Position numbers and translations under genes: made by a program. A stretch of DNA of 64,000 nt from an uncultured Microbacterium sp. (lineage in GTDB: Bacteria; Actinomycetota; Actinomycetes; Actinomycetales; Microbacteriaceae), in assembly GCA_913774665.1 (NCBI GenBank), contig CAJYHN010000004.1, forward strand, positions 124,001-188,000. Direction: 5' to 3'. Numbering within the stretch: the stretch's first letter is position 1; every line of letters starts with the position of its first letter. The notes below the pieces were generated by a model, which saw only the letters and a list, made by a program, of their open reading frames with translations, made no database searches and had not been told where the DNA came from. Shown piece by piece: positions 1 to 64,000 of this stretch.

Positions 1-1977
1 GCACGCGCGCTCGTACATGTCGCGCACGACCGACTTGGGCGACAGCTCGAAGTCGCGGATCCACGGCTGGCTGGAGGCGAACACCTCGTACGCCTGCGCG
101 AGCAGCCGGTCGAGGGGCTTCGGCCAGGTGATCTCCTCGAGCAACTCCATGCGCTCGTCGTACTCGATGCCCTCGCGCTTCATCGCCGCGACGGCTTCGC
201 CACGCGCGCGGAACTGCTGCTGCGACAGGATCGGGCGCGGGTCGTCGAGGGTCGACTCGATGACGCTGACGACGTCGAGCGCATAGTGCCCCGTGCCCAC
301 CGATGACGCCGGGGGCGCGGCATCCGGCCCCCTCCCGAGCTCGACCTCGGGGTCGAGCATCTCGATCGCGGCGAGCGCGAAGGGCGAGAGGGGCTGATTG
401 AGCGCGAAGTTCGGCTGCAGATCGACGGTGAGCCTGATGCGTGAGGGGTCGGAATCTGTCGCTTGACCCCCCTCTGAAGCGACAGTCTTCGACCCCTCAC
501 GCGAGGGCGGGGCGACCTCGACCACGCCGGCCTGCACCAGGGTGCGGAAGATCGCGATCGCGCGGCGCGCGAGCTCGTACTGGCGGGCTCGGGGCTCGTG
601 GTTGTCGAAGACGAGCGAGCGGACGTTCGCGAAGACGTCGCCGCCGCGCGCGATGACGTTGATGAGCATCGCGGCGCTCAGCTTCATCTGCGGCTGCAAC
701 GGTTCGGGCTCGGCCGCGACGAGGCGGTCGTAGCTCTGCTCGGTCCAGTTGACGAAGCCCTGCGGCGCCTTCTTGCGCACGATCTTCTTCTGCTTCTTGA
801 GGTCGTCGCCGGCCTTGGCGATCTGCGCGGCGTTCTCGATCTCGTGGTCGGGCGCCATGACGACCACGGTCCCCGCGGTGTCGTAGCCGGCCCGGCCCGC
901 GCGTCCGGCGATCTGATGGAACTCGCGCGCCGAGAGCTGGCGCATGCGGGTGCCGTCGTACTTGGTCAGCGCCGTCATGAGCACGGTGCGGATCGGCACG
1001 TTGATGCCGACGCCGAGGGTGTCGGTTCCGCAGATGACGCGCAGCAGGCCCCGCTGGGCGAGCGTCTCGACCAGGCGCCGGTAGCGCGGCAGCATCCCGG
1101 CGTGGTGCACGCCGATGCCTGCGCGGACGTATCGCGACAGCGTCTTGCCGAAACCGGTGGTGAAGCGGAAGCCGCCGATCGCCTCGGCGATCTCGTCGCG
1201 CTGCTCGCGCCCGATGATGCGGATCGACGACAGCGCCTGCGCGCGCTCCATCGCGGCGGCCTGGGAGAAGTGCACGACGTAGACGGGCGCCTGCTTCGTG
1301 TCGAGCAGCTCCTGCACCGTCTCGTGCACGGGAGTGCGCGCGTACTCGAAGTGCAGCGGCACGGGGCGCTCGACGCCGGTCACCCGCGCGGTGGGCCGCC
1401 CGGTGCGGCGCGAAAGGTCGTCCGCGATGTCGTCGACGTCGCCGAGGGTCGCCGACATGAGGATGAACTGCGCGCGGGTCAGCAGCAGCAGCGGCACTTG
1501 CCACGCCCAGCCGCGATCGGCCTCGCCGTAGTAGTGGAACTCGTCCATGACGACCTGGTCCACGTCCGCCTCGGCCCCCTGTCGCAGGGCGAGGTTCGCG
1601 AGGATCTCGGCGGTGCAGCAGATGATCGGGGCGTCGGAGTTCACCGACGAATCGCCCGTGACCATCCCGACGTTCTCGGCGCCGAAGATGTCGACGAGGG
1701 CGAAGAACTTCTCGCTCACCAGGGCCTTGATCGGCGCCGTGTAATACGTGCGTCCACCCCGGGAGAGGGATGCCGCGTGCGCAGCGACCGCGACGAGCGA
1801 CTTGCCCGTGCCGGTCGGGGTCGACAGGATCACGTTGGCGCCCGAGACGATCTCGATGACCGCCTCGTCCTGCGCGGGGTAGAGCGTGAGGCCGCGGGAG
1901 TTCGCCCACTCGACGAAGCCCAGGTAGGCGGCATCCGGATCGGCGCCGACGGGAACGTGCTCGAGGAGGGGGGTCAC
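1..1977 (-). CDS. DEAD/DEAH-box helicase, DUF3516 type (3' end beyond window)
   Basis: Superfamily 2 RNA/DNA helicase, 659 codons visible; the C-terminus lies beyond the left edge. Walker A STPTGTGKS is at residues 52-60, the Walker B/DEAH-like motif reads VMDEFHYY, and motif VI reads HQIAGRAGRAGYD, so both RecA lobes are intact. The downstream part matches the DUF3516 C-terminal region of actinobacterial Ski2/Dob1-like helicases, inferred to act in RNA processing or decay. The start is GTG at 1977 (VTPLLEHVPVG): a stop lies just upstream in this frame and GAGG precedes it. Residues about 492-513 are encoded by an imperfect palindrome (439-502) that looks like an in-frame insertion in the linker before the C-terminal domain. 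Confidence 0.9.
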   Translation of the reverse strand, partial: MTPLLEHVPVGADPDAAYLGFVEWANSRGLTLYPAQDEAVIEIVSGANVILSTPTGTGKSLVAVAAHAASLSRGGRTYYTAPIKALVSEKFFALVDIFGAENVGMVTGDSSVNSDAPIICCTAEILANLALRQGAEADVDQVVMDEFHYYGEADRGWAWQVPLLLLTRAQFILMSATLGDVDDIADDLSRRTGRPTARVTGVERPVPLHFEYARTPVHETVQELLDTKQAPVYVVHFSQAAAMERAQALSSIRIIGREQRDEIAEAIGGFRFTTGFGKTLSRYVRAGIGVHHAGMLPRYRRLVETLAQRGLLRVICGTDTLGVGINVPIRTVLMTALTKYDGTRMRQLSAREFHQIAGRAGRAGYDTAGTVVVMAPDHEIENAAQIAKAGDDLKKQKKIVRKKAPQGFVNWTEQSYDRLVAAEPEPLQPQMKLSAAMLINVIARGGDVFANVRSLVFDNHEPRARQYELARRAIAIFRTLVQAGVVEVAPPSREGSKTVASEGGQATDSDPSRIRLTVDLQPNFALNQPLSPFALAAIEMLDPEVELGRGPDAAPPASSVGTGHYALDVVSVIESTLDDPRPILSQQQFRARGEAVAAMKREGIEYDERMELLEEITWPKPLDRLLAQAYEVFASSQPWIRDFELSPKSVVRDMYERAC
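439..502. repeat. Imperfect palindrome inside the helicase coding sequence
   Basis: Two 26-nt arms (439-464 and 477-502) pair with 3 mismatches around a 12-nt loop. Each arm starts GCGTGAGGGGTCG and ends CTGTCGCTT. It is in frame in the helicase gene, where it encodes a low-complexity Ser/Glu/Thr-rich linker (REGSKTVASEGGQATDSD). The arm architecture resembles the intergenic palindromes at 40863-40935, 52306-52388 and 53486-53564. The word GAATCTGTCGC also occurs at 30477-30487. Confidence 0.7.
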
Positions 1978-2168
1978 TCCCCCAGCCTCTCATCCGCGGA
2001 GAGCCTGCGAACCCGCAGACGGCCGCCCCTCTCGCGGACGCTGCCGTCGTCGTCACGGGAGGCGCCGCAGTCGCGATCGCGTCAGCCGCGGGCGCCGCCG
2101 CAGTCGCGGTCGCCGGCGCAGTCGCGATCGCCGGCGCAGTCGCGGTCGCCGGCCCAGTCGCGATCGCG

Positions 2169-2945
2169 TCAGCCGCGGTCGCTGAAGACGCCGACGTTCT
2201 CGCCGTCGAACACGAACTGCATGCTCGTGCCGATCGGGAACCGCTGGATGAACGCGTCGGGCATGCCGTCGGCGACGACGAACTGCACGGTCGCCGGGAA
2301 CACCCCGGCCCCGCACCCGCCGTAGACGAAGTTGCCGCGGAATGCGCGGGTGTCGTCCTTACCCATCTCGTCGGCGTCCAGCAGGTAGAGGCAGGGAATG
2401 CGATTCTCGGTCGCGTCGGTCGGAGACCGACCCGTGAACGCGGCGATGCCGTAGTAGTTCTCGTAGGCGCGCTCCGCGCCGGTGCGCTGGCCGAACACCG
2501 GCGGCACCGCGGCGTCGGGGGCGGGCACGAGGGTGTCGACCTGCGGAGCGCCCGCCGCCGCGCTCACCGGGACGAGGGTCAGGCTCGCGGCCGTCGCTGC
2601 GCTGGCGAGGGCGGCCACCACCGCGAGCGAGGCCGCCCAGACCCAGAGCCGGCGTTTCGACCCCACGAGGGCGGGGCGCACCCGCGGGCCGTCGTCGCCG
2701 TCCTCGTCCTCTTCCTCGTCGCCGTCGCTCTCGCCGTCGGGGGCGACGACAGCGGCCCGTGAGCCCGCTGCGGCGGCCGCGGAGGTCACCGGCGATCGCG
2801 GAGGCGGCGGCACGCGATCCTGTCGTTCGAGATCCTCGAGCTCGCGCAGCCGCGCGACCGCGGCCGCGTCATCGGCGATGTCGGCGTGGGGACCGTACGC
2901 TCTCGCGCGGAGCAGTCTCAGCTCCTCGCGCACGTCATCGTCCAT
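2169..2945 (-). CDS. Hypothetical single-pass membrane protein
   Basis: A 258-residue protein of unknown function. Residues 1-50 form a charged, probably helical N-terminus with repeated Arg/Glu. Residues 70-88 are an acidic stretch (DGESDGDEEEDEDGDD). One transmembrane helix follows at about 100-125, then an extracytoplasmic domain of about 130 residues with three cysteines that may form a disulfide. The start is ATG at 2945 (MDDDVREEL); the reading frame is open further upstream but that part has no family-like composition. It stands alone and is divergent from the flavin oxidoreductase at 3036. I recognise no family. Confidence 0.65.
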   Translation of the reverse strand: MDDDVREELRLLRARAYGPHADIADDAAAVARLRELEDLERQDRVPPPPRSPVTSAAAAAGSRAAVVAPDGESDGDEEEDEDGDDGPRVRPALVGSKRRLWVWAASLAVVAALASAATAASLTLVPVSAAAGAPQVDTLVPAPDAAVPPVFGQRTGAERAYENYYGIAAFTGRSPTDATENRIPCLYLLDADEMGKDDTRAFRGNFVYGGCGAGVFPATVQFVVADGMPDAFIQRFPIGTSMQFVFDGENVGVFSDRG

Positions 2946-3035
2946 ATCCTGAATGGTTCCACACCTGCACGCCTCCGGGGGCCGCGCGCGGTGTATGCGT
3001 GGGAATAGATCGCCGACCGTCGCGTTGCACCCTGT

Positions 3036-4070
3036 ATGCGCTCCTTCGGCACACTCTCCTTCGGCCACTACGGTCCTCTCGGCGGCGGCCGCCAGCTCAC
3101 CGCCGGCGACTCGATGCTCCAGGCGATCGACCTCGCCCAGGGCATGGACGACCTCGGCGTCAACGGCGTCTCGTTCCGCGTGCACCACTTCGCCCGCCAA
3201 CAGGCGGCCCCGATGCCCCTGCTCGCGGCGATCGCCGCCCGCACCTCGCGCATCGAGGTCGGCACCGGCGTCATCGACATGCGCTACGAGAACCCGCTCA
3301 TGCTCGCCGAAGAGGCGGCATCCGTCGACCTCATCAGCGGCAACCGGCTCGCCCTCGGCGTCAGCCGTGGGTCACCCGAGACGGTCGTGCGCGGCTACGA
3401 GGCGTTCGGGTACACCGGCTCGCAGGACCCGCGGGGCGGCGACATCGCCCGCGAGCACTTCGACCTGTTCCTGCGCGCGATCGACGGCGAGGGTCTCGCC
3501 GAGCGCGATCCCCTGAGTCCCTTCGGCGGGGGCACGGGCCTTCAGCGCATCGAGCCGCACTCCCCGGGCCTGCGCCAGCGCATCTGGTGGGGTGCCGGCA
3601 CCACGGCGACCGCCGAATGGGCCGGACGCCTCGGCGTGAACCTCATGTCGTCGACTCTGCTCACGGAGGCCGACGGCACGCCGTTCGACCTGCTGCAGGC
3701 CCAGCAGCTCGACGCCTTCCGCGCCGCCTGGCGGGAGGCGGGACACGCGGGCGAACCGCGCACCTCGGTCAGCCGCAGCATCTTCCCGATCGTGACGGCC
3801 GAAGACGAGATGTACTTCGGCGGCTCGGCCGGCAGCGATCAGATCGGTGTGATCGACGGCATGCGCTCGACCTTCGGCAAGACGTACGCGGCCACCCCCG
3901 ACGCGCTCGTCGAGCAGCTGCAGAACGACGCTGCCGTGATGAGCGCCGACACCCTCATGCTCACGATCCCCTCGCAGATGGGTGTGGAGTTCAACCTGCG
4001 CCTCGTCGAGAACTTCGCGAAGCACGTCGCTCCCGCCCTCGGCTGGCAGTCGACGCTCGCGACGGTCTGA
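3036..4070 (+). CDS. LLM-class flavin-dependent oxidoreductase
   Basis: A 344-residue luciferase-like monooxygenase family protein. The N-terminus (FGTLSFGHYGPLGGG) and the segment EVGTGVIDMRYENPLMLAEEA are typical of the F420/FMN TIM-barrel fold, followed by the usual LISGNRLALGVSRGSPE segment. The substrate cannot be told from sequence. The gene is monocistronic and ends directly before a long perfect hairpin terminator. The start is ATG at 3036; no strong ribosome binding site is visible. Confidence 0.88.
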   Translation: MRSFGTLSFGHYGPLGGGRQLTAGDSMLQAIDLAQGMDDLGVNGVSFRVHHFARQQAAPMPLLAAIAARTSRIEVGTGVIDMRYENPLMLAEEAASVDLISGNRLALGVSRGSPETVVRGYEAFGYTGSQDPRGGDIAREHFDLFLRAIDGEGLAERDPLSPFGGGTGLQRIEPHSPGLRQRIWWGAGTTATAEWAGRLGVNLMSSTLLTEADGTPFDLLQAQQLDAFRAAWREAGHAGEPRTSVSRSIFPIVTAEDEMYFGGSAGSDQIGVIDGMRSTFGKTYAATPDALVEQLQNDAAVMSADTLMLTIPSQMGVEFNLRLVENFAKHVAPALGWQSTLATV

Positions 4071-4071
4071 G

Positions 4072-4132
4072 CGAAACCCCGAACGGACCCGGATGCCGAT
4101 CGCCTCGGCATCCGGGTCCGTTCGGGGTTTCG
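4072..4132. terminator. Perfect 28-bp hairpin with inverted GGATGCC core
   Basis: Arms 4072-4099 and 4105-4132 are exact reverse complements with a 5-nt loop. The outer part (CGAAACCCCGAACGG) carries A/T at its base, and the apex of each arm is CCGGATGCCGA or its complement. It begins 1 nt after the stop of the flavin oxidoreductase and could also serve the convergent membrane-protein gene at 4245-4529. It is one of five terminators here built on a GGATGCC/GGCATCC-type pair. Confidence 0.85.
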
Positions 4133-4244
4133 AGAGGACGCGACCGTCGTCGTCGCGCGCGGGACACCGCTGCCGCCTCGTCGACGCCCGGAGGTCGGGC
4201 TCCTCAGCGCGCGACGTCGGTGACGCCGTCGCGCGCGGCAGGGA

Positions 4245-4529
4245 TCACCGGTAGCCCGTCAGCCCGCGCGAGCGGGCGAGGGTCTGCGTCACGAGGTACT
4301 CGCCCCAGGCCACGGCATAGGCGCCGAGGGCAGCCCACACCCACCCGGAGGGCAGGATGCCGATGAGCCCGAGCAGCGCCGCGATCGTCAGCACGACGAC
4401 GACGGCCAGGACCGGCACGATCGCCCGCGCGCCGATGACACCCGCGGTGGTTCGCCAGATCACCAGCAACGCTCCCGCCGTCGCGACGAGGAGGATGACG
4501 GGGGTGAACCAGGGCCCCAGGGCACCCAT
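4245..4529 (-). CDS. Small hypothetical membrane protein
   Basis: 94 residues from the first ATG (MGALGPWFTP), with three hydrophobic segments (about 8-25, 35-60 and 62-78) and an RSRGLTGYR tail. The same frame continues upstream of the ATG with a hydrophobic stretch (ASLTVAGVGAAIT) and then a Pro/Arg-rich region, but I find no ATG, GTG or TTG there, so the true start is uncertain. It is divergent from the GNAT fusion gene at 4742. Function unknown. Confidence 0.6.
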   Translation of the reverse strand: MGALGPWFTPVILLVATAGALLVIWRTTAGVIGARAIVPVLAVVVVLTIAALLGLIGILPSGWVWAALGAYAVAWGEYLVTQTLARSRGLTGYR

Positions 4530-4741
4530 GGTGATCGCGGCCCCGACACCGGCGACGGTCAGAGAGGCGGTGCGGAGGGCGCGGATCCTCGTCGGAGAGG
4601 GCGAAGCGGCGATGGGGGGCTCCTTCGGGGGGCGGAAGACACGGAGGGGCTGAGCGCCGTCGACAACGGCGGGCGACCGATGTTTCCAGCGTACCCACGC
4701 CGCGATCCGAGTCCCCGGGCGTTCGTGTCTACGGTGGACTG

Positions 4742-5908
4742 GTGGGTATCTCTCTGACGCGCGCCGCCCTGTCCGAGCCAGACGACCGGGCCGCGCTCAC
4801 GGCATTCCTCACCTCGAACACGTTCCCGTTCCACGTGCGCGCGCGCCCGAGCGCGGAGCAGGTCGAGGACGCCCTCCGCGCGGGTTCGTGGGAAGGCGAC
4901 GACGTCGAGAGCTTCTGGATCGACGACGAGACGGACGGCCGCGTCGGCGTGCTCCGTCTCGACGACCTCGACGACGCCACGGCCATGGTCGACCTGCGCC
5001 TCGCCGACGGAGCCCGGGGTCGGGGGTACGGTTCCGCCGCCCTGGAGATCGCCACCGATCTCGTCTTCACGCGCTACCCCGCCGTCGTCCGCTTCGAGGG
5101 CCAGACCCGTGAGGACAATGTCGCCATGCGTCGGGTCTTCGAACGATGCGGATGGGTGTTCGAGGCGTACTACCGCGACGGTTGGCCCGTCGAAGACGGT
5201 GCTCCCGTGGCATCCGTCGCCTACAGCGTCCTCCGCCGCGATTGGGCGAGCGGCACCACCACGCCCGTCCCACGCGGACCCGAGGTGACCCTGCGCGGAC
5301 AGTTGCGGTGCGCGGATGCCGCCGAGGCGGAGCGCGTGCGCGCCCACCTCGATGAGCACATCGCCCTGACGCGCGCCGAGCCGGGCTGCCTGGCGTTCGA
5401 TGTCACCCCCACCGACACCGACGGCGTCTGGAGCGTGTCGGAGCGTTTCGCCGACGAGGCGGCGTTCGACGCGCACCAACGCCGCGTCGCCTCGAGCACG
5501 TGGGGGCGCGAGACCGCCGGGATCGAGCGTTCCTACGTCATCCACGGGAGGGCTCTGGATGCCGATGCTCTCATCTCCACGGCGTGGGCGGCCGAGGAGA
5601 TGCTTCTCCACCCGGCCGTGCGCTCGCATCCACGGGAGCTGCAGCGCCTGCTCGATCCGGACTTCGTGGAGATCGGTCGGTCCGGCCGTCGGTGGACCCG
5701 AGACGCGATCATCGCCGCTCTCGGTGAGGAGCCGGGAACCGACCCCTCGCCCCTGATGGAGGAGCAGGAGGGTCGGCTCGTCGCACCCGACACCGTTCTC
5801 CTCACCTACCTGCTGCGATTCGAGGACCGCGTCAGCCGCCGGTCGTCCCTCTGGCGGTGCGACCCCGCACCGCGGTGCCTGTTCCACCAGGGGACGCCGG
5901 TCGGCTGA
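4742..5908 (+). CDS. Three-domain protein: GNAT acetyltransferase + ABM-like + SnoaL/DUF4440-like
   Basis: 388 residues. Residues about 1-165 are a GNAT N-acetyltransferase: the acetyl-CoA loop reads RGRGYGSAALE and is followed by QTREDNVAMRRVFERCGW. Residues about 178-270 look like a dimeric alpha/beta-barrel antibiotic-biosynthesis-monooxygenase domain (HIALTRAEPGCLAFDV, F-DEAAFDAHQ-R). Residues about 278-385 look like a SnoaL/DUF4440 fold (AAEEMLLHPAVRSHPRELQRLL, DPDFVEIGRSG). The start is GTG at 4742. The fusion suggests one small-molecule modification route, but the substrate is unknown. The GNAT call is firm and the other two domain calls are inference. Confidence 0.8.
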   Translation: MGISLTRAALSEPDDRAALTAFLTSNTFPFHVRARPSAEQVEDALRAGSWEGDDVESFWIDDETDGRVGVLRLDDLDDATAMVDLRLADGARGRGYGSAALEIATDLVFTRYPAVVRFEGQTREDNVAMRRVFERCGWVFEAYYRDGWPVEDGAPVASVAYSVLRRDWASGTTTPVPRGPEVTLRGQLRCADAAEAERVRAHLDEHIALTRAEPGCLAFDVTPTDTDGVWSVSERFADEAAFDAHQRRVASSTWGRETAGIERSYVIHGRALDADALISTAWAAEEMLLHPAVRSHPRELQRLLDPDFVEIGRSGRRWTRDAIIAALGEEPGTDPSPLMEEQEGRLVAPDTVLLTYLLRFEDRVSRRSSLWRCDPAPRCLFHQGTPVG

Positions 5909-5912
5909 CCCC

Positions 5913-6380
5913 TCATCCGATGCTCGGGTAGCCGGTGTGCTCGACCGGAGCGGTGTCGGGGTGGACGTTGCGGAACGCGGCGAGGTCGCGGACGTTCTTC
6001 TGCACGGCCACGACGGCGAACAGGCTCATGGCGAATCCGATGCCGTAGAACCCCTTCTCCGACAGGAGGAGCTCGGCGTTCCAGAGCCCCACGGACATGA
6101 GCGCGAGGGCGACGAGCAACATCCCCCACGCGACGCCGAGGTAGGCACCCGTGACCGGGATGTCTTCCGCACGGTCGCGCACCGCCTTCTGCACCGAGAT
6201 GGCGGCGAACAGTCCGAGGAGGAACACCGAAAGGTAGAACCCCTTCTCGGCGAGAGTCATGTGCGCGTTGTAGAGGCCGATGAAGTACACCGAGGCCCCT
6301 AGCCCCAGCGCCACCCACGAGGCCCCCACGAACGCTCCGGTCGGGCGACCGAGCATCTGCTGAGCGTGTACATCCGTCAT
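5913..6380 (-). CDS. YiaA/YiaB-family inner membrane protein
   Basis: 155 residues made of two homologous halves, each with two transmembrane helices and the signature of YiaA/YiaB domains: SVYFIGLYNAHMTLAEKGFY then VQKAVRDRAEDIP in the first, and SVGLWNAELLLSEKGFYG then VQKNVRDLAAF in the second. The function of the family is unknown. The start is ATG at 6380. Its 3' end lies 5 nt from the convergent GNAT fusion gene. Confidence 0.85.
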   Translation of the reverse strand: MTDVHAQQMLGRPTGAFVGASWVALGLGASVYFIGLYNAHMTLAEKGFYLSVFLLGLFAAISVQKAVRDRAEDIPVTGAYLGVAWGMLLVALALMSVGLWNAELLLSEKGFYGIGFAMSLFAVVAVQKNVRDLAAFRNVHPDTAPVEHTGYPSIG

Positions 6381-6578
6381 CTTTCCCACCCCTTCGTCGG
6401 GTCCCCTGGCGGGGACATATGCCGTGGCGGAGAAGCTAGCGGAGAGTTTATGCCGAAAACGCCATAATGCTCGATCCGCGGAAGGGATGGAGGCAGTAAC
6501 GCCCGTGTGAGCGATGGTGGTCAGCGCCCGCCGCGTGACTCCGGGAGCAATGTCGGAGGTGGGTGGAAGCATGTCTAC

Positions 6579-7874
6579 ATGAGCCACCCCGCCGCTTCTC
6601 CGCACGAGGCGGACGACGCGGTGCTCGACGACGTGGTCGCCTCTCTCCTGCGGGTCGAGGCGGCGATATCCGCGCTCGAAGCGGAGCGGTTCCGACAGCT
6701 GGCGCGCGCGCATGCCGTCGCTGCGGGGCGAAGCGTTCACCGACCCCGCTCCGTTCAGGAGCGCGAAATCGCCCTGCGGTCGATCGCGGCCGAGGTGGGC
6801 GTCGCGCTGCGGTGGCATGACCGCACGGCGCAGCGGCGCATCACCGAGGCCGGCGCACTGATCGAGGACTTCCCCACGACCGTGACGGCGCTCGAGGAGG
6901 CGAAGATCACGGCGCGGCACGCCGAGGTGATCCGCGAGGTCGGGGCGCCCCTGCTCGAACCGGAGAGCCGCCACGAGTTCGAGCGCCGGGTCCTGACCCG
7001 CGCCGAGCGCGACACGGTCGCCGGCACTCGAGCCTTCGCCCGCACGGTCGCCGAAGAACTCAAGCCTCGGTCGATGACCGAGCGTCATGACGACGCCGTG
7101 GACAGACGCCGGGTCTGGGTCGACGACGACATCGACGGGATGGCGCAACTCGGTGTGATCGACAGCGCGACGAAGATCCGGGCGATGTTCGACCGACTCA
7201 CGCGACAGGCGCGCGCCGCGCGCCGGGTCGCCGACGCGAGCGGCGGAGACGTCGGCGTCACCGACACCCGGTCGATCGACCAGACCCGCGCCGACCTGCT
7301 GTGCGACCTCGTCCTCGGCGGTCGACCGGTCATCGATCCGACGCACGCGCACCTCCCGGGAGGGCTGGGGGCGATCCGGGCGGAGGTCTCGGTGGTCATC
7401 CCGGTGTTGACCGCCGTCGGCGCAAGCGAACGCGGCGCGATGCTCGACGGGTGCACCCCCGTCGATGCCGACACGGCGCGCCACCTCCTCGCCGAAGCGC
7501 CGGGGTGGGAGCGCCTCCTCACCGACCCCGTCACGGGCGTGGTCCTCGGACTCGACCGTTACCGTCCGACCCCGGCGATGCGTCGCTTCGTGCGCCTCCG
7601 CGACGTGCACTGCCGCTTTCCCGGATGCCGTCAGCCCGCCCGCCGCTGCGAGATCGACCACAACCTCGACCATGCGAAGGGCGGTCGGACGACGCTCTGC
7701 AACCTCGCGTGTCTGTGTAAGCGTCACCACGTCCTCAAGACCGAGACACCTTGGACATCAGCCCAGCAATCTGACGGCAGCATCATGTGGACGGGCCCGC
7801 TCGGGCGCCGTACCACCGACCCGCCCGAAGGTCGGGTCGCCTTCGCGCCCGACCCCGACCCGCCGCCGTTCTGA
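6579..7874 (+). CDS. DUF222 / 13E12-type protein with HNH nuclease domain
   Basis: 431 residues from ATG 6579 (MSHPAASPHEAD); a GTG at 6507 would add 24 residues of poor composition. The long N-terminal helical region is the DUF222 (13E12 repeat) domain common in multicopy actinobacterial proteins. The C-terminus carries an HNH motif: CRFPGCRQPARRCEIDHN, then HAKGGRTTLCNLACLCKRHH, with zinc-binding cysteines. These proteins are often called HNH endonucleases; their biological role is not established. A GGAGG at about 6555 is rather far from the start. Confidence 0.85.
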   Translation: MSHPAASPHEADDAVLDDVVASLLRVEAAISALEAERFRQLARAHAVAAGRSVHRPRSVQEREIALRSIAAEVGVALRWHDRTAQRRITEAGALIEDFPTTVTALEEAKITARHAEVIREVGAPLLEPESRHEFERRVLTRAERDTVAGTRAFARTVAEELKPRSMTERHDDAVDRRRVWVDDDIDGMAQLGVIDSATKIRAMFDRLTRQARAARRVADASGGDVGVTDTRSIDQTRADLLCDLVLGGRPVIDPTHAHLPGGLGAIRAEVSVVIPVLTAVGASERGAMLDGCTPVDADTARHLLAEAPGWERLLTDPVTGVVLGLDRYRPTPAMRRFVRLRDVHCRFPGCRQPARRCEIDHNLDHAKGGRTTLCNLACLCKRHHVLKTETPWTSAQQSDGSIMWTGPLGRRTTDPPEGRVAFAPDPDPPPF

Positions 7875-7981
7875 GCGACGACCTCTCGCCCCGCCGCCGC
7901 GTTCCCTGCCCTTCGGCGACGCCCTCCGCCGTCCGCGAACACCCTCGCCCCGCCCCCACCTCGGGTGATTGGCTGACCCGC

Positions 7982-9013
7982 ATGCGACGCATCCTCATCC
8001 TCGGCGGGACCGCGTGGCTCGGCCGCGCCATCGCGACGCACGCCGTCGCGCAGGGCGCCGAGGTCACGTGCCTCGCCCGCGGCGAATCCGGCGACGCCGC
8101 GCAGGGCGCCCGACTGATCCGCGCCGACCGGGCAGAGCCCGCCGCCTACGACGAAGTCCGACACGAGTGGGACGAGGTCGTCGAACTCTCGTGGGACCCG
8201 GGGTTCGTGGCATCCGCCCTCGACGCCCTCGCCGACCGCGCGGCGCACTGGACCCTCGTCTCGAGCGTCTCGGTGTATTCCCGCTCCGACATGCCGTTCG
8301 CCGACGAGACGGCGGAGCTCGTGAAACCCGCCGATCTCGGACAGTACGCGGATGCCAAGGTGCACGCCGAACGGATCACCTCGGCCCGGCGCGGCGGCCA
8401 GGCGCTCCTGGCGCGGGCCGGGCTCATCGTGGGCCCGGGCGATCCCACCGACCGTTTCGGATACTGGCCCGCGCGGTTCGCCCGCGGCGGGCGGGTCCTC
8501 GCACCCGAAACGGCAGGTCGCCACGTCCAGGCGATCGACGTGGACGACCTCGCCGCGTGGATCGAGCTGGCCGGTCGCACGGGCGTCACGGGTCCGGTCA
8601 ACGCGGTCGGCGAGGAGCTGCCCCTCGCCGCGGTGCTTTCGGCGGCGCGCGAGACGGCGCGCGAGGCGGCACGTGAGGCGGCGAGCGAAACGGCGCGTGA
8701 CGCCGCGCGCGAGGCGGCCGCCCACGACGCACCCGGAACAACGATCGAGACCGTCACCCTCGACGACGACACTCTCGTCGCGCGGGGCGTCGCGTACTGG
8801 GCGGGTCCTCGATCGCTCCCCCTGTGGCTCCCCGAGAGTGCGGGAGGCTTCGCGCGCCGCAGTGACGCCGCCTTCGTGGCATCCGGAGGGCGTCGCCGCT
8901 CCCTCGCCGAGACGATGCGCCGCACGCTCGACGACGAGCGCGCACGAGGACTGAGTCGCCCCCGCCGAGCGGGACTCACCCCCGCCGAAGAGGCGGAGGT
9001 CCTGGGCGTCTAA
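7982..9013 (+). CDS. NAD-dependent epimerase/dehydratase-like protein
   Basis: 343 residues; the Rossmann motif ILGGTAWLGRAIA at the N-terminus identifies an extended short-chain dehydrogenase/reductase of the nucleoside-diphosphate-sugar epimerase type. The start ATG 7982 places the glycine-rich loop at residue 7; the upstream frame is open but not protein-like. Residues about 220-243 are an unusual Ala/Arg/Glu repeat (ARETAREAAREAASE, ARDAAREAAA) encoded by near-identical GC-rich units around 8640-8725, predicted to be a long charged helix. The stop overlaps the stop of convergent rnhA by 2-3 nt. Substrate unknown. Confidence 0.85.
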   Translation: MRRILILGGTAWLGRAIATHAVAQGAEVTCLARGESGDAAQGARLIRADRAEPAAYDEVRHEWDEVVELSWDPGFVASALDALADRAAHWTLVSSVSVYSRSDMPFADETAELVKPADLGQYADAKVHAERITSARRGGQALLARAGLIVGPGDPTDRFGYWPARFARGGRVLAPETAGRHVQAIDVDDLAAWIELAGRTGVTGPVNAVGEELPLAAVLSAARETAREAAREAASETARDAAREAAAHDAPGTTIETVTLDDDTLVARGVAYWAGPRSLPLWLPESAGGFARRSDAAFVASGGRRRSLAETMRRTLDDERARGLSRPRRAGLTPAEEAEVLGV

Positions 9014-9576
9014 CGCCCGTTGCGGTCGGCCGCCGAGCGGGGAGGCGCCGACGAGACCTCGAGCCTGTCGAGGCCGCGCAGCGAGGTCCAGATCAGCTCC
9101 TCGCCCTTGGCGGCGTGCTGAGACGCGCGCACGGCGCGCTCGTCGGCCCACGAGTTGAGCACGTGACCCGAGTGCCCGCGGACGTGCTCGAGCACGACGT
9201 CGGGGAGGCCGGCGGCGCGACGTGCATCGCGCGCCGCGATCAGTGCCTCGAGGATGCCCTGGTTGGCGACCGGCTTCTTCGCGCTCGTGACCCAGCCGCG
9301 ACGGCGGTGGCCGTCCATCCAGCTCGAATACGTGTCGATCGCATACTTCGAGTCGGCCTGCACGACGAGCTCGCGCACGTCCGAGTGGTCGGTGATGGCG
9401 TAGAGCAGGCCGAGCAGCTCGCCGATGTTGTTGGTGCCCTCGGGGATGGACCCGGCCGCCCAGTGCCCGTCTTCGCCGACCCAGGCCCACCCGGCGGGGC
9501 CGGGGTTGCCCTTGCACGCGCCGTCTGTGGCGACGACGTAGCGGTCGGTGGACGCGGACGACTCGGTACTGCTCAT
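9010..9576 (-). CDS. rnhA: Ribonuclease HI
   Basis: 188 residues. It degrades the RNA strand of RNA-DNA hybrids. The four acidic catalytic positions are visible: ATDGACKGNPGPAGW (D), NIGELLGLLYAI (E), VQADSKYAID (D) and SWADERA (D), plus the GHSGH loop that carries the catalytic histidine. A C-terminal tail of about 35 residues extends beyond the minimal enzyme. ATG 9576 is used; it is convergent with and overlaps the epimerase stop. Confidence 0.93.
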   Translation of the reverse strand: MSSTESSASTDRYVVATDGACKGNPGPAGWAWVGEDGHWAAGSIPEGTNNIGELLGLLYAITDHSDVRELVVQADSKYAIDTYSSWMDGHRRRGWVTSAKKPVANQGILEALIAARDARRAAGLPDVVLEHVRGHSGHVLNSWADERAVRASQHAAKGEELIWTSLRGLDRLEVSSAPPRSAADRNGR

Positions 9577-9666
9577 CCCTCTAGTCTCCCCCGGAGCGCC
9601 GCGCGCGAACGACGACGCCCCCGCCGACGGTGCGGATCACCGGCGGCGAGGGCGGGGTCGACGACG

Positions 9667-10728
9667 TCAGTCGCGGCCGCTCTCGGCCTTCTTCTGACCG
9701 GCCTCGAGCACGTCGCCCGCGGGCAGCTCCTGGTGCCCGCCGAACTGCAGGCGCATCGCCGAGAGCACCTGATTCGCGAAGTGATCCTCGCCGCGCGAGG
9801 CGAAGCGCTCGAACAGCGACGCCGCCAGCACGGGCACGGGCACGCCCGTGTCGACGGCGGCCTTCACCGTCCAGCGTCCCTCGCCCGAGTCCGACACGCG
9901 ACCGGCGAGGCCGTCGAGGGTCGGGTTCTGCGCGAGGGCGGCGGCGGTGAGGTCGAGCAGCCACGACGAGATGACCGAACCGCGGCGCCAGAGCTCCGTG
10001 ACCCGGGCCGTGTCGATGTCGAACTGGTAGAACTCCGGCTCCTCGAGCGGCGCGACCTCGGCGGAGTGCTCGCCCTGGTGCAGACCCGCGTCGGCGTTGT
10101 TCAGCACGTTGAGGCCCTCGGCGAGGGCGGCCATGATGCCGTACTCGATGCCGTTGTGGACCATCTTCACGAAGTGACCGCTGCCGGAGGGGCCGCAGTG
10201 GAGGTAGCCACGCTCCTCGGTCGTGTAGTCGCCGGTACGGCCGGGCGTGCGCTCGACCTCTCCCGGTCCGGGCGCGATCGTGCGCAGGACGGGCTCGAGG
10301 TGCGCGACGGCCTCGTCGTGGCCGCCGACCATCAGGCAGTAGCCGCGCTCGAGACCGAACACACCGCCGCTGGTGCCCACGTCGACGTAGTGGATGCCGC
10401 TGTCGTCGAGCTTCTTCGCCCGACGCACGTCGTCGCGGTAGTTCGAGTTGCCGCCGTCGATGATGATGTCGCCCGGCTCAAGCACCTCGGCGACCTCGTC
10501 GACGACCTTTCCGGTGAGACCGGCGGGGATCATGAGCCACACGGCGCGCGGCTTCTGCAGCTTGGAGGCCAGGTCGGCGATGCTCGTCGCCCCTGTCGCC
10601 CCCTCCGCGACCAGCGAGGCCACGGCATCCTGATTCACGTCGAACACGACGCAGTCGTGACCGTCTCTCATGAGCCTGCGGACGATGTTGGCGCCCATTC
10701 GTCCGAGTCCGACCATGGCGAGTTGCAT
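9667..10728 (-). CDS. gnd: 6-phosphogluconate dehydrogenase, NAD-type, decarboxylating
   Basis: 353 residues, the short form (about 300-350 residues) rather than the 470-residue NADP enzyme. It converts 6-phosphogluconate to ribulose 5-phosphate and CO2. The N-terminal Rossmann motif is [15 protein letters not shown], with an acidic residue at the end of strand 2 (VVFDVNQD), which favours NAD over NADP. The substrate-binding motif [19 protein letters not shown] and the catalytic-lysine region [13 protein letters not shown] are intact. Monocistronic; ATG 10728. Confidence 0.9.
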
Positions 10729-10814
10729 TGGTTCCCCGTTCGTCGTGGATCACGGACCGCGGCACGCGGCCCCTCCGCGAGTCTAGGAGCGTGCGGGGGC
10801 ACCCGGGATCGGTG

Positions 10815-11318
10815 CTAGCCCTGGAAATCTTCGGGATCGACGTGGTCGAGGAACCTCCGGAATTCCTCCACGCGGTCCTCGTCGGCCACGCCCCCGTCGA
10901 GCTCCACGGCGTCGTCGGGTACTCCGGCTTCGTCGAACACGGCATCGGCCACGAGGATCGGCGCATCGGCGCGGGCGGCGAGGGCGATGGCATCCGAGGG
11001 GCGGGAGTCGAAGGTGCGGGGACCGACCGGGGTGTTCAGCAACACCCGCGCGTGGAAGGTCCCCTCGTCGAGGTGGGTGATCTCCACCCGGTCGACAGAG
11101 GCGGACAGCTCGCCGAGCATCGCGGTCATGAGATCGTGCGCGAGGGGGCGCGGCGATCCCGTGCCCTCGATCGCGACGAGGATCGACATCGCCTCCTGGG
11201 GTCCGATCCAGACGGGCAGGACTCGGTCGCGCCCTCGAGCCGCGTCGATGGGTCTGAGCAGGATGACGTGCTGCTGAGCAGGGTCGAGGGCGACGCCGAC
11301 GACACGCACCCGGATCAT
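10815..11318 (-). CDS. Bifunctional nuclease family protein (DUF151)
   Basis: 167 residues with the DUF151/BFN fold: VLPVWIGPQEAMSILVAIEG, then RPLAHDLMTAMLGELSASV and a FHARVLL segment, followed by SRPSDAIALAARADAPILV. Plant and Mycobacterium members are reported to have nuclease activity or to affect stress responses; in actinobacteria the gene is usually near DNA-related genes. The C-terminal 35 residues are acidic. ATG 11318. Function inferred from family only. Confidence 0.88.
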   Translation of the reverse strand: MIRVRVVGVALDPAQQHVILLRPIDAARGRDRVLPVWIGPQEAMSILVAIEGTGSPRPLAHDLMTAMLGELSASVDRVEITHLDEGTFHARVLLNTPVGPRTFDSRPSDAIALAARADAPILVADAVFDEAGVPDDAVELDGGVADEDRVEEFRRFLDHVDPEDFQG

Positions 11319-11355
11319 GGGGCCATCGTAGGGGGCCGCGCGCCCGCGCGAAGGA

Positions 11356-11976
11356 TCAGCGCAGGATGCCGAGGGCTCGAGCAGCCGAGACGGCGGCGGT
11401 GCGAGAAGAGACGCCGAGCTTCGAGAACACGTGCGCGAGGTGCGACTTCACGGTCGCATCGGTGATGTGCAGGCGCGCGGCCACCTCGGCGTTCGAGGCG
11501 CCTCGCGCGACGAGACGCATCACCTCGATCTCGCGCACCGACAGGGTCACCCGCGGCTCGCGCAGACGGGCCAGGAGGCGCCCCGCGATCGCCGGGGCCA
11601 GAGCGCTCTGGCCGGCCGCAGCGGCCCGGACGCCGGCGAGGAGCTCGTGCGGAGGGGCGTCCTTGAGCAGGTACCCGCTGGCTCCCGCCTCCACGGCGCT
11701 GAGGATGTCGCCGTCGGTGTCGTAGTTCGTCAGCACGAGCACGTACGGCGGCGCGGCGAGCGCGCGCACCCGTCTGGTGGCTTCGGCCCCCGCCGCCCGC
11801 TCGCCGAACTGCAGGTCCATCAGCACGAGCTCCGGCGCGAGCGACTCGGCGAGGGAGACGGCCTCGTCGGCGGTGGCCGCCTCGCCCACCACCTCGATGT
11901 CGGCTTCGGCGTCGAGCAGAGCGCGCACGCCCGCCCGCACCACCGGGTGGTCGTCGGCGATCACGACGCGGATCAT
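11356..11976 (-). CDS. Two-component response regulator, NarL/LuxR family
   Basis: 206 residues. The receiver domain has DDHPVVRAG, the phospho-acceptor Asp in ELVLMDLQF, and Lys in GYLLKDAPP. The C-terminal LuxR helix-turn-helix is [20 protein letters not shown] plus [17 protein letters not shown] 11976 overlaps the sensor kinase stop by 4 nt, so the two genes are cotranscribed and translationally coupled. The pair is divergent from an ABC permease/ATPase operon at 13283, its likely target. Confidence 0.92.
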
Positions 11977-13136
11977 GCCGCCCCTCCCGGAAGGACGACG
12001 GTGATGGTCGATCCCGCGCCGGGCGTGCTGTCCACGTCGAGCACGCCGTCGAGCTGGTCGACGCGCTCGCGCATGGCGCGCAGTCCGAAGGAGTCCGTCC
12101 CGGATGCCGCCTGCTCGGCGCCGCTCGCGTCGAACCCGATGCCGTCGTCGGTCACGGTCAACCGCGCACCCCCCGCCTGCGGGACGAGTCGGATGCGCAC
12201 GCTCCGCGCCCGCGCGTGCTGGGCGACGTTCGCGAGGGCCCCCTGGGCGATGCGGAGCAGAGCGGTCTGCGCATCCATCGGCAGCGAGACCGCGGCATCC
12301 ACTTCCACCTCCACGTCGACGCCCGCCCGGGCGCCCCACCCGGCGGCCAGACGCTCGAGGGCCGAGCCCAGACCGCGATCGAGGCTCGGCGGAGCCAGCT
12401 CGCGGATGAACCGGCGGGTCTCGGCGAGACCATCGGCGGCCGTCTGGCGCGCGAGGCGCACGTGCGCGATCCCGGGGCCGTCGGCATCGGCCCGCTCCGC
12501 CGCGTGCAGCAGCATCTGGATGCTCGACAGCCCCTGGGCCACGGTGTCGTGCAGTTCGCGGGCGAGTCGCGCGCGTTCGGCGAGAGTCCCCTGCTCGCGC
12601 TCGGCGGCGGCGAGCCGACCGCGCGTGGCGATCAGCTCGGACATGAGCGCTTCGCGCTCCGCGGCCCGCCTCTCGAGAGCGCCGTAGCCGAGGCCGATCA
12701 ACAGCGCCACACCCGCCCCGACGACGGGACCGACGACCCCGCCGACGGTGAGTCCCCCGTGCACGGCGAAAGCGGCGATCGTGAGTGCCGTGGCGCCGAC
12801 GACGGCGAGCGGACCGGCCGCCCCGGGCAGGACGTGCAGGTACAGGAAGAACAGGGGGAAGACGAGGTACGCGGCTTCGGGCACGAGCCACACCAGCGCC
12901 GCCCACACCACCGTGAGCGCCGCCACCCATACGACGCTGCGCCGCGAGCGCCCCGAGCGGGCGACCCAGAGCCCGGCGAGGTACACGACTCCCAGCGCGC
13001 CGGCGAGCACGAGGGCGAGCATCGAACCGTTCGTCAGCAGGACGCGCGCGACGACGAGGGCGAGCAGGCCCCCGAAGAGGGCGTGCAGGCCCACGCGCAG
13101 CCCTGTGAAGACGGGGGCGAGGGGTCGATGGCTCAT
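11973..13136 (-). CDS. Sensor histidine kinase, NarL-partner (HisKA_3) type
   Basis: 387 residues. The N-terminal part (about 10-165) has five to six membrane helices and no large extracellular loop, as in intramembrane-sensing kinases. A coiled-coil leads into the phospho-acceptor box [20 protein letters not shown]. The HATPase domain has the N-box ANVAQHARA and G-box [10 protein letters not shown]. The start ATG 13136 ([12 protein letters not shown]) was chosen because upstream codons are Arg/Ser-rich and not family-like. Confidence 0.9.
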
Positions 13137-13282
13137 GTCACGCTCCAGGCTACGGATGCCGAGACTCCGGCGGATCATCCGAAAGGTGGAGAGAGAGTTC
13201 GCCCACCCCGCCGATGACCGCGAGCCGGCCCCCGGCGAGGCTGGAACGGTGCCGGCGAGAGTCGTCGGCGGAAGGAGGCGAC

Positions 13283-14344
13283 GTGTACGTCGCATGGCGC
13301 GATCTGCGGTTCGCCCGCGGGCGATTCGCCCTCATCGGGGCGGTCGTCGCCCTCATCACGCTGCTCGTCGGCTTCCTCTCGGGGCTGACGGGCGGCCTCG
13401 CCGCTCAGAACGTCTCGGGCGTGCTCGCCCTCCCCGGGGACCGGCTGGTGCTGCACCCCGTCGCCGGGGCGAGCGCGACCTTCGCCGACTCGGCGATCGA
13501 TGACGACATCGTCTCAGCGTGGCGGTCCGCTCCGGGGGTCGACGAGGTCATTCCCGTGGGCATCGCTCAGGCCCGGGCAGAGGGCCCCGGGGCCTCGACC
13601 GCCGTCGCCCTGTTCGGTCTCGACGCGGGGACGAGCTTCGCCGCTCCCCGCCGCGACGACGAGATCGACCTGTCGGCGGGAGCGGCGAAGAATCTCGGTG
13701 CCGCGATCGGAGACCAGGTCACCGTCGCGGGTTCCTCGTACCGCGTGAGCGCGATCGGCGACGACGACTGGTACAGCCACACCCCCGTGGCCACCCTCAC
13801 CGCGAGCGCGTGGGCGAGCCTGCAGCACCGCGTGGGCGGCACAGGACGACCGACCGTTCTCGCCGTCACCGGCTCCCCGGCGTGGGATGCCGTGGCCGCC
13901 GACACCGGCACCACGGCATCCACCCCTCTGGCGAGCCTCACGGCGCTGTCGACGTTCAGGTCCGAGATCGGCTCGCTCGCCCTGATGATCGCGATGCTCT
14001 TCGGCGTCTCGGCCCTCGTGGTCGGAGCCTTCTTCACCGTGTGGACGATGCAGCGATCGGCCGACATCGCCGTCCTCAAGGCGCTCGGCGCGAGCACCCC
14101 CGTCCTCGTGCGCGACGCCCTCGGTCAGGCGTCGGTCGTCCTCGCCATCGGGGTCGGCGTCGGCATCGGTCTGACCGCCCTGCTCGGAGCCGTCGCCGCC
14201 GGCTCCTTGCCCTTCGTCCTCAGTCCGCTGACGACCCTCGCGCCCGCGGCGGTCATGATCGCGCTCGGCCTGCTCGGCGCGGCCGTCTCTCTGCGCACCG
14301 TCACCTCGTCCGACCCCCTCACCGCCCTCGGGAGCACCCGATGA
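13283..14344 (+). CDS. ABC transporter permease, FtsX/MacB-like
   Basis: 353 residues. One transmembrane helix near the N-terminus (about 14-35), an extracytoplasmic domain of about 200 residues, then three helices of the FtsX domain (about 225-345). GTG 13283 (VYVAWRDLRFARGRF) is preceded by a strong GGAGG 7 nt upstream. Such permeases work as mechanotransmission or lipid/peptide export proteins rather than importers. The gene is coupled to the ATPase by an ATGA overlap and divergent from the two-component system, suggesting a cell-envelope stress or antimicrobial-peptide resistance unit (inference). Confidence 0.88.
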   Translation: MYVAWRDLRFARGRFALIGAVVALITLLVGFLSGLTGGLAAQNVSGVLALPGDRLVLHPVAGASATFADSAIDDDIVSAWRSAPGVDEVIPVGIAQARAEGPGASTAVALFGLDAGTSFAAPRRDDEIDLSAGAAKNLGAAIGDQVTVAGSSYRVSAIGDDDWYSHTPVATLTASAWASLQHRVGGTGRPTVLAVTGSPAWDAVAADTGTTASTPLASLTALSTFRSEIGSLALMIAMLFGVSALVVGAFFTVWTMQRSADIAVLKALGASTPVLVRDALGQASVVLAIGVGVGIGLTALLGAVAAGSLPFVLSPLTTLAPAAVMIALGLLGAAVSLRTVTSSDPLTALGSTR

Positions 14345-15036
14345 TCCTTCTCGATGACGTCACCCTCACCTACCCCGACGGCGACGCCCGCGTCACCGCG
14401 GTCGACCGCGTCACCCTGGAGGGACGGCCGGGGATCGTCACCGGCATCACCGGTCCCTCGGGCTCGGGCAAATCCAGCCTGTTGGCCCTCGCCGCCACCC
14501 TGATCCGTCCCGACTCCGGTCGGGTGATCGTCGCCGGAACGGATGCCACCGGGCTCAGTGCCTCAGGAGCGGCGGCGCTGCGACGCGATCGCATCGGGAT
14601 CGTGTTCCAGCAACCCCAGCTGCTTCCCGCCCTCACCGCCCGCGAGCAGGTGCGGGTGATGGCGGAGCTCGGGGGGTCCGGTCGACGCGAGCGACGCTCT
14701 CTCGTGCACGCGCGGGTCGACGAGCTGCTGGAGGCCGTCGGGCTCGGCGCCGTCGGGGACCGTCGCCCCGCCCACCTCTCGGGTGGTCAGCGTCAGCGCG
14801 TGGCGATCGCCCGCGCCCTCGCGCACGAGCCGCGGGTCTTGCTGGTGGACGAGCCGACGAGCGCGCTCGACAGCGCACGGGGCGCCGAGATCATGGCGTT
14901 GCTGTCGCGGCTGACGCGCGAGCGGGAGACGGCGACCCTCCTGGTGACGCACGATCTGGTGCACGCCGATGCCCTCGACGAGATGGTCGAGGTCGAGGAC
15001 GGCCGGGCGGCCGTCGTCACCAGCCGTAGGCGTTGA
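14341..15036 (+). CDS. ABC transporter ATP-binding protein, LolD/MacB-like
   Basis: 231 residues. Walker A is GPSGSGKSSLL, the signature LSGGQRQRVAIARAL, Walker B VLLVDEPTSALD, and the H-loop VTHD. It energises the FtsX-type permease encoded immediately upstream (4-nt overlap). The last 20 nt overlap the 3' end of the opposite-strand gene 15017-15379. Confidence 0.92.
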   Translation: MILLDDVTLTYPDGDARVTAVDRVTLEGRPGIVTGITGPSGSGKSSLLALAATLIRPDSGRVIVAGTDATGLSASGAAALRRDRIGIVFQQPQLLPALTAREQVRVMAELGGSGRRERRSLVHARVDELLEAVGLGAVGDRRPAHLSGGQRQRVAIARALAHEPRVLLVDEPTSALDSARGAEIMALLSRLTRERETATLLVTHDLVHADALDEMVEVEDGRAAVVTSRRR

Positions 15037-15379
15037 ACCACTCGCGGCGGCGATCGGCTTCGTAGCGCGATTCGTCGCCGCGCCAGGAGTCGTGAGGCTC
15101 TAAGCGGCCATCGCCGTCGCGGGGCACGAACGCCCAGCAGACGGGGCACAGCGCGCGATGACCGGGGAATCCGTCGTCGAGGACCGGGGCGGGGTCGACG
15201 GGCGTGCCGGCCGCGGCGCACTCCGGCGGGTCCGCCTGCAGGTCGTTCCACAGCAGGCGTCCCCCGGTGCGGTGGTGAAGGCCGCGATGGCCGTCCTCAC
15301 GGGTGCAGATCTCGCCGTTTCTTCGGCTGAGGCAGAGCCTCCGGGCGGCGCCCGGGAGCGCTGCCAGTGTTCGCGTCAT
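15017..15379 (-). CDS. Hypothetical protein with cysteine/histidine pairs
   Basis: 120 residues. The N-terminal part reads LCLSRRNGEICTREDGHRG followed by LHH; the C-terminal part has ALCPVCWAFVP and ends EWFNAYGW. Several Cys and His residues could bind zinc. I do not recognise a named family. It is convergent with the ABC ATPase, overlapping its 3' end by 20 nt. The start could be ATG 15379 or a later codon. Confidence 0.6.
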   Translation of the reverse strand: MTRTLAALPGAARRLCLSRRNGEICTREDGHRGLHHRTGGRLLWNDLQADPPECAAAGTPVDPAPVLDDGFPGHRALCPVCWAFVPRDGDGRLEPHDSWRGDESRYEADRRREWFNAYGW

Positions 15380-15556
15380 CCTTCGATTCTCGCCGCTGCG
15401 AGCGCAGCGGGGGCAGGTGCGGGATGCGCACGGGGCGATGGGGGCCGGTGGGGAAGGGTTCGGCGGTCATCGCTGACCACCACCGGTACGACGAGAGAAC
15501 ATGTCGACCTCCTGATGATTCGACCATCCGCCCGAGAGCCGAGGATGCCGAGGGGG

Positions 15557-15600
15557 TTGACAGGACCCGGGAGGGTGCTACGCATACCCCACGGGGGTAT
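15557..15600 (+). promoter_or_regulatory. csoR promoter with CsoR operator
   Basis: A consensus -35 TTGACA lies at 15557-15562. A 7-3-7 palindrome, ATACCCC-ACG-GGGGTAT, at 15584-15600 matches the G/C-tract operators known for CsoR/RcnR-type copper repressors (TACCC...GGGTA). The -10 region (around 15579-15585) overlaps the operator's left edge, so bound repressor would block RNA polymerase. It ends 10 nt before the csoR ATG. Confidence 0.88.
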
Positions 15601-15609
15601 CATCGGGGC

Positions 15610-15891
15610 ATGCACGGATACGAGGGCCACAAGGACGACCTCCTCAAGCGCCTCCGACGGGCCGAGGGCCAGGTGCGCGGCATCGCGCGCATGGTCGACG
15701 ACGACCAGTACTGCATCGACATCCTCACCCAGGTCTCGGCGGTGACGAAGGCGCTCGAGAACGTCGCCCTCTCCCTGCTCGACGACCACCTCTCCCACTG
15801 CGTCGCCGAAGCCGCCGCACAGGGCGGCCCCGTCGCCGAAGAGAAGCTCAAAGAAGCCAACCAGGCCATCGCCCGGCTGGTCCGCTCGTAA
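15610..15891 (+). CDS. csoR: Copper-sensing transcriptional repressor CsoR
   Basis: 93-residue all-helical metal-sensitive repressor. The copper ligand set C-H-C is present at Cys35 (DDQYCIDIL), His60 (LLDDH) and Cys64 (LSHC), with the spacing (25 and 4) of the Mycobacterium CsoR. It is inferred to repress its own operon until Cu(I) binds. It is followed 9 nt later by a metallochaperone-like gene. No copper P-type ATPase gene is adjacent, which is unusual for csoR loci. Confidence 0.92.
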   Translation: MHGYEGHKDDLLKRLRRAEGQVRGIARMVDDDQYCIDILTQVSAVTKALENVALSLLDDHLSHCVAEAAAQGGPVAEEKLKEANQAIARLVRS

Positions 15892-15900
15892 GGAGACCCC

Positions 15901-16242
15901 ATGACCGAACAGCGCATCGACCTCGGCCTCACCTCGCCCCGCTCCTCGGGCGGTGGCTGCGGCGACGGATGCGGGTGCGGCCACGGGGCCGCGGCATCCC
16001 CCGCCTCCCCCTCCCGTGCGGACGCGGGAGCGTCGACGGTCCTCCGCGTCGAGGGGATGACCTGCGACCACTGCGTGCGCGCAGTGACCGAGGAGCTCAA
16101 CGCCCTCGACGGCGTGGAGGTCGTCGACATCGATCTGCGCGTGGACGATGCGTCGCTCGTGCGCATCACCTCGACGGGCGCGTCCGACGAGGCTGCCCTG
16201 GGCGCGGCGATCGACGAGGCGGGCTACACGCTCATCCGCTGA
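15901..16242 (+). CDS. Heavy-metal-associated (CopZ-like) domain protein with Cys-rich N-terminus
   Basis: 113 residues. The C-terminal HMA domain (about 47-113) has the metal-binding VEGMTCDHCVRAV with Cys55 and Cys58. The first 45 residues carry a second cluster, GGGCGDGCGCGHG (Cys20, Cys24, Cys26, His28), then a flexible Ala/Pro/Ser linker. It probably shuttles or buffers Cu(I) in the cytoplasm. It is cotranscribed with csoR under the CsoR operator. Confidence 0.88.
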   Translation: MTEQRIDLGLTSPRSSGGGCGDGCGCGHGAAASPASPSRADAGASTVLRVEGMTCDHCVRAVTEELNALDGVEVVDIDLRVDDASLVRITSTGASDEAALGAAIDEAGYTLIR

Positions 16243-16280
16243 CCGAGGGCGCGCGGACGACCGGCGTCACCGCGGCGGGA

Positions 16281-16574
16281 TCAGAGGACGCGACGCACCA
16301 GGGCGTCGACAGCCGCGTGGAAGGTCAGGTGCTGGGACACCTCGACGGCGCGGTCGTAACGCGGGCCGCCGAGCGCCACGAAGACCGCACCGACGACCTC
16401 GACGTACCCGACGATGTATCCCTCGCGGGCGACCTCGTACAGGTCGAGGTCGATGCGCGTCCACGGGATCTCGGCGACGACGGGCGGGGCCACGAGCGGT
16501 GTCGCACCGGCTTTCGCCGCCGCGCGGGCGGCCTTCGACGATCCCGGTCGGCTGAGGGGTGCTTCCATGACCAT
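16281..16574 (-). CDS. Small hypothetical protein
   Basis: 97 residues. An Ala/Lys/Pro-rich N-terminus is followed by a compact domain (WTRIDLDLYEVAREGYIVGY, VFVALGGPRYDRAVEV, HLTFHAAVDALVRRVL). ATG 16574 has a good AAGGAG 8 nt upstream. It has the look of small actinobacterial proteins annotated only as conserved hypothetical. Convergent with the HMA gene. Confidence 0.65.
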   Translation of the reverse strand: MVMEAPLSRPGSSKAARAAAKAGATPLVAPPVVAEIPWTRIDLDLYEVAREGYIVGYVEVVGAVFVALGGPRYDRAVEVSQHLTFHAAVDALVRRVL

Positions 16575-16674
16575 GCGAGAACTCCTTGGGTCGTACCGGG
16601 CTGTTCTCACAGTGCGCTGTCGACCCCCGATCCGTGCCACCCTTGACGGAATCGCGAATCGGAGATACGCCGGG

Positions 16675-17220
16675 TCAGACGGCGTTGCGTGCGGGTCGCC
16701 CGCGGCGCGGACGGTCCTCCGACAGATCGAAGGACTCCGCTCCGGCGGCGAGCTCTTCGACCTCGTCGAGCCAGCGCAGGTCGGCCTCGAGCCTCTCGCG
16801 GCGAGCCGCGCGCACGATCGCCGCGGGCACGGCATCCGGCCGCTCACCGTCGACCTCGGCGAGCGCCGCGCGGATCGCGTCGCGTTGCACGGACAGGATG
16901 CCGGGGACGTCGGCCCCCGGGAGCGTCACCGCCAACGCGAGCTTGAGGGCGACGTCGTCGCGCCCCTCGACCAGCGACGCACCGGACAACCATGCTCGCG
17001 CTTCGGCGCGGCCGTCGTCCGTCAGGTCCCAGAGCACGCGTGCCTCGTCGTCGATGCCGGCGCCCTGGACGAGGCCGTCGCGCTCGAGGCGTTCGAGGGT
17101 GGTGTACACCTGCCCGACGTTGACCCGGGCCCCCGTGCGCCGTTCGTACTCGGCGCGCAGCTGCGAGCCGTAGCAGGCGCCGCGATCGAGGATCGCGAGC
17201 AGGCTCAGACGAACGGACAC
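16675..17220 (-). CDS. PadR-family transcriptional regulator
   Basis: 181 residues. The winged helix is typical PadR: SLLAILDRGACYGSQLRAEY, then VNVGQVYTTLERLERDGLV and a wing with DDEARVLWDLTDDGR, followed by a C-terminal dimerisation helix region. The GTG start at 17220 is set by AGGAGG 4 nt upstream. It is divergent from cydABDC, so it may regulate the bd oxidase operon or itself; the ligand is unknown. Confidence 0.88.
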   Translation of the reverse strand: MSVRLSLLAILDRGACYGSQLRAEYERRTGARVNVGQVYTTLERLERDGLVQGAGIDDEARVLWDLTDDGRAEARAWLSGASLVEGRDDVALKLALAVTLPGADVPGILSVQRDAIRAALAEVDGERPDAVPAAIVRAARRERLEADLRWLDEVEELAAGAESFDLSEDRPRRGRPARNAV

Positions 17221-17253
17221 GACGCCTCCTGGCGGGTCTGAAATGACTTGCCG

Positions 17254-17259
17254 AGTATA
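17254..17259 (-). promoter_or_regulatory. Candidate -10 element of the padR gene
   Basis: On the minus strand the hexamer TATACT lies about 34 nt upstream of the GTG start, in an otherwise GC-rich spacer. No convincing -35 is seen 17 nt further upstream. Confidence 0.4.
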
Positions 17260-17309
17260 TCGTTCGATGCCGAGGGATCCCCCGGCGCGCCGCGGAGCCC
17301 CGGCGTAGC

Positions 17310-17326
17310 ATGTGGTCTGACCACAT
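17310..17326 (+). promoter_or_regulatory. 8-1-8 perfect palindrome operator upstream of cydA
   Basis: ATGTGGTC-T-GACCACAT is a perfect inverted repeat 24 nt before the cydA start. The core TGGTCTGACCA fits the TGGTnnnACCA class bound by FadR-subfamily GntR repressors. A -10-like CATAAT (17323-17328) overlaps its right arm, so the site is placed for repression. The cognate regulator is not in the window unless the PadR protein uses it. Confidence 0.7.
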
Positions 17327-17350
17327 AATCCGTTCGATCGGAGGCTCCTG

Positions 17351-18790
17351 ATGGAGTGGCTCGACCCCCTCGCCCTCGCCCGCTGGCAGTTCGGGTTGAC
17401 GACGCTGTACCACTTCCTCTTCGTGCCTCTGACCCTCGGAATGTCGCTCGCCGTGGCGATCTTCCAGACGGCCTGGTACCGCACGGGAGACGTACGGTGG
17501 CTGCACATCACACGCTTCTTCGGGAAGATCTTCCTGATCAACTTCGCGATGGGCGTGGTCACCGGCATCGTCCAGGAGTTCCAGTTCGGCATGAACTGGT
17601 CGGCCTACTCCCGCTTCGTCGGCGACGTCTTCGGCGCCCCGCTCGCCTTCGAGGGGCTGCTCGCCTTCTTCCTGGAGGCGACCTTCATCGGCCTGTGGAT
17701 CTTCGGGTGGGACAAGCTCCCCCGCCTCGCCCACCTCGCGAGCATCTGGATGGCGTCGATCGGCGCCACCCTGTCGGCGTACTTCATCATCGCCGCCAAC
17801 GCCTTCATGCAGAACCCGGTCGGCTACCAGATGTCGGCGGACGGTCACCGCGCCGAGCTCGTCGACTTCTGGGCCATGCTCACCAACCCCGTCGCCCTCG
17901 CGGCCTTCCCCCACACGATCTTCGCGGGCTGGATGTTCGCGGCCATGGTCATCGTCGCCGTCTCGGCCTGGCACATGGCGCGCGGGCGCAACACCGAGAT
18001 GATGCGCAAGACGCTCCGCTTCGGCCTCTGGTCGACGCTGGTGTCGTTCGTGCTCGTCGCGATCGTCGGCGACCAGCTGAGCCTCGTGATGGTCGCGACC
18101 CAGCCGATGAAGATGGCCGCGGCCGAAGCGACGTTCAACACCGTGTGCGGGCAGGATGCCTCGTTCTCGATCTTCACGCTCGGCACCCCCGACGGAACGA
18201 GCGAGCTGTTCAGCATCCGCGTGCCGTTCCTGCTCAGCATCCTGTCGACGCACTCGCTCGACGGGTGCGTGGAGGGCATCAACGACCTCAACACCCTGTA
18301 CAGCCAGCAGATGTTCCCGCAGTTCGCCGACCAGGTCGACGGCAACTTCGCCCCCGTGCTGTGGGTCACCTACTGGGCGTTCCGGTGGATGATCGCCCTC
18401 GGCGGCGTCGCGGCGCTCGTCAGCGTCGTGGGCCTGTGGGTAACGCGCAAGAAGGCCACCCGCCCGGTCGCGCCCTGGATGTGGCGCGTCGCGATCTGGG
18501 CGGCTCCCCTGCCCATGCTCGCGAGCCTCGTCGGCTGGCTGTTCACCGAGATGGGCCGACAGCCGTGGATCGTCTTCGGGCTCATGCTCACGCAGGACGG
18601 CGTCTCGCCCAGCGTCCCCGGGTGGAGCGTGCTGATCTCGCTGATCGCCTTCACCCTCGTCTACGCCACCCTCGCCGTCGTGGAGTACGGCCTCATCGTG
18701 AAGTTCGCGCAGAAGGGCCCCGAGCCACTGCCCGACCCCGACGCCCAACACGACGACTCGGTCGAGAACACCCCGACCACGGTCTACTAG
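17351..18790 (+). CDS. cydA: Cytochrome bd ubiquinol/menaquinol oxidase subunit I
   Basis: 479 residues, a short-Q-loop CydA. It carries the haem b ligands and oxidises quinol for oxygen reduction at low oxygen. Diagnostic segments: ARWQFGLTTLYHFLFVPLTL with the conserved His, the GRQPWI-type motif EMGRQPWIVFG, and about nine transmembrane helices. ATG 17351 has GGAGGC just upstream. First gene of cydA-cydB-cydD-cydC; 9 nt to cydB. Confidence 0.96.
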   Translation: MEWLDPLALARWQFGLTTLYHFLFVPLTLGMSLAVAIFQTAWYRTGDVRWLHITRFFGKIFLINFAMGVVTGIVQEFQFGMNWSAYSRFVGDVFGAPLAFEGLLAFFLEATFIGLWIFGWDKLPRLAHLASIWMASIGATLSAYFIIAANAFMQNPVGYQMSADGHRAELVDFWAMLTNPVALAAFPHTIFAGWMFAAMVIVAVSAWHMARGRNTEMMRKTLRFGLWSTLVSFVLVAIVGDQLSLVMVATQPMKMAAAEATFNTVCGQDASFSIFTLGTPDGTSELFSIRVPFLLSILSTHSLDGCVEGINDLNTLYSQQMFPQFADQVDGNFAPVLWVTYWAFRWMIALGGVAALVSVVGLWVTRKKATRPVAPWMWRVAIWAAPLPMLASLVGWLFTEMGRQPWIVFGLMLTQDGVSPSVPGWSVLISLIAFTLVYATLAVVEYGLIVKFAQKGPEPLPDPDAQHDDSVENTPTTVY

Positions 18791-18799
18791 GAGCCCCTC

Positions 18800-19831
18800 A
18801 TGGACCTCGCATACCTCTGGTTCTGGATCGTCGCCTTCCTTTTCGTCGGCTACTTCGTGCTCGACGGCTTCGACTTCGGCGTCGGCATGTCGATACCGTT
18901 CCTCGGCAAGGACGACATCGCCCGTCGGCAGATCATCAACACCATCGGCCCCGTCTGGGACCTCAACGAGACCTGGGTGATCGTCGCCGGCGCCGCCCTG
19001 TTCGCCTCGTTCCCCGAGTGGTACGCGACCCTGTTCAGCGGGTTCTACCTGCCGCTTCTCGCAATCCTCATCGCCCTGATCGCCCGCGGCGTCTCGTTCG
19101 AGTACCGTCACCAGCGCGACTCGCTGACGTGGAAGCGCGCGTTCGACCGCATGATCTTCTTCGGCTCGGCCGCTCCGGCATTCCTGTGGGGCGTCGCCTT
19201 CGCCAACATCGTGCAGGGCGTCCCCCTCGACGCCGACCACGAGTACGTCGGCACCGTGCTGACGCTTCTCAACCCCTACGGCATCCTCGGCGGGCTCACG
19301 ACCCTGACCCTGTTCTTCGTGCACGGGGTGTACTTCGTCGCCCTCAAGACCGACGGACAGGTACGCGCCGACGCCCGCTCGCTCGCGAAGAGGGCGGGAG
19401 TGCTGACCATCGCACTGGCCGCGCTGTTCCTCGTCTGGACGATCGTCAACGCCGCGAACGCCGGGGCGCCCCTGCTGCTCGGCGTCGTCGCCCTGGCCGG
19501 CATCGCCGCCCTGACCCTCATCGGGTCGTGGGTCGCGAACGTCCGCGATCGAGAAGGCACCGCCTTCGCCCTCGGCGCCGTGACGATCGTCACGGCGGTC
19601 GCGGCCCTGTTCTTCGCCCTGTTCCCGAACGTCATGCCCTCGACGCTCGCCGCGGGCTCGAGCCTCACCATCGACAACGCCTCGAGCACCGAGTACACGC
19701 TCACGATCATGAGCTGGGCGGCGCTCATCTTCCTGCCGCTGATCCTCGCGTACCAGGGCTGGACGTACTGGGTGTTCCGCAAGCGCGTCACCCGCGCCCG
19801 CATCGAGAAGGCCGCGCTCGTCGCCCACTGA
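18800..19831 (+). CDS. cydB: Cytochrome bd oxidase subunit II
   Basis: 343 residues with the conserved N-terminal segment LDGFDFGVGMSIPF and GPVWDLNETWVIVAGAALFA, eight to nine membrane helices. It forms the oxidase with CydA. An AGGAG precedes ATG 18800. Seven nucleotides separate it from cydD, indicating one operon. Confidence 0.96.
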   Translation: MDLAYLWFWIVAFLFVGYFVLDGFDFGVGMSIPFLGKDDIARRQIINTIGPVWDLNETWVIVAGAALFASFPEWYATLFSGFYLPLLAILIALIARGVSFEYRHQRDSLTWKRAFDRMIFFGSAAPAFLWGVAFANIVQGVPLDADHEYVGTVLTLLNPYGILGGLTTLTLFFVHGVYFVALKTDGQVRADARSLAKRAGVLTIALAALFLVWTIVNAANAGAPLLLGVVALAGIAALTLIGSWVANVRDREGTAFALGAVTIVTAVAALFFALFPNVMPSTLAAGSSLTIDNASSTEYTLTIMSWAALIFLPLILAYQGWTYWVFRKRVTRARIEKAALVAH

Positions 19832-19838
19832 GACCGTC

Positions 19839-21482
19839 ATGAAACCCGTCGACCCCCGACTGCTCCGGTACGCCACCGCCTCCCGCGGCTTCTTCGCGGT
19901 GACCGCGGCGATCGTGTTCGCGCAGACCGGCACGATCATCGGATTCGCCTGGGCGCTCACCAGCGCCCTGGTCGGCGTGATCGAGGGCAGGCCGGTCGAC
20001 GAACTGTGGGGATTCGTGGGGGTCGCGGCATCCCTCGTCCTCCTCCGCGGGCTCCTCGGGGCGGCCTCGGAGCGCGCGTCGGCCCGGGGTGCCGCTGCGG
20101 CGTCGCTGCAACTGCGGGCGGCCGTGATCGACGCGGTCGGACGACTCGGGCCCGCCTGGCTCGCTCGCCGTAACGCCGCGTCGCTCTCGGTCACGGCGGG
20201 CCACGGTCTCGAGGCGCTCGACGCCTTCTTCGGCCGGTACCTGCCGCAGCTGGTCGCCACCGCGATCACCATGCCGATCCTCATCGGGGCGATCACGCTC
20301 GCCGACCCGCTGTCGGGCCTGATCGTGCTGCTCACGATCCCCCTGATCCCCCTCTTCATGGTGCTGATCGGTCTCGCGACCCGCGGCGTGCAGCAGAAGC
20401 AGTACCGCACCCTCGGTCGCCTCGCCGCGCGCTTCGCCGACACCGTCGAGGGCCTGGGCACGCTGAAGGCGTTCGGGCGGCAGCACCGCGCCGCCGACTC
20501 GATCGAGACGATCACGCGCGACTACAAGCGCGAGACGATGACGGTGCTGCGCGTGTCGTTCCTCTCGGGGTTCGCGCTGGAGTTCCTGGCATCGATCTCG
20601 GTCGCGATCGTGGCGGTCACCATCGGCTTCCGCCTGCTCTCGGGCGATCTGAGCCTGCTCGTCGGCCTGTTCGTCCTGCTGCTCGCCCCGGAGGCATACC
20701 TGCCCCTGCGCCAGGTGGGCGTCCAGTTCCACGCCGCGTCCGAGGGGGCCGCGGCGACCGACGAGATCTTCGACACGCTCGACGCCGCGCGCTCCGCCCG
20801 AGAAGAGCGGATTCCGGATGCCGCGACCTCGACGCTCGCATCGACGGTGACGCTCGACGGGGTGCGCGTGCACCGCGAGGGACACGCGCTGCCCCGGGTG
20901 TCGCTGTCGCTCCGACCGGGAAGGGTGGTGCTCGTGACCGGTCCGAGCGGCGTCGGAAAGTCGTCGCTGATCGCCGCTCTCCTCGGGTACGCCGAGCACG
21001 ACGGCGAGGTGCGCCTCGACGGCGTCGCCGTCCCGCACGCCCGCGACGCCGTCGCCTGGACGGGCCAGCGACCGGGGCTGGTGTCCGGCACGGTGGCCGA
21101 GAACGTGGCGCTCGGGTCCCCCCTCGACTCCGGCCGCATCGCCGCCGCCCTGGCCGACGCCGGGGCATCCGACATCGACCCCGGGATCGCGCTCGGTGCG
21201 GGAGGAGCGGGCCTCTCCGGCGGCCAGGCGCAGCGCGTCGCCGTCGCGCGGGCCCTGTACCGCGCGCGAATCGGCGCGGTGCCGGTGCTCGTGCTCGACG
21301 AGCCCTCGAGCGCCCTGGATGCCGAGACCGAGGCCCACCTGTGGAGGACCCTCCGCCGCGAGGCCGACGCCGGCCGCGGCGTGCTCCTCGTCTCGCACCG
21401 CCGCTCCGCCCGCGCGATCGCCGACGACGTGGTCGAGCTCACGCCCCCCTCGCGCGCACGCGGACCGCAGGTGCGGTCGTGA
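19839..21482 (+). CDS. cydD: Thiol reductant ABC exporter subunit CydD
   Basis: 547 residues: six membrane helices (about 1-310) then an ATPase domain with Walker A VTGPSGVGKSSLI, signature GLSGGQAQRVAVARAL and Walker B VLVLDEPSSALD. With CydC it exports cysteine/glutathione, needed for bd oxidase assembly. The final codons overlap the cydC GTG start. Confidence 0.94.
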   Translation: MKPVDPRLLRYATASRGFFAVTAAIVFAQTGTIIGFAWALTSALVGVIEGRPVDELWGFVGVAASLVLLRGLLGAASERASARGAAAASLQLRAAVIDAVGRLGPAWLARRNAASLSVTAGHGLEALDAFFGRYLPQLVATAITMPILIGAITLADPLSGLIVLLTIPLIPLFMVLIGLATRGVQQKQYRTLGRLAARFADTVEGLGTLKAFGRQHRAADSIETITRDYKRETMTVLRVSFLSGFALEFLASISVAIVAVTIGFRLLSGDLSLLVGLFVLLLAPEAYLPLRQVGVQFHAASEGAAATDEIFDTLDAARSAREERIPDAATSTLASTVTLDGVRVHREGHALPRVSLSLRPGRVVLVTGPSGVGKSSLIAALLGYAEHDGEVRLDGVAVPHARDAVAWTGQRPGLVSGTVAENVALGSPLDSGRIAAALADAGASDIDPGIALGAGGAGLSGGQAQRVAVARALYRARIGAVPVLVLDEPSSALDAETEAHLWRTLRREADAGRGVLLVSHRRSARAIADDVVELTPPSRARGPQVRS

Positions 21483-23164
21483 ACGCCCGGGTCCGCGGCA
21501 TCCTGAGCTCGGCGATGCCCTCGCGGCGACGCTTCGCGCCCGCGGTGCTGTCGGGCTTCGGCACCGCGGCGAGCTCGATCGCCCTGCTCGCGGCGAGCGC
21601 GTGGCTCATCGCGCGGGCCGCCGAACAGCCCCTCGTGATGTACCTGTCGATGGCGGTGGTCGGGGTGCGCGCGTTCGCCCTGTCGCGGGGGGTGTTCCGC
21701 TACCTCGAGCGTCTCACCGGGCACGACGCCGCCCTGGAACAGCTCGCCGGAGTTCGCGCCGAGCTCGTGCGCGACCTCGTCCCTCTCGCTCCTGACGGAC
21801 TCGCGCGCTCGCGGCGCGGCGGGCTGCTCTCGAGCGTCGTCGACGACGTCGACGACCTGCAGAACCTCCCCCTGCGCGTCGTGCTCCCCCTCGTGGTCGC
21901 CGTCCTCACCTCGCTCGCCGCCGTGGTGTTCACCGCGATCGTCTCGTGGCCCGCGGCCGTCGTGCTGTTCGTCTGCCTGGCGCTCGCGTTCGCCCTCGCG
22001 GTCGTCGTGGGCGGGGCCGCCGGTGCGCGCGCGGAGCGTTCGATCGCCCCCCTCCGGGCCGCCGTCGCCGACGCGGTGCACGACCTGCTCACGAACCTCG
22101 ACACGCTGACGGCGTACGGAGCGCTGGATGCCGCGACCGAGCGCGTCCGTCGCGCCGATGCCGCTCTGCGCCGAGCCGTCGTCCGACGCGGCGGGGCGCA
22201 GGGGCTCACCTCGGGAGCCGTCTCGGTACTGGCCGGGGTCGCCTCGCTCGCCGCCCTGCTCGTCGCCGCCCCGTCGCTCGCCGGCGGATCCCTGTCGGGC
22301 CCGGGGCTCGCCGTCGTCGTGCTCGTGCCGATGGCCGTGTTCGAGGTGTTCGGACCGGTGCCCCTCGCCTTGGCCTCCTGGCGCCAGGTGCGCTCCGCGG
22401 CGGAACGCATCGCCGACGCCGTGCCCGGGGCCGTCCCCGACGGACTCCCCCGCGACGAACCCGCCGCGACCGGTACGGCACCGATCCTCGGCGCGGGCCT
22501 CGAACTGACCGGCGTCCGCGCGCACTGGCCGGCGCGCAGCGATCTCGACGGCGACGCCGGCCGGCTCGACGACATCGACCTGCGCCTGGGGCCGGGCGAG
22601 CGCGTCCTCGTCACGGGTCCGAGCGGAGCGGGCAAGACCACGCTGGCGCACGTGCTCACGCGTTTCCTCGACTACGAGGGCTCGTACCGGATCGGCGGCG
22701 TCGAGGCCCGCGACATCTCGGTCGACGATCTGCGCCGCACCGTCGGGATCATCGAGCAGTCGCCGTACCTGTTCGACGAGTCCGTGCGCCAGAACCTCCT
22801 CTTCGCGCGCGAGGGCGCCACCGACGAGGAGCTGTGGACGGTGCTCGAGCGCGTCGGCCTCGAGCCCTGGGTCCGCGAGCGCGGCGGCCTCGACGCCCGA
22901 GTCGGCGACCGGGGAGGGCTGGTGTCCGGCGGGCAGGCTCAGCGTCTCGCGCTCGCGCGGGCGGTGCTGCGCGACTTCCCGGTGCTCGTGCTCGACGAGC
23001 CCACCGCGGGCGTCGATCCCGCGGCATCCGACGCTCTGCTCCTCGACCTGCTCGGCGCGGTCGGACGGGACCGGGCGGTCGTGCTGGTCTCGCACGTCGA
23101 GATGCCGGAAGGGCTGGTGGACCGCGAGGTGCGGCTCGAGAACGGGCGCGTGGCCGCGGCCTGA
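21479..23164 (+). CDS. cydC: Thiol reductant ABC exporter subunit CydC
   Basis: 561 residues. The GTG start at 21479 overlaps the cydD stop (GTGA), fitting the two-subunit heterodimer. The membrane domain (LAASAWLIARAAEQP, SRGVFRYLERLTGHD) is characteristic of CydC. The ATPase has Walker A VTGPSGAGKTTLA, signature LVSGGQAQRLALARAV and Walker B VLVLDEPTAGVD. Last gene of the operon; convergent with modC, 1 nt apart. Confidence 0.95.
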   Translation: MNARVRGILSSAMPSRRRFAPAVLSGFGTAASSIALLAASAWLIARAAEQPLVMYLSMAVVGVRAFALSRGVFRYLERLTGHDAALEQLAGVRAELVRDLVPLAPDGLARSRRGGLLSSVVDDVDDLQNLPLRVVLPLVVAVLTSLAAVVFTAIVSWPAAVVLFVCLALAFALAVVVGGAAGARAERSIAPLRAAVADAVHDLLTNLDTLTAYGALDAATERVRRADAALRRAVVRRGGAQGLTSGAVSVLAGVASLAALLVAAPSLAGGSLSGPGLAVVVLVPMAVFEVFGPVPLALASWRQVRSAAERIADAVPGAVPDGLPRDEPAATGTAPILGAGLELTGVRAHWPARSDLDGDAGRLDDIDLRLGPGERVLVTGPSGAGKTTLAHVLTRFLDYEGSYRIGGVEARDISVDDLRRTVGIIEQSPYLFDESVRQNLLFAREGATDEELWTVLERVGLEPWVRERGGLDARVGDRGGLVSGGQAQRLALARAVLRDFPVLVLDEPTAGVDPAASDALLLDLLGAVGRDRAVVLVSHVEMPEGLVDREVRLENGRVAAA

Positions 23165-23165
23165 G

Positions 23166-24209
23166 TCAGCGTGACGCGACGAACCGGACGCGCTCCGGCG
23201 GCACGCTCCACAGCACCGTGTCGCCGGGGCGAAGGGATGCCGCCTCGATCGGCGCCACCTCCGCGGAGCCGTTGTCGGTGACGACGCGCACGCCCGTCGG
23301 CGTGGGCTCGACGGAGACCACCCGGACCGCGGTTCCCTCTCCGAGCCTCGCGTCCATCGCCCGATAGACGGCTCCGAGCGCGGCACCGTCCGTCGCGGCG
23401 AGCGCACGAGAGGCCGGATCCACCGACTCGAGCCGGAGCGCTCCCCGCACGAACGCTCCGCCGCTGGCTTCGCCGGCGAGCCGCTCCAGACCCGCGATCC
23501 GCGCGGCGACGTCGGTGAGCGGGGTCGAGAGCACCTCCCGGACGGGCCCCTCCTGCGTCACCCGCCCGCGCTCCACGATGACGAGGCGGTCGGCCAGGGC
23601 GGCCGCGTCGATCGCGTCGTGGGTGACGGCGACGGTCGTCACGCCCGCGAGCCGCTCCCGCAGCATCGCGCGGATCTCCGACGCCGTGACCGCATCGAGG
23701 GCGACGAGGGGTTCGTCGAGCAGGACGACCCGCGGCTCGGCCGCCAGCGCCCGGGCGACCGCGACGCGCTGCTGCTCCCCGCCCGACAACTGCGCGGGGC
23801 GCCGATCGCCCGTGCCCGGCAATCCGACACGGGCCAGCCACTGCTCGGCGGTGTCGCGGGCGACGGATGCCGGGACCCCGGCCGCCCGCGGACCGAAGGC
23901 GACGTTCTCGCGCACGGTGAGGTGCGGAAACAGGCGCGCCTCCTGCCCGAGCAGCACGATCCCCCGGTGCATCGGTGCGGTCCGCAGCCGCGGTGCCCGG
24001 TCGAGAACGCGCCCGTCGACCGAGATCTCGCCCGCGTCGAGGGGGGTGAGCCCGGCGAGCGCGCCGAGCAGTGTCGACTTCCCGGCTCCGCTTCGACCCA
24101 TGACGGCGACGGTCTCGCCCGGGGCGACGTCGAGCGTGGCGTCGACGACGAAGTCACGGCGGCGCACGCGGATGCGCGCGCGGAGCTCGGCGGCATCCGG
24201 GATCGTCAT
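23166..24209 (-). CDS. modC: Molybdate ABC transporter ATP-binding protein
   Basis: 347 residues. The ATPase domain (about 10-235) has Walker A VMGRSGAGKSTLL, signature QLSGGEQQRVAVARAL, Walker B VVLLDEPLVALD and an H-loop VTHD. The C-terminal about 110 residues include a TOBE/mop molybdate-binding region (LRPGDTVLWSVPPERVRF). ATG 24209 overlaps the modB stop by 4 nt. Third gene of modA-modB-modC. Confidence 0.92.
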   Translation of the reverse strand: MTIPDAAELRARIRVRRRDFVVDATLDVAPGETVAVMGRSGAGKSTLLGALAGLTPLDAGEISVDGRVLDRAPRLRTAPMHRGIVLLGQEARLFPHLTVRENVAFGPRAAGVPASVARDTAEQWLARVGLPGTGDRRPAQLSGGEQQRVAVARALAAEPRVVLLDEPLVALDAVTASEIRAMLRERLAGVTTVAVTHDAIDAAALADRLVIVERGRVTQEGPVREVLSTPLTDVAARIAGLERLAGEASGGAFVRGALRLESVDPASRALAATDGAALGAVYRAMDARLGEGTAVRVVSVEPTPTGVRVVTDNGSAEVAPIEAASLRPGDTVLWSVPPERVRFVASR

Positions 24210-24985
24210 CTGCCCACCCCCGGTCGCCACCCGCGCACGAGCAGCAGCACGGCGACGGCGGTAATCAGCAGCAGCAGCGACAGGGCCACCGCGGTGCCCT
24301 GGGACACTCCCGCTCCGTTGAACGCGGTGTAGATCGCCAGCGGCATCGTCTGCGTGACACCGGGACGGTTGCCGGCGAACAGCGCGGTCGCCCCGAACTC
24401 CCCGATCGCTCGGGCGAAGCACAGCACCACGCCGGCGACGATGCCGGGAGCGGCCAACGGCAGAGTGACGCGCCGAAGGATCGTCGCGCGCGACGCGCCG
24501 AGCGAGGCGGCCGCGCGCTCGAATTCGACGCCGGTGCTGCGCAACGCCCCCTCGACGGCGAGGACGAGGAACGGGAGGGCGACGAACACCTGGGCCAGCA
24601 CGACAGCGGTAGTGGTGAACGGCAGGGCGAGGAAGCCGAACCAGCCGTTGCGCCCGAACAGGTACAGCAGGGCGACACCGCCGACCATCGGGGGCAGCAC
24701 GAGCGGCACGGTGACGACCGCGCGCAGCAGCGCCGCCGTCCGCGCGGGACTGCGGGCGATGAGAAGGGCGAGAGGGATGCCGACCACCGCGCACACCGCG
24801 GTGGCCACGGCCCCCGTTCCCAGCGACAACGCCAGGGCCGAGAGGGCGGCCTCCGACGTCACGTCACTCCACAGCGTCGCCCACTCCACCCGCGCGATGA
24901 GAGCGGTGAGCGGAACCAACAGGAAGAGCAGGCCGAGCACCGCCGGCACGATCAGCCACCGGGGGATGTATCCCGCCGCTCTCAC
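24206..24985 (-). CDS. modB: Molybdate ABC transporter permease
   Basis: 259 residues, about six membrane helices, with the binding-protein-dependent EAA loop FERAAASLGASRATILRRVT. GTG 24985 overlaps the modA stop (GTGA), and AAGYIPRW starts the family-like sequence. It couples ModA-bound molybdate to ModC. Confidence 0.92.
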   Translation of the reverse strand: MRAAGYIPRWLIVPAVLGLLFLLVPLTALIARVEWATLWSDVTSEAALSALALSLGTGAVATAVCAVVGIPLALLIARSPARTAALLRAVVTVPLVLPPMVGGVALLYLFGRNGWFGFLALPFTTTAVVLAQVFVALPFLVLAVEGALRSTGVEFERAAASLGASRATILRRVTLPLAAPGIVAGVVLCFARAIGEFGATALFAGNRPGVTQTMPLAIYTAFNGAGVSQGTAVALSLLLLITAVAVLLLVRGWRPGVGR

Positions 24986-25740
24986 GGCGCGCGGAAGCCC
25001 GCGCCGGCGAGGACGCGCTGCCCGTCCTGCCCGAGCACGAACGCCACGAATGCGGACGCGGCCTCGGGGTTCGGAGCACCGGTCAGGGCGGCGATCGGGT
25101 AGCGGTTGACGACGGCATCGGCTCCGGCCGGCACGATGGTCTCGACGTCGTCGCGACCGGCGACGTCGGTGGCGTAGACGAGACCCGCGTCGGCCTCGGA
25201 GGCCGCGACCTTGGTGAGCACGGCGGTGACGTTCTGCTCGGAGCTGGCGGGTGTGACGGCCACGCCGGCGTTCGACAGGAGGGTGCGCGACGCCGCGCCG
25301 CACGGGACCTCGGGCGCGCACAGCACCGTTGTGACCCGGGCCAGGTCCGCGAGGGTGGCCACGGCGCCGGGATTGCCCTTCGGCACCGCGATCACGAGGG
25401 TGTTGCCGGCGAAGAGCTGGGGGTCGGGTGCCTGCTCCTTCACCTTCGCCATGTTCTTCTCGTCGGCCGAGGCGAACACGTCGGCCGGCGCCCCCTCGCC
25501 GATCTGCGTCGCGAGGGTGCTCGATCCGTCGTACACCGCGCTCACCGTGACGCCGGGATGGGCGGCCTCGAACGCGGTGGCGATCTGGTCGAACGACCGC
25601 TGCAGCGAGGCGGCGGCGTACACCTCCACCGTTCCGGACAGGGAGTCCTCGGACGCCGCGGGCGCGGGCGCGGCGCTCGCGCAGCCGGCGAGCAGGGCCG
25701 CGGCGGCGACGACGACGACAAGAGAGAGGGGGCGGCTCAT
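24982..25740 (-). CDS. modA: Molybdate-binding lipoprotein ModA
   Basis: 252 residues. The signal peptide has a lipobox LLAGC, so the protein is anchored outside the membrane. The mature protein has VEVYAAASLQRSFDQIA and ADVFASADEKNM, typical oxyanion-binding segments of ModA, and ends VLAGAGFRAP. ATG 25740 has GAAAGGA upstream. First gene of modABC. Confidence 0.94.
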   Translation of the reverse strand: MSRPLSLVVVVAAAALLAGCASAAPAPAASEDSLSGTVEVYAAASLQRSFDQIATAFEAAHPGVTVSAVYDGSSTLATQIGEGAPADVFASADEKNMAKVKEQAPDPQLFAGNTLVIAVPKGNPGAVATLADLARVTTVLCAPEVPCGAASRTLLSNAGVAVTPASSEQNVTAVLTKVAASEADAGLVYATDVAGRDDVETIVPAGADAVVNRYPIAALTGAPNPEAASAFVAFVLGQDGQRVLAGAGFRAP

Positions 25741-25780
25741 GACGGTCCTTTCGGCGACGCCGGCGGCTCGCTGGCCTCTC

Positions 25781-25799
25781 ATTATTCCGCATCTGCGGA
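25781..25799 (-). promoter_or_regulatory. Candidate modA promoter/operator palindrome
   Basis: TCCGCA-TC-TGCGGA (25786-25799) is a perfect 6-2-6 inverted repeat about 46 nt upstream of modA. On the minus strand it abuts AATAAT, one mismatch from a -10 hexamer (25781-25786). The MerR/TOBE regulator encoded next upstream is the obvious candidate binder (inference). Confidence 0.5.
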
Positions 25800-25911
25800 T
25801 CGAGTGCGCCATTTCATCCGCGCAACCCGGAACAGCAGCTCGCCGACGAACGACATCGACCTGTCGGCGAGCCGCCTCTCCGCGGGAAAGCCCTCCCGGT
25901 GATCCGGGGTC

Positions 25912-26307
25912 TCAGCTGCGCGGGGCCTCGACGGTGACGACCGTCGCCTTCACCGAGGCCACCGCGAGCGAGCCCGGCTCGAGCGCGAGCTCTTCGGCGG
26001 CCTCGGCCGACATCAGCGACACCACCCGGTGAGGTCCGCACTGCAGGTCGACCTGGGCCATCACCCCGTCGATCTGCACGCGGGTGACGATCCCCACGAA
26101 GCGGTTGCGGGCGCTCGAGGCGATCGCGGTCGGGTCGTCGGGCTCGGCCGCGAGCGCCACCGCCCGCTCGGCCAGCGCCGCCCCGGGGATCTCCGTCGGC
26201 GAGGTCCCGGTCGTGGGCAGCACGCCCTGGTCGATCCATCGGCGCACGGTGTCGTCGCTGACTCCGAGCAGACGCGCGGCCTGCGCGATGCGGAAGGTGT
26301 TCGGCAT
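25912..26307 (-). CDS. MerR-type HTH + TOBE domain molybdate-responsive regulator
   Basis: 131 residues. The N-terminal helix-turn-helix IAQAARLLGVSDDTVRRWID (about 6-25) is MerR/excisionase-like. The C-terminal about 70 residues (SARNRFVGIVTRVQIDGVMA ... SLAVASVKATVVTVE) are a TOBE (mop) domain that binds molybdate in ModE and Mop proteins. This arrangement is the usual single-TOBE ModE substitute of actinobacteria. It lies between modABC and moaA, reading toward modA. Confidence 0.87.
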   Translation of the reverse strand: MPNTFRIAQAARLLGVSDDTVRRWIDQGVLPTTGTSPTEIPGAALAERAVALAAEPDDPTAIASSARNRFVGIVTRVQIDGVMAQVDLQCGPHRVVSLMSAEAAEELALEPGSLAVASVKATVVTVEAPRS

Positions 26308-26324
26308 CCCCCGACCGTACCCCT

Positions 26325-26339
26325 CCCGTGAGACACGGG
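26325..26339. promoter_or_regulatory. Short palindrome between the TOBE regulator and moaA
   Basis: CCCGTG-AGA-CACGGG is a perfect 6-3-6 inverted repeat centred between two divergent start codons (26307 and 26382). It may be an operator for the regulator or a transcript-end structure; there is no further support. Confidence 0.35.
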
Positions 26340-26381
26340 CTCATCGCCCTCCCCCCGCCCGCACTGACCTAGGCTCGACCC

Positions 26382-27563
26382 ATGGATGCCGAGCACGCGA
26401 ACCCGACGCGACGGCCGGTGGCCGTGGCCCTCGGCGCGACCGTGACGGCCTCGGGCGCCACAGCCCTCCCGGCGACCGGAGCCCCCGCCCCCGCGACGGC
26501 GCCCGGCGCCACCGCAGTGGCCTCGACCGGAGCCCCGCAGTCCGGCGGACTCCTCGACCGCTTCGGCCGCGTCGCGACGGACCTGCGCGTCTCGGTCATC
26601 GACAAGTGCAACCTCCGCTGCACGTACTGCATGCCGGCCGACGGGATGCCGTGGCTCCCGCAGACGCAGTTGATGTCGACCGACGAGATCCGCCGCATCG
26701 TCCGCGTCGCGGTGCAGTCCCTGGGCGCGGAGGAACTGCGGATCACCGGTGGCGAGCCCCTGGTACGCAAGGACCTCGAGTTCATCATCGCGGGTATCCG
26801 CGAAGACAACCCCGACCTGCCGATCTCGATGACCACGAACGCCGTGGGTCTCGATCGCCGCGCCCAGGCACTGAAGGACGCGGGCCTCACCCGTCTCAAC
26901 GTCTCGCTCGACACCCTGCACCCGGAGACCTTCGCCGAGCTCACCCGCCGACCGCACCTCGACAAGGTGCTCGCGGGTCTCCAGGCGGCGCGCGCCGCGG
27001 GCCTCGGGCCGATCAAGATCAATGCCGTCCTTCTGCGCGGCATCAACGACACCGAGATCGTCTCCCTCGTCGACTGGGCCGTGACGAACGGCTTCGAGAT
27101 GCGCTTCATCGAAGACATGCCTCTCGACGGCGACCGATCGTGGACGGCGACGAACGTCATCGCCGCCCGCGACATCCGCTCCGAGATCGAGACGGCTTTC
27201 TCACTCACCCCCGATCCGCGCGGGCGCGGGGCCGCCCCCGCCGAACGGTGGGAGGTGCGCCGCCCCGGCGAGACCGCGGTGGCCGGACACATCGGCATCA
27301 TCTCCTCGGTCACCGAGCCCTTCTGCGCCGCCTGCACTCGCACCCGGGTGACGGCCGACGGCAAGGTGCGCTCGTGCCTGTTCTCGCACGAAGAGACCGA
27401 CCTGCTCTCGACACTGCGCGCGGGCGCCGACGACGAGGGACTCGCCCAGGTCTGGCGCGATGCCATGTGGGCCAAGCCCCGCGCCCACGGCTCCGACCGC
27501 GTGGGGCTCGCGCGCGCCGACTTCGTGCAGCCCGAGCGCACGATGAGCGCGATCGGCGGATGA
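26382..27563 (+). CDS. moaA: GTP 3',8-cyclase (MoaA), with N-terminal Ala/Pro extension
   Basis: 393 residues. This radical-SAM enzyme starts molybdenum-cofactor synthesis from GTP. The N-terminal cluster motif is CNLRCTYC (Cys76, 80, 83) and the C-terminal cluster CAACTRTRVTADGKVRSC; the C-terminal Gly-Gly is present (SAIGG). Compared with usual MoaA, about 50 extra N-terminal residues are Ala/Thr/Pro-rich and repetitive (GATALPATGAPAPATAPGAT). A start further in is possible but I see no better one. Four-nt overlap with moeB. Confidence 0.93.
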   Translation: MDAEHANPTRRPVAVALGATVTASGATALPATGAPAPATAPGATAVASTGAPQSGGLLDRFGRVATDLRVSVIDKCNLRCTYCMPADGMPWLPQTQLMSTDEIRRIVRVAVQSLGAEELRITGGEPLVRKDLEFIIAGIREDNPDLPISMTTNAVGLDRRAQALKDAGLTRLNVSLDTLHPETFAELTRRPHLDKVLAGLQAARAAGLGPIKINAVLLRGINDTEIVSLVDWAVTNGFEMRFIEDMPLDGDRSWTATNVIAARDIRSEIETAFSLTPDPRGRGAAPAERWEVRRPGETAVAGHIGIISSVTEPFCAACTRTRVTADGKVRSCLFSHEETDLLSTLRAGADDEGLAQVWRDAMWAKPRAHGSDRVGLARADFVQPERTMSAIGG

Positions 27564-28330
27564 AGCCGCTCGTCGAGCCGGTGGCGTCGCTCGCCCCCGA
27601 AGAACTCATCCGCACCGCCCGTCACGCCGTGCTCGCCGCGATCGGCGAGGAGGGCCAGCGCCGGCTCGCGGCCGCCCGCATCGCTGTCGTCGGAGCCGGT
27701 GGTCTCGGCTCCCCCGTGCTGCTCGCTCTGGCTGCCGCCGGGGTCGGCGAACTCGTGATCATCGATGACGACACCGTCGAGCGGACCAATCTGCAGCGAC
27801 AACTCGCTCACCGCATCGCCGACATCGGCACCGCCAAGACGGCCTCCGCCGCTCGCGCCGTGCGCGATCTGTCGCCCCTCACGGTCGTCCATGAACGAAC
27901 GGTACGACTGACCTCCGACAATGCCGCCGAGCTCTTCGCGGGCGCGCACCTCGTGATCGACGGCAGCGACACCTTCGACACGCGAGAGGCCGTCGCCGCC
28001 GCGACCGAGGGCCTCGGCATCCCTCTCGTCTGGGGAGCCGTGCAGGAGTGGGCCGCCCAGGTGACCGTGTTCTGGTCCGCCCCACCCGAGGGGCACGCGC
28101 CCGTCGTGCTCGGCGACCTCTTCCCCGCGGGCTCCGCCGGAGAACCGCCCACGTGCGCGCAGGTCGGCGTGCTCGGATCGCTGTGCGTTCAGGTCGGGGG
28201 GATGCTGGCCACCGAGGCGATCAAGCTCGTCACCGGCGCCGGCGACCCCCTGCTCGGCCGCCTCGTCGTGATCGACGCCCTGCGCTCCCGCCACGACGTG
28301 ATCCCGCTCTCCCCCGCCGTTTCGTCCTGA
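27560..28330 (+). CDS. moeB: MoeB/ThiF-family adenylyltransferase
   Basis: 256 residues. Nucleotide-binding motif VVGAGGLGSPVLLALAAAGV and the DxDxVExTNLQRQ motif (IIDDDTVERTNLQRQ) define a MoeB/ThiF enzyme that activates the MoaD C-terminus by adenylation. There is no rhodanese domain, and I do not see the two CxxC zinc pairs of the E. coli enzyme. It overlaps moaA by 4 nt. Confidence 0.9.
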   Translation: MKPLVEPVASLAPEELIRTARHAVLAAIGEEGQRRLAAARIAVVGAGGLGSPVLLALAAAGVGELVIIDDDTVERTNLQRQLAHRIADIGTAKTASAARAVRDLSPLTVVHERTVRLTSDNAAELFAGAHLVIDGSDTFDTREAVAAATEGLGIPLVWGAVQEWAAQVTVFWSAPPEGHAPVVLGDLFPAGSAGEPPTCAQVGVLGSLCVQVGGMLATEAIKLVTGAGDPLLGRLVVIDALRSRHDVIPLSPAVSS

Positions 28331-28344
28331 CCCCGGAGGCCCCG

Positions 28345-29568
28345 ATGACCCCGCTGCTCACCGTCGAGGAGCACCGCGCGCGCGTGCTCGACGCCGTCTC
28401 GGTCCTGCCCGTCGAGACCGTCCGCCTCGCCGACGCGGCGGGCCGCACGCTCGCCGCGCCCGTGCTCGCCGCGCACGACCTGCCCGGCGTCGACAACTCC
28501 TCGATGGACGGTTTCGCGGTCCGTCTCGCCGATGTCGAGGGGGCGGATGCCGAGAACCCGGTGACGCTGCGCGTCGTCGCCGACCTGCCGGCGGGGTCGG
28601 CCGATGACCCGTCGTTCGGCGCGGGCGAGGCGGTGCGCATCATGACGGGTGCGCCCGTGCCCACCGACGCCGACGCGATCGTGCCGTTCGAGGACACCGC
28701 GGGGGGCCTCGCCGACTCGCTGGGCACCGTCGAGGTGCGGCGGGGGCCCGCGGCATCCGGAGCCTTCATCCGCCGACGCGGCGGCGACACCCGCGCGGGC
28801 GATGTCGTCTTGTCGGCCGGCGAGCGGCTGGGGCCGTTCGCGCTGGCCGCCGCCGCCGCGGCGGGCGTGGCAGCGCTCGAGGTGCGCCGTCGTCCGCGGG
28901 TCGCCGTCGCGTCGACCGGCAGCGAGCTCGTGCCGCCGGGGGTCGCACCGGGGCGCGGCCAGACCCCCGACTCGAACTCGAGGCTGCTGGCCGGTCTGGT
29001 CGCCGAGGCGGACGCCGAGGTCACCGTGACATCGAGCCTGCAGGACGACGCGAGCGCGATCCACGCCCTGCTCGAGCACGCGGCCGACGTCGACGTCATC
29101 GTCTTCAGCGGGGGCGTGAGCGCCGGGGCCTACGAGCCCGTGCGCCAGGCCCTCGAGGGGCGCATCGCCTTCGAGAAGATCGCGATGCAGCCCGGCAAGC
29201 CGCAGGCGTTCGGCGCGCTCGACGACGGGCGCCTCGTCTTCGGTCTGCCGGGAAATCCGGTGAGCGTCGCGGTGTCGTTCGAGGTGTTCGTGCGCCCCGC
29301 GCTTCTCGCGCTCCAGGGCCGCACCGTGATCGACCGACGGATCGCCCGGCTCACGGCATCCGAGACCTGGACCACCCCGCCGGGCCGTCGCCAGTACCTC
29401 CCGGCGGCGATCGACCTCGCGGCCGGCAGCGTGCGCCCCGCCACCGCGGGCGGATCGGGCTCGCACCTCGCCGCCTCTCTCGCGCGCGCCGAGGCGTTCG
29501 CCATCGTCCCGGCCGAGGTGTCCACCGTGTCGGTGGGCGACCCGCTCGATGTCATGCTGATTCCATGA
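28345..29568 (+). CDS. moeA: Molybdopterin molybdenumtransferase
   Basis: 407 residues. It inserts molybdate into adenylylated molybdopterin. Visible motifs are LPGVDNSSMDGFAV, IMTGAPVPTDADAIVPFEDT, FSGGVSAGAYEPV, and LPGNPVSVAVSFEVFVRP. ATG 28345 has GGAGG 7-8 nt upstream. Four-nt overlap with moaC. Confidence 0.95.
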   Translation: MTPLLTVEEHRARVLDAVSVLPVETVRLADAAGRTLAAPVLAAHDLPGVDNSSMDGFAVRLADVEGADAENPVTLRVVADLPAGSADDPSFGAGEAVRIMTGAPVPTDADAIVPFEDTAGGLADSLGTVEVRRGPAASGAFIRRRGGDTRAGDVVLSAGERLGPFALAAAAAAGVAALEVRRRPRVAVASTGSELVPPGVAPGRGQTPDSNSRLLAGLVAEADAEVTVTSSLQDDASAIHALLEHAADVDVIVFSGGVSAGAYEPVRQALEGRIAFEKIAMQPGKPQAFGALDDGRLVFGLPGNPVSVAVSFEVFVRPALLALQGRTVIDRRIARLTASETWTTPPGRRQYLPAAIDLAAGSVRPATAGGSGSHLAASLARAEAFAIVPAEVSTVSVGDPLDVMLIP

Positions 29569-30098
29569 CCTTCACCCACCTGGACGCCGCGGGCCACGCC
29601 CGCATGGTCGACGTCACCCTCAAGCAGCCCACCGTCCGCACGGCCACGGCGCGCGGTTTCGTGCGCTGCGCCCCCGAGGTGATCTCCGCCCTCCGCGACG
29701 GCACGGCCCCCAAGGGCGACGTGCTCGCGGTGGCCCGCATCGCCGGCATCCAGGCCGCGAAGTCCACTCCCGCGCTCCTGCCCCTCGCGCACGTGATCGG
29801 GGTGCACCGCGCCTCGGTCGACCTCGAGATCACCGACTCCGGCGTCGAGATCGAAGCCACCGTCGGCACCGCCGACCGCACCGGCGTCGAGATGGAGGCC
29901 CTCACGAGCGTTTCGGTCGCGGCCCTCGCGATCGTCGACATGGTGAAGGGCATGGACAAGGGCACGGTCATCGAGAACGTCCGCATCGTGTCGAAGACCG
30001 GAGGCAGGTCGGGTGACTGGGCGCGGCCGGGCGAGCCCGCGGTCGACGGCGCGGCCACTCCCGAGCCTGCGCCGGCCGCTGACGGGGTGTCCGCGTGA
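29565..30098 (+). CDS. moaC: Cyclic pyranopterin monophosphate synthase
   Basis: 177 residues. It acts with MoaA to form cPMP. Starts with HLDAAGHARMVDVTLKQPT, and the active-site stretch is LLPLAHVIGVH, the actinobacterial variant of LxPLCHPL; GTADRTGVEMEALTSVSV and GMDKGTVIENVRIVSKTGG are conserved. The C-terminal 25 residues are a Pro/Ala tail. ATGA overlap with moeA. Confidence 0.94.
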   Translation: MTFTHLDAAGHARMVDVTLKQPTVRTATARGFVRCAPEVISALRDGTAPKGDVLAVARIAGIQAAKSTPALLPLAHVIGVHRASVDLEITDSGVEIEATVGTADRTGVEMEALTSVSVAALAIVDMVKGMDKGTVIENVRIVSKTGGRSGDWARPGEPAVDGAATPEPAPAADGVSA

Positions 30099-30331
30099 GC
30101 GTGCGCGTGCGCTACTTCGCCGCCGCGGCGGAGGCGGCGGGGGCGGATGCCGAGGACCGCACCGAACCGACCCTGTCGGCCCTGCGCGCGGCCGTCGTCG
30201 CCGACCACCCCGCCCTCGGCGGCATCCTGGACCGCTGCGCCGTGCTCGTCGACGGGACGCGCCGCGATGACGACGCCCCGCTCGAGAGCGTCACGCACGT
30301 CGACGTGCTCCCGCCCTTCGCCGGGGGCTGA
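30095..30331 (+). CDS. moaD: Molybdopterin synthase small subunit (MoaD)
   Basis: 78-residue ubiquitin-fold sulfur carrier ending VLPPFAGG; the terminal Gly-Gly is the site activated by MoeB. GTG start overlapping the moaC stop. The partner MoaE is encoded on the opposite strand, facing it. Confidence 0.9.
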   Translation: MSVRVRYFAAAAEAAGADAEDRTEPTLSALRAAVVADHPALGGILDRCAVLVDGTRRDDDAPLESVTHVDVLPPFAGG

Positions 30332-30347
30332 GCCCCGACCGCGGGGC
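30332..30347. terminator. Short hairpin after moaD
   Basis: GCCCCG-ACCG-CGGGGC is a perfect 6-bp stem directly at the moaD stop. It has no T-run, so termination is likely weak or rho-aided. Confidence 0.4.
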
Positions 30348-30442
30348 GATCACCGATCACGCGCTCGGCGAACCGCCCGATCCGCGCGGCCGCACGCCCG
30401 CGACCGCAGCCGAGGGAACCGGAGATCCGCACCAGGGGCGGA

Positions 30443-30487
30443 CGTGAGGCCCGCAACCATTCCGACGCGCTGATCCGAATCTGTCGC
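30443..30487. repeat. Degenerate relative of the palindromic repeats
   Basis: The 150-nt gap between convergent moaD and moaE holds CGTGAGG, an inverted ATTCCGACGCG, and GAATCTGTCGC (30477-30487). The last word is identical to part of the palindrome inside the helicase gene. It looks like a decayed copy; otherwise I see nothing in this gap. Confidence 0.35.
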
Positions 30488-30497
30488 GCCCGAGCAG

Positions 30498-30926
30498 CTA
30501 GCCCCCCAGGCCCTTCCACTCCGTGGTGCCGTCGGCCTCGAGCTGACGCTTCCAGACGGGCAGGTCGGTCTTGATCGTCTCGATCACGGTGCGGCACACC
30601 TCGAACGCCTCGGCGCGGTGACCGGATGCCACGGCGATGACGACCGCGGCCTCCCCCACGCCCAGCCGGCCCACGCGATGGCTGACCGCGACGATGGCAT
30701 CGGTGCCGGCGGCAGCGCTCTCGGCGAGACGGTGCAGGGTCTGCTCGGCGTCGGGGTGCGCGCTGTACTCGAGGGCCACCACCGCTCCGGAGGCGTCAGG
30801 GTCGATGTCGCGCACGCGTCCGACGAAAGTCGTCACGGCTCCCGACGACGAATCCTCCACCGCGTCGAGGTGGGCGTCGAGGTCGAGGGGCGACTCGGAC
30901 AGGCGGGCGATGCGGACGGCGCTCAT
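30498..30926 (-). CDS. moaE: Molybdopterin synthase catalytic subunit (MoaE)
   Basis: 142 residues. It transfers sulfur from MoaD thiocarboxylate to cPMP. Conserved FVGRVRD, LEYSAHPDAEQTLHRLAE, VAVSHRVGRLGVGEAAVVIA and the catalytic-lysine stretch KTDLPVWKRQ are present. ATG 30926 overlaps the mogA stop by 4 nt. Confidence 0.93.
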   Translation of the reverse strand: MSAVRIARLSESPLDLDAHLDAVEDSSSGAVTTFVGRVRDIDPDASGAVVALEYSAHPDAEQTLHRLAESAAAGTDAIVAVSHRVGRLGVGEAAVVIAVASGHRAEAFEVCRTVIETIKTDLPVWKRQLEADGTTEWKGLGG

Positions 30927-31405
30927 GCGTGGTCTCCTCCGGCGAGCTGGTCGAGCACGTGCGGTGCGAGCTCGGCGATGACGGCGATCCCGGATGCCAC
31001 GGCCCGGGTCGACCCGGGAAGGTTGACGATCAGGGTGCCGGGGTCGACGATCCCCGCGAGGCCGCGCGAGATCACGGCCATCGGGGTGTCGGCGAGACCG
31101 CGGCGGCGCAGTTCCTCGGCGATGCCGGGGATCTCGCGGTCGAGCACGCGCGCCGTGCCCTCGGGTGTGCGGTCCGTGGGGGCGATGCCTGTGCCGCCGG
31201 TGGTCACGATGAGCCCCGGCCCCTCGGCGACGAGGGCACGCAGGGCGGTCTCGACGCTCCCCGCTCCGTCGGCGACGACGACCGGGTCGGCGCAGTCGAA
31301 GCCGGCCTCGCGCAGAAGCGACGCGGCGAGCGGGCCGCCGCGGTCCTCTCGCAGGCCCGCGGCCGAGCGATCGGAGACGGTCAGGACGCGAGCGTGATGG
31401 GGCAC
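30923..31405 (-). CDS. mogA: Molybdopterin adenylyltransferase (MogA/MoaB family)
   Basis: 160 residues. Adenylylates molybdopterin before metal insertion by MoeA. The family motifs VLTVSDRSAAGLREDRGGP, LIVTTGGTGIAPTDRTPE and VNLPGSTRAV are intact. GTG start at 31405. It forms a two-gene unit with moaE, convergent with moaA-moaD. Confidence 0.92.
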   Translation of the reverse strand: MPHHARVLTVSDRSAAGLREDRGGPLAASLLREAGFDCADPVVVADGAGSVETALRALVAEGPGLIVTTGGTGIAPTDRTPEGTARVLDREIPGIAEELRRRGLADTPMAVISRGLAGIVDPGTLIVNLPGSTRAVASGIAVIAELAPHVLDQLAGGDHA

Positions 31406-31465
31406 GCGGCTCAGCCTACGGGCGCGAACCCCACGCCGGGGCGGGAATCGCCCCGGACGAGCGGG

Positions 31466-33079
31466 TCACACCGAAGGCGCCGCGGTCGTCTCGACCTCGG
31501 CGATCTCGGGGGCGATACGTCCCGCCTTCGCCTTCGGCTCGAGATCCTCGCGCTGCACGTGCTCGGCGGCGGCGGTGATCCGCCGCGCCATCCCGCTGAA
31601 GATCAGCCCATGGAACGGCAGCACCGAGAGCCAGTAGAGCCGCCCCGCGAGCCCGGTCGGGAAGAACAGGGCCCGCTGATCGAAACGGGCCCCCTCGCCC
31701 TCGGGCGTCGCCCGCAGTTCGAGCCACGCGCCGCCGGGCACCTTCATCTCGGCGCGCAGACGCAGCAGGTGACCGGGTTCGATCGCCTCGACGCGCCAGA
31801 AGTCGAGCGCGTCGCCCACCGTCACAACCGACCGGCTGCGGCGCCCGCGGGCGAGGCCCACCCCGCCGACGAGGCGATCCATCCAGCCGCGGATCGCCCA
31901 GAGCAGCGGCGAGGAGTACCACCCGTTCTCTCCGCCGATCCCCTCGATGACCGACCACAGCTGAGCCGCGCTGGCCGTGGTCGTCATGGTGCGGATGTCG
32001 GTGTACACGAGTCGTCCCGCCCACTCGGGGTCGCTGGGCAGCGGATCGCTCGGGGCGCCCGACACCTCGGCATCCTGCCAACTGGTCTCGATCGCGTCGT
32101 CGTTCACGCGCCCCAGCGCGCGGCGCACCGCCTCGCGATAGGGCATGAGCCCGCCCTCGGGGCGCGGCACGAGGTCGTCGATCGCGCGGTCTTTGACCAC
32201 GCAGTCGTTCTGCAGCGACTCGACGAGGGGCCGCGCGATCGACTTGGGGATCGGGGTGACGAGGTTGACCCAGTGCGAGGCGAGGCGCGGCGTGAGCACC
32301 GGCAGCGAGGCGATGGCGCGCTGCGGCAGCCCCGCCTCCATGGCGTAGCCGTTCATCATCTGGCCGTAGCGCAGCACGTCGGGGCCGCCGATGTCGACGG
32401 CGCGGTTGACGTTGGGCGCGACGCGCGCGGCTCCGAGCAGGTAGTGCAGCACGTCGCGCACGGCGATCGGCTGGATGTGGTTGCGCACCCACTTGGGCGC
32501 GGGCATGTAGGGCAGCACGTCGGTGAGGTGGCGCACCATCTCGAACGAGGCCGAGCCCGATCCGATCACGACACCCGCCTGCAGCACGAGCGTGGGAACG
32601 CCGCTGCGCAGCAGAATCTGCCCCACCTCCACGCGCGAGCGCAGGTGCGCCGAGAGCGTGGCGTCCTCGGGGTGCAGGCCACCGAGGTAGACGATGCGCG
32701 ACACGGATGCCGCGGAGGCCGCGTCGGCGACGGTCTGGGCGGCCACGCGGTCGGTGGCCTCGAAGTCGCGGGCGCTGCCCATCGAGTGGATGAGGTAGTA
32801 GAGCACGTCGACGCCCTCGACCGCCGCGCGCACCGCGGCGGTGTCGGTCGCGTCGCCGGCCGCCGTCTCGACGTCGTCGCCCCACGGGAAGGCACCGACG
32901 CGTCGCGGATCGCGCGCGAGCACTCTCACCCGGTACCCCGCCGAGAGCAGTCGCGGCACGAGCCGCCCGCCCAGATAGCCCGTGGCCCCGAGGACCAGGG
33001 CGAGGGGTGCCGACCCGTCGGAACGGGGCTGTGCGACCAGTGCCGGTTCGCGACCGGTGGGGGCGGAGAGCTCGCTCAT
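31466..33079 (-). CDS. NAD(P)-binding epimerase-like + DUF2867 protein
   Basis: 537 residues. The N-terminal domain (to about 310) is an atypical short-chain dehydrogenase with GATGYLGGRLVPRLL and LIHSMGSARDFEATDR. The C-terminal domain (about 345-510) is DUF2867, an SRPBCC-like fold (VVTVGDALDFWRVEAIEPG, LYWLSVLPFHGLIFSGM). The two-domain arrangement is known in actinobacteria; function not established. Start set at ATG 33079 (MSELSAPTG); ATG 33109 is also possible. Confidence 0.85.
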   Translation of the reverse strand: MSELSAPTGREPALVAQPRSDGSAPLALVLGATGYLGGRLVPRLLSAGYRVRVLARDPRRVGAFPWGDDVETAAGDATDTAAVRAAVEGVDVLYYLIHSMGSARDFEATDRVAAQTVADAASAASVSRIVYLGGLHPEDATLSAHLRSRVEVGQILLRSGVPTLVLQAGVVIGSGSASFEMVRHLTDVLPYMPAPKWVRNHIQPIAVRDVLHYLLGAARVAPNVNRAVDIGGPDVLRYGQMMNGYAMEAGLPQRAIASLPVLTPRLASHWVNLVTPIPKSIARPLVESLQNDCVVKDRAIDDLVPRPEGGLMPYREAVRRALGRVNDDAIETSWQDAEVSGAPSDPLPSDPEWAGRLVYTDIRTMTTTASAAQLWSVIEGIGGENGWYSSPLLWAIRGWMDRLVGGVGLARGRRSRSVVTVGDALDFWRVEAIEPGHLLRLRAEMKVPGGAWLELRATPEGEGARFDQRALFFPTGLAGRLYWLSVLPFHGLIFSGMARRITAAAEHVQREDLEPKAKAGRIAPEIAEVETTAAPSV

Positions 33080-33220
33080 GCCGGTCACGGTACGCCGCAC
33101 CACCGACATCGCCGGGGGCTTGACCTTCGCCGCAGAAGTCCTCGGACCAGCGGGCTAGCAAATCCCCGGGCGCGGCGCCTGGACTGGAAACGCGAGCGCG
33201 ATGGGGGTAACGCTAGAAGA

Positions 33221-34690
33221 ATGAACGCGAAACGTCCCCCGACATCCGGTTCTCCCCGGCTCGAGGTCGACGACGTCATCGTCGTCGACACCAAGCGCGT
33301 GCGCACCGCCATCAGCGGCACCGTGGTCGGCAACTTCATGGAGTGGTTCGACTTCGGCATCTACGGCTACCTCGCCGTGACGCTCACCGCGGTCTTCGCC
33401 TCCGACGTTCCCGCGCCGTGGGGCCTGCTGGTCACCCTCCTCGGCTTCGCCATCTCGTTCCTGGTCCGCCCGTTCGGCGGGTTCGTGCTCGGTCCGCTCG
33501 GCGACCGCATCGGCCGACAGAAAGTGCTGTTTCTGACGATGGCGATGATGGCCTCGGCCACCGCGCTCATCGGCATCCTGCCCACCTCCGCTCAGATCGG
33601 GCTGTGGGCGATCATCCCGCTCTACCTGCTGAAGATGATCCAGGGCTTTTCGACCGGCGGCGAGTACGCCGGGGCGACCACGTACGTGTCGGAGTTCTCC
33701 CCCGATAGACGCCGCGGTTTCTGGTCCTCGTGGCTCGACGTGGGTTCGTACGTCGGTTTCGCCGCCGGCGCGTCGGCCGTGGCGATCACCACGGCGATCA
33801 CCACCTCGATCTCGGGTGAGAACGCGATGGTCGAGTACGGCTGGCGCATCCCCTTCCTGCTGGCCATCCCCCTCGGGATCGTGGCGATCTACTTCCGCCT
33901 GCGCATCCCCGAGACGCCCGCCTTCGAGCAGGGCGGCTCGACCGAGATCGACGCGGACGACCCGATGGCCCGGCAGGGACTCGTCGGCATCGTGCGCCAT
34001 CACTGGAAGGCGCTGCTGATCGGCATCGCGCTCGTGGCCGCGACCAACACGGCCGGCTACGCCCTCACCAGTTACATGCCGACCTACCTCGAGAAAGAAG
34101 TGGGCGTCTCGAACATCACCGCGGCGGTGGCGACCGTGCCGGTCCTCCTGGTGATGTCGGCCGCTCTGCCGCTCATCGGACGACTGAGCGACCGCATCGG
34201 CCGCAAACCCGTGTACGCGATCGCGGCGGGCTCCGCCCTGGTGCTGCTCGTGCCGGCGTTCCTCATCATGCAGATCGGCGAGCTGTGGGCCGTCATGATC
34301 GCACTGTGCCTCGCGGCCGTGCCCGTGGCGTTCTACGTCGCCATCTCGGCATCCGCCCTTCCGGCGCTCTTCCCCACCGCCTCGCGCTTCGGGGCGATGG
34401 CCGTGGCCTACAACGTCGCTGTGTCGCTTTTCGGCGGGACGACGCCGCTGTTCAGTCAGGCTCTCATCGACTGGACGGGCAACACCCTCATGCCCGCGTT
34501 CTACATCATGTTCTTCGCGGCCCTCGGGCTCGTCGCCCTGCTCTCGATGCGTGAGACCGCCCGGCGCCCGTTGCTGGGATCCGTACCGACCGTCGAGACA
34601 CCCGCCGAAGCGGAGGCCCTGGTCGAACGCCAGGACCGCGACCCGCTCATCGACACCTCGACGATGCCGCTCGCGATCCGGCGCCCGTAA
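33221..34690 (+). CDS. MFS transporter, metabolite:H+ symporter (MHS) type
   Basis: 489 residues, 12 membrane helices. The MHS signature VGNFMEWFDFGIYGYLAV and GPLGDRIGRQKVL, IQGFSTGGEYAGATTYVSEF identify the ProP/ShiA/KgtP group that imports organic acids or compatible solutes with protons. An extension of about 30 residues precedes helix 1, and the C-terminus has about 40 acidic residues. Followed by a hairpin terminator. Confidence 0.9.
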   Translation: MNAKRPPTSGSPRLEVDDVIVVDTKRVRTAISGTVVGNFMEWFDFGIYGYLAVTLTAVFASDVPAPWGLLVTLLGFAISFLVRPFGGFVLGPLGDRIGRQKVLFLTMAMMASATALIGILPTSAQIGLWAIIPLYLLKMIQGFSTGGEYAGATTYVSEFSPDRRRGFWSSWLDVGSYVGFAAGASAVAITTAITTSISGENAMVEYGWRIPFLLAIPLGIVAIYFRLRIPETPAFEQGGSTEIDADDPMARQGLVGIVRHHWKALLIGIALVAATNTAGYALTSYMPTYLEKEVGVSNITAAVATVPVLLVMSAALPLIGRLSDRIGRKPVYAIAAGSALVLLVPAFLIMQIGELWAVMIALCLAAVPVAFYVAISASALPALFPTASRFGAMAVAYNVAVSLFGGTTPLFSQALIDWTGNTLMPAFYIMFFAALGLVALLSMRETARRPLLGSVPTVETPAEAEALVERQDRDPLIDTSTMPLAIRRP

Positions 34691-34706
34691 TCGCGACCTG
34701 AGGGGG

Positions 34707-34731
34707 CGGATGCCGGGCACCTCGGCATCCG
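34707..34731. terminator. Hairpin with inverted GGATGCC pair
   Basis: CGGATGCCG (34707-34715) and CGGCATCCG (34723-34731) pair around a 7-nt loop, 16 nt after the MFS stop and upstream of the convergent ATPase gene's 3' end. The sequence following is TCTCGCTCC, a weak U-tract. Confidence 0.65.
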
Positions 34732-34781
34732 TCTCGCTCCTGCCGCCACGGGCCGGGCCCCGGCCCGCGCCCTGGGCCGAC

Positions 34782-36836
34782 TCAGCGGCGCCGACCGTTG
34801 CCGAACAGCCCGCGAATGACGCCGTTCACGATGCTCTTCGTCGCCCCGCGTCCGAGCAGACCGTCGAGGCCCGCGGGGGGAGCGCTCGTCCGACTGCGCG
34901 GAGCGGCGGTCGACTTCAGGATGCGGTCGTACTCGCGTTGAGCCTTCTTCTGAGCCTCGGCGTTCGCCTTGTCGATCGCGGCCTTCTGCTTCGCGTACTC
35001 GGCGGCGTCGGCGGCCTCCTTCTTCGCGCGTTCGGCCGCGGCCTCGGCCTCGGCCGCCGCCTGCATGCGGGCGCCGAGGATCTCGCGCGCCGACTCGCGG
35101 TCGATCGGGGTGCCGTAGGTGGAGAAGAGGGGGGATGCCGACACCGCCGCCGCCATGGCTTCGGCGGGGATGGGCGACATCGAGGCGCGCGGGGCGAAGA
35201 TGCGCGTCCACGCGACGGGAGTGGGGGCTCCCCGTTCGCTCATGACGGTGATGATCGCCTCGCCGGTCCCGAGTTCCTGCAGCACGCGCTCGAGGTCGTA
35301 TCCCGAGTCCGGGTACGTGCGGACGGACGCGCGCAGCGCGGTGGCATCGTCTGGTGTGAACGCGCGCAGGGCGTGCTGCACGCGTGAGCCGAGCTGGGCG
35401 AGGACGTCTGCGGGCACGTCCTTCGGCGTCTGCGTGACGAAGAACACACCCACGCCCTTCGACCGGATCAACCGAACGGTCTGCGTGATCGCCTCGAGGA
35501 ACGACTTCGACGCGTCGCGGAACAGCAGGTGCGCCTCGTCGAAGAAGAACACGAGCTTGGGCTTGTCGAGGTCGCCCACCTCCGGCAGCGCCTCGTAGAG
35601 CTCCGCGAGCAGGTACATGAGGAACGTCGAGTACAGCTCGGGCCGCGCCGCCACGTTCGGCACCTCGAGCAGGCTCACGATGCCCGCTCCCGCGGCATCC
35701 GTCCGCAGGAACACCGACACGTCGAGCTCGGGCTCACCGAAGAAGCTGTCGGCGCCGACGGCCGCGAACGCGACGAGTTCGCGCAGGATCACGCCGGCGG
35801 TCGCCGCCGACAGCCCCCCGATCCCCTTCAGCTCGGCCTTCCCCTCGTCGCTGGTGAGGTAGGTGAGCACCGCGCGCAGATCCGAGAGGTCGACGAGCGC
35901 CAGCCCCTTCTCGTCGGCGTAGTGGAAGACGAGGCCCAGGCTGGACTCCTGCGTCGCGTTCAGCCCGAGCACGCGGCTGAGCAGGAGGGGCCCGAACCCC
36001 GACACGGTCGCGCGCACGGGGATCCCCGACCCGACGTCGTCTCCGAGGGCGAAGAACTCGGTCGGGAACGACCGCGCCGACCAGTCCTGACCGAGGGCGG
36101 AGGTACGAGCGAGGAGCTTCTCGCTCGAGGTGCCCTCGGCCGCGAGACCCGACAGATCGCCCTTGATGTCGGCGGCGAACACCGCGACCCCGTTCTCGGA
36201 CAGCTGCTCGGCGAGCAGTTGCAGCGTGCGCGTCTTGCCGGTGCCCGTCGCCCCGGCGACGAGCCCGTGCCGGTTGGTCATCGCGAGGGGGATGCGGACG
36301 GGGACGGATGCCACCGGCCCGCCGTTCACGAGCACGCCCAGGTCGAGGGCGGCTCCGGAGGCGGCGTAACCCTCGGCGATCTTGGCGACCTGGGCGGCGG
36401 AGAGCGGCCCCTCGGCAGAGGCGGCGGAGGCCGGGGTCGGTGCGGAGGGCGCGGCCGGCGTCGGGGTCTCGACAGCGGTCGCGGGGGCTGAGGCGGGCGG
36501 GGCGCCGGGCGCGGCCGGCGTCGGGGTCTCGGCAGCGGTCGCGGGGGCCGAAGCGGGCAGGGCGTCGGGCGCGGCCGGGGCCGCGTCGCGCGGCGGGGCC
36601 GGGGCGCCGCGCTCTTCCGGCGGTACCACCGGTGCCGGACCGGGCGCCGCTCCCCCGGCCGCTCGAGTCCGCGCCGCCGCTGCGGCGGCCTCCGCCGCCG
36701 CGAGGTCGGCCCGCGCCCGCGCGAGTCGTAGTTCGGCCTCGGCCGCCTCCGCCTCGGCGCGCAGCCGCGCGACCTCGGCATCGGCCATCTCGGGCTCGTC
36801 GGAGGACACGGAGGGCACGTCGCCGGGCTCGCTCAT
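34782..36836 (-). CDS. HerA-like ATPase (DUF853)
   Basis: 684 residues from ATG 36836 (MSEPGDVPS). The N-terminal 60 residues form an Ala/Glu/Arg coiled coil. Residues about 60-145 are a Pro/Ala/Thr linker with a tandem repeat (see 36448-36567). The motor domain has Walker A VAGATGTGKTRTLQLL and Walker B LVFFFDEAHLLF, plus VFFVTQTPKDVP; these match the DUF853 helicase-like family. A lysine-rich coiled coil (AERAKKEAADAAEYAKQKAA) precedes the C-terminal FGNGRRR. Substrate unknown. Confidence 0.88.
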   Translation of the reverse strand: MSEPGDVPSVSSDEPEMADAEVARLRAEAEAAEAELRLARARADLAAAEAAAAAARTRAAGGAAPGPAPVVPPEERGAPAPPRDAAPAAPDALPASAPATAAETPTPAAPGAPPASAPATAVETPTPAAPSAPTPASAASAEGPLSAAQVAKIAEGYAASGAALDLGVLVNGGPVASVPVRIPLAMTNRHGLVAGATGTGKTRTLQLLAEQLSENGVAVFAADIKGDLSGLAAEGTSSEKLLARTSALGQDWSARSFPTEFFALGDDVGSGIPVRATVSGFGPLLLSRVLGLNATQESSLGLVFHYADEKGLALVDLSDLRAVLTYLTSDEGKAELKGIGGLSAATAGVILRELVAFAAVGADSFFGEPELDVSVFLRTDAAGAGIVSLLEVPNVAARPELYSTFLMYLLAELYEALPEVGDLDKPKLVFFFDEAHLLFRDASKSFLEAITQTVRLIRSKGVGVFFVTQTPKDVPADVLAQLGSRVQHALRAFTPDDATALRASVRTYPDSGYDLERVLQELGTGEAIITVMSERGAPTPVAWTRIFAPRASMSPIPAEAMAAAVSASPLFSTYGTPIDRESAREILGARMQAAAEAEAAAERAKKEAADAAEYAKQKAAIDKANAEAQKKAQREYDRILKSTAAPRSRTSAPPAGLDGLLGRGATKSIVNGVIRGLFGNGRRR
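36448..36567 (-). repeat. Two 60-bp direct repeats inside the ATPase gene
   Basis: 36448-36507 and 36508-36567 are almost identical 60-bp units (a few substitutions), followed by about 18 nt of a third copy. They encode a 20-residue Pro/Ala/Thr repeat around ASAPATAxETPTPAAPxAP, so copy number changes keep the frame. Recent tandem duplication or slippage is likely. Confidence 0.85.
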
Positions 36837-36846
36837 GCGCGACAGC

Positions 36847-37545
36847 CTACGACGCGGCCGCCGCCCCGGCATCCGCCTTGCGCGCCCTCCGCATGGCGAG
36901 CCTGTCTTCATCCCGCGCACGGAGTCGCGAGAACGCCGCGGCCAAAATGAGCGCCGCGCCCGCGCCGATCAGCGCGCCGCCCGCAGTGTCCGAGAGCCAG
37001 TGCGCGTGCAGGTAGGTGCGGCTGAAGGCCATCAGTACGACCCAGGCGACGCCGACGATCCGCACCCACAGGTGCGGGAAGAGCACGGCCGCGACGACGG
37101 CGATCGTGGCCGCGTTCGCCGTATGCCCCGAGGGGAATGATCCGTAGTCGCTGACGATGAGGATGTCCTCCGGCCGCGCGCGACCGAAGGTGTGCTTGAC
37201 CACCTGCACGAGCAGGGCGCTTCCCACCGAGGCGGTCAGGAAGTACAGGGCCGACCAGCGCCGGCGCGACAGGTACAGCGCCAGGGCGCCGAGGACCGGC
37301 ACGATCAGCACCGCGGTGAGGTGGCCTCCGACGGCATCCATCGCGAGCGCGAAGACCAGCAGGGGCTGAGACGGCGCGGAGGCGAAGAGCTGGTTCCACC
37401 TCACGTCGATCGCGAAGGGACTCGGTCCGCGGAAGAACACCCACGCGCCCAGCGCACACGCGAGCGCCACGAGCACCACGCCCACCGTTGCCCGGAAGCG
37501 CTGCGGGCGCGTGTCGAGCACGTCGTCGATCGCGGAGGCGTCCAT
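36847..37545 (-). CDS. PAP2-family membrane phosphatase
   Basis: 232 residues, six membrane helices. All three phosphatase motifs are present: KHTFGRARP, PSGH and SRTYLHAHWLSD. This family dephosphorylates lipid carriers such as undecaprenyl diphosphate or phosphatidic acid at the outer face. The C-terminus is a basic and Ala-rich tail. The stop lies 10 nt before the next gene in the same direction. Confidence 0.9.
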   Translation of the reverse strand: MDASAIDDVLDTRPQRFRATVGVVLVALACALGAWVFFRGPSPFAIDVRWNQLFASAPSQPLLVFALAMDAVGGHLTAVLIVPVLGALALYLSRRRWSALYFLTASVGSALLVQVVKHTFGRARPEDILIVSDYGSFPSGHTANAATIAVVAAVLFPHLWVRIVGVAWVVLMAFSRTYLHAHWLSDTAGGALIGAGAALILAAAFSRLRARDEDRLAMRRARKADAGAAAAS

Positions 37546-37750
37546 CGCCTCATGATGCCGCCTCCGCGACGACGACGGAATGGGGGACGCCCCGCGCGTT
37601 CCCCGAGGACGGCTCTGCTACTGTGTGCGCCGCGCGAGGCCGGGAAGGCCACCACGGCGAGACGATCCCGCCCCGGGTTGAGGGCGAAGGGTCCCGGCTC
37701 TCTGCTGCCGCGCCGGCCGGGCCGACGACCCGTTCGCCGCCCGGCGGCGG

Positions 37751-39112
37751 TCAGGGCGCGAGACGCTCGACCGTGCGCGGACGCACCAGGATCCACAGCG
37801 ACAGCACGCCGATCACGGCGCAGCCCAGCATTACCGAGGCCATTGTCGTGGCCGTGATGCCGGAACCGGTGGCGAGCAGGCCCACCAGCGGAGAGATGAT
37901 CCCGGCCACACCGAAGTTCGCCGCGCCGATGATCGACTGCGCGGTCCCCGCGGCCTTGCCGTGACGATCGAGCGCGAGCACCTGAGCACACGGGAAGGTG
38001 AACCCGCACGCGGTCATGAAGAAGAACAGGGGCACGATCGTGCCCCACAGTCCGAGGCCGAGCTGGTCGGTCAGGACGATCGTGCCGCCGGCGAGCACGA
38101 GCACCGCCGTCGACACGGCCAGCACCCACTGCGGTCCGAAGCGGGCGGCGAGGCGCGAGGCCACCTGCACACCCACGACGACGCCGATCGAATTGGCCGC
38201 GAACAGCACGCCGTAGCCCTGCGCGCTGAACTGGTAGGTCACCTGGAAGAGGAACGAGGATGCCGACAGGTACGAGAACAGCCCGCTGAAGGTCATCGCG
38301 CCGATGATGAGCACGCCGATGAAGACGCGGTCGCGGAAGACGCTCGCGTAGCGCTGCCAGACGGTGGTGGTGCCGGGACCCCCGCGACGGGCGGGCGGGA
38401 GCGTCTCGGGCACGAACAGGATCGCCGAGACGAGCATCACGGCTCCGTACACGGCCAGCACCACGAAGATGCCGCGCCAGTTCATCACGAGCAGGAGGGC
38501 CGAGCCGGCGAGCGGCGCGAGCACGGGCGCCACCCCCGACACCATCGCCATGCGCGACAGCATGACCACGAGGCGGCGGCCGCCGAAGAGGTCGCGGATG
38601 ATCGCGGCGGCCACGACACCCCCGGCGGCCGCGCCCGCGCCCATCAGCACGCGGGCGATCGAGAGGGTCTCGAGAGTGGGCGCCGAGGCCGCGAAGATGC
38701 TCGCGGCCACGTGCAGCGCCGTGACCGAGAGCAGCGGCAGGCGGCGGCCCACCTTGTCGCTGAGCGGTCCCACGATGAGCTGCCCCAGCGCGAAACCGAT
38801 CATCGTGCCGGTCAGCGTGAGCTGGATCGCGGCCGCGGTCGTCTGGAAATCGGCCTCGAGCACGGGGAACGCCGGCAGGTACAGATCGATCGTGAACGGG
38901 CCCAGAGCGGTGAGCGCGCCGAGGACGAGGATGTACAGGAAACGCCGCGATGCCGGAATGGCGTCGCCCGGGTGCAGCACGATCGGTGCCGTGGCGGGGT
39001 TCTTGCCGATCGCGCGGATCGCGCCGGTGTTCGTCTGCGGGGGGCGGGACGACGAGGGGATGACGGGATGGGAGGCAGTATCGAGCACGCGTCTGGTTTC
39101 GTTTCGCAACAC
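37751..39112 (-). CDS. Multidrug efflux MFS transporter, Bcr/CflA type
   Basis: 453 residues, 12 membrane helices. LGALTALGPFTIDLYLPAFP and GQLIVGPLSDKVGRRLPLL mark the Bcr/CflA drug-export family. The first 55 residues are a polar extension, so a later start cannot be excluded. The 205 nt downstream (37546-37750) hold no recognisable feature. A perfect palindrome lies upstream of the start. Confidence 0.88.
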   Translation of the reverse strand: MLRNETRRVLDTASHPVIPSSSRPPQTNTGAIRAIGKNPATAPIVLHPGDAIPASRRFLYILVLGALTALGPFTIDLYLPAFPVLEADFQTTAAAIQLTLTGTMIGFALGQLIVGPLSDKVGRRLPLLSVTALHVAASIFAASAPTLETLSIARVLMGAGAAAGGVVAAAIIRDLFGGRRLVVMLSRMAMVSGVAPVLAPLAGSALLLVMNWRGIFVVLAVYGAVMLVSAILFVPETLPPARRGGPGTTTVWQRYASVFRDRVFIGVLIIGAMTFSGLFSYLSASSFLFQVTYQFSAQGYGVLFAANSIGVVVGVQVASRLAARFGPQWVLAVSTAVLVLAGGTIVLTDQLGLGLWGTIVPLFFFMTACGFTFPCAQVLALDRHGKAAGTAQSIIGAANFGVAGIISPLVGLLATGSGITATTMASVMLGCAVIGVLSLWILVRPRTVERLAP

Positions 39113-39160
39113 GGACAGCCCGACGGAATCGGGCTGAGAGAAGAGGGGGATCGTCGAACC

Positions 39161-39174
39161 TCGAATCGATTCGA
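39161..39174. promoter_or_regulatory. Perfect 14-bp palindrome between divergent genes
   Basis: TCGAATCGATTCGA lies 49 nt upstream of the Bcr/CflA-type gene and about 150 nt upstream of the DUF3105 gene. It is a plausible repressor operator for the efflux gene; no regulator gene is adjacent. Confidence 0.4.
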
Positions 39175-39320
39175 CATCGTCATACTACCGTGAACACCCG
39201 CACCCCCACCATCCCGGGCTCGCGGTGTCCTCCCAGGCCATCGGCCCATTCACCCGCATAGGCTGGGGGCGTCGGCGGATGCCGATGTGTCCCGCCCCGA
39301 AGAGAGACAGAACACAGCGC

Positions 39321-40028
39321 ATGACCTCCCCCTCCGACAAGCGAGCCAGCGGCAACCCCGCCAAGCAGGCCCAGATCGACCTCACGGTCAAGCAGCAGCG
39401 TGAGCAGAAGCGCCAGGAGAAGCTGGCCGAGTACCAGAAGCAGGTCGCGAAACGTAAGCGCGGCAAGCTGGTGTGGTGGGTCGTCGGCTCCACCGCGGCC
39501 GTCGCGGTGGTGGGCCTCGTCATCGCCTCGTTCGCCTTCGCCCCCGCTCCCCCCACGAGTTACCAGGCCGGCAACAGCACCGGCCGTGAGATCAGCGGCG
39601 TCGAGACGTTCCAGAACCGCTCCGATCACGTGCAGGGCGCGGTGACGTACGAGCAGAACCCGCCCGCCGGTGGACCGCACAACCCGATCTGGCTCAACTG
39701 CGGCGTCTACACGCAGCCCCAGCAGAACGAGAACGCGGTGCACTCGATGGAGCACGGTGCCGTGTGGATCACCTACGACCCCGCGCGGGTCGACCAGGCC
39801 GGCATCGACGCCCTCAAGGCCGTCATGCCCTCTAGCTACGCGCTGCTCTCGCCCTACCCCGACATGGACACCCCCATCGCGGTCAGCGCGTGGAACCACC
39901 AGCTGAAGCTCGACGACCCGAACGACCCGCGCATCGCGGAGTTCTTCACCGAGTACTGGCGCAGCCAGAACGCCCCCGAGCCGAACGCCGCGTGCTCGGG
40001 CGCCATCGACGGTCCGGGCAAGGCCTGA
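39321..40028 (+). CDS. DUF3105 membrane-anchored protein
   Basis: 235 residues. A basic coiled-coil N-terminus (QQREQKRQEKLAEYQKQVAK) precedes one membrane helix (about 51-74) and a C-terminal extracytoplasmic DUF3105 domain with the conserved NCGVYTQP and AVHSMEHGAVWITYD. Function unknown. ATG 39321 was chosen because it begins a typical MTSPSDKR start. Four-nt overlap with the DUF305 gene. Confidence 0.9.
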   Translation: MTSPSDKRASGNPAKQAQIDLTVKQQREQKRQEKLAEYQKQVAKRKRGKLVWWVVGSTAAVAVVGLVIASFAFAPAPPTSYQAGNSTGREISGVETFQNRSDHVQGAVTYEQNPPAGGPHNPIWLNCGVYTQPQQNENAVHSMEHGAVWITYDPARVDQAGIDALKAVMPSSYALLSPYPDMDTPIAVSAWNHQLKLDDPNDPRIAEFFTEYWRSQNAPEPNAACSGAIDGPGKA

Positions 40029-40699
40029 TGAGCGACGACGCCCCGGTCGCGCGTCCCGCGCTCCGCTGGGTCGTCGTCGCCCTTATCGCGGTCGCCGTGA
40101 TCGCCGTCGCCTTCGCGATCGGACGCTTCACGGCGTTCGGCGCGACGGCGGCACCCGCGCACCCGGGCGAGAATTCTGCCGAAGCCGGCTTCGCCCGCGA
40201 CATGCAGGTGCACCACACGCAGGCCGTGCTCATGGCGATGGAGATCTATCGCAAGACGGACGACGACGAGCTCCGCACGCTCTCGTACGACATCGCCACC
40301 GCCCAGTCGGGCCAGCGCGGCGAGATGTATGGGTGGCTCGTGCAGTGGGGCCTCCCCCAGTCCTCGAGCCAGCCGCTCATGACGTGGATGGAGAAGTCCG
40401 GGGAGCACAGCCACGGCGACACCGCGGCGCTCACGCAGGAGCAGCTGCTCTCCGAGATGGGAATGGCCACCGACGCCCAGCTCGACGAGCTGCGCAGCGA
40501 TCAGGGACGCCCCGCGGACTGCCAGTTCCTCGAGCTGATGATCCGGCACCATCAGGGCGCGATCCCCATGGCCCAGGCCGTCAACGAGCTCGGATCCGAT
40601 GCGCGGGTGAAAGAGGTCGCCGGCGCGATCGTGACGGGCCAGTCGGCCGAGCTCGATGCCATGCGCGACATCCAGTCGCGCCTGGGCTGCAGCGCCTGA
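40028..40699 (+). CDS. DUF305 protein
   Basis: 223 residues: one N-terminal membrane helix (about 13-34) and two DUF305 halves with the His motifs VHHTQAVLMAMEI and MIRHHQGAIPMAQAV. The His/Met-rich motifs fit metal binding; DUF305 proteins (for example CopM) are linked to copper handling. It overlaps the DUF3105 gene (ATGA), a common actinobacterial pairing. Confidence 0.9.
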   Translation: MSDDAPVARPALRWVVVALIAVAVIAVAFAIGRFTAFGATAAPAHPGENSAEAGFARDMQVHHTQAVLMAMEIYRKTDDDELRTLSYDIATAQSGQRGEMYGWLVQWGLPQSSSQPLMTWMEKSGEHSHGDTAALTQEQLLSEMGMATDAQLDELRSDQGRPADCQFLELMIRHHQGAIPMAQAVNELGSDARVKEVAGAIVTGQSAELDAMRDIQSRLGCSA

Positions 40700-40744
40700 C
40701 GCAGGCGCACCCCCGGAGCCTCTGCCCCTCCACGCTCGCCACCG

Positions 40745-40815
40745 CGCCGCGAATGCCGCCCCTCACGCGACCCGCGGCCGTGCGCGGTGCCTCACCACGG
40801 ATGCCGCCTCTCCCC
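40745..40815. repeat. Degenerate palindromic repeat copy
   Basis: Its right half, TGCCTCACCACGGATGCCGC then CTCTC, closely matches the right arm of the palindrome at 40905-40935, and its left half CCGCGAATGCCGCCCCTCAC partly mirrors it. It appears to be an older neighbour copy of the same element. Confidence 0.5.
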
Positions 40816-40862
40816 CCGTCGCCCGCCCGTCCGTCCGCCCCGCCCCACCCCGCCCTCACCTC

Positions 40863-40935
40863 CCGCGATAAACGCCCTCCCGTTCGAGACACGCGGTCCC
40901 ACGCCGTGTCTCACCACGGATGGCGTTTCTCGCGG
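40863..40935. repeat. Imperfect 31-bp palindrome (GAGA...CACG type)
   Basis: Arms 40863-40893 and 40905-40935 pair at about 24 of 31 positions around an 11-nt loop. Each arm starts CCGCGA(T/G)AAACGCC and ends GAGACACG. The arms share word content and layout with the palindromes at 52306-52388 and 53486-53564. Confidence 0.75.
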
Positions 40936-40989
40936 CCCCGCGTCGCCTCCACGTTGCACCCCCGGCATCCGCCCGTCCCCGCACGCAGA

Positions 40990-41024
40990 AGGGGCGCGAC
41001 ATCCTTCTCGGATGCCGCGCCCCT
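40990..41024 (-). terminator. Terminator of the carbohydrate ABC operon
   Basis: AGGGGCGCGACATCC (40990-41004) pairs with GGATGCCGCGCCCCT (41010-41024), one mismatch, loop TTCTC. It lies 15 nt after the last permease gene (minus strand). The apex again contains GGATGCC and an imperfect inverted partner. Confidence 0.8.
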
Positions 41025-41039
41025 AGGGTCGTGACGGGC

Positions 41040-42017
41040 TCAGCCCTTCGTGGCACCCGCCAGCAGGCCGCGCACGAAGAAGCGCTGCAGGAGGAAGAAC
41101 ACGATCAGCGGAACCAGGATCGAGATGAACGTTCCCGCGGACTGGAGGAACCACTGGTCACCCCAGGTGCCCGACAGGGAGTTGAGCGATTGCGTCAGGG
41201 GCAACGATGACGAGGGTGCGAAGATCGTCGCCACCAGCAGGTCGTTCCACACCCAGATGAATTCGAGCACCGCGAACGAGGCGAGCGCGGGGGCCGCGAG
41301 CGGGAGGATGAGGCGGAAGAAGATCTGCCCGTGACCGGCTCCGTCGACTCGAGCGGCCTCGATGACCTCGGCCGGGATCTCGGCGATGAAGTTGTGCAGC
41401 AGGAAGATGGCCAGCGGCATCGCGAAGATGACGTGCGCGATCCACACGGTCGCGAAGCTGTGCTCCACGCCGCGCAGATCGAAGCCCGGGAAGATCGTGA
41501 CCTCGTTGATCGTCAGTCCGCGCGAGAAGAGGCTCAGCAGGGGCACGAGGGCCATCTGCAGCGGCACGATCTGCAGCGCGAAGATGAAGATGAAGAAGAA
41601 GTTGCGGCCCTTGAAGTCGATCCACGCGAACGCGTACGCGATGAGCGACGCGACCGCGAGGGCGAACAGCACCACCGGGATCGTGATGGCCAGCGAGTTC
41701 AGGAACGACTGCGCGAGCGTGAGCGCCGTCCCTCCCGAGGTCAGCGCCAGCCGGTAGTTCTCCAGGGTGAACGACGGGTCGGTGAAGACCGTCCACCATC
41801 CCGACGACTGCGTGTCGGAACCCGGGCGGAACGAGGTGATGAAGAGGCCGAAGGTCGGGATCGTCCAGAAGAACGCGATCACGACGGCCGCGATCGTCGC
41901 GCCCTTCGAGGTGAGCCGCTTGCGCGCCATCGCCTCGTGCTTGCGGGTGTCGCGAGCGACCTGGCGGGCGGAGCGGGTGTCGGTGCTGGGTTCGAGCACC
42001 ACGGTGGAGGTGGTCAT
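41040..42017 (-). CDS. Carbohydrate ABC transporter permease (MalG-like)
   Basis: 325 residues, six membrane helices; the EAA loop reads EVIEAARVDGAGHGQIFFRL, as in sugar permeases of the alpha-glucoside/maltose group. The N-terminal 40 residues are polar. ATG 42017 overlaps the upstream permease by 4 nt. It forms the membrane pore with 42014-43366; the ATPase is not encoded here and is presumably shared (as MsiK is). Confidence 0.92.
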   Translation of the reverse strand: MTTSTVVLEPSTDTRSARQVARDTRKHEAMARKRLTSKGATIAAVVIAFFWTIPTFGLFITSFRPGSDTQSSGWWTVFTDPSFTLENYRLALTSGGTALTLAQSFLNSLAITIPVVLFALAVASLIAYAFAWIDFKGRNFFFIFIFALQIVPLQMALVPLLSLFSRGLTINEVTIFPGFDLRGVEHSFATVWIAHVIFAMPLAIFLLHNFIAEIPAEVIEAARVDGAGHGQIFFRLILPLAAPALASFAVLEFIWVWNDLLVATIFAPSSSLPLTQSLNSLSGTWGDQWFLQSAGTFISILVPLIVFFLLQRFFVRGLLAGATKG

Positions 42018-43366
42018 CGCACTTCCCTCTGCTTCCGGATCTGGCGCACGTTGAAGATGATCAGCGGCAGGACGAAGATGAACAGCACCACGGCCAGAGC
42101 GGCGGAGTGTCCGTAGCTCTGGAAACGCTGCTGCTGGTTGACCATCTCGAAGGCGAGAACGGTCGAGTCGTTGCGACCACCGGTCATGACGGCGACGATG
42201 TCGTAGATCTTCAGGGCACTGATGGCGATCGTGGTGAGGACCACGATGAGCGAGGAACGGATGCCGGGTACGGTGACGTTGATGAAACGCTCCCAGGCGC
42301 TTGCGCCGTCGAGCTCGGCCGCCTCGTTCTGCTCCGGCGGCACGGCCTTGATGGCCGCCGACAGGATGACCATCGCCAGACCCGTCTGGCTCCAGATGAA
42401 GACGACGACCAGCAGCAGGGTGTTGACCAGGGGCGACGCCGCCAGCCACGAGACCGGCTGTCCGCCGAAGGCCGTGACGATCGCGTTCAGCACACCGATC
42501 TGGTCGCCCTGCCGGAAGTCGTAGACGAACTTCCAGATGATGCCGGCGCCGACGAACGAGATCGCGAACGGCATGAAGATGAGCACCTTGAGGTACTTCT
42601 CCCCCGCCGCGCGGTCGATGAAGACGGCGTACGCCAGGCCGATCGCCGTGGCGATCGTGGGGGCCAGGAGCACCCAGATGAGGGTGTTGATGATCGACCA
42701 GAACCCCTCCGGGTTCGTGAAGGTCCAGATGTAGTTCTCGAAACCGACGAAGTTGTCACCGGTCTTGTCGAAGAACGACTGGAAGAAGGTGGTGATGGCC
42801 GGGTAGACCAGGCCGATCAGCAGGAGGATCGCTGCCGGAGCCGCGAACAGGATCAGCTGGAAGAGGTATCCCGCCCCCTGGCGCGAGCGGTAGTCGGCGT
42901 AGAAGAGGACGGCGCCGAGCAGGATCGCGATGCCCAGGACGTAGAGGACGGCGTTCTGGTACGGACGCAGCAGCATGAACGCCAGCACCGGGATGGCGAA
43001 GCACGCGACGAGCCGCAACCAGAAGTACCCCTTGCCGGACCGCGGGGCGTACTCGATGAGGAGCAGGAGCAGACCCACGACCGCGCCGAAGGCGACGAGG
43101 ACGAGAGGGATCTGGACGAGGGGGTTGAGCCCGCCGAGCCAGATGAAGAAGCTGTTCAGGCTGAAGCCCAGGGTCGTGGGCTTGGTCTCGACGGGGGCCC
43201 GCGTGACCATGAAGAGGAAGAGGGCCACCGCCAGGATGAGCCCCACGAGGACCACGAGCAGCGTGGTCCGATTGCGCGCACCGGAGCCGCGCACGTGACG
43301 CTCGGCTCGCCCGCTCGGCGGAGATGACGCCGCCGGCGCCTTCTCCGCGTTCTTGATATCGGTCAT
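42014..43366 (-). CDS. Carbohydrate ABC transporter permease (MalF-like), extended
   Basis: 450 residues, longer than the usual 290-330. About 160 additional N-terminal residues contain four to five extra membrane helices (LLVVLVGLILAVALFLFMV; IPVLAFMLLRP; VLYVLGIAILLGAVLF). The conserved part has the EAA loop NEAAELDGASAWERFINVTV. ATG 43366 has GGGAGG upstream. Longer MalF-type permeases occur with alpha-glucoside transporters. Confidence 0.92.
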   Translation of the reverse strand: MTDIKNAEKAPAASSPPSGRAERHVRGSGARNRTTLLVVLVGLILAVALFLFMVTRAPVETKPTTLGFSLNSFFIWLGGLNPLVQIPLVLVAFGAVVGLLLLLIEYAPRSGKGYFWLRLVACFAIPVLAFMLLRPYQNAVLYVLGIAILLGAVLFYADYRSRQGAGYLFQLILFAAPAAILLLIGLVYPAITTFFQSFFDKTGDNFVGFENYIWTFTNPEGFWSIINTLIWVLLAPTIATAIGLAYAVFIDRAAGEKYLKVLIFMPFAISFVGAGIIWKFVYDFRQGDQIGVLNAIVTAFGGQPVSWLAASPLVNTLLLVVVFIWSQTGLAMVILSAAIKAVPPEQNEAAELDGASAWERFINVTVPGIRSSLIVVLTTIAISALKIYDIVAVMTGGRNDSTVLAFEMVNQQQRFQSYGHSAALAVVLFIFVLPLIIFNVRQIRKQREVR

Positions 43367-43447
43367 GACGTCCCTCCCGAACACGCCTTCGTGCTCATCG
43401 TTGAGTGCCCGTGTGGTGCGTGCGGGCGGATTAGAAGTATGGACCCG

Positions 43448-43478
43448 GATGGGCCGCCCGCGTGGCGGGCGGCCCATC
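43448..43478 (-). terminator. Intercistronic hairpin between binding-protein and permease genes
   Basis: GATGGGCCGCCCGC-GTG-GCGGGCGGCCCATC is a perfect 14-bp stem, 17 nt after the binding-protein stop. Without a T-run it probably acts as a leaky terminator or 3' mRNA stabiliser that raises binding-protein output over permeases. Confidence 0.75.
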
Positions 43479-43495
43479 GGTGGCGCAGCGGTCGG

Positions 43496-44824
43496 TTAGT
43501 TGTTGTACCCGGCCTGGATGTCGCTCAGCACCTGGTCGGTCGGCGTGCCGTCGATCCAGCTGACCATGCCCTTCCAGAACGAGCCCGAGCCGACGGTCGC
43601 CGGCATCAGGTCCGACGCGTCGAAACGCAGCGTGGTGTTCGGGTCCTGGACGACCTTCATGGCCTCCTGGAGGAACTCGCTCGAGGCGAGCGAGGCGTCG
43701 GCGCCCTTGTTGGCCGAGATCACGCCGCCGAGCTTGACGCGGGCGTTGGCGAAGTCGGGCGACGACATGAACTCGGCGACCTTCTGGACGTTGGTGTCGT
43801 CGGAGAACGTGGTGACGAACTCGCCGCCACCCTCGACCGCGAGCTTGCCCTCGGTCACGCCGGGGAGCAGGAAGGCGTAGACGTCACCGTCGGGTGCGAC
43901 CTTGACGTCACCGCCCGAGGCGTTCTTGACCGTGAGGAAGTTGGACGACAGGAACGACGCCTGGTGGGTCATCGGGCAGCTGCCGTCGGCGACCTTGGCG
44001 GCCACGTCGGCGAAGGCGACCGAGTTGATGCTCTTGACGTCACCGAAGCCGGCGTTCACGTACGACGGGTTCAGGAGGATCTTGCCGGTGGCCTCGAAGG
44101 CCTCCTTGATCGGAGCGTCGGTGAACTTGACCTCGTTGGCGACCCACTGGTCGTAGACGTCGGGGCCGGACTGACGCAGGACCATGTCCTCGATCCAGTC
44201 GGTGCCGGGCCAGCCCGAGGCGTCGCCCGAGGCGAAGCCGGCACACCAGGGAGCGGCGCCGGTCTTCTGCTGGATCGTCGACGTGAGGGTCATCAGCTGG
44301 TCGAGCGTCTTGGGAACCTCGACGCCCCACTCCTTGAACTTCGCCGGCGAGTACCAGACGTAGCCCTTGAGGTTGGCGAGCATGGGTGCGGCGTAGAACG
44401 TTCCGTCTTCGCTGCCGTAGGACTTCCAGTCCTCGCCCCAGTACTGGTCGACGTTCTTCGACACGGTGTCGGACGCCTTCTTCACGTCGCCCGTGCCGAT
44501 GAGGGTCTTCAGCAGGCCCGGCTGGGGGACGATCGCGATGTCGGGGGCGTCTCCACCGGTCACCTTGGTGACGATGTTGCCCTCGAAGCTCTTGTCGCCG
44601 GTGTAGACGACCTTGATGCCGGTGTCCTTGGTGAACTGGTCGAACGACTGGTTCAGCAGGTCGGCCTCGCTACCGGTGATGCCGCCGGAGATGCGGACGG
44701 TTGTCTCGCCTCCCGAACCGCTCGTGCCGCCGCTGTCGCCTTCGGCGCAGCCCGCGAGAGCGATCGCACCGACCGCCAACAGCCCGACGGGCGCCAGCAG
44801 GCGGTACCGCTGTGACATACCCAT
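43496..44824 (-). CDS. Carbohydrate ABC transporter substrate-binding lipoprotein
   Basis: 442 residues. Lipoprotein signal peptide with lipobox ALAGC at about residues 22-26, then a family-1 binding-protein body (VVYTGDKSFEGNIVTKVTGG, APDIAIVPQPGLLKTL, CAGFASGDASGWPGTDWIED) of the alpha-glucoside type. ATG 44824 has AGGAG 7 nt upstream. First gene of the importer operon; divergent from the LacI regulator. Confidence 0.92.
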   Translation of the reverse strand: MGMSQRYRLLAPVGLLAVGAIALAGCAEGDSGGTSGSGGETTVRISGGITGSEADLLNQSFDQFTKDTGIKVVYTGDKSFEGNIVTKVTGGDAPDIAIVPQPGLLKTLIGTGDVKKASDTVSKNVDQYWGEDWKSYGSEDGTFYAAPMLANLKGYVWYSPAKFKEWGVEVPKTLDQLMTLTSTIQQKTGAAPWCAGFASGDASGWPGTDWIEDMVLRQSGPDVYDQWVANEVKFTDAPIKEAFEATGKILLNPSYVNAGFGDVKSINSVAFADVAAKVADGSCPMTHQASFLSSNFLTVKNASGGDVKVAPDGDVYAFLLPGVTEGKLAVEGGGEFVTTFSDDTNVQKVAEFMSSPDFANARVKLGGVISANKGADASLASSEFLQEAMKVVQDPNTTLRFDASDLMPATVGSGSFWKGMVSWIDGTPTDQVLSDIQAGYNN

Positions 44825-44868
44825 GTGGTCTCTCCTCTTTGAGTGTCTTGGTGCACCGGATCCCGTCG

Positions 44869-44880
44869 GGAACCGATTCC
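44869..44880 (-). promoter_or_regulatory. LacI-type operator of the sugar operon
   Basis: GGAACCGATTCC is palindromic except one pair and has the central CG typical of LacI-family operators. It sits 45 nt upstream of the binding-protein start. Confidence 0.65.
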
Positions 44881-44963
44881 ACGTAACCGTAGAGCCAATC
44901 CACAAGAGTTGCAACCGGCCGCAGGTCACGAACCGATAACTAGCGGAATGACGCGGAAAGCGA

Positions 44964-44990
44964 CCGGTATACCGGACCGGGACCGGTTCC
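44964..44990 (+). promoter_or_regulatory. LacI-type operator pair upstream of the lacI gene
   Basis: A perfect palindrome CCGGTATACCGG (44964-44975) is followed by GGGACCGGTTCC (44979-44990), which matches the operator near 44869 in form. Together they suggest autoregulation and looping between the two divergent promoters. Confidence 0.6.
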
Positions 44991-45062
44991 ACTTTGAGGG
45001 ATTGTCGGATACTGTTTTCGACGTCGACACGGACGTCGACGCATCACGAGGAAGATCACGGC

Positions 45063-46073
45063 ATGAGCGGAATCGCCGATGTGGCACGCCTGGCCGGCGT
45101 GTCCAAGTCGACGGCAAGCCGCGCTCTCACGGGCGGCGGCTATGTCTCCGACCTCACGCGCCAACGTGTCACCGACGCCGCGGCATCCCTCGGCTACGTC
45201 CCCTCCACGAGCGCGGTGAGCCTCGCGACGGGGCGCACCCGCACGATCGCCCTGATCGTGCCGAAGGTGAACCGCTGGTACTTCGGCTCGATCGTCGAAG
45301 GGGTCGAGCGCACGCTCATCCCCCTCGGCTACGACGTCACCCTCTACGTGGCGGAGCCGGGATCGAACGACCGCGAGAGCCTGTACTCCACGTACCTGGC
45401 CCGCAAGCGGTTCGACGGCATCATCGCCGTCGCCCTCGAGCCGGACGACGCCGACCTCGAGCGCCTCGCGAACATCGGCAAGCCGGTGGTGAGCATCGGA
45501 AACGCCCTCAGCGGCGTCCCCACCCTCGGCCTCGACAACATCGCGATCACGCGCATCATCACGCAGCACCTCATCGCGCTCGGGCACACCGACATCGCCT
45601 TCGTCGGCAGCACCCCCCGCAGCGACGCGCCCGCCAAAGACGTGGACGAACGCTCGATCGGATATCGGAACGCGATGAACGACCACGATCTGGCCGTGCG
45701 CATCCGCAGCGTGCCGTCCACCCTGACGATCACCGACGCGTACGCGGCCGCCGCCTCGTTCCTGGCCGATGCGGCCTCGCGTCCCACCGGCGTGGTCGCC
45801 GCGTGCGACGAGGTCGCGATCGGCGTCATCATCGCCGCGCGACGGATGGGCATCTCGGTCCCCACCGAGCTCAGCGTCGTCGGGATCGACGGCCATGACT
45901 ACGCCGAGATGTTCTCCCTCACCACGATCGAGCAGTTCCCGCAGGCGCAGGGGGTCGAGGCGACCCGCCTCCTCCTGTCGATGATCGAGGGAACCAGTGA
46001 ACCGGCCCGGCGGACAGAGGCCGAGACCCGGCTGGTCGTCCGCGCCTCCACCGCTCCCCCGCGCGTGTCCTGA
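45063..46073 (+). CDS. LacI-family transcriptional regulator
   Basis: 336 residues. The N-terminal helix-turn-helix is IADVARLAGVSKSTASRAL; the periplasmic-binding-like domain follows (LIVPKVNRWYFGSIVEGVER, TGVVAACDEVAIGVIIAARR, ELSVVGIDGHDYAEMF). ATG 45063 (GAGGAAG upstream) starts the family sequence; the frame is open further upstream. It is inferred to repress the divergent sugar importer. Confidence 0.92.
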   Translation: MSGIADVARLAGVSKSTASRALTGGGYVSDLTRQRVTDAAASLGYVPSTSAVSLATGRTRTIALIVPKVNRWYFGSIVEGVERTLIPLGYDVTLYVAEPGSNDRESLYSTYLARKRFDGIIAVALEPDDADLERLANIGKPVVSIGNALSGVPTLGLDNIAITRIITQHLIALGHTDIAFVGSTPRSDAPAKDVDERSIGYRNAMNDHDLAVRIRSVPSTLTITDAYAAAASFLADAASRPTGVVAACDEVAIGVIIAARRMGISVPTELSVVGIDGHDYAEMFSLTTIEQFPQAQGVEATRLLLSMIEGTSEPARRTEAETRLVVRASTAPPRVS

Positions 46074-46117
46074 AAAGACGGGACCCCGGATGCCGTGGCA
46101 TCCGGGGTCCCGTCTTT
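46074..46117. terminator. Perfect bidirectional 21-bp hairpin
   Basis: Begins directly after the lacI stop: AAAGACGGGACCCCGGATGC-C, loop GT, then the exact complement ending GTCTTT. The A/T ends make it work on both strands, for lacI (+) and the nuclease gene (-). The apex is GGATGCC-GT-GGCATCC. Confidence 0.9.
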
Positions 46118-46125
46118 CTCACTGA

Positions 46126-49100
46126 TCAGTCGGCGCGACGCGTCGCCCGTCGGCGGACCACGAGGCCGAGGCCGAGCAACGCGAGCGCGGCCAGCACGCC
46201 CGCACCCATCCACGTGGTGTCGGCGCCCGTCGTCGGCAGCGAGCCGCGACCGGACCCGTTCTGCGCCTGGCCCGCGCCCGCACCGGGAACGCCGGCGCCG
46301 TCACCGGCCGCGGTCACCTGCACGGGTACCACCACGGCGGTCCCGGTGGGCTGCGCGGTCAGGCGCAGCTGCAGGGTCCCGACGGCGTCCGCGGGCACGC
46401 CCACGGTCACGGTCGCCGAGCCGTCGACCACCGCGACGCTGGTCGCAGCGGGTGCGGCGAGCGCCGCGATCCGCGCCGACGGGGCGGCGAGCGCCATCGT
46501 CCGGGCCGTCGCGCGAGGCGACACCGTCTCGGCGCCGAACGAGGCGTCGAGCGTCGTGTTCGCCGGCGCGCCGAGCGAGGTGAGGTCGAGGTTCGACACG
46601 GTCACCGTGAGATCGGTACCCGGTGCTGCTGCACGCGCCCCCGACACCTGCACGCCGCGGGCGGTGAAGTCGGGGGTGAGCCCCGGGTTCTTCTTCAGGT
46701 AATCGATCCACGCGTCGCGGTCGATGAGACCGGAGTCGCGGGTGTCGGTTCCCTTCGCGAAGACCGAGAAGCTGTCCCCTCCCCCGAGCAGGAAGTTGAA
46801 CGAGCCCACGCGGTACCCCTTCGCCGGGTCGACGGGGACGCCGTCGATCCAGACTCCCGTGATGCGCTGCCCCGCGGGGAGCGTCGCGTCGTAGGTGTAG
46901 CGGAGGTTCTCCGAGACGCCGAGCGACAGGTTCGCGTTATCGGTGCGCTTCGCGAAGTCGCCCCACTGCTGCTCGAGGACCTGACGCACCTGATCCCCGG
47001 TGAGGGTCGTGGTCCAGAGGTTGTTGAGGAAGGGCAGGACCGCGTTCGCCTCCGCGAGCGTGATCTCGCCGTTGGCGTCGTAGAGCAGCTCGTCGCGCAG
47101 ACCACCGGCGTTGACGAACGAGACCTCCGCCCCGCCGCGGTCGGAATCGTCGAGCGAGTCGAGCAGGGCATCGGCCACCAGGCCGCCCAGCGCCGACTGC
47201 TTCGTCCGGTCGCCCCGAGTGCCGCCGGCGTACACGCCGTCGACGTACGAACCGCCGCTGAAGGCCGTCGTGATGTCCGCGGTGACCGACCCGACGGGCT
47301 GACGTCCGACGATGTCGGCCTGGGCCCGCGCGGCCTTGACGATGGAGTCGACCTTCGCGACGCGCGGGTAGGTCCGGATGAGTTCCGCGTCGAGGGCGGC
47401 GTTGACGGCCGCGTCCTTCCCACCCGCTCGAGCGACGTTCCGCGCGGAGGAGCTCACGACGTGGCCGTCCGCGTCGACGTTCAACACGATCTGTCCGACG
47501 TTCTCCCCGTAGTTGCCGGTCTGGACGATCGGGCGAGTGCCCTCTCGGCCGGGGATCGGCGCGTTCCACGCGTAGAGCTGGTGCGTGTGACCGGTGAAGA
47601 TGGCATCCACCTCGGGCGAGGTCTCGTTCACGATGTCCGCGAACGGTCCGCCCGCCGCGACGGCCTGTTCGAGGGTCGTCGTGGCCTGGCCTGCGCCGGA
47701 GCCCTCGTGGTACTGGGCGACGATGACGTCGACCTTGTCGTCGATCTCTGCGACGACGCGGTTCACCTCGGCGACCGGCTCGCGGAACTCGATTCCCTGG
47801 ATGCCGCTGGGGGTGACCAGCGTCGGGGTCGACTCCGTGATGGCTCCGATGACGCCGACGCGCACACCGTCGACCTCGAAGATCGCGTACTCCTGCAGCA
47901 GGGGCTTGCCGTCCTTGAAGACGTTCGCGGCCAGGTACGGGAAGTCGGCGAGGCCGTCGACGCGATCGGTGAGGTCGTTCGCGCCCTTGTCGAACTCGTG
48001 GTTCCCCGCGGCCGAGGCCTTGAGCTCGAGCGCGTTCAGCACGTCGATGGTCGGCTTGTCGCCGAAGTACGACGAGGCGAACACCGAGGCGCCGATGTTG
48101 TCTCCGTTGGAGATGAACAGCGAGTTCTTCTCGCCGTACTGCGCGCGAACCTGCTCGACGGTCCCGGCGAACCGGACGGTGTTGGCGTCGATCCGACCGT
48201 GGAAGTCGTTGATGCCGACCAGGTTCACCTGCGTCGTCGGAGACAGGTCGAGACCCACGATGACCGGGTCGTGATCGCTGGAGCGGTACGGCGTCGTGTC
48301 GTAGAAGTTCAGCGCGTTGTAGTTGTAGCGGCTGTACTCCAGGGCCAGAGCCTCGACGGCGTTGATGTTCCAGATGTCGGCGCCGGTCACCAGCTCGCGC
48401 GCAGAAGGCGAGGCCAGCACGTGATCGAGCGAACCCGACTGACCGCTGAACGAGTAGGAGTACTTGCCGGTGCCCGCCTCGAGCGGCTCGAAGCCGAAGT
48501 CGCGCAGCTTCTGGATCGGGTCTTCCTGCGAGTACGAGTTGAAGTCGCCGAGCAGGAACACGTCGTCGGTACCCACCGCGGCCGAGCGGGTCTTCGCGAA
48601 GTTCCCGAGGGCCTCCGCCTGACGCACCCGGTCGCCGTTGAACGCACCCTGGATGCCGTTGGCGTTGTCGCCCGTCGCCTTGGGGTCGCTGTCGCCCTTC
48701 GACTTGAAGTGGTTCACGATCGCCAGGATCTTGGCCTCCGGGAACGCGACCGGGGCGAACGCCTGCGCGAGCGGTTGGCGTGCGTTGCGGAAGGCGGCGT
48801 CGTTGAAGATGACGCTGTCGCCGACGGGAGCGGCGACGGCCTTCTTGTAGATGAAGGCCGTGCGGATCACGTCCTCCGTCGTGGGCAGGGCCGCGGGCGA
48901 GGGGACGAAAGCCCACTGCTCCGATCCGAGCGCGGTGTTGAGGGCACCGACGAGGGTCGACAGTGCGGCGTCGCGATTCTTACCGAACTTCGCGGAGTTC
49001 TCGATCTCTTCCAGCGAGACGACGTCGGCGCCGAGACCGTTGATGGCGGCGACGATCTTGGCCTGCTGGCGCTTCAGGTTCTCGTCGTTCGCGGCGCCGC

Positions 49101-50799
49101 GGGGGCCGGGCGCCGGGCACGTGTTCGCCGTGATCGGGTTGCCCGCGCGGTCCCGGTAGACCGAGGTGCAGTTGACGCTCGCGGCGGTGGTGGTGAAGTA
49201 GTTGAGGACGTTGAAGCTCGAGATCTTCAGGTCGCCGCCGACCGGCGCGGGCGACGCGGTACGGGTGTTCGCGAAGGTCGCGGGCTGCACGTCCTTCGCG
49301 TTGTCGACCGTGAGCTGCTGCGTCGGCTGGAGCTTCCAGGTGTTGTTGCGGAAGTCGAGGATGACCGGCTTCGTGAACGTCACCGGAGCGCCCACGCGCA
49401 CGGGATTCGTCAACGACACGTAGGGCAGGGGGATGCCCTTGTTGGCGTCGTTCAGGAAGTTGATCGACGCACCGTCGTCGAGCACGACGCCGCGGGCGCC
49501 GTTGTCGGCGACGGCTGTGTCGTAGTCGAGGGTGCCCGGGCGCGCGACATCGGTGGGGGTGCGCAGCGGCGTGGTGCCGGCGGCGAGTCCGACCTCGGCG
49601 TACTGGTTGGTCGAGTACGAGTTCGTGACGGTGAAGTCACCCTGGGGCGCGAGGAGCATGCCCTCGAAGAGCTCGCGCTCCTCGTCGGTCTTCGGCCACG
49701 AGATCTTGGCGGGCTGCACGGCGGCGGCCTGCTCGGAGAGCACGCTCACCCCCGCGGCTTCCGCGTTGATCTGCGTCTGACCCGAGAATTCGGCGGCGGT
49801 GCCCGTCACCTCGACGTGCTGACCGATGGCCACCGTGGCGGTCGCGGCCGAGCCGTAGACGAAGACGGCGTCGGATGCCTTGTGCGTCTTGGGATCGATC
49901 TCGCCACCGGTACCGGGCGTCTGGATGAAGAAGCCGTTGTAGCCGCCGGTCGGGTACGCGGCGGTCACGATACCGCGCGTGGTGACGGTCTTGCCTGCGA
50001 GCGGCGTGCTGGCGCCGGTGCCCTGGATCTCGCTGATCGGGATGACGGCGCCCGGCGTCACCGGGGGCGCTTGCGTCGCCGAGGCGGACGGCGAGGGGGA
50101 CGGCGATGCCGAGCCCGACGGGTCGGGGGTGGGCGTGGTCCGGCCCGATCCCTGCGGCGTGACCGTCGTGGTGTTGGTGAAGTCCTTCGCGTTGTCGTTG
50201 GTGTCGACGAAATCGGTGCGGACGAGCGCGTTCGGCTTCGTGCTGGCGCCGTCGACGACCGCGGGGGCCGTCTCGAACGAGACGCCATTGCCGTAGCCGA
50301 GGAAGTCGACGACGCGCGAGTCGGCCACGCTGCCCGCTGCCGGGGAGATCGCTTCGCCGACGTTAGCGAGGAAGAGCTGACCATTTGTCCCCGAGGGCGT
50401 GATGGTGGTGCTCGTCAGGTCGGCGACGGGAAGCGCTGCCCCGACGGGAGGAGTTCCGTTGCCGGGGAGGGCGATGAGGTAGTAGCCGCCCGCAGCGATC
50501 GACCCGGTCAGCTTCTGGACGTTGCCGGTGCTGGAATTCTTCTCCGCGCGATACTGCAGCGACCAGCCGCTCAGGTCCTGGGCGGTGTCGCCCGCGTTGT
50601 AGAGCTCGACGAACTTCTGGTTGAAGAAGGCGCCGGCGCTCCCGCCCTTCAGGTAGGCCTCGTTGATCACCACCTTCGAGCCGACGGCGGCCGAAGCCGG
50701 CAGCGGGACGATGGATGAGCCGAGCAGGGCGACGCCCAGGGCGGCGCTCAGTGCGGTGGTGAAACGGCGTGCGGACACGCGCGAAGCATCGGAAGGCAT
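46126..50799 (-). CDS. Surface-anchored nuclease/5'-nucleotidase (ExeM/NucH + UshA-like fusion)
   Basis: 1557 residues. A signal peptide (about 1-37, ending PLPASAA) precedes a lamin-tail domain (about 39-165) and a Pro/Ser linker (SGSASPSPSPSASATQAPP). An OB-like region (240-400) follows, then an endonuclease/exonuclease/phosphatase domain of the ExeM/NucH family (about 525-843; ISSFNVLNYF, SSDHDPVIVG). Next is a metallophosphatase 5'-nucleotidase domain (about 860-1130; NLVGINDFHGRID, AAGNHEFDKG) with its C-terminal domain (1170-1350). LPTTG starts at residue 1521, followed by a helix and RRRATRRAD, a sortase anchor. It probably degrades extracellular DNA and dephosphorylates the nucleotides. 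No sortase gene is in the window. Confidence 0.93.
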   Translation of the reverse strand: MPSDASRVSARRFTTALSAALGVALLGSSIVPLPASAAVGSKVVINEAYLKGGSAGAFFNQKFVELYNAGDTAQDLSGWSLQYRAEKNSSTGNVQKLTGSIAAGGYYLIALPGNGTPPVGAALPVADLTSTTITPSGTNGQLFLANVGEAISPAAGSVADSRVVDFLGYGNGVSFETAPAVVDGASTKPNALVRTDFVDTNDNAKDFTNTTTVTPQGSGRTTPTPDPSGSASPSPSPSASATQAPPVTPGAVIPISEIQGTGASTPLAGKTVTTRGIVTAAYPTGGYNGFFIQTPGTGGEIDPKTHKASDAVFVYGSAATATVAIGQHVEVTGTAAEFSGQTQINAEAAGVSVLSEQAAAVQPAKISWPKTDEERELFEGMLLAPQGDFTVTNSYSTNQYAEVGLAAGTTPLRTPTDVARPGTLDYDTAVADNGARGVVLDDGASINFLNDANKGIPLPYVSLTNPVRVGAPVTFTKPVILDFRNNTWKLQPTQQLTVDNAKDVQPATFANTRTASPAPVGGDLKISSFNVLNYFTTTAASVNCTSVYRDRAGNPITANTCPAPGPRGAANDENLKRQQAKIVAAINGLGADVVSLEEIENSAKFGKNRDAALSTLVGALNTALGSEQWAFVPSPAALPTTEDVIRTAFIYKKAVAAPVGDSVIFNDAAFRNARQPLAQAFAPVAFPEAKILAIVNHFKSKGDSDPKATGDNANGIQGAFNGDRVRQAEALGNFAKTRSAAVGTDDVFLLGDFNSYSQEDPIQKLRDFGFEPLEAGTGKYSYSFSGQSGSLDHVLASPSARELVTGADIWNINAVEALALEYSRYNYNALNFYDTTPYRSSDHDPVIVGLDLSPTTQVNLVGINDFHGRIDANTVRFAGTVEQVRAQYGEKNSLFISNGDNIGASVFASSYFGDKPTIDVLNALELKASAAGNHEFDKGANDLTDRVDGLADFPYLAANVFKDGKPLLQEYAIFEVDGVRVGVIGAITESTPTLVTPSGIQGIEFREPVAEVNRVVAEIDDKVDVIVAQYHEGSGAGQATTTLEQAVAAGGPFADIVNETSPEVDAIFTGHTHQLYAWNAPIPGREGTRPIVQTGNYGENVGQIVLNVDADGHVVSSSARNVARAGGKDAAVNAALDAELIRTYPRVAKVDSIVKAARAQADIVGRQPVGSVTADITTAFSGGSYVDGVYAGGTRGDRTKQSALGGLVADALLDSLDDSDRGGAEVSFVNAGGLRDELLYDANGEITLAEANAVLPFLNNLWTTTLTGDQVRQVLEQQWGDFAKRTDNANLSLGVSENLRYTYDATLPAGQRITGVWIDGVPVDPAKGYRVGSFNFLLGGGDSFSVFAKGTDTRDSGLIDRDAWIDYLKKNPGLTPDFTARGVQVSGARAAAPGTDLTVTVSNLDLTSLGAPANTTLDASFGAETVSPRATARTMALAAPSARIAALAAPAATSVAVVDGSATVTVGVPADAVGTLQLRLTAQPTGTAVVVPVQVTAAGDGAGVPGAGAGQAQNGSGRGSLPTTGADTTWMGAGVLAALALLGLGLVVRRRATRRAD

Positions 50800-50895
50800 G
50801 GGTCTCCAAGTACCGGCGCGCGCAAGGCGACGTCGGAGGTGGGGGAATCGACGGGGGGTCTCAACGACCGTAAACGATCCCCATACCCTTTTCCC

Positions 50896-50930
50896 AGACT
50901 TCTTTATTTCGATCAGGTGAACATCGGTTT
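50896..50930 (-). promoter_or_regulatory. A/T-rich upstream region of the nuclease gene with one PHO-box-like unit
   Basis: The 280 nt upstream of the nuclease start contain an unusually A/T-rich patch (CCAGACTTCTTTATTTCGAT) and, on the minus strand, GTTCACCTGAT, one unit of an actinobacterial PhoP box (consensus repeats GTTCACC). A second unit is not visible. Phosphate control would suit the enzyme but is speculative. Confidence 0.3.
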
Positions 50931-51014
50931 CTCATCTCCTGAAACCGGGTCTCACACCCGTCTGGTCGCCTTGCCCCCGGGCGGACGACCGCTATCGACG
51001 CTCACGAAAAACGA

Positions 51015-51048
51015 CGAAGGCCCGGATGCCATGGCATCCGGGCCTTCG
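51015..51048 (-). terminator. Rho-independent terminator of rplJ-rplL
   Basis: CGAAGGCCCGGATGCC (51015-51030), loop AT, GGCATCCGGGCCTTCG (51033-51048): perfect 16-bp stem. On the minus strand it is followed by TCGTTTTTCG, a real U-tract, 32 nt after the rplL stop. The centre GGATGCCATGGCATCC is fully palindromic. Confidence 0.93.
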
Positions 51049-51079
51049 TTTATCGCGTTGAAGCGACGGTGAAGTGAAA

Positions 51080-51466
51080 TTACTTCAGGGTCACCGAAGC
51101 GCCGGCCTCCTCGAGGGCAGCCTTGGCCTTCTCGGCGGTCTCCTTGTTCGCGCCCTCGAGCACGGCCTTGGGAGCACCATCGACGACGGCCTTGGCCTCG
51201 CCGAGGCCGAGCGAGGTGAGCTCGCGGACGACCTTGATGACCTGGATCTTCTTGTCACCGGCGGCCTCGAGGACGACGTCGAACGAGTCCTTCTCCTCGG
51301 CCTCTTCGGCGGGGGCAGCGCCACCGGCGGCGGGGCCGGCAACGGCCACGGGGGCGGCAGCGGTGACGTCGAAGGTCTCCTCGAACGCCTTGACGAACTC
51401 GGAGAGCTCGATGAGGGTGAGCTCCTTGAACGCGTCGAGCAGCTCTTCGGTGCTGAGCTTAGCCAT
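51080..51466 (-). CDS. rplL: Ribosomal protein bL12 (L7/L12)
   Basis: 128 residues. Stalk protein of the large subunit: N-terminal dimerisation region ([20 protein letters not shown]), Ala/Gly/Pro hinge ([13 protein letters not shown]), and globular C-terminal domain ([19 protein letters not shown], ending VTLK). Cotranscribed with rplJ 38 nt upstream. Confidence 0.98.
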
Positions 51467-51504
51467 GTTGTATCTCCTTGATCGGGTTAATCAGCCGGGC
51501 CGGG

Positions 51505-52020
51505 TCAGGCCGCGGTGTCCTGCTTCTCGCGCAGCGCGTCGACCGTGCGAACGGCCTTCGACGGAAGCGCCTGGAAGACGTATGCCGCCTTGGTCATCGT
51601 CGCCTTCATCGCACCGGCGAGCTTCGCCAGCAGGACTTCACGGCTTTCGAGATCGGCGAGCTTGTTGACCTCATCCGCGGTCAGAGCGGCGCCATCGAAG
51701 TAGCCGCCCTTCACCACGAGCTGAGGGTTAGCCTTGGCGAAGGCACGCAGGCTCTTCGCGACGGCGACAGGGTCACCGTGCACGAACGCGATGGCAGACG
51801 GGCCCTTGAGCTCGTCGTCCAGTCCCGTGACCCCCGCGTTAGCCGCGGCGATCTTGGTCAGCGTGTTCTTCACCACGGCGTAATCCGCGTCCTGACGGAT
51901 GTCGTTGCGCAGCTGCTTGAGCTGGGCAACCGTCAGACCGCGGTACTCGGTCAGCAGAACGGCGGTCGAGCTCTCGAAGTTCTTCGTGAGCTCGGCGACC
52001 GATGCATCCTTCTGCGCCAT
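51505..52020 (-). CDS. rplJ: Ribosomal protein uL10
   Basis: 171 residues. Anchors L12 dimers to the ribosome. [20 protein letters not shown] and [12 protein letters not shown] are typical. ATG 52020 starts [16 protein letters not shown]. It is preceded by an L10 leader RNA; rplL follows. On the same strand, rplA lies about 12 kb upstream with unrelated genes between. Confidence 0.98.
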
Positions 52021-52089
52021 GGCCACTCCTTGTGTGAACGAGGCGCTCCGCGATGGCGGGGCGCCGGCCGAAGACACCGGGGTCCGGAC

Positions 52090-52195
52090 AAAAAAGAAGA
52101 GCTCCGGCGCAGGCGCACGGAGCTCGGAAGAGTTTCGTTTACCTGCGTAGGTCCCCTGCTTTTCAGCAGACGCTTCGATCGACGTGCGCGCACGA
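52090..52195 (-). ncRNA. L10 leader with attenuator
   Basis: On the minus strand the leader contains AAGCAGGGGACCTACGCAGG and TAAACGAAACTC, matching the L10 leader RNA that binds L10(L12)4. It is followed by GAGCTCCG...CGGAGCTC (52099-52125) and TTCTTTTTT, a classic terminator. Binding of excess L10-L12 would favour premature termination (established for this leader class). Confidence 0.88.
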
Positions 52196-52224
52196 CGATG
52201 ACCGACGGTCTTTGGCTTACCCCC

Positions 52225-52230
52225 ACTGTA
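52225..52230 (-). promoter_or_regulatory. Candidate -10 of the rplJL promoter
   Basis: TACAGT on the minus strand lies just upstream of the L10 leader in a G-rich context (GGGATCGGGTACAGTGGGGG). The -35 is not obvious. Confidence 0.45.
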
Positions 52231-52305
52231 CCCGATCCCCCACCCCCGCGCGAATCCGCCCCGCCCCCTCCCCGCTCCCCTCCCCGCCCCGCGCTCCCCC
52301 ACCGC

Positions 52306-52388
52306 CGCGAGATCACACGTTCGGCACGAGATCACACCCTCCGCCGCACATCGAACGTGTCACCTCGCGCCGATCGTGTGATCTCACG
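52306..52388. repeat. 32-bp imperfect palindrome downstream of the AbiEi/nuclease gene
   Basis: Arms 52306-52337 and 52357-52388 match at 27 of 32 positions, loop 19 nt. Each arm is a tandem of two CGAGATCACAC-type words (CGCGAGATCACACGTTCGG then CACGAGATCACAC). The right arm covers the gene's stop codon at 52384-52386. Same design as 53486-53564. Confidence 0.85.
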
Positions 52389-53358
52389 CAGTCGGAGGCG
52401 ACACACCGAATGCGGCGAGGCGCGCCGCAAGGGCATCCGCAGTGGCGACGTCCCGAAAGCCACCTCGATACAGACGCCACTGGGTCACCCCACGGATCCA
52501 GTCCTCTCGACGTTTCTCCCGGAGGAGCACCTCGTCGAGAGTTCGCCCGCTCCTACGAGCTTCGTCGAGGTATTTGCCCTCCCCATCGAACTCCCAAAAG
52601 GTTCTGGCCTCGGGGAGCCCGATGTCCACCTCGTACGTCTCGCCGGACGGCCCCTCGACCGGCACCTGCAGATCGAAGACACGGTGCCCCAGCCGGAAGA
52701 GCTGTAGACGACTGAGACTCTCCCCCGGGAGTTCGGCGCGCCCATCGCAGAACTCGATCACCCACCGCGCCCGCGCGACTCCGCGGCGCCCAGATGCGGC
52801 CGCAGCACGCAGGCGCAGGCGTTGGCGCCATGCCTCCTGCGCGCCCGGGTCGAGAACTCGCTCACTGACCGCCACTCGCCTCGCCGCCGCGTCCGCGCAG
52901 GCGACGGCGGACTCCAGCGAGGCGACGCGCGCGACATCGAAGACCGTGCGCTCGAGAGATGTGCAACGCAGCCCCTCGACCGTGACGATGTCATCCGGGT
53001 GGAGTTCGTCGTGGTGGCGCTTCAGACCCGGACGGCTCGACATCCGACGGTCCCCGGCGACCGTCATCTCGACCGGCCGGCCGGCTATACCGGACAGGTC
53101 GAGACCGTGCAGAACAGCGGCCGACACGTGCGAGATCACCGCGTCACCGCCGCGCATCTGACGAGCCGCCGCCACCACTCGCAGACGCAGATCGGCCTGG
53201 GGCCAGAGATCGTCGACGGCGACGCGGGGGACGTAGACGCCTCGCTGCACGCGGTGCCACGCGCCCGTGACCCCGCACCCGAGCCCGCTCTTCGAAACGT
53301 CTCGGTCGAGCAGTTCAGCTCGCGTGCGCAGCAGTTCACGCGCCGTGTCGGCATTCAT
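52384..53358 (-). CDS. AbiEi-like HTH + PD-(D/E)xK/DUF559-like nuclease protein
   Basis: 324 residues from ATG 53358 (MNADTAREL). The N-terminus resembles AbiEi-type antitoxin winged helices (GAWHRVQRGVYVPR, ISHVSAAVLHGLDL). The C-terminal about 110 residues resemble Vsr/DUF559 nucleases: E in LPGESLSRLQLFRLG, D in YEVDIGLPEARTFWEFDGEG, then a K. Such proteins are common and multicopy in Microbacteriaceae; no toxin partner is adjacent. It is bracketed by the palindromes at 52306-52388 and 53486-53564. Confidence 0.78.
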   Translation of the reverse strand: MNADTARELLRTRAELLDRDVSKSGLGCGVTGAWHRVQRGVYVPRVAVDDLWPQADLRLRVVAAARQMRGGDAVISHVSAAVLHGLDLSGIAGRPVEMTVAGDRRMSSRPGLKRHHDELHPDDIVTVEGLRCTSLERTVFDVARVASLESAVACADAAARRVAVSERVLDPGAQEAWRQRLRLRAAAASGRRGVARARWVIEFCDGRAELPGESLSRLQLFRLGHRVFDLQVPVEGPSGETYEVDIGLPEARTFWEFDGEGKYLDEARRSGRTLDEVLLREKRREDWIRGVTQWRLYRGGFRDVATADALAARLAAFGVSPPTA

Positions 53359-53485
53359 ATCGCGCCCCATCCCCCCAGCGTCGCTGGCAATCCCACCCCG
53401 CGCCCCGCGCAACCACCCCCTCCGTGGAGAACCGACCCCCGCCCCACGGTTGGGGAGACCCCGCCCCGCCGGCGCACACCACCGC

Positions 53486-53564
53486 CGAGATCACACGAAC
53501 GGCGCGAGACGACACGCTCGCTCAGCGTCCTAACGTGTGCTCTCGCGCCGAACGTGTGCTCTCG
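53486..53564. repeat. 31-bp imperfect palindrome upstream of the AbiEi/nuclease gene
   Basis: Arms 53486-53516 and 53534-53564 match at 26 of 31 positions. Each arm contains CGAGA(T/G)CACACG twice, about 18 nt apart, separated by a CGGCG core. It shares arms with 52306-52388: the words CGAGATCACACG and CGGCGCGAG recur in both. Confidence 0.85.
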
Positions 53565-53626
53565 CGCGACCCCCGCCGCGGCGCGCGGCGGGCGGCGCAC
53601 GGCGCGCGGCCGCACCGGGCCGCGCC

Positions 53627-54028
53627 TCAGGACACGCGCGGCTCGGGCAACAGGGCCCGGGTCATGCGGACGATGCGCGACGGGGTCCGCGCGCCGAGCC
53701 ACACCGTGCACACGGCATCGTTCCCGCACGCCCACTCCGCGCACCAGGCGTGGATCGCCTGCGCCAACCGCTCGCCGCGCGGGCGCAACTCGCCGTCGAG
53801 CGTCCGATCGAGCCAGCTCACGCGGCCCTCGCCCGCGTCGATCACGCCGAGCTGCGCGGACCCGCAGATCTCCACGACCACGGTCAGGTGCGCGGCGGGA
53901 GACAGCGCGGCCGCGATCCTCTGCATCTCGGGCACGTTGCCCGCGTCGCCGCCGAGCAGCACGGCCCCCTCGAGATCGCTCCACAGGCCGCCGTCGGGGC
54001 GGCGCAGCACGCGAGGGTCGGGAGCCAT
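53627..54028 (-). CDS. SIP-domain protein (siderophore-interacting family, C-terminal half only)
   Basis: 133 residues. VLLGGDAGNVPEMQRIAAAL and LTVVVEICG correspond to the NAD(P)H-binding SIP C-terminal domain of ferric-siderophore reductases such as ViuB; the FAD-binding N-terminal domain is absent, which also occurs in some actinobacterial stand-alone SIP proteins. The gene starts 10 nt from an iron-box operator, supporting a role in iron acquisition. Confidence 0.75.
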   Translation of the reverse strand: MAPDPRVLRRPDGGLWSDLEGAVLLGGDAGNVPEMQRIAAALSPAAHLTVVVEICGSAQLGVIDAGEGRVSWLDRTLDGELRPRGERLAQAIHAWCAEWACGNDAVCTVWLGARTPSRIVRMTRALLPEPRVS

Positions 54029-54037
54029 GCTAACAAC

Positions 54038-54056
54038 TTAGGTCACCCTTACCTGC
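54038..54056 (-). promoter_or_regulatory. DtxR/IdeR-type iron box
   Basis: TTAGGTCACCCTTACCTGC matches the 19-bp DtxR/IdeR operator TTAGGTTAGGCTAACCTAA at 13-14 positions, with both TTAGGT and ACCT half-sites intact. It lies 10-28 nt upstream of the SIP-domain gene start, so the gene is likely repressed by iron. Confidence 0.8.
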
Positions 54057-54130
54057 GACACAAGACCCCGGATGCCGACGCGCCGCGCCTCGCATGCACT
54101 CCACGGTCGAGCGGGGTTAGGGTCGAACGC

Positions 54131-54805
54131 ATGTCCCCCGAGCTCGTCGCAACGCGCAGCGCCGACCTCGACGCGCGCATCGTCGCGGACTCGCGCGATC
54201 GCGTCGCGTGGATCCGTGCGCGCAGTCGGGGCATCACCGCGACCGACGTCGCCACGCTGACGAGCCCCAACGCCATCGCGAGGGCGGCGGATGCCAAGCT
54301 CATGGGCTCGAATTTCTCGGGCAACGCCTTCACGGCGCACGGTCGTCGTCGCGAGCCCGAGATCGCCGCGTGGGTGGCGGCGACACACGGCATCCGTCCC
54401 TCCTCCGCCCTGTATCACGCGGTCGTCGAGAAGCGTCATCTCGCCACCCCCGACGGTGTCGTCGTCGACGGCGAGGGGCGCATCGTGCTCGCGGAGATCA
54501 AGACGACCAACAAGGCATGGCGCTCGATCCCGAAGACCTACATGCGTCAGATCTGGTGGCAGCAGCACGTCCTGGGCGCCGAACGCACCCTCGTCGCCTG
54601 GGAGCAGCACGACGGGTTCGTCCCCCTTCACGACGAGCCGCGGTGCCAGTGGATCGATCGCGACGACCGCGAGATCGCGAAGCTCGTGGGGTTGGCGACC
54701 GCGCTGATCGACGAGCTCTACCACCGCACCACTCAGGCCCGCCGGCCCGCGCCCGCGCCACCGGAACCCACGGAGAGGTACCGCGCTCTCGCGCTCCTCG
54801 ATTAA
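54131..54805 (+). CDS. YqaJ-like viral recombinase / PD-(D/E)xK exonuclease family
   Basis: 224 residues. The YqaJ pattern is visible: WIRARSRGITATDVATLTSP near the start, GNAFTAHGRRREPEIAAWV, then catalytic DGVVVDGEGRIVLAEIKTTN (D...E-x-K) and QIWWQQHVLGA. These nucleases are usually phage-borne but also occur as chromosomal genes in actinobacteria. No other phage genes are near. It ends at the MarR operators. Confidence 0.85.
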   Translation: MSPELVATRSADLDARIVADSRDRVAWIRARSRGITATDVATLTSPNAIARAADAKLMGSNFSGNAFTAHGRRREPEIAAWVAATHGIRPSSALYHAVVEKRHLATPDGVVVDGEGRIVLAEIKTTNKAWRSIPKTYMRQIWWQQHVLGAERTLVAWEQHDGFVPLHDEPRCQWIDRDDREIAKLVGLATALIDELYHRTTQARRPAPAPPEPTERYRALALLD

Positions 54806-54807
54806 TG

Positions 54808-54852
54808 GTTGACGGAAGTCAAACAAAGGGCGTATCGTTGACATCAGTCAAC
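54808..54852 (+). promoter_or_regulatory. MFS-marR promoter with two MarR-type operators
   Basis: GTTGAC-ATCA-GTCAAC (54837-54852) is a perfect 6-4-6 palindrome, and GTTGAC-GGAA-GTCAAA (54808-54823) is a near copy, 29 bp apart centre to centre. The first overlaps -35 TTGACG and the second follows -10 TATCGT, so both flank the promoter. The MarR protein encoded at the end of the operon is the likely binder. Confidence 0.75.
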
Positions 54853-54904
54853 TAATCGCGCCATCGTCGTCGCGGCATCCGTCCCCCTTTCGTGGAGCTC
54901 CCGC

Positions 54905-56599
54905 ATGACAACCTCTTCTCCCGAGGCGCCCGCCCAGCGGCGCGTCCTCCCGGCCCTCATCGGCCTGCTGCTCGGCACGTTCGTGTCGATGCTCGCCTCG
55001 ACCGTCGTCTCGACGTCGCTGCCGGTCATCGTGCACGACCTGTCGGGCGACCAGAACGCCTACACCTGGGTCATCACCGCGACCCTGCTCACCACCGCGA
55101 TCTCGACCCCGATCTGGGGCAAGCTCGCCGACCTGTTCAACCGCAAGGTGCTGATCCAGATCGCCATCGCGATCTTCGTGCTCGCCACCGCGGCCGCCGG
55201 GTTCTCGCAGAACACCGACATGCTGATCGGCTTCCGCGCGGTGCAGGGTCTCGGCGCCGGCGGCCTCGCCGCTCTCAGCCAGGTGATCATGGCCGACATC
55301 ATCAGCCCGCGCGAGCGCGGCCGGTACATGGGCCTCTTCGGCGCCGTGATGGCCGTCGCCACGGTCGGCGGCCCCCTGCTCGGCGGTGTCATCACCGACG
55401 CCTTCGGATGGCGCTGGAACTTCTTCGTCGCCCTCCCGTTCGCCGTGGCCGCCCTGCTCATCCAGCAGCGCACCCTCCACCTCCCCGCTCGCGCCGCCCG
55501 CACGGTGAAGATCGACTACCTCGGCATCGTGCTGCTCTCGGCCGCCGTGTCGCTGCTGCTCATCTGGGTCACCAATGCCGGCAGCACCTTCGAGTGGGCG
55601 AGCACCGAGACCGTCCTCATGGTCGGCGGTGCCGTCGTGGCCGCGATCCTCTTCGTGGTGGTCGAGCTGCGCTCCTCCGAGCCCCTCGTGCCGCTGACCC
55701 TGTTCCGCGACGCCACCTTCACCCTCGCCACGATCGCCTCGATCGCGACGGGTCTGGCGATGTTCGGCACCTCGGTGTTCCTGAGTCAGTACATGCAGAT
55801 GGCGCGCGGCGCCACGCCCACCGAGGCCGGCATCATGACCATTCCGATGATCGGCGGCCTGCTCGTCTCGTCGATCGTCGTCGGTGCGCTCATCTCGCGC
55901 TTCGGTAACTGGAAGCCGTTCCTGATCGCCGGAGGTGTGCTGCTGATCGTGGGCACGTTCCTGCTGTCGACCGTCCACTACGACACCAACTTCGTCCTCG
56001 TGTCGCTGTACATGGCCCTGCTGGGCGCCGGTGTCGGCATGACGATGCAGAACCTGGTGCTCATCGTTCAGAACACCGCCAACCCGTCGCAGATGGGTGC
56101 CGCGAGCTCGGGCGTGACGTTCTTCCGCAGCCTCGGCGGCACGATCGGCGTCTCGGTGATGGGCGCGGCCCTGGCCAGCATGGCGACGAGCCTGTTCACC
56201 GACCGCGCGGCCGACCTGAAGGCCGCCATCATGGCCCTCGGCGCCGACGGGGCCGCGGTCGCGCAGAGCCTGCAGTCGGGAGCCATCCCGCAGGTCTCGG
56301 CTCTCCCCGAGGGCGTGCGCGTCATCGTCGAGGACATCTACGCTCAGTCGATCGCGCACTCGTTCCTCATCGCGGTGCCCGTCGCGGTGGTGAGCCTCAT
56401 CGCGATCCTGTTCCTGCCGAACCGACCCCTGACCCGCATGACGACCACCGAGAGGGTCGCTGCGAGCGAGGCCGACTTCGCCACCGTCTCCGTCCCCGAG
56501 GCCATGGCGACGCTCTCGGCCACCGGCACCATCCCGACACAGGATGCCGACTCCCCGCGCCGTGCACGCCGTGAGGCCGAGATGGGAGAGGATGGCTGA
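54905..56599 (+). CDS. MFS multidrug transporter, DHA2 (EmrB/QacA) type
   Basis: 564 residues, about 14 membrane helices. Family motifs are LLLGTFVSMLASTVVSTSLP, AYTWVITATLLTTAISTPIW, LFNRKVLIQIAI and QGLGAGGLAALSQVIMADI. Proton-driven drug export is the usual role. ATG 54905. Its last 8 nt overlap the MarR gene, so both share the operator-controlled promoter. Confidence 0.92.
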   Translation: MTTSSPEAPAQRRVLPALIGLLLGTFVSMLASTVVSTSLPVIVHDLSGDQNAYTWVITATLLTTAISTPIWGKLADLFNRKVLIQIAIAIFVLATAAAGFSQNTDMLIGFRAVQGLGAGGLAALSQVIMADIISPRERGRYMGLFGAVMAVATVGGPLLGGVITDAFGWRWNFFVALPFAVAALLIQQRTLHLPARAARTVKIDYLGIVLLSAAVSLLLIWVTNAGSTFEWASTETVLMVGGAVVAAILFVVVELRSSEPLVPLTLFRDATFTLATIASIATGLAMFGTSVFLSQYMQMARGATPTEAGIMTIPMIGGLLVSSIVVGALISRFGNWKPFLIAGGVLLIVGTFLLSTVHYDTNFVLVSLYMALLGAGVGMTMQNLVLIVQNTANPSQMGAASSGVTFFRSLGGTIGVSVMGAALASMATSLFTDRAADLKAAIMALGADGAAVAQSLQSGAIPQVSALPEGVRVIVEDIYAQSIAHSFLIAVPVAVVSLIAILFLPNRPLTRMTTTERVAASEADFATVSVPEAMATLSATGTIPTQDADSPRRARREAEMGEDG

Positions 56600-57065
56600 C
56601 GTGACGAGCGAAAAGGGCGACGAGCGCCGCGAGGCCGTACAGGCCCTGGAATCGTCGTTCTCGGAGCTCATGACCGTGTTCCGCCGCTTCGTCTCCGAGG
56701 CGGCGGAACGCGTGAGCCCGGGGATGCTGCCGGCGACGTTCAAGGTCCTCTCGGTCGTCAGTCGCTTCGGACCGCTCACCCTCTCGGCCCTGGCCGAGCG
56801 TCTGGCCGCCGACAAGGGGTTCCTCAGTCGCGCGATCACCGAGCTCGAAGACCTCGGTCTCGTCACGCGCACGCCGGATCCCAACGACCGCCGCTCGCGT
56901 CTCATCGCCGTCACCGAGGTCGGGCACGCCCGTCTCGCGGACGCTCGCGCCCCGCACGAGAGCCGCTTGTTCGATGCGATCGCGGACTGGACGATCGACG
57001 ACATCCGCCACCTCTCCGCGCTGCTGCACGCTCTCGCCGTCGGCGAAGTGCCCGTCCGCGAATGA
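56592..57065 (+). CDS. MarR-family transcriptional regulator
   Basis: 157 residues. Winged helix with LTLSALAERLAADKGFLSRAI, EDLGLVTRTPDPNDRRSRLI and the C-terminal dimerisation helices. ATG 56592 (MADVTSEKGD) lies within the end of the efflux gene, so expression is coupled. Likely a drug-sensing repressor of its own operon. Confidence 0.9.
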   Translation: MADVTSEKGDERREAVQALESSFSELMTVFRRFVSEAAERVSPGMLPATFKVLSVVSRFGPLTLSALAERLAADKGFLSRAITELEDLGLVTRTPDPNDRRSRLIAVTEVGHARLADARAPHESRLFDAIADWTIDDIRHLSALLHALAVGEVPVRE

Positions 57066-57234
57066 CCGCACGCGCGGCTTCGCGGGTGCGCTGGGGACGA
57101 AGGGGACGGTTGCCACGCGCCCGGGCTTCGCGACACGGTGACCGAGGCGTAACACCGCCGAGACAATCCCGGGGTTGACTGTGGGAACCGCGGCGAGGTC
57201 GCCGCGGAGCGACCGCAGCGAGAGAGAGCGCCCG

Positions 57235-58254
57235 ATGAGATTCCGATCGACGCGTCCCGAGACCGCCCTCCAGCCCCTCCCCCCGGTGCCCGAGACGATG
57301 CGTGCGGCGGTCCTCGACGCCCCGGGCGCGGCCGACGCCCTCCGCGTCGCCGAGGTCGCCGTGCCCGTTCCGGTGCTCAGCGAGGTGCTGGTCAGGGTGG
57401 TCGCCGCCGGGATCAACCCCATCGACGCGAAAACCCGCGCCGGGCGCGGCCTGTCCGGGGCGATCTCGTCGTGGCCCGCGGTCCTGGGGCTCGACGTGAG
57501 CGGCGTGGTCGTGCGGGCACCGTTCGATGCGCACCCCTTCCCCGTCGGCACCGAGGTCTACGGCATGGCCACCGTGCCGCGCACGAGCGGATCGTACGCC
57601 GAGTACGTCGTGGTGCCCACCCTCTCGCTCGCACGCAAACCGGCGTCGCTCTCGCACGTCGAGGCCGCCGGCGTCCCGGTGGCCGCGCTCACCGCGTGGG
57701 GCATCGTCGTCGAGACGGCCCTCGCGCACCAGGGCCAACGCATCCTCGTGCACGCGGGCAGCGGCGGGGTGGGCCACTTCGCGGTGCAGTTCGCCGCGTA
57801 TTTCGGGGCTCATGTGATCGCGACGGGCTCCCCGCGCAACCTGGACTGGCTCCGAGAGCTGGGGGCCGCCGAGGTGGTCGATTACACCTCCGTCCGGTTC
57901 GAAGAGGTCGTCGACGACGTCGACGTCGTGATCGATCTGATCGGCAACGTCTCCGACGACACGGGGACGCGGTCCCTCGAGGTGGTGCGCCCGGGCGGAC
58001 TCCTCATCGAGGTGCCCACCGGAGCCTGGCCCGGCTTCCGCGAGGCGGCCGCGGAGCGCGGCATCCGCTCCACCGATTACAAGACGATCCCCGACGGCGG
58101 GGCCCTCGCCACGATCACCCGCCTGCTCGATTCTGGTGCGGTGCGCGTGTACGTCGAGCACGTCTTCGAGCTCGACGCCGCCGCCGCGGCGCACACCGAG
58201 CTCGAACGCGGGCACACCCGGGGCAAGATCGTGCTCAGCGTCAGCGAAGACTGA
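57235..58254 (+). CDS. NADP-dependent oxidoreductase (quinone oxidoreductase-like MDR family)
   Basis: 339 residues. GroES-like N-terminal domain with VVAAGINPIDAKTRAG, then Rossmann motif HAGSGGVGHFAVQFAAYFG, and no zinc ligands, typical of quinone oxidoreductase/zeta-crystallin type enzymes. It probably reduces quinones or alkenals. ATG 57235 with GAGAGAG upstream; 57175 is an in-frame alternative. Confidence 0.88.
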   Translation: MRFRSTRPETALQPLPPVPETMRAAVLDAPGAADALRVAEVAVPVPVLSEVLVRVVAAGINPIDAKTRAGRGLSGAISSWPAVLGLDVSGVVVRAPFDAHPFPVGTEVYGMATVPRTSGSYAEYVVVPTLSLARKPASLSHVEAAGVPVAALTAWGIVVETALAHQGQRILVHAGSGGVGHFAVQFAAYFGAHVIATGSPRNLDWLRELGAAEVVDYTSVRFEEVVDDVDVVIDLIGNVSDDTGTRSLEVVRPGGLLIEVPTGAWPGFREAAAERGIRSTDYKTIPDGGALATITRLLDSGAVRVYVEHVFELDAAAAAHTELERGHTRGKIVLSVSED

Positions 58255-58256
58255 CC

Positions 58257-59141
58257 TCAGCCCGCGAGCATCCGGCGCCCCTCGTCGACGACCTCGTCGG
58301 CCACCTCGTCGAGCAGGGGCGAGGTCAGGTTCCACTGCTGCCAGAAGAGCGGAACGTCGATCGGATCATCGCCGAGTCGCACGAGCTCGCCCGCGCGCAA
58401 CGCCGCGTCGGACTGGAACCCCGGAAGCAGTCCCCACCCGAGTCCCAGCTGCACGGCGGTGGCGAAGTCCTGGGATGCCGGGACCCGGTGCCGCGGCGGA
58501 ACCGCCGCGGGGACTCCACGGCGCGCGAGCCACTGCGTCTGCAGGTCGTCTCGTCGATCGAAGTCGACCACGGGGGCGGCGCTCAAGGCCTCGACGTCGA
58601 CGCCAGACGAGAACCATCGCGCGGCGAAGGAGGCGGTGGCCACCGCCTCGTACCTCAGCACCCCGAGCGGGCGCACGCGGCACCCGGCGACGGGAGCATC
58701 GCGCGAGGTCACCGCGGCCATCACCGTCCCGGACTCGAGCAGCCCCGCCGTGAAGTCCTGGTCATCGCGGTGGAGGTCGAAGACGACGGAGCGCCGTTGC
58801 GCTACGCGCGCCAACGGCGGGAGGAACCAGGTCGCGAGCGAGTCGGCGTTGACGGCGAGGGGCAGCGACGCCACCGCCCCGCCCTCGGCGCCGATCGCGG
58901 CGAGGGCATCGTGCTCGAGCAGGGCGAGCTGTCGGGCCAGGCGCACGACCGCGTCACCGGCTTCGGTGGTGCGCACCGGCTTGCTGCGCACGAGGACCAC
59001 GCGCCCGAGCTGGTCCTCGAGAGCCCGCACGCGTTGGCTCACGGCCGAGGGAGTGACTCGCAGGCGTCGGGCCGCGGCATCCAGGGTCCCCTCTTCGACC
59101 ACGATGGCGAGCGTCCGGGCGAGATCGAGGGGGATCGACAT
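58257..59141 (-). CDS. lysG: LysR-family regulator ArgP/LysG
   Basis: 294 residues. N-terminal helix-turn-helix (TLDAAARRLRVTPSAVSQRV). It is divergent from a LysE exporter gene, the conserved lysG-lysE arrangement in which the regulator senses lysine, arginine or histidine and activates the exporter. ATG 59141. Identity rests on both sequence and context. Confidence 0.88.
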   Translation of the reverse strand: MSIPLDLARTLAIVVEEGTLDAAARRLRVTPSAVSQRVRALEDQLGRVVLVRSKPVRTTEAGDAVVRLARQLALLEHDALAAIGAEGGAVASLPLAVNADSLATWFLPPLARVAQRRSVVFDLHRDDQDFTAGLLESGTVMAAVTSRDAPVAGCRVRPLGVLRYEAVATASFAARWFSSGVDVEALSAAPVVDFDRRDDLQTQWLARRGVPAAVPPRHRVPASQDFATAVQLGLGWGLLPGFQSDAALRAGELVRLGDDPIDVPLFWQQWNLTSPLLDEVADEVVDEGRRMLAG

Positions 59142-59210
59142 GAAGGAATGCTAATGGTCCTGAAGAATCCTGAGCTGGTCTACGGGCGGACGGCGCCCTA
59201 GCGTCGAGAT

Positions 59211-59876
59211 GTGCTCACCCCTCTGCTCGCCGGCCTGGGCCTCGGCTTCTCCCTCATCGTCGCCATCGGCGCGCAGAACCTCTTCGTCCTGAGACAGGGC
59301 ATCCGCCGCGAGCATCTGCTCGCCGTCGTCGCCGTCTGCGCGCTCTCGGACGCGGTCCTGATCCTGCTGGGGGTCTCGGGCGTCGGCCTGGTGCTGAACG
59401 CCGTACCGTGGCTCATCATCGTCGTGCGGTGGGCGGGAGCGGCGTTCCTCCTCGGTTACGGCCTCCTCGCCGCGCGGCGCGCTCTGCGCCCCAGCGGTGC
59501 GACGCTGCACCTCGACGGCGGCGCCCCGGCACTCCCTCCGGCTCGGGATGCCGGGAGCACGACGGTCCGCACCCGCCCGGCGCGGACGAGCCTCGCCACG
59601 GCCGTCCTCACCTGTCTCGCGCTGACCTGGCTCAATCCGCACGTCTACCTCGACACGGTGTTCCTGCTCGGATCGGTCGCCTCGACGCACGGCGACGGAC
59701 GCTGGGCGTTTGCGGCAGGTGCGTGCGCGGCGAGCCTCGTGTGGTTCTCGGCGCTCGGCTATGGGGCTCGGTACCTCGGCCGCTGGCTCGACACTCCCCG
59801 CGCGTGGCGCATCCTCGACGGCGTCATCGCCGTCGTGATGTGCGCGATCGCCGTCTCGCTCGTGCTTCCCCACTGA
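59211..59876 (+). CDS. lysE: LysE/ArgO basic amino-acid exporter
   Basis: 221 residues, about six membrane helices. The LysE start SLIVAIGAQNLFVLRQGIRR and LTWLNPHVYLDTVFLLGSV are strongly conserved. Exports lysine/arginine in excess. GTG 59211; divergent from lysG, 69 nt apart. Confidence 0.93.
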   Translation: MLTPLLAGLGLGFSLIVAIGAQNLFVLRQGIRREHLLAVVAVCALSDAVLILLGVSGVGLVLNAVPWLIIVVRWAGAAFLLGYGLLAARRALRPSGATLHLDGGAPALPPARDAGSTTVRTRPARTSLATAVLTCLALTWLNPHVYLDTVFLLGSVASTHGDGRWAFAAGACAASLVWFSALGYGARYLGRWLDTPRAWRILDGVIAVVMCAIAVSLVLPH

Positions 59877-59931
59877 GGCCGCCGAGACCGCTCGCTCGCC
59901 GGAGCGTTCGTTGCTCGGCGAGAATGGGCTG

Positions 59932-60207
59932 ATGCGAACGGCGACGATGACGGTGAGCGGCCGCGTCCAGGGTGTCGGCTTCCGCTACTCCCTCCGGGCC
60001 GAGGCCGAGCGCCTCGGTGTCGGCGGGTGGGTGCGCAATCGCCGCGACGGCTCGGTCGAGGCGTTCCTCACCGGAGACCCCGATGCCGTCGAGACGGTGA
60101 TCGCCTGGGCGCACGACGGACCGGCCGGAGCCCGCGTCGACGACCTCGACGTCATCGAGGGCACCGGGGAGTCGGCATCCGGATTCGAGATCCGCCCCAC
60201 GGCCTGA
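59932..60207 (+). CDS. acyP: Acylphosphatase
   Basis: 91 residues. SGRVQGVGFRYSLRAEAERL carries the catalytic Arg, and WVRNRRDGSVEAFLTGDPD the catalytic Asn. Hydrolyses acyl phosphates such as carbamoyl phosphate. ATG 59932 chosen; the frame is open to 59911 but with no site for initiation. Convergent with the nitronate monooxygenase, 1 nt apart. Confidence 0.92.
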   Translation: MRTATMTVSGRVQGVGFRYSLRAEAERLGVGGWVRNRRDGSVEAFLTGDPDAVETVIAWAHDGPAGARVDDLDVIEGTGESASGFEIRPTA

Positions 60208-60208
60208 G

Positions 60209-61252
60209 TCAGCCGGGCAGCCCCGCCCGCAGTTCATCGATGACGTCCGCGGCGTCGTCCAGGCGGGACAGCCCCGCCGACTGCCCCGCCCACAGCGACA
60301 CGAGATCCCCGTCGCCGCGCGCCGTCGCCGCGGCGCGGAACACCCCGGTGAGCCAGTTCTGCGCCGGGAAGGGGGCGATCAGGCCCGAGGCCTCGATCTC
60401 GCGCAGGGCGCGGTTCGGGATGCCACGCGCCAGCCGCCCGCTCATCGCTCGCGTGAGCACCGTGTCGGTGTCGGCCGCCGCCGAGATCGCCTCGCGGTGC
60501 GCGGTGGTGGCCGCCGACTGGCGGGTGCGCAGGAACGCGGTCCCGACCTGGACGCCCTCCGCTCCGAGCGCGAAGGCCGCCGTTACCCCGCGGCGATCGG
60601 CGATCCCGCCCGCCGCGATCACGGGGATGCCCACGGCGTCGACGACCTGCGGCACGAGAGCGAACGTGCCGACGAGCGACGACGACGCCTCCCGCAGGAA
60701 CGACACCCGGTGTCCTCCTGCCTCCGACCCGGTCGCGACGACGGCATCGACGCCCGCCTCCTCGAGGGCGACCGCCTCGGCGACAGTGGTCGCGGTGCCG
60801 ATCACGCGGATCCCGCGCTCTCTCGCGGCGCGGAGGGTGTCGGCATCCGGGATTCCGAAGACGACGCTCAGCACGTCGGGACGCGCCTCGAGGACCGCAT
60901 CGAGCTGCGCGGCGATCGGCGGGAGGAAGGATGCCGGGGGTTCCGGAACCTCCACCCCGGCCGCCGCGAACAGGGGGGCCGCGGCGTCGAGGAACGGCTG
61001 CACGTCCAGATCGGCGGCATCCGCCTCGTCACCGCGCGGAAGCCACAGGTTGACGGCGACAGGGCGCGACGTGGCCGCTCGCAGCTGCGCCACCGTTTCT
61101 CGGATGCGGTTCGGCGCGTACCCGTAGAGGCCGTACGAGCCGAGCCCTCCCCCGTCGCTCACCGCCGCGGTCAGCGCGATCGAGGACAGCCCGCCGAAGG
61201 GACCGAGGACGAGGGGAAGGTCGATACCGAGAAGGGTCTCGAGGCGGCTCAT
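60209..61252 (-). CDS. Nitronate monooxygenase family protein
   Basis: 347 residues, FMN TIM-barrel: LVLGPFGGLSSIALTAAVSD at the start, VDAVVATGSEAGGHR in the active-site region and GIADRRGVTAAFALGAEGVQ. Oxidises alkyl nitronates such as propionate-3-nitronate, or related substrates. Monocistronic; ATG 61252. Confidence 0.88.
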   Translation of the reverse strand: MSRLETLLGIDLPLVLGPFGGLSSIALTAAVSDGGGLGSYGLYGYAPNRIRETVAQLRAATSRPVAVNLWLPRGDEADAADLDVQPFLDAAAPLFAAAGVEVPEPPASFLPPIAAQLDAVLEARPDVLSVVFGIPDADTLRAARERGIRVIGTATTVAEAVALEEAGVDAVVATGSEAGGHRVSFLREASSSLVGTFALVPQVVDAVGIPVIAAGGIADRRGVTAAFALGAEGVQVGTAFLRTRQSAATTAHREAISAAADTDTVLTRAMSGRLARGIPNRALREIEASGLIAPFPAQNWLTGVFRAAATARGDGDLVSLWAGQSAGLSRLDDAADVIDELRAGLPG

Positions 61253-61261
61253 ACCTCGACG

Positions 61262-62077
61262 CTACTGCGCGCCGTGCTCTTCGGGACCACCCGAGGGGTC
61301 GGGTCCGTCGAGGGGACGCAGCAAGCGGTTGAGGAAGCGCTGCGTGCGCTCCATCTTCGGCTGGCGGAGGAGGTCCGACGGAGCACCGCGCTCGACGATG
61401 ACCCCCTCGTCGAAGAACAGGACCTCGTCGGCGACCTCGCGGGCGAAGCCGAGCTCGTGGGTGACGATGACCATCGTCCACCCCTCGTTCGCGAGTTCGC
61501 GGAGGACCGTGAGGACCTCGCCGACCAGCTCGGGGTCGAGGGCGCTCGTCGGCTCGTCGAACAACAGCAGAGAGGGCTGCAGGGCCAGAGCGCGCACGAT
61601 GCCCACGCGCTGCTGCTGGCCGCCGGACAGCTCGGACGGATACGCGTCGCGCTTCTCCGACAGCCCCACGCGCGCCAGCAGGGTCTCGGCGCGGGCGATC
61701 GCCTCGGCCTTGGGCACGCCGTGCGCCTGGATCGGGCCCTCGATGACGTTCTGGATGACCGTCAGATGCGGGAAGAGATTGTGGTGCTGGAAGACCATCG
61801 CCGAGCGATCGCGCAGGGAGGTGCGGTCGCTCTTGGACACCTTTCGTGAGAAGTCCACGACCGGCCCCCCGTCGAACGCCACCACCCCGGCTTCCGGGGT
61901 CTCGAGGCCGTTCAGGCTGCGCAGAACGGTCGTCTTCCCCGAACCCGAGGGACCGATGAGGACGAGCACGTCGCCGCGGCGGACCTCGAGGTCGACGCCG
62001 TCGAGCACGCGGTTCGTGCCGAAGCTCTTCTGCAGGCCCGAGACGGAGAGCAGAGGGGCGGAGTCAGTGGGCGACAT
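61262..62077 (-). CDS. Amino-acid ABC transporter ATP-binding protein
   Basis: 271 residues. Walker A LIGPSGSGKTTVL, signature ELSGGQQQRVGIVRAL, Walker B LLLFDEPTSALD, and H-loop VTHE, of the polar-amino-acid (GlnQ/TcyC) type. Its start overlaps the permease gene by 14 nt. Third gene of the importer. Confidence 0.93.
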   Translation of the reverse strand: MSPTDSAPLLSVSGLQKSFGTNRVLDGVDLEVRRGDVLVLIGPSGSGKTTVLRSLNGLETPEAGVVAFDGGPVVDFSRKVSKSDRTSLRDRSAMVFQHHNLFPHLTVIQNVIEGPIQAHGVPKAEAIARAETLLARVGLSEKRDAYPSELSGGQQQRVGIVRALALQPSLLLFDEPTSALDPELVGEVLTVLRELANEGWTMVIVTHELGFAREVADEVLFFDEGVIVERGAPSDLLRQPKMERTQRFLNRLLRPLDGPDPSGGPEEHGAQ

Positions 62078-62729
62078 GGCGGTCCAGCCTCTTTTCCAGG
62101 GCGTTCTGCCCGAACGACAGCACCAGGCAGAACAACCAGTAGATGAGCGCGGCTTCGAGGTACACCGCCATGAACTCGTACGAGAAGGCCGCGGTGGCCT
62201 GTGCCTGGCGGAAGAGCTCGGTGACGAGGATGAGGGATGCCAGCGAGCTGTCCTTCACGAGCGAGATGAACGTGTTCGACAGCGGCGGCACCGACACGCG
62301 AGCGGCCTGCGGGAGGATGATGCGCGTCAGCGTCTTGCGCGGAGACAGCCCCACCGTGTGCGCCGCCTCCCACTGCCCGCGCGGCACCGACAGGATCGCG
62401 GCGCGGATGACCTCGGCCGCGTACCCGCCGACGTTCAACGAGAAGGCGATGACGGCGGCCGGGAAGGGATCGATCGTCAGGCCGAGCGAGGGAAGGCCGT
62501 AGAAGATCACGAACAGCTGCACCAGCAGGGGCGTCCCGCGGATGATCGAGATGTAGAACCGGGCGACGCCCGACAGCACCACGTTCCGCGACAGCCGCAG
62601 CAGCGCCATGGCCAACGCGATCACGAGACCGATCGCGAACGAGGCCAGGGACAGCGGGATCGTGCCCGTGATCCCGGCCAGAACCATCGGCCAGAACGAG
62701 TCGACGAGCAGGGTCCAGATTTCGTTCAT
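62064..62729 (-). CDS. Amino-acid ABC transporter permease
   Basis: 221 residues, about five membrane helices, with the HisM-type motif LYISIIRGTPLL-like stretch (FYISIIRGTPLLVQLFVIFY) and EAAHTVGLSPRKTLTRIILP. Homodimeric pore likely. ATG 62729; hairpin upstream separates it from the binding-protein gene. Confidence 0.93.
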   Translation of the reverse strand: MNEIWTLLVDSFWPMVLAGITGTIPLSLASFAIGLVIALAMALLRLSRNVVLSGVARFYISIIRGTPLLVQLFVIFYGLPSLGLTIDPFPAAVIAFSLNVGGYAAEVIRAAILSVPRGQWEAAHTVGLSPRKTLTRIILPQAARVSVPPLSNTFISLVKDSSLASLILVTELFRQAQATAAFSYEFMAVYLEAALIYWLFCLVLSFGQNALEKRLDRHVAH

Positions 62730-62751
62730 GGGCCTCCTTCCTCACGCGCGA

Positions 62752-62798
62752 GCGGATCATCCGCCCCCCACGCTACGGCGGGAGGGCGGATGATCCGC
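62752..62798 (-). terminator. Intercistronic hairpin after the binding-protein gene
   Basis: GCGGATCATCCGCCC (62752-62766) and GGGCGGATGATCCGC (62784-62798) are exact 15-bp complements with a 17-nt loop. It lies between the binding-protein stop and permease start and likely gives partial termination or mRNA protection. Confidence 0.75.
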
Positions 62799-62817
62799 GG
62801 GGGTTTACTCCGACGGG

Positions 62818-63621
62818 TTACTTCGTGACGTCGGCCCCGAAGTACTTGTCGCTGATCGACGCGAGGGTGCCGTCGGCACGGAGTTCGTCGAGCGCACCGT
62901 CGACGGCATCCGCCAGCTTGTCCTTGCCCTTCTTGAAGGCGAAGGCGCTCTCGGAGGAGTCCTCCGTGGTCGCCGCGATCTTCAGACCCGTGGGGCTGTT
63001 CGTCTTCTCGTAGTCGAGGTAGGTCAGCTGGTCGTTGACCGTGGCGTCCACGCGGCCCTGCTTGAGCAGGGCGACCGCCTGGGCCCAGCCCTCGACGGCC
63101 TCGACCTGGGCGCCGCTCGAGGTGGCGAGTTCGTACCAGTTGCTCGTGAGCGACTGCGCGGTGGTCTTGCCCGACAGATCGGCGAAGCTCGAGATGGCGC
63201 TGTCGCCGTCGGTCGTCACGATGACGCCCCGCGAGACGGTGTACGGCGAGCTGAAGGTGTACTTCTCCTGGCGCTCGGGGTTGATCGACACCTGATTGGC
63301 GATGACGTCGAAGCGGCCGGCGTCCAGGCCCGCGAAGATCGCGTCCCACTGGGTCTCCTGGAACTTCACCTGCAGGCCGAGCTTGTCGGCGACCGCCTTC
63401 GCGATCTCGACGTCGAAGCCCGTCAGCTCCCCCGCACCCTCGTGGTACGAGAAGGGACGATAGGTCCCCTCGGTGGCCACGGTCAGCGTGCCGCCGGAGA
63501 CGAGGCCGAGGTCGGCTCCCGCGTCGGGGTTCGCTGCGGTGGAGCCGCCGCTGCAGGCGGTCAGCGCGAGGGCACTCAGACCCAGGGTGGCGGCGAGGAC
63601 GGTCAGACGGCGACGGGGCAT
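62818..63621 (-). CDS. Amino-acid ABC transporter substrate-binding lipoprotein
   Basis: 267 residues. Lipoprotein signal with lipobox LALTACSGG; binding-protein family 3 body: VATEGTYRPFSYHEGAGELT, GFDVEIAKAVADKLGLQV and NDQLTYLDYEK. Polar amino-acid specificity; the exact ligand is unknown. ATG 63621. First gene of the importer operon, downstream of rplA. Confidence 0.93.
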   Translation of the reverse strand: MPRRRLTVLAATLGLSALALTACSGGSTAANPDAGADLGLVSGGTLTVATEGTYRPFSYHEGAGELTGFDVEIAKAVADKLGLQVKFQETQWDAIFAGLDAGRFDVIANQVSINPERQEKYTFSSPYTVSRGVIVTTDGDSAISSFADLSGKTTAQSLTSNWYELATSSGAQVEAVEGWAQAVALLKQGRVDATVNDQLTYLDYEKTNSPTGLKIAATTEDSSESAFAFKKGKDKLADAVDGALDELRADGTLASISDKYFGADVTK

Positions 63622-63779
63622 GGCTGTTCCAGACGTGTGTGAGGTGGGGACCGCGCGGTGCGGGCGCGGGAGTATCGGCGCGAAGCGCGCCCTCCAGCAC
63701 AACACGATCAGGCGCACGGACCTTCCCGGATGACGCCGTGTTGCACGATCGTGCAGGCCCGGCGCCCCTCGGAGACGCG

Positions 63780-63813
63780 AAAACCCCGCCGGCACAGGGC
63801 ACGGCGGGGCTTT
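63780..63813 (-). terminator. Terminator of the rplA transcript
   Basis: CCCCGCCG (63784-63791) and CGGCGGGG (63802-63809) pair exactly; on the minus strand the stem ends GGGGTTTTCG, a short U-tract, 13 nt after the rplA stop. It ends the ribosomal operon before the amino-acid importer. Confidence 0.8.
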
Positions 63814-63825
63814 CGGTGACGGATG

Positions 63826-64000
63826 TCAGACGATGACGTTGACGTCCAGCGGGATGCCGGGGCCGAACGTGGTCGACACGGCACCCTTCTGGATGTAACG
63901 GCCCTTCGAGCTCGACGGCTTGAGGCGGACGATCTCCTCGAGAGCGGCGGCGAGGTTCTCGTCGAGCTGCTCAGCGGTGAACGACGCCTTGCCGACGACG
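63826..64000 (-). CDS. rplA: Ribosomal protein uL1, C-terminal part (5' end beyond window)
   Basis: The last 57 codons and stop are visible: [40 protein letters not shown] and [12 protein letters not shown], which match the end of L1. The rest lies beyond the right edge. rplK is presumably upstream outside the window. Confidence 0.95.

What the first reader, a model, noticed from the sequence alone, without database searches (positions are those of the whole stretch)
1..64000. GGATGCC heptamer is strongly over-represented on both strands
By hand I count about 100 GGATGCC/GGCATCC sites in 64 kb, roughly 53 on + and 47 on -. A crude base-composition estimate for about 70 % GC gives about 15. 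Many sites lie in coding sequence, where the minus-form is read GCA-TCC and uses GCA, a codon otherwise rare here (for example 8217, 21166, 23018); this points to selection on DNA rather than protein. The lack of strand bias argues against a polar Chi- or KOPS-like role and fits a bidirectional signal such as a DNA-uptake or methylation motif.
Basis: partly seen in the sequence, partly recalled or inferred. Interest (0 to 1): 0.8.

Follow-up and report, generated by a model that had tools for sequence, protein, structure and literature searches.

The report
Chi-like word with lineage dialects
A seven-letter DNA word is scattered thousands of times through the genomes of Microbacterium and its relatives, and because related species use different versions that track one amino acid of a DNA-break-repair enzyme, it is probably a signpost that tells that enzyme when to stop chewing DNA and start repairing it.

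Summary
The window holds 101 GGATGCC (54 +, 47 -) where about 15 are expected; the 3.58 Mb genome holds 5487 against 375 for the reversed control. A synonymous-codon null fails (501 seen, 147 expected), and sites persist between species about twice as often as other words of like composition.

The organism is a Microbacterium. Within Microbacteriaceae the over-represented word keeps GGA and changes its tail by lineage (GGATGCC, GGATCCG, GGATGCG, GGATGGC, GGATGCT, GGAACCA, GGAGGCC, GGAGTCG).

RecC gave no match in 59 genus genomes; AdnA was found in 70 of 70 examined. In AdnA, fold relative of the Chi-binding AddB, one residue is glycine in 48 of 48 genomes whose word ends in C and something else in 10 of 10 whose word does not: the only such column of 1030, with none in AdnB or a near-universal methyltransferase.

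Best reading: a Chi-like signal of AdnAB. It lacks Chi's polarity, one prediction failed, and function is untested.

The parts
1..64000 (.). 101 GGATGCC sites. + strand starts: 1768, 4091, 4355, 5314, 5557, 7623, 8350, 9252, 10392, 11364, 12102, 13154, 13885, 14541, 15543, 16896, 18154, 20816, 21317, 22126, 23235, 23865, 24775, 26384, 26644, 28545, 30145, 30624, 30992, 32705, 34708, 35133, 36306, 38258, 39277, 40799, 41010, 42259, 46088, 47799, 48651, 49431, 49873, 51024, 54070, 54289, 56542, 58473, 59546, 60418, 60625, 60929, 62235, 63852. - strand (GGCATCC) starts: 319, 1930, 3317, 4107, 5209, 8209, 8878, 10624, 10989, 12294, 13915, 15993, 16831, 19280, 20027, 21164, 21497, 23023, 24192, 26303, 28016, 28752, 29355, 29745, 30221, 32069, 33572, 34348, 34724, 35694, 36868, 37333, 40964, 45182, 46097, 47602, 51033, 52432, 54389, 54874, 58060, 59076, 59298, 60174, 60842, 61016, 62905
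   Evidence: direct count; 82 touch called genes, 19 wholly intergenic; adjacent sites 69 opposite, 31 same orientation
4080..4124 (.). hairpin built on an inverted pair of the word (4091 +, 4107 -) in the gap between convergent genes; terminator-like
   Evidence: RNA fold -43.5 kcal/mol, z -7.6; gene calls
34700..34739 (.). hairpin built on an inverted pair of the word (34708 +, 34724 -) between convergent genes
   Evidence: RNA fold -31.0 kcal/mol, z -3.1; gene calls
46076..46115 (.). hairpin built on an inverted pair of the word (46088 +, 46097 -) between convergent genes; similar short copies occur elsewhere in relatives
   Evidence: RNA fold -39.9 kcal/mol, z -8.2; short extra matches; gene calls
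51010..51060 (-). hairpin built on an inverted pair of the word (51024 +, 51033 -), downstream of a gene that looks like ribosomal protein L7/L12 (by eye)
   Evidence: RNA fold -34.5 kcal/mol, z -6.8; gene calls

Best explanation
GGATGCC is a Chi-like recombination signal of the AdnAB helicase-nuclease, one dialect of a Microbacteriaceae-wide family of GGANNNN words. AdnAB would enter at a broken DNA end, unwind and degrade, and change behaviour when its AdnA subunit reads the word on one strand, sparing the DNA and leaving an end for RecA. Each break is approached from two sides, so both orientations are needed everywhere; this would explain equal strand counts, regular spacing within each orientation and alternation of orientations. 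When the AdnA reading site mutates, the lineage's word changes and the genome is rewritten slowly. SHOWN: genome-wide excess, DNA-level constraint, positional conservation, dialects, orientation-specific spacing (in GGATGCC genomes of Microbacterium), no RecC match in the genus sample, AdnA in all 70 genomes examined, covariation of one AdnA residue with the last base. INFERRED: that AdnA binds the word, that binding alters AdnAB, and every consequence for repair.
For: Excess. Conservation against 12 relatives at 80-87 % identity: 403 of 597 site comparisons conserved (67.5 %) against a mean of 35 % (sd 10 %) for the 263 other two-A/T 7-mers with at least 150 comparisons, rank 1; intergenic 53 of 75 against 32 %. 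Variants at all seven positions, so no single mutational route. Dialects: and under a codon-shuffle null (GGATCCG 154 against 28, GGAACCA 45 against 6, GGAGTCG 50 against 17, GGATGCT 34 against 9, GGAGGCC in Leaf336 105 against 52, GGATGGC in G032 46 against 17); whole-genome swap: G035 has 5668 GGATGCG and 1940 GGATGCC, G054 4726 and 2127, whereas the window genome has 1059 and 5487. Oriented spacing against a synonymous potential-site null: adjacent same-orientation 37 % seen, 50.5 % expected (z -6.5), second genome 41 % and 49.7 % (z -4.6); repulsion strongest under 200 bp. RecC 0 of 59; PDDEXK_1 59 of 59; both AdnAB subunits recovered in 40 of 40 loci read, one AdnB only in part, AdnA in 30 of 30 further genomes, AdnB in 24 of 24 sought; AdnAB identity by sequence and fold, with AddB of AddAB the next family. 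AdnA column 144 (residue 162 of the window genome's protein): G in 48 of 48 genomes (27 clades) with a C-ending word; A4, E2, D2, V1, T1 in 10 of 10 (6 clades) without; the only perfect column of 1030; 2 of 2000 clade permutations gave any perfect column, 0 of 1000 in a repeat. AdnB: none of 1082, best 4 errors. In a 19-genome subset the AdnA columns with at most one error are 144, 99, 100, 160, 199, 630 and 682, five of seven at 99-199 in the N-terminal helicase-like domain; AddB Chi-binding mutants are F68A and F210A (passages of PMC4824097).
Against: No leading-strand polarity, a hallmark of E. coli Chi. Density (about one per 650 bp) is far above Chi's one per 5 kb (PMC8022716). Oriented spacing is not significant in the other dialects or in Agromyces; GGATCCG leans the other way (63 same, 55.9 expected). 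The column was found after looking, and only the last base has a residue; bases 4-6 gave nothing usable. A prediction made beforehand failed: G039, with an AdnA like the GGATGCG genomes, has no GGATGCG excess and no clear word (that assembly is 44 % complete). AdnA of azadirachtae and Au-Mic1 (GGATCCG) otherwise looks like that of GGATGCC species. Two dialect assignments are weak under codon shuffling: G038 GGATGGC (29 against 15, rank 44 of 1870) and the four other Leifsonia (83 against 64, rank 245 of 3036). [quoted passage not shown]
Confidence: 0.6

Rival explanations
1. A DNA-uptake sequence: competent cells preferentially take up DNA carrying the word, and the dialects are uptake dialects as in Neisseriaceae.
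For: Density, non-palindromic word, dialects sharing a core, intergenic hairpins of inverted pairs (that uptake sequences do this is recalled) and ComEC in 58 of 59 genus genomes. DUS dialects are in print for Neisseriaceae (title and start of abstract of PMC3630211 in the listing).
Against: ComEC is equally present where the word is rare. A duplex-uptake receptor should treat both orientations alike, but only same-orientation sites repel. It does not explain the covariation with AdnA. No pilus or ComEA gene was tested.
Confidence: 0.17
2. A HIP1-like word created or maintained by a DNA methyltransferase and associated repair.
For: Cyanobacterial HIP1 is likewise very frequent, and alternate HIPs come with cognate methyltransferases (abstract of PMC4390886). 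A PF01555 methyltransferase occurs in 57 of 59 genomes.
Against: That methyltransferase's middle region is, by eye, almost unchanged across five dialects in the 20 genomes read, and no column follows the last base (0 of 318 without error, one with a single error). PF02384 occurs in only 33 of 59 and not in the window genome. The word is not a palindrome and is oriented. Other methyltransferase families were not searched.
Confidence: 0.1
3. A binding site of an abundant chromosome-organising or other DNA-binding protein.
For: High density in coding and intergenic DNA alike (1.43 and 1.73 per kb) and strong conservation.
Against: Orientation-specific spacing and the AdnA covariation are unexplained; no candidate protein was looked for here.
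Confidence: 0.1
4. An artefact of base composition, codon usage or dipeptide content.
For: Several other words have modest excesses under the same nulls.
Against: Markov, codon-shuffle, intergenic and comparative tests all reject it, and the word swaps wholesale between related species of like composition.
Confidence: 0.02

Closest known systems
Chi sites of RecBCD and AddAB (E. coli GCTGGTGG; Chi-like words of a few other species)
   Same: Short, non-palindromic, over-represented word; sparse in the two mobile-DNA stretches seen; directional reader inferred; candidate reader AdnA is the fold relative of AddB, the Chi-binding subunit
   Different: Candidate reader is AdnAB, for which Chi control is stated unknown (PMC4824097 passage); about eight times denser; no leading-strand polarity; word changes repeatedly within one genus
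DNA uptake sequences and their dialects in Neisseriaceae and Pasteurellaceae
   Same: Dialects with a shared core; high density and inverted pairs forming intergenic hairpins (these two recalled for uptake sequences)
   Different: Orientation matters here; reader candidate is a repair enzyme; uptake untested
HIP1 and alternate HIPs of cyanobacteria
   Same: Very high frequency and lineage-specific replacement words (abstract of PMC4390886)
   Different: HIPs are palindromes tied to cognate methyltransferases; here the word is oriented and the near-universal methyltransferase does not follow it

Membership tests
Chi / Chi-like recombination signal | over-represented in the resident genome | tested here: met
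   5487 against 375 control; codon null 501 against 147
Chi / Chi-like recombination signal | core-genome preference, poor in acquired DNA | tested here: inconclusive
   only two mobile stretches seen: prophage-like L084 13 sites and mobile-element-like L117 9 sites per 20 kb, the other sampled 20 kb stretches 16-54; no formal core-genome test
Chi / Chi-like recombination signal | polarised to the leading strand | tested here: not met
   371 + and 351 - over 20 stretches of one chromosome, chi2 9.0
Chi / Chi-like recombination signal | read directionally | tested here: inconclusive
   same-orientation repulsion in Microbacterium GGATGCC genomes, not significant in other dialects
Chi / Chi-like recombination signal | a helicase-nuclease that could read it | tested here: met
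   PDDEXK_1 in 59 of 59, AdnA in 70 of 70 examined, AdnAB by sequence and fold; RecC 0 of 59
Chi / Chi-like recombination signal | the word alters the helicase-nuclease and stimulates recombination | not testable with these tools
   needs biochemistry or genetics
DNA uptake sequence | naturally transformable host with competence genes | tested here: inconclusive
   ComEC in 58 of 59 whatever the word count; competence itself unknown
DNA uptake sequence | fragments with the word are preferentially taken up | not testable with these tools
   needs uptake assay
HIP1-type iterated palindrome | palindromic word | tested here: not met
   GGATGCC is not its own reverse complement
HIP1-type iterated palindrome | cognate methyltransferase changes with the word | tested here: inconclusive
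   PF01555 enzyme conserved across five dialects in 20 genomes and PF02384 patchy speak against; other methyltransferase families not searched
KOPS-type segregation signal | replichore-polarised orientation | tested here: not met

The most novel reading that the evidence does not exclude
Microbacteriaceae carry the first Chi-type code of the AdnAB class: a GGA-headed heptamer read by AdnA, rewritten thousands of times per genome whenever the AdnA reading site changes, so that species are marked by recombination dialects and the protein-DNA recognition code can be read from genomes alone.
Probability: 0.5. Interest if true: 0.93.

Novelty: new variant of a known kind. Interest (0 to 1): 0.83.

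Why it matters
Whether AdnAB, a break-resecting enzyme class of actinobacteria, obeys a Chi signal is stated to be unknown (PMC4824097, 2016). Here is a concrete candidate word, several natural dialects of it, and a named residue that tracks one of its bases, which makes the question directly testable. If true, closely related species would carry different recombination passwords, giving a natural experiment in how a signal present thousands of times can be replaced and whether it limits gene exchange between species.

Tried and rejected
Base-composition and codon artefact: rejected. KOPS or replichore-polar signal: rejected. RecBCD as reader: no RecC match in 59 genomes. General depletion of near-miss words, as a repair bias would give: not found (summed O/E 0.90, rank 377 of 1344; lowest are GGAGGCC 0.45, GGATGGC 0.55, GGACGCC 0.67 and GTATGCC 0.69). 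Presence or absence of ComEC as the cause of low counts: rejected. Type of AdnAB pair (two diverged types) as the cause of dialect: rejected, both types occur with GGATGCC. Columns for bases 4, 5 and 6: nothing usable. Smaller 33-genome test: AdnA 3 and AdnB 2 perfect columns, not decisive by itself. Rfam: no hit in the window. A terminase query to reach Microbacterium phages: the tally names 19 Microbacterium records but none is among the 40 shown, and I did not follow it. Search for WhiB-like proteins in own stretches: nothing.

Rows dropped before the column test: 12 of 70 genomes (G002, G004, G026, G029, G039, G040, G103, G104, G106, G108, G110, G111), because the word was weak, mixed or unknown or the region was missing. 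Kept GGATGCC genomes have 2842 copies or more; the weak ones dropped have 2613 or fewer. Of the 12, eight have G at the column (their best words, where one could be named, are weak or mixed and end in C), G004 has V (2899 GGATGCG and 2384 GGATGCC), G110 has E (GGATGCT/G, weak), G039 has A (no clear word), and G106 lacks the region. In one search two more (G001, G112) were left out. Some genomes are near-duplicates (G037 and G112; probably G050 and G114), hence the use of clades. G038, kept as C-ending, is a weak assignment; without it the count is 47 of 47.

Full report
WHAT IS THERE. The window holds 54 GGATGCC on the + strand and 47 on the - strand. Order-2 and order-3 Markov models expect 15 and 17.5, and among words with expectation above 2 no other 7-mer has so high a z at orders 2, 3 or 4. 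Only a weak extension is seen: G follows in 77 of 101. The window lies in a 3,575,913-base genome in 14 contigs that carries 5487 copies, against 375 of the word read backwards. The organism is a Microbacterium of the testaceum/proteolyticum group by its CydA relatives (98 % to M. testaceum NBRC 12675).

IT IS SELECTED AS DNA. In 404 kb of this genome (17 sampled stretches plus the window; 355 called genes) there are 593 sites, 1.43 per kb in coding and 1.73 per kb in intergenic DNA. Shuffling synonymous codons within genes predicts 147 +- 9 in coding sequence; 501 are there. The frame that needs the rare codon GCA has 136 where 3.7 are expected. Intergenic DNA has 83 where 11 are expected. 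Aligned with 12 relatives at 80-87 % identity, a site in the window is intact in the relative in 403 of 597 comparisons, against a mean of 35 % for the 263 other two-A/T words with at least 150 comparisons; intergenic sites, 53 of 75 against 32 %. Where one species has the word and another does not, the difference can be at any of the seven positions, and near-miss words are not generally depleted. That fits selection on the whole word better than one biased repair step.

IT IS ORIENTED. In the window 69 adjacent pairs are in opposite and 31 in the same orientation. In the 404 kb sample, gaps between same-orientation sites are too regular (CV 0.81, null 1.01 +- 0.04) and rarely under 150 bp (3.9 %, expected 11.2 %); five control words show no comparable effect. 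The effect survives a null that places words only where the protein allows them: adjacent same-orientation 37 % against 50.5 % (z -6.5) here, 41 % against 49.7 % (z -4.6) in Microbacterium sp. SORGH_AS_1204. Opposite pairs are broadly near expectation, apart from an excess of convergent pairs under 25 bp; in the window four such pairs lie in intergenic hairpins with folding z of -3.1 to -8.2. Against this, the effect is not significant in the other dialects or in Agromyces. There is no strand polarity: 371 + and 351 - in 20 stretches round one chromosome (SORGH_AS_1204), chi2 9.0; the window's own assembly is not closed, so it was not tested there.

IT HAS DIALECTS. Counts in 58 further genus genomes range from 697 (in a 44 % complete assembly; otherwise 812) to 6796, and in 39 genomes of other families of the order from 309 to 2007. 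Agromyces and Compostimonas also have it (4389-5342 copies). Of ten low-count genus genomes sampled at 40 kb each, seven show another GGA word: GGATCCG (G043, G057), GGATGCG (G035, G054), GGATGGC (G032; weaker in G038), GGATGCT (G050); G026 is unclear and G002 and G004 keep a weak GGATGCC. Named strains add GGATCCG (M. azadirachtae, Au-Mic1), GGATGCT (AG1240, probably the same species as G050), GGAACCA (M. mitrae), GGAGGCC (Leifsonia Leaf336) and GGAGTCG (Rathayibacter). Under codon shuffling in coding sequence: GGATCCG 154 against 28, GGAACCA 45 against 6, GGAGTCG 50 against 17, GGATGCT 34 against 9, GGAGGCC in Leaf336 105 against 52, GGATGGC in G032 46 against 17; G038 (29 against 15) and four other Leifsonia (83 against 64) are weak. 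Weak or mixed: Herbiconiux, Labedella, Compostimonas. No clear word: G039, M. sufflavum, strain CBA3102. Whole-genome counts confirm one swap: 5668 and 4726 GGATGCG in G035 and G054, 1059 in the window genome, at most 2899 in the others of 59. In stretches of eight genomes from seven other families of the order no GGA word was the top 7-mer, though G062 (GGACGTC 34 against 11) and G059 (GGACGCC 35 against 13) show moderate ones, so the reach beyond the family is open. Most samples are 20-60 kb, so weak dialects are provisional.

A directional reader of short words on broken DNA suggests a Chi-type helicase-nuclease. RecC gave no match in any of 59 genus genomes. PDDEXK_1 matched in 59 of 59; both AdnAB subunits were recovered from 40 of 40 loci read, one AdnB only in part, AdnA in 30 of 30 further genomes and AdnB in 24 of 24 sought. 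The window genome's pair matches the solved AdnAB chains at E 1.6e-112 and 2.1e-140. A model of AdnA (mean pLDDT 81.7, pTM 0.54) finds AdnAB first and AddB, the Chi-binding subunit of AddAB, next. [quoted passage not shown] That these AddB positions correspond to the AdnA region below is my inference from the shared N-terminal domain.

I aligned AdnA and AdnB of 40 genomes. Among columns nearly invariant in 28 GGATGCC genomes, those changed in at least 4 of 7 other-dialect genomes were 9 of 308 in AdnA, seven of them between positions 73 and 199, and 4 of 400 in AdnB, scattered. Extended to 70 genomes, of which 12 were set aside for weak or unknown words, one column stands out. Position 144 of the trimmed alignment (residue 162 counting the start Met; the residue before the FR.ELR motif; start of a helix in the model) is G in 48 of 48 genomes whose word ends in C, and A, E, D, V or T in 10 of 10 whose word does not. 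No other of 1030 columns separates them; 2 of 2000 clade-label permutations gave any such column and 0 of 1000 in a repeat. Five different replacements in six clades argue for repeated events. AdnB has none of 1082 (best 4 errors). In 19 of the 20 genomes whose near-universal PF01555 methyltransferase was read (G004 left out), that enzyme has none of 318, its middle region is by eye almost constant across dialects, and the AdnA columns with at most one error are 144, 99, 100, 160, 199, 630 and 682. The test was made after the pattern was seen, and four variable bases could have been tried, so the permutation figure is optimistic. One forecast written down beforehand, GGATGCG for G039, failed. 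G004, with V at the column, has both GGATGCG (2899) and GGATGCC (2384) raised, as a relaxed last base would give.

HOW IT LIKELY WORKS. AdnAB enters a broken end, unwinds, and AdnA scans one strand; at GGATGCC the enzyme pauses or changes mode, sparing the DNA beyond and handing an end to RecA. Both orientations are needed because both ends of a break are processed. A second same-orientation copy close by adds little; this is my inference for the repulsion. That AdnA binds the word, and that binding matters, is not shown.

KNOWN OR NEW. 'GGATGCC' as a whole word occurs in two open-access PMC papers, neither about bacterial genomes by title and abstract. Searches for Microbacterium or Microbacteriaceae with uptake sequences and for actinobacterial Chi, AdnAB and Microbacterium listed no report of it among the 20, 20 and 12 papers shown. 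PMC8022716 (abstract and passages) says Chi-like sequences were known for five species and describes polarity and core-genome excess as Chi properties. The polarity criterion is not met here, so I say 'works like Chi' and do not file it as a Chi site. HIP1 (PMC4390886, abstract) is the nearest parallel for frequency and replacement words, and DUS dialects (PMC3630211, listing only) for lineage-specific words.

Noticed in passing
window 40835-40947: Intergenic segment with many 72-81 % similar copies elsewhere in relatives' genomes (a dispersed intergenic repeat), seen.
   Followed up: no
window 46057-46135: Short intergenic hairpin (inverted GGATGCC pair) with 84-100 % similar copies of 30-57 bp elsewhere in several relatives; probably a family of word-built terminators.
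   Followed up: partly
L084 (G000:C1:120001-140000): Prophage-like stretch (terminase-like, portal-like and DNA-methylase-like genes by eye; the terminase matches phage terminases) with only 13 copies of the word.
   Followed up: partly
L117 (G098:C1:3515001-3535000): Mobile-element-like stretch, GC 0.62, recombinase-like gene by eye, only 9 copies of the word.
   Followed up: partly
L321 (G000:C7:20000-21500): PF01555 DNA methyltransferase found in 57 of 59 Microbacterium genomes, usually as one strong copy (G026 has only weaker matches), with a strongly conserved middle region: an orphan-like housekeeping methyltransferase of unknown target.
   Followed up: partly
AdnAB loci of 40 genomes (L210-L249): Two diverged types of AdnAB pair in one genus (AdnA about 47-53 % identical between types); some genomes (G011, G027, G049) carry more than one pair-like set. 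The AdnB frame of G001 appears interrupted.
   Followed up: no
L012: Record titled Planococcus sp. APC 4015 is Microbacterium-like by CydA (77 %), GC 69 % and GGATGCC excess (24 against 3.8): probably mislabelled.
   Followed up: no
L031 (Microbacteriaceae bacterium PS02066): 10 kb locus with GGATGCG as top word (19 against 4.6) and a single GGATGCC: possibly another GGATGCG lineage.
   Followed up: no
L174 (G062:C2) and L173 (G059:C1): Other families of the order show moderate excess of GGACGTC and GGACGCC: possibly more distant GGA words, not tested further.
   Followed up: no
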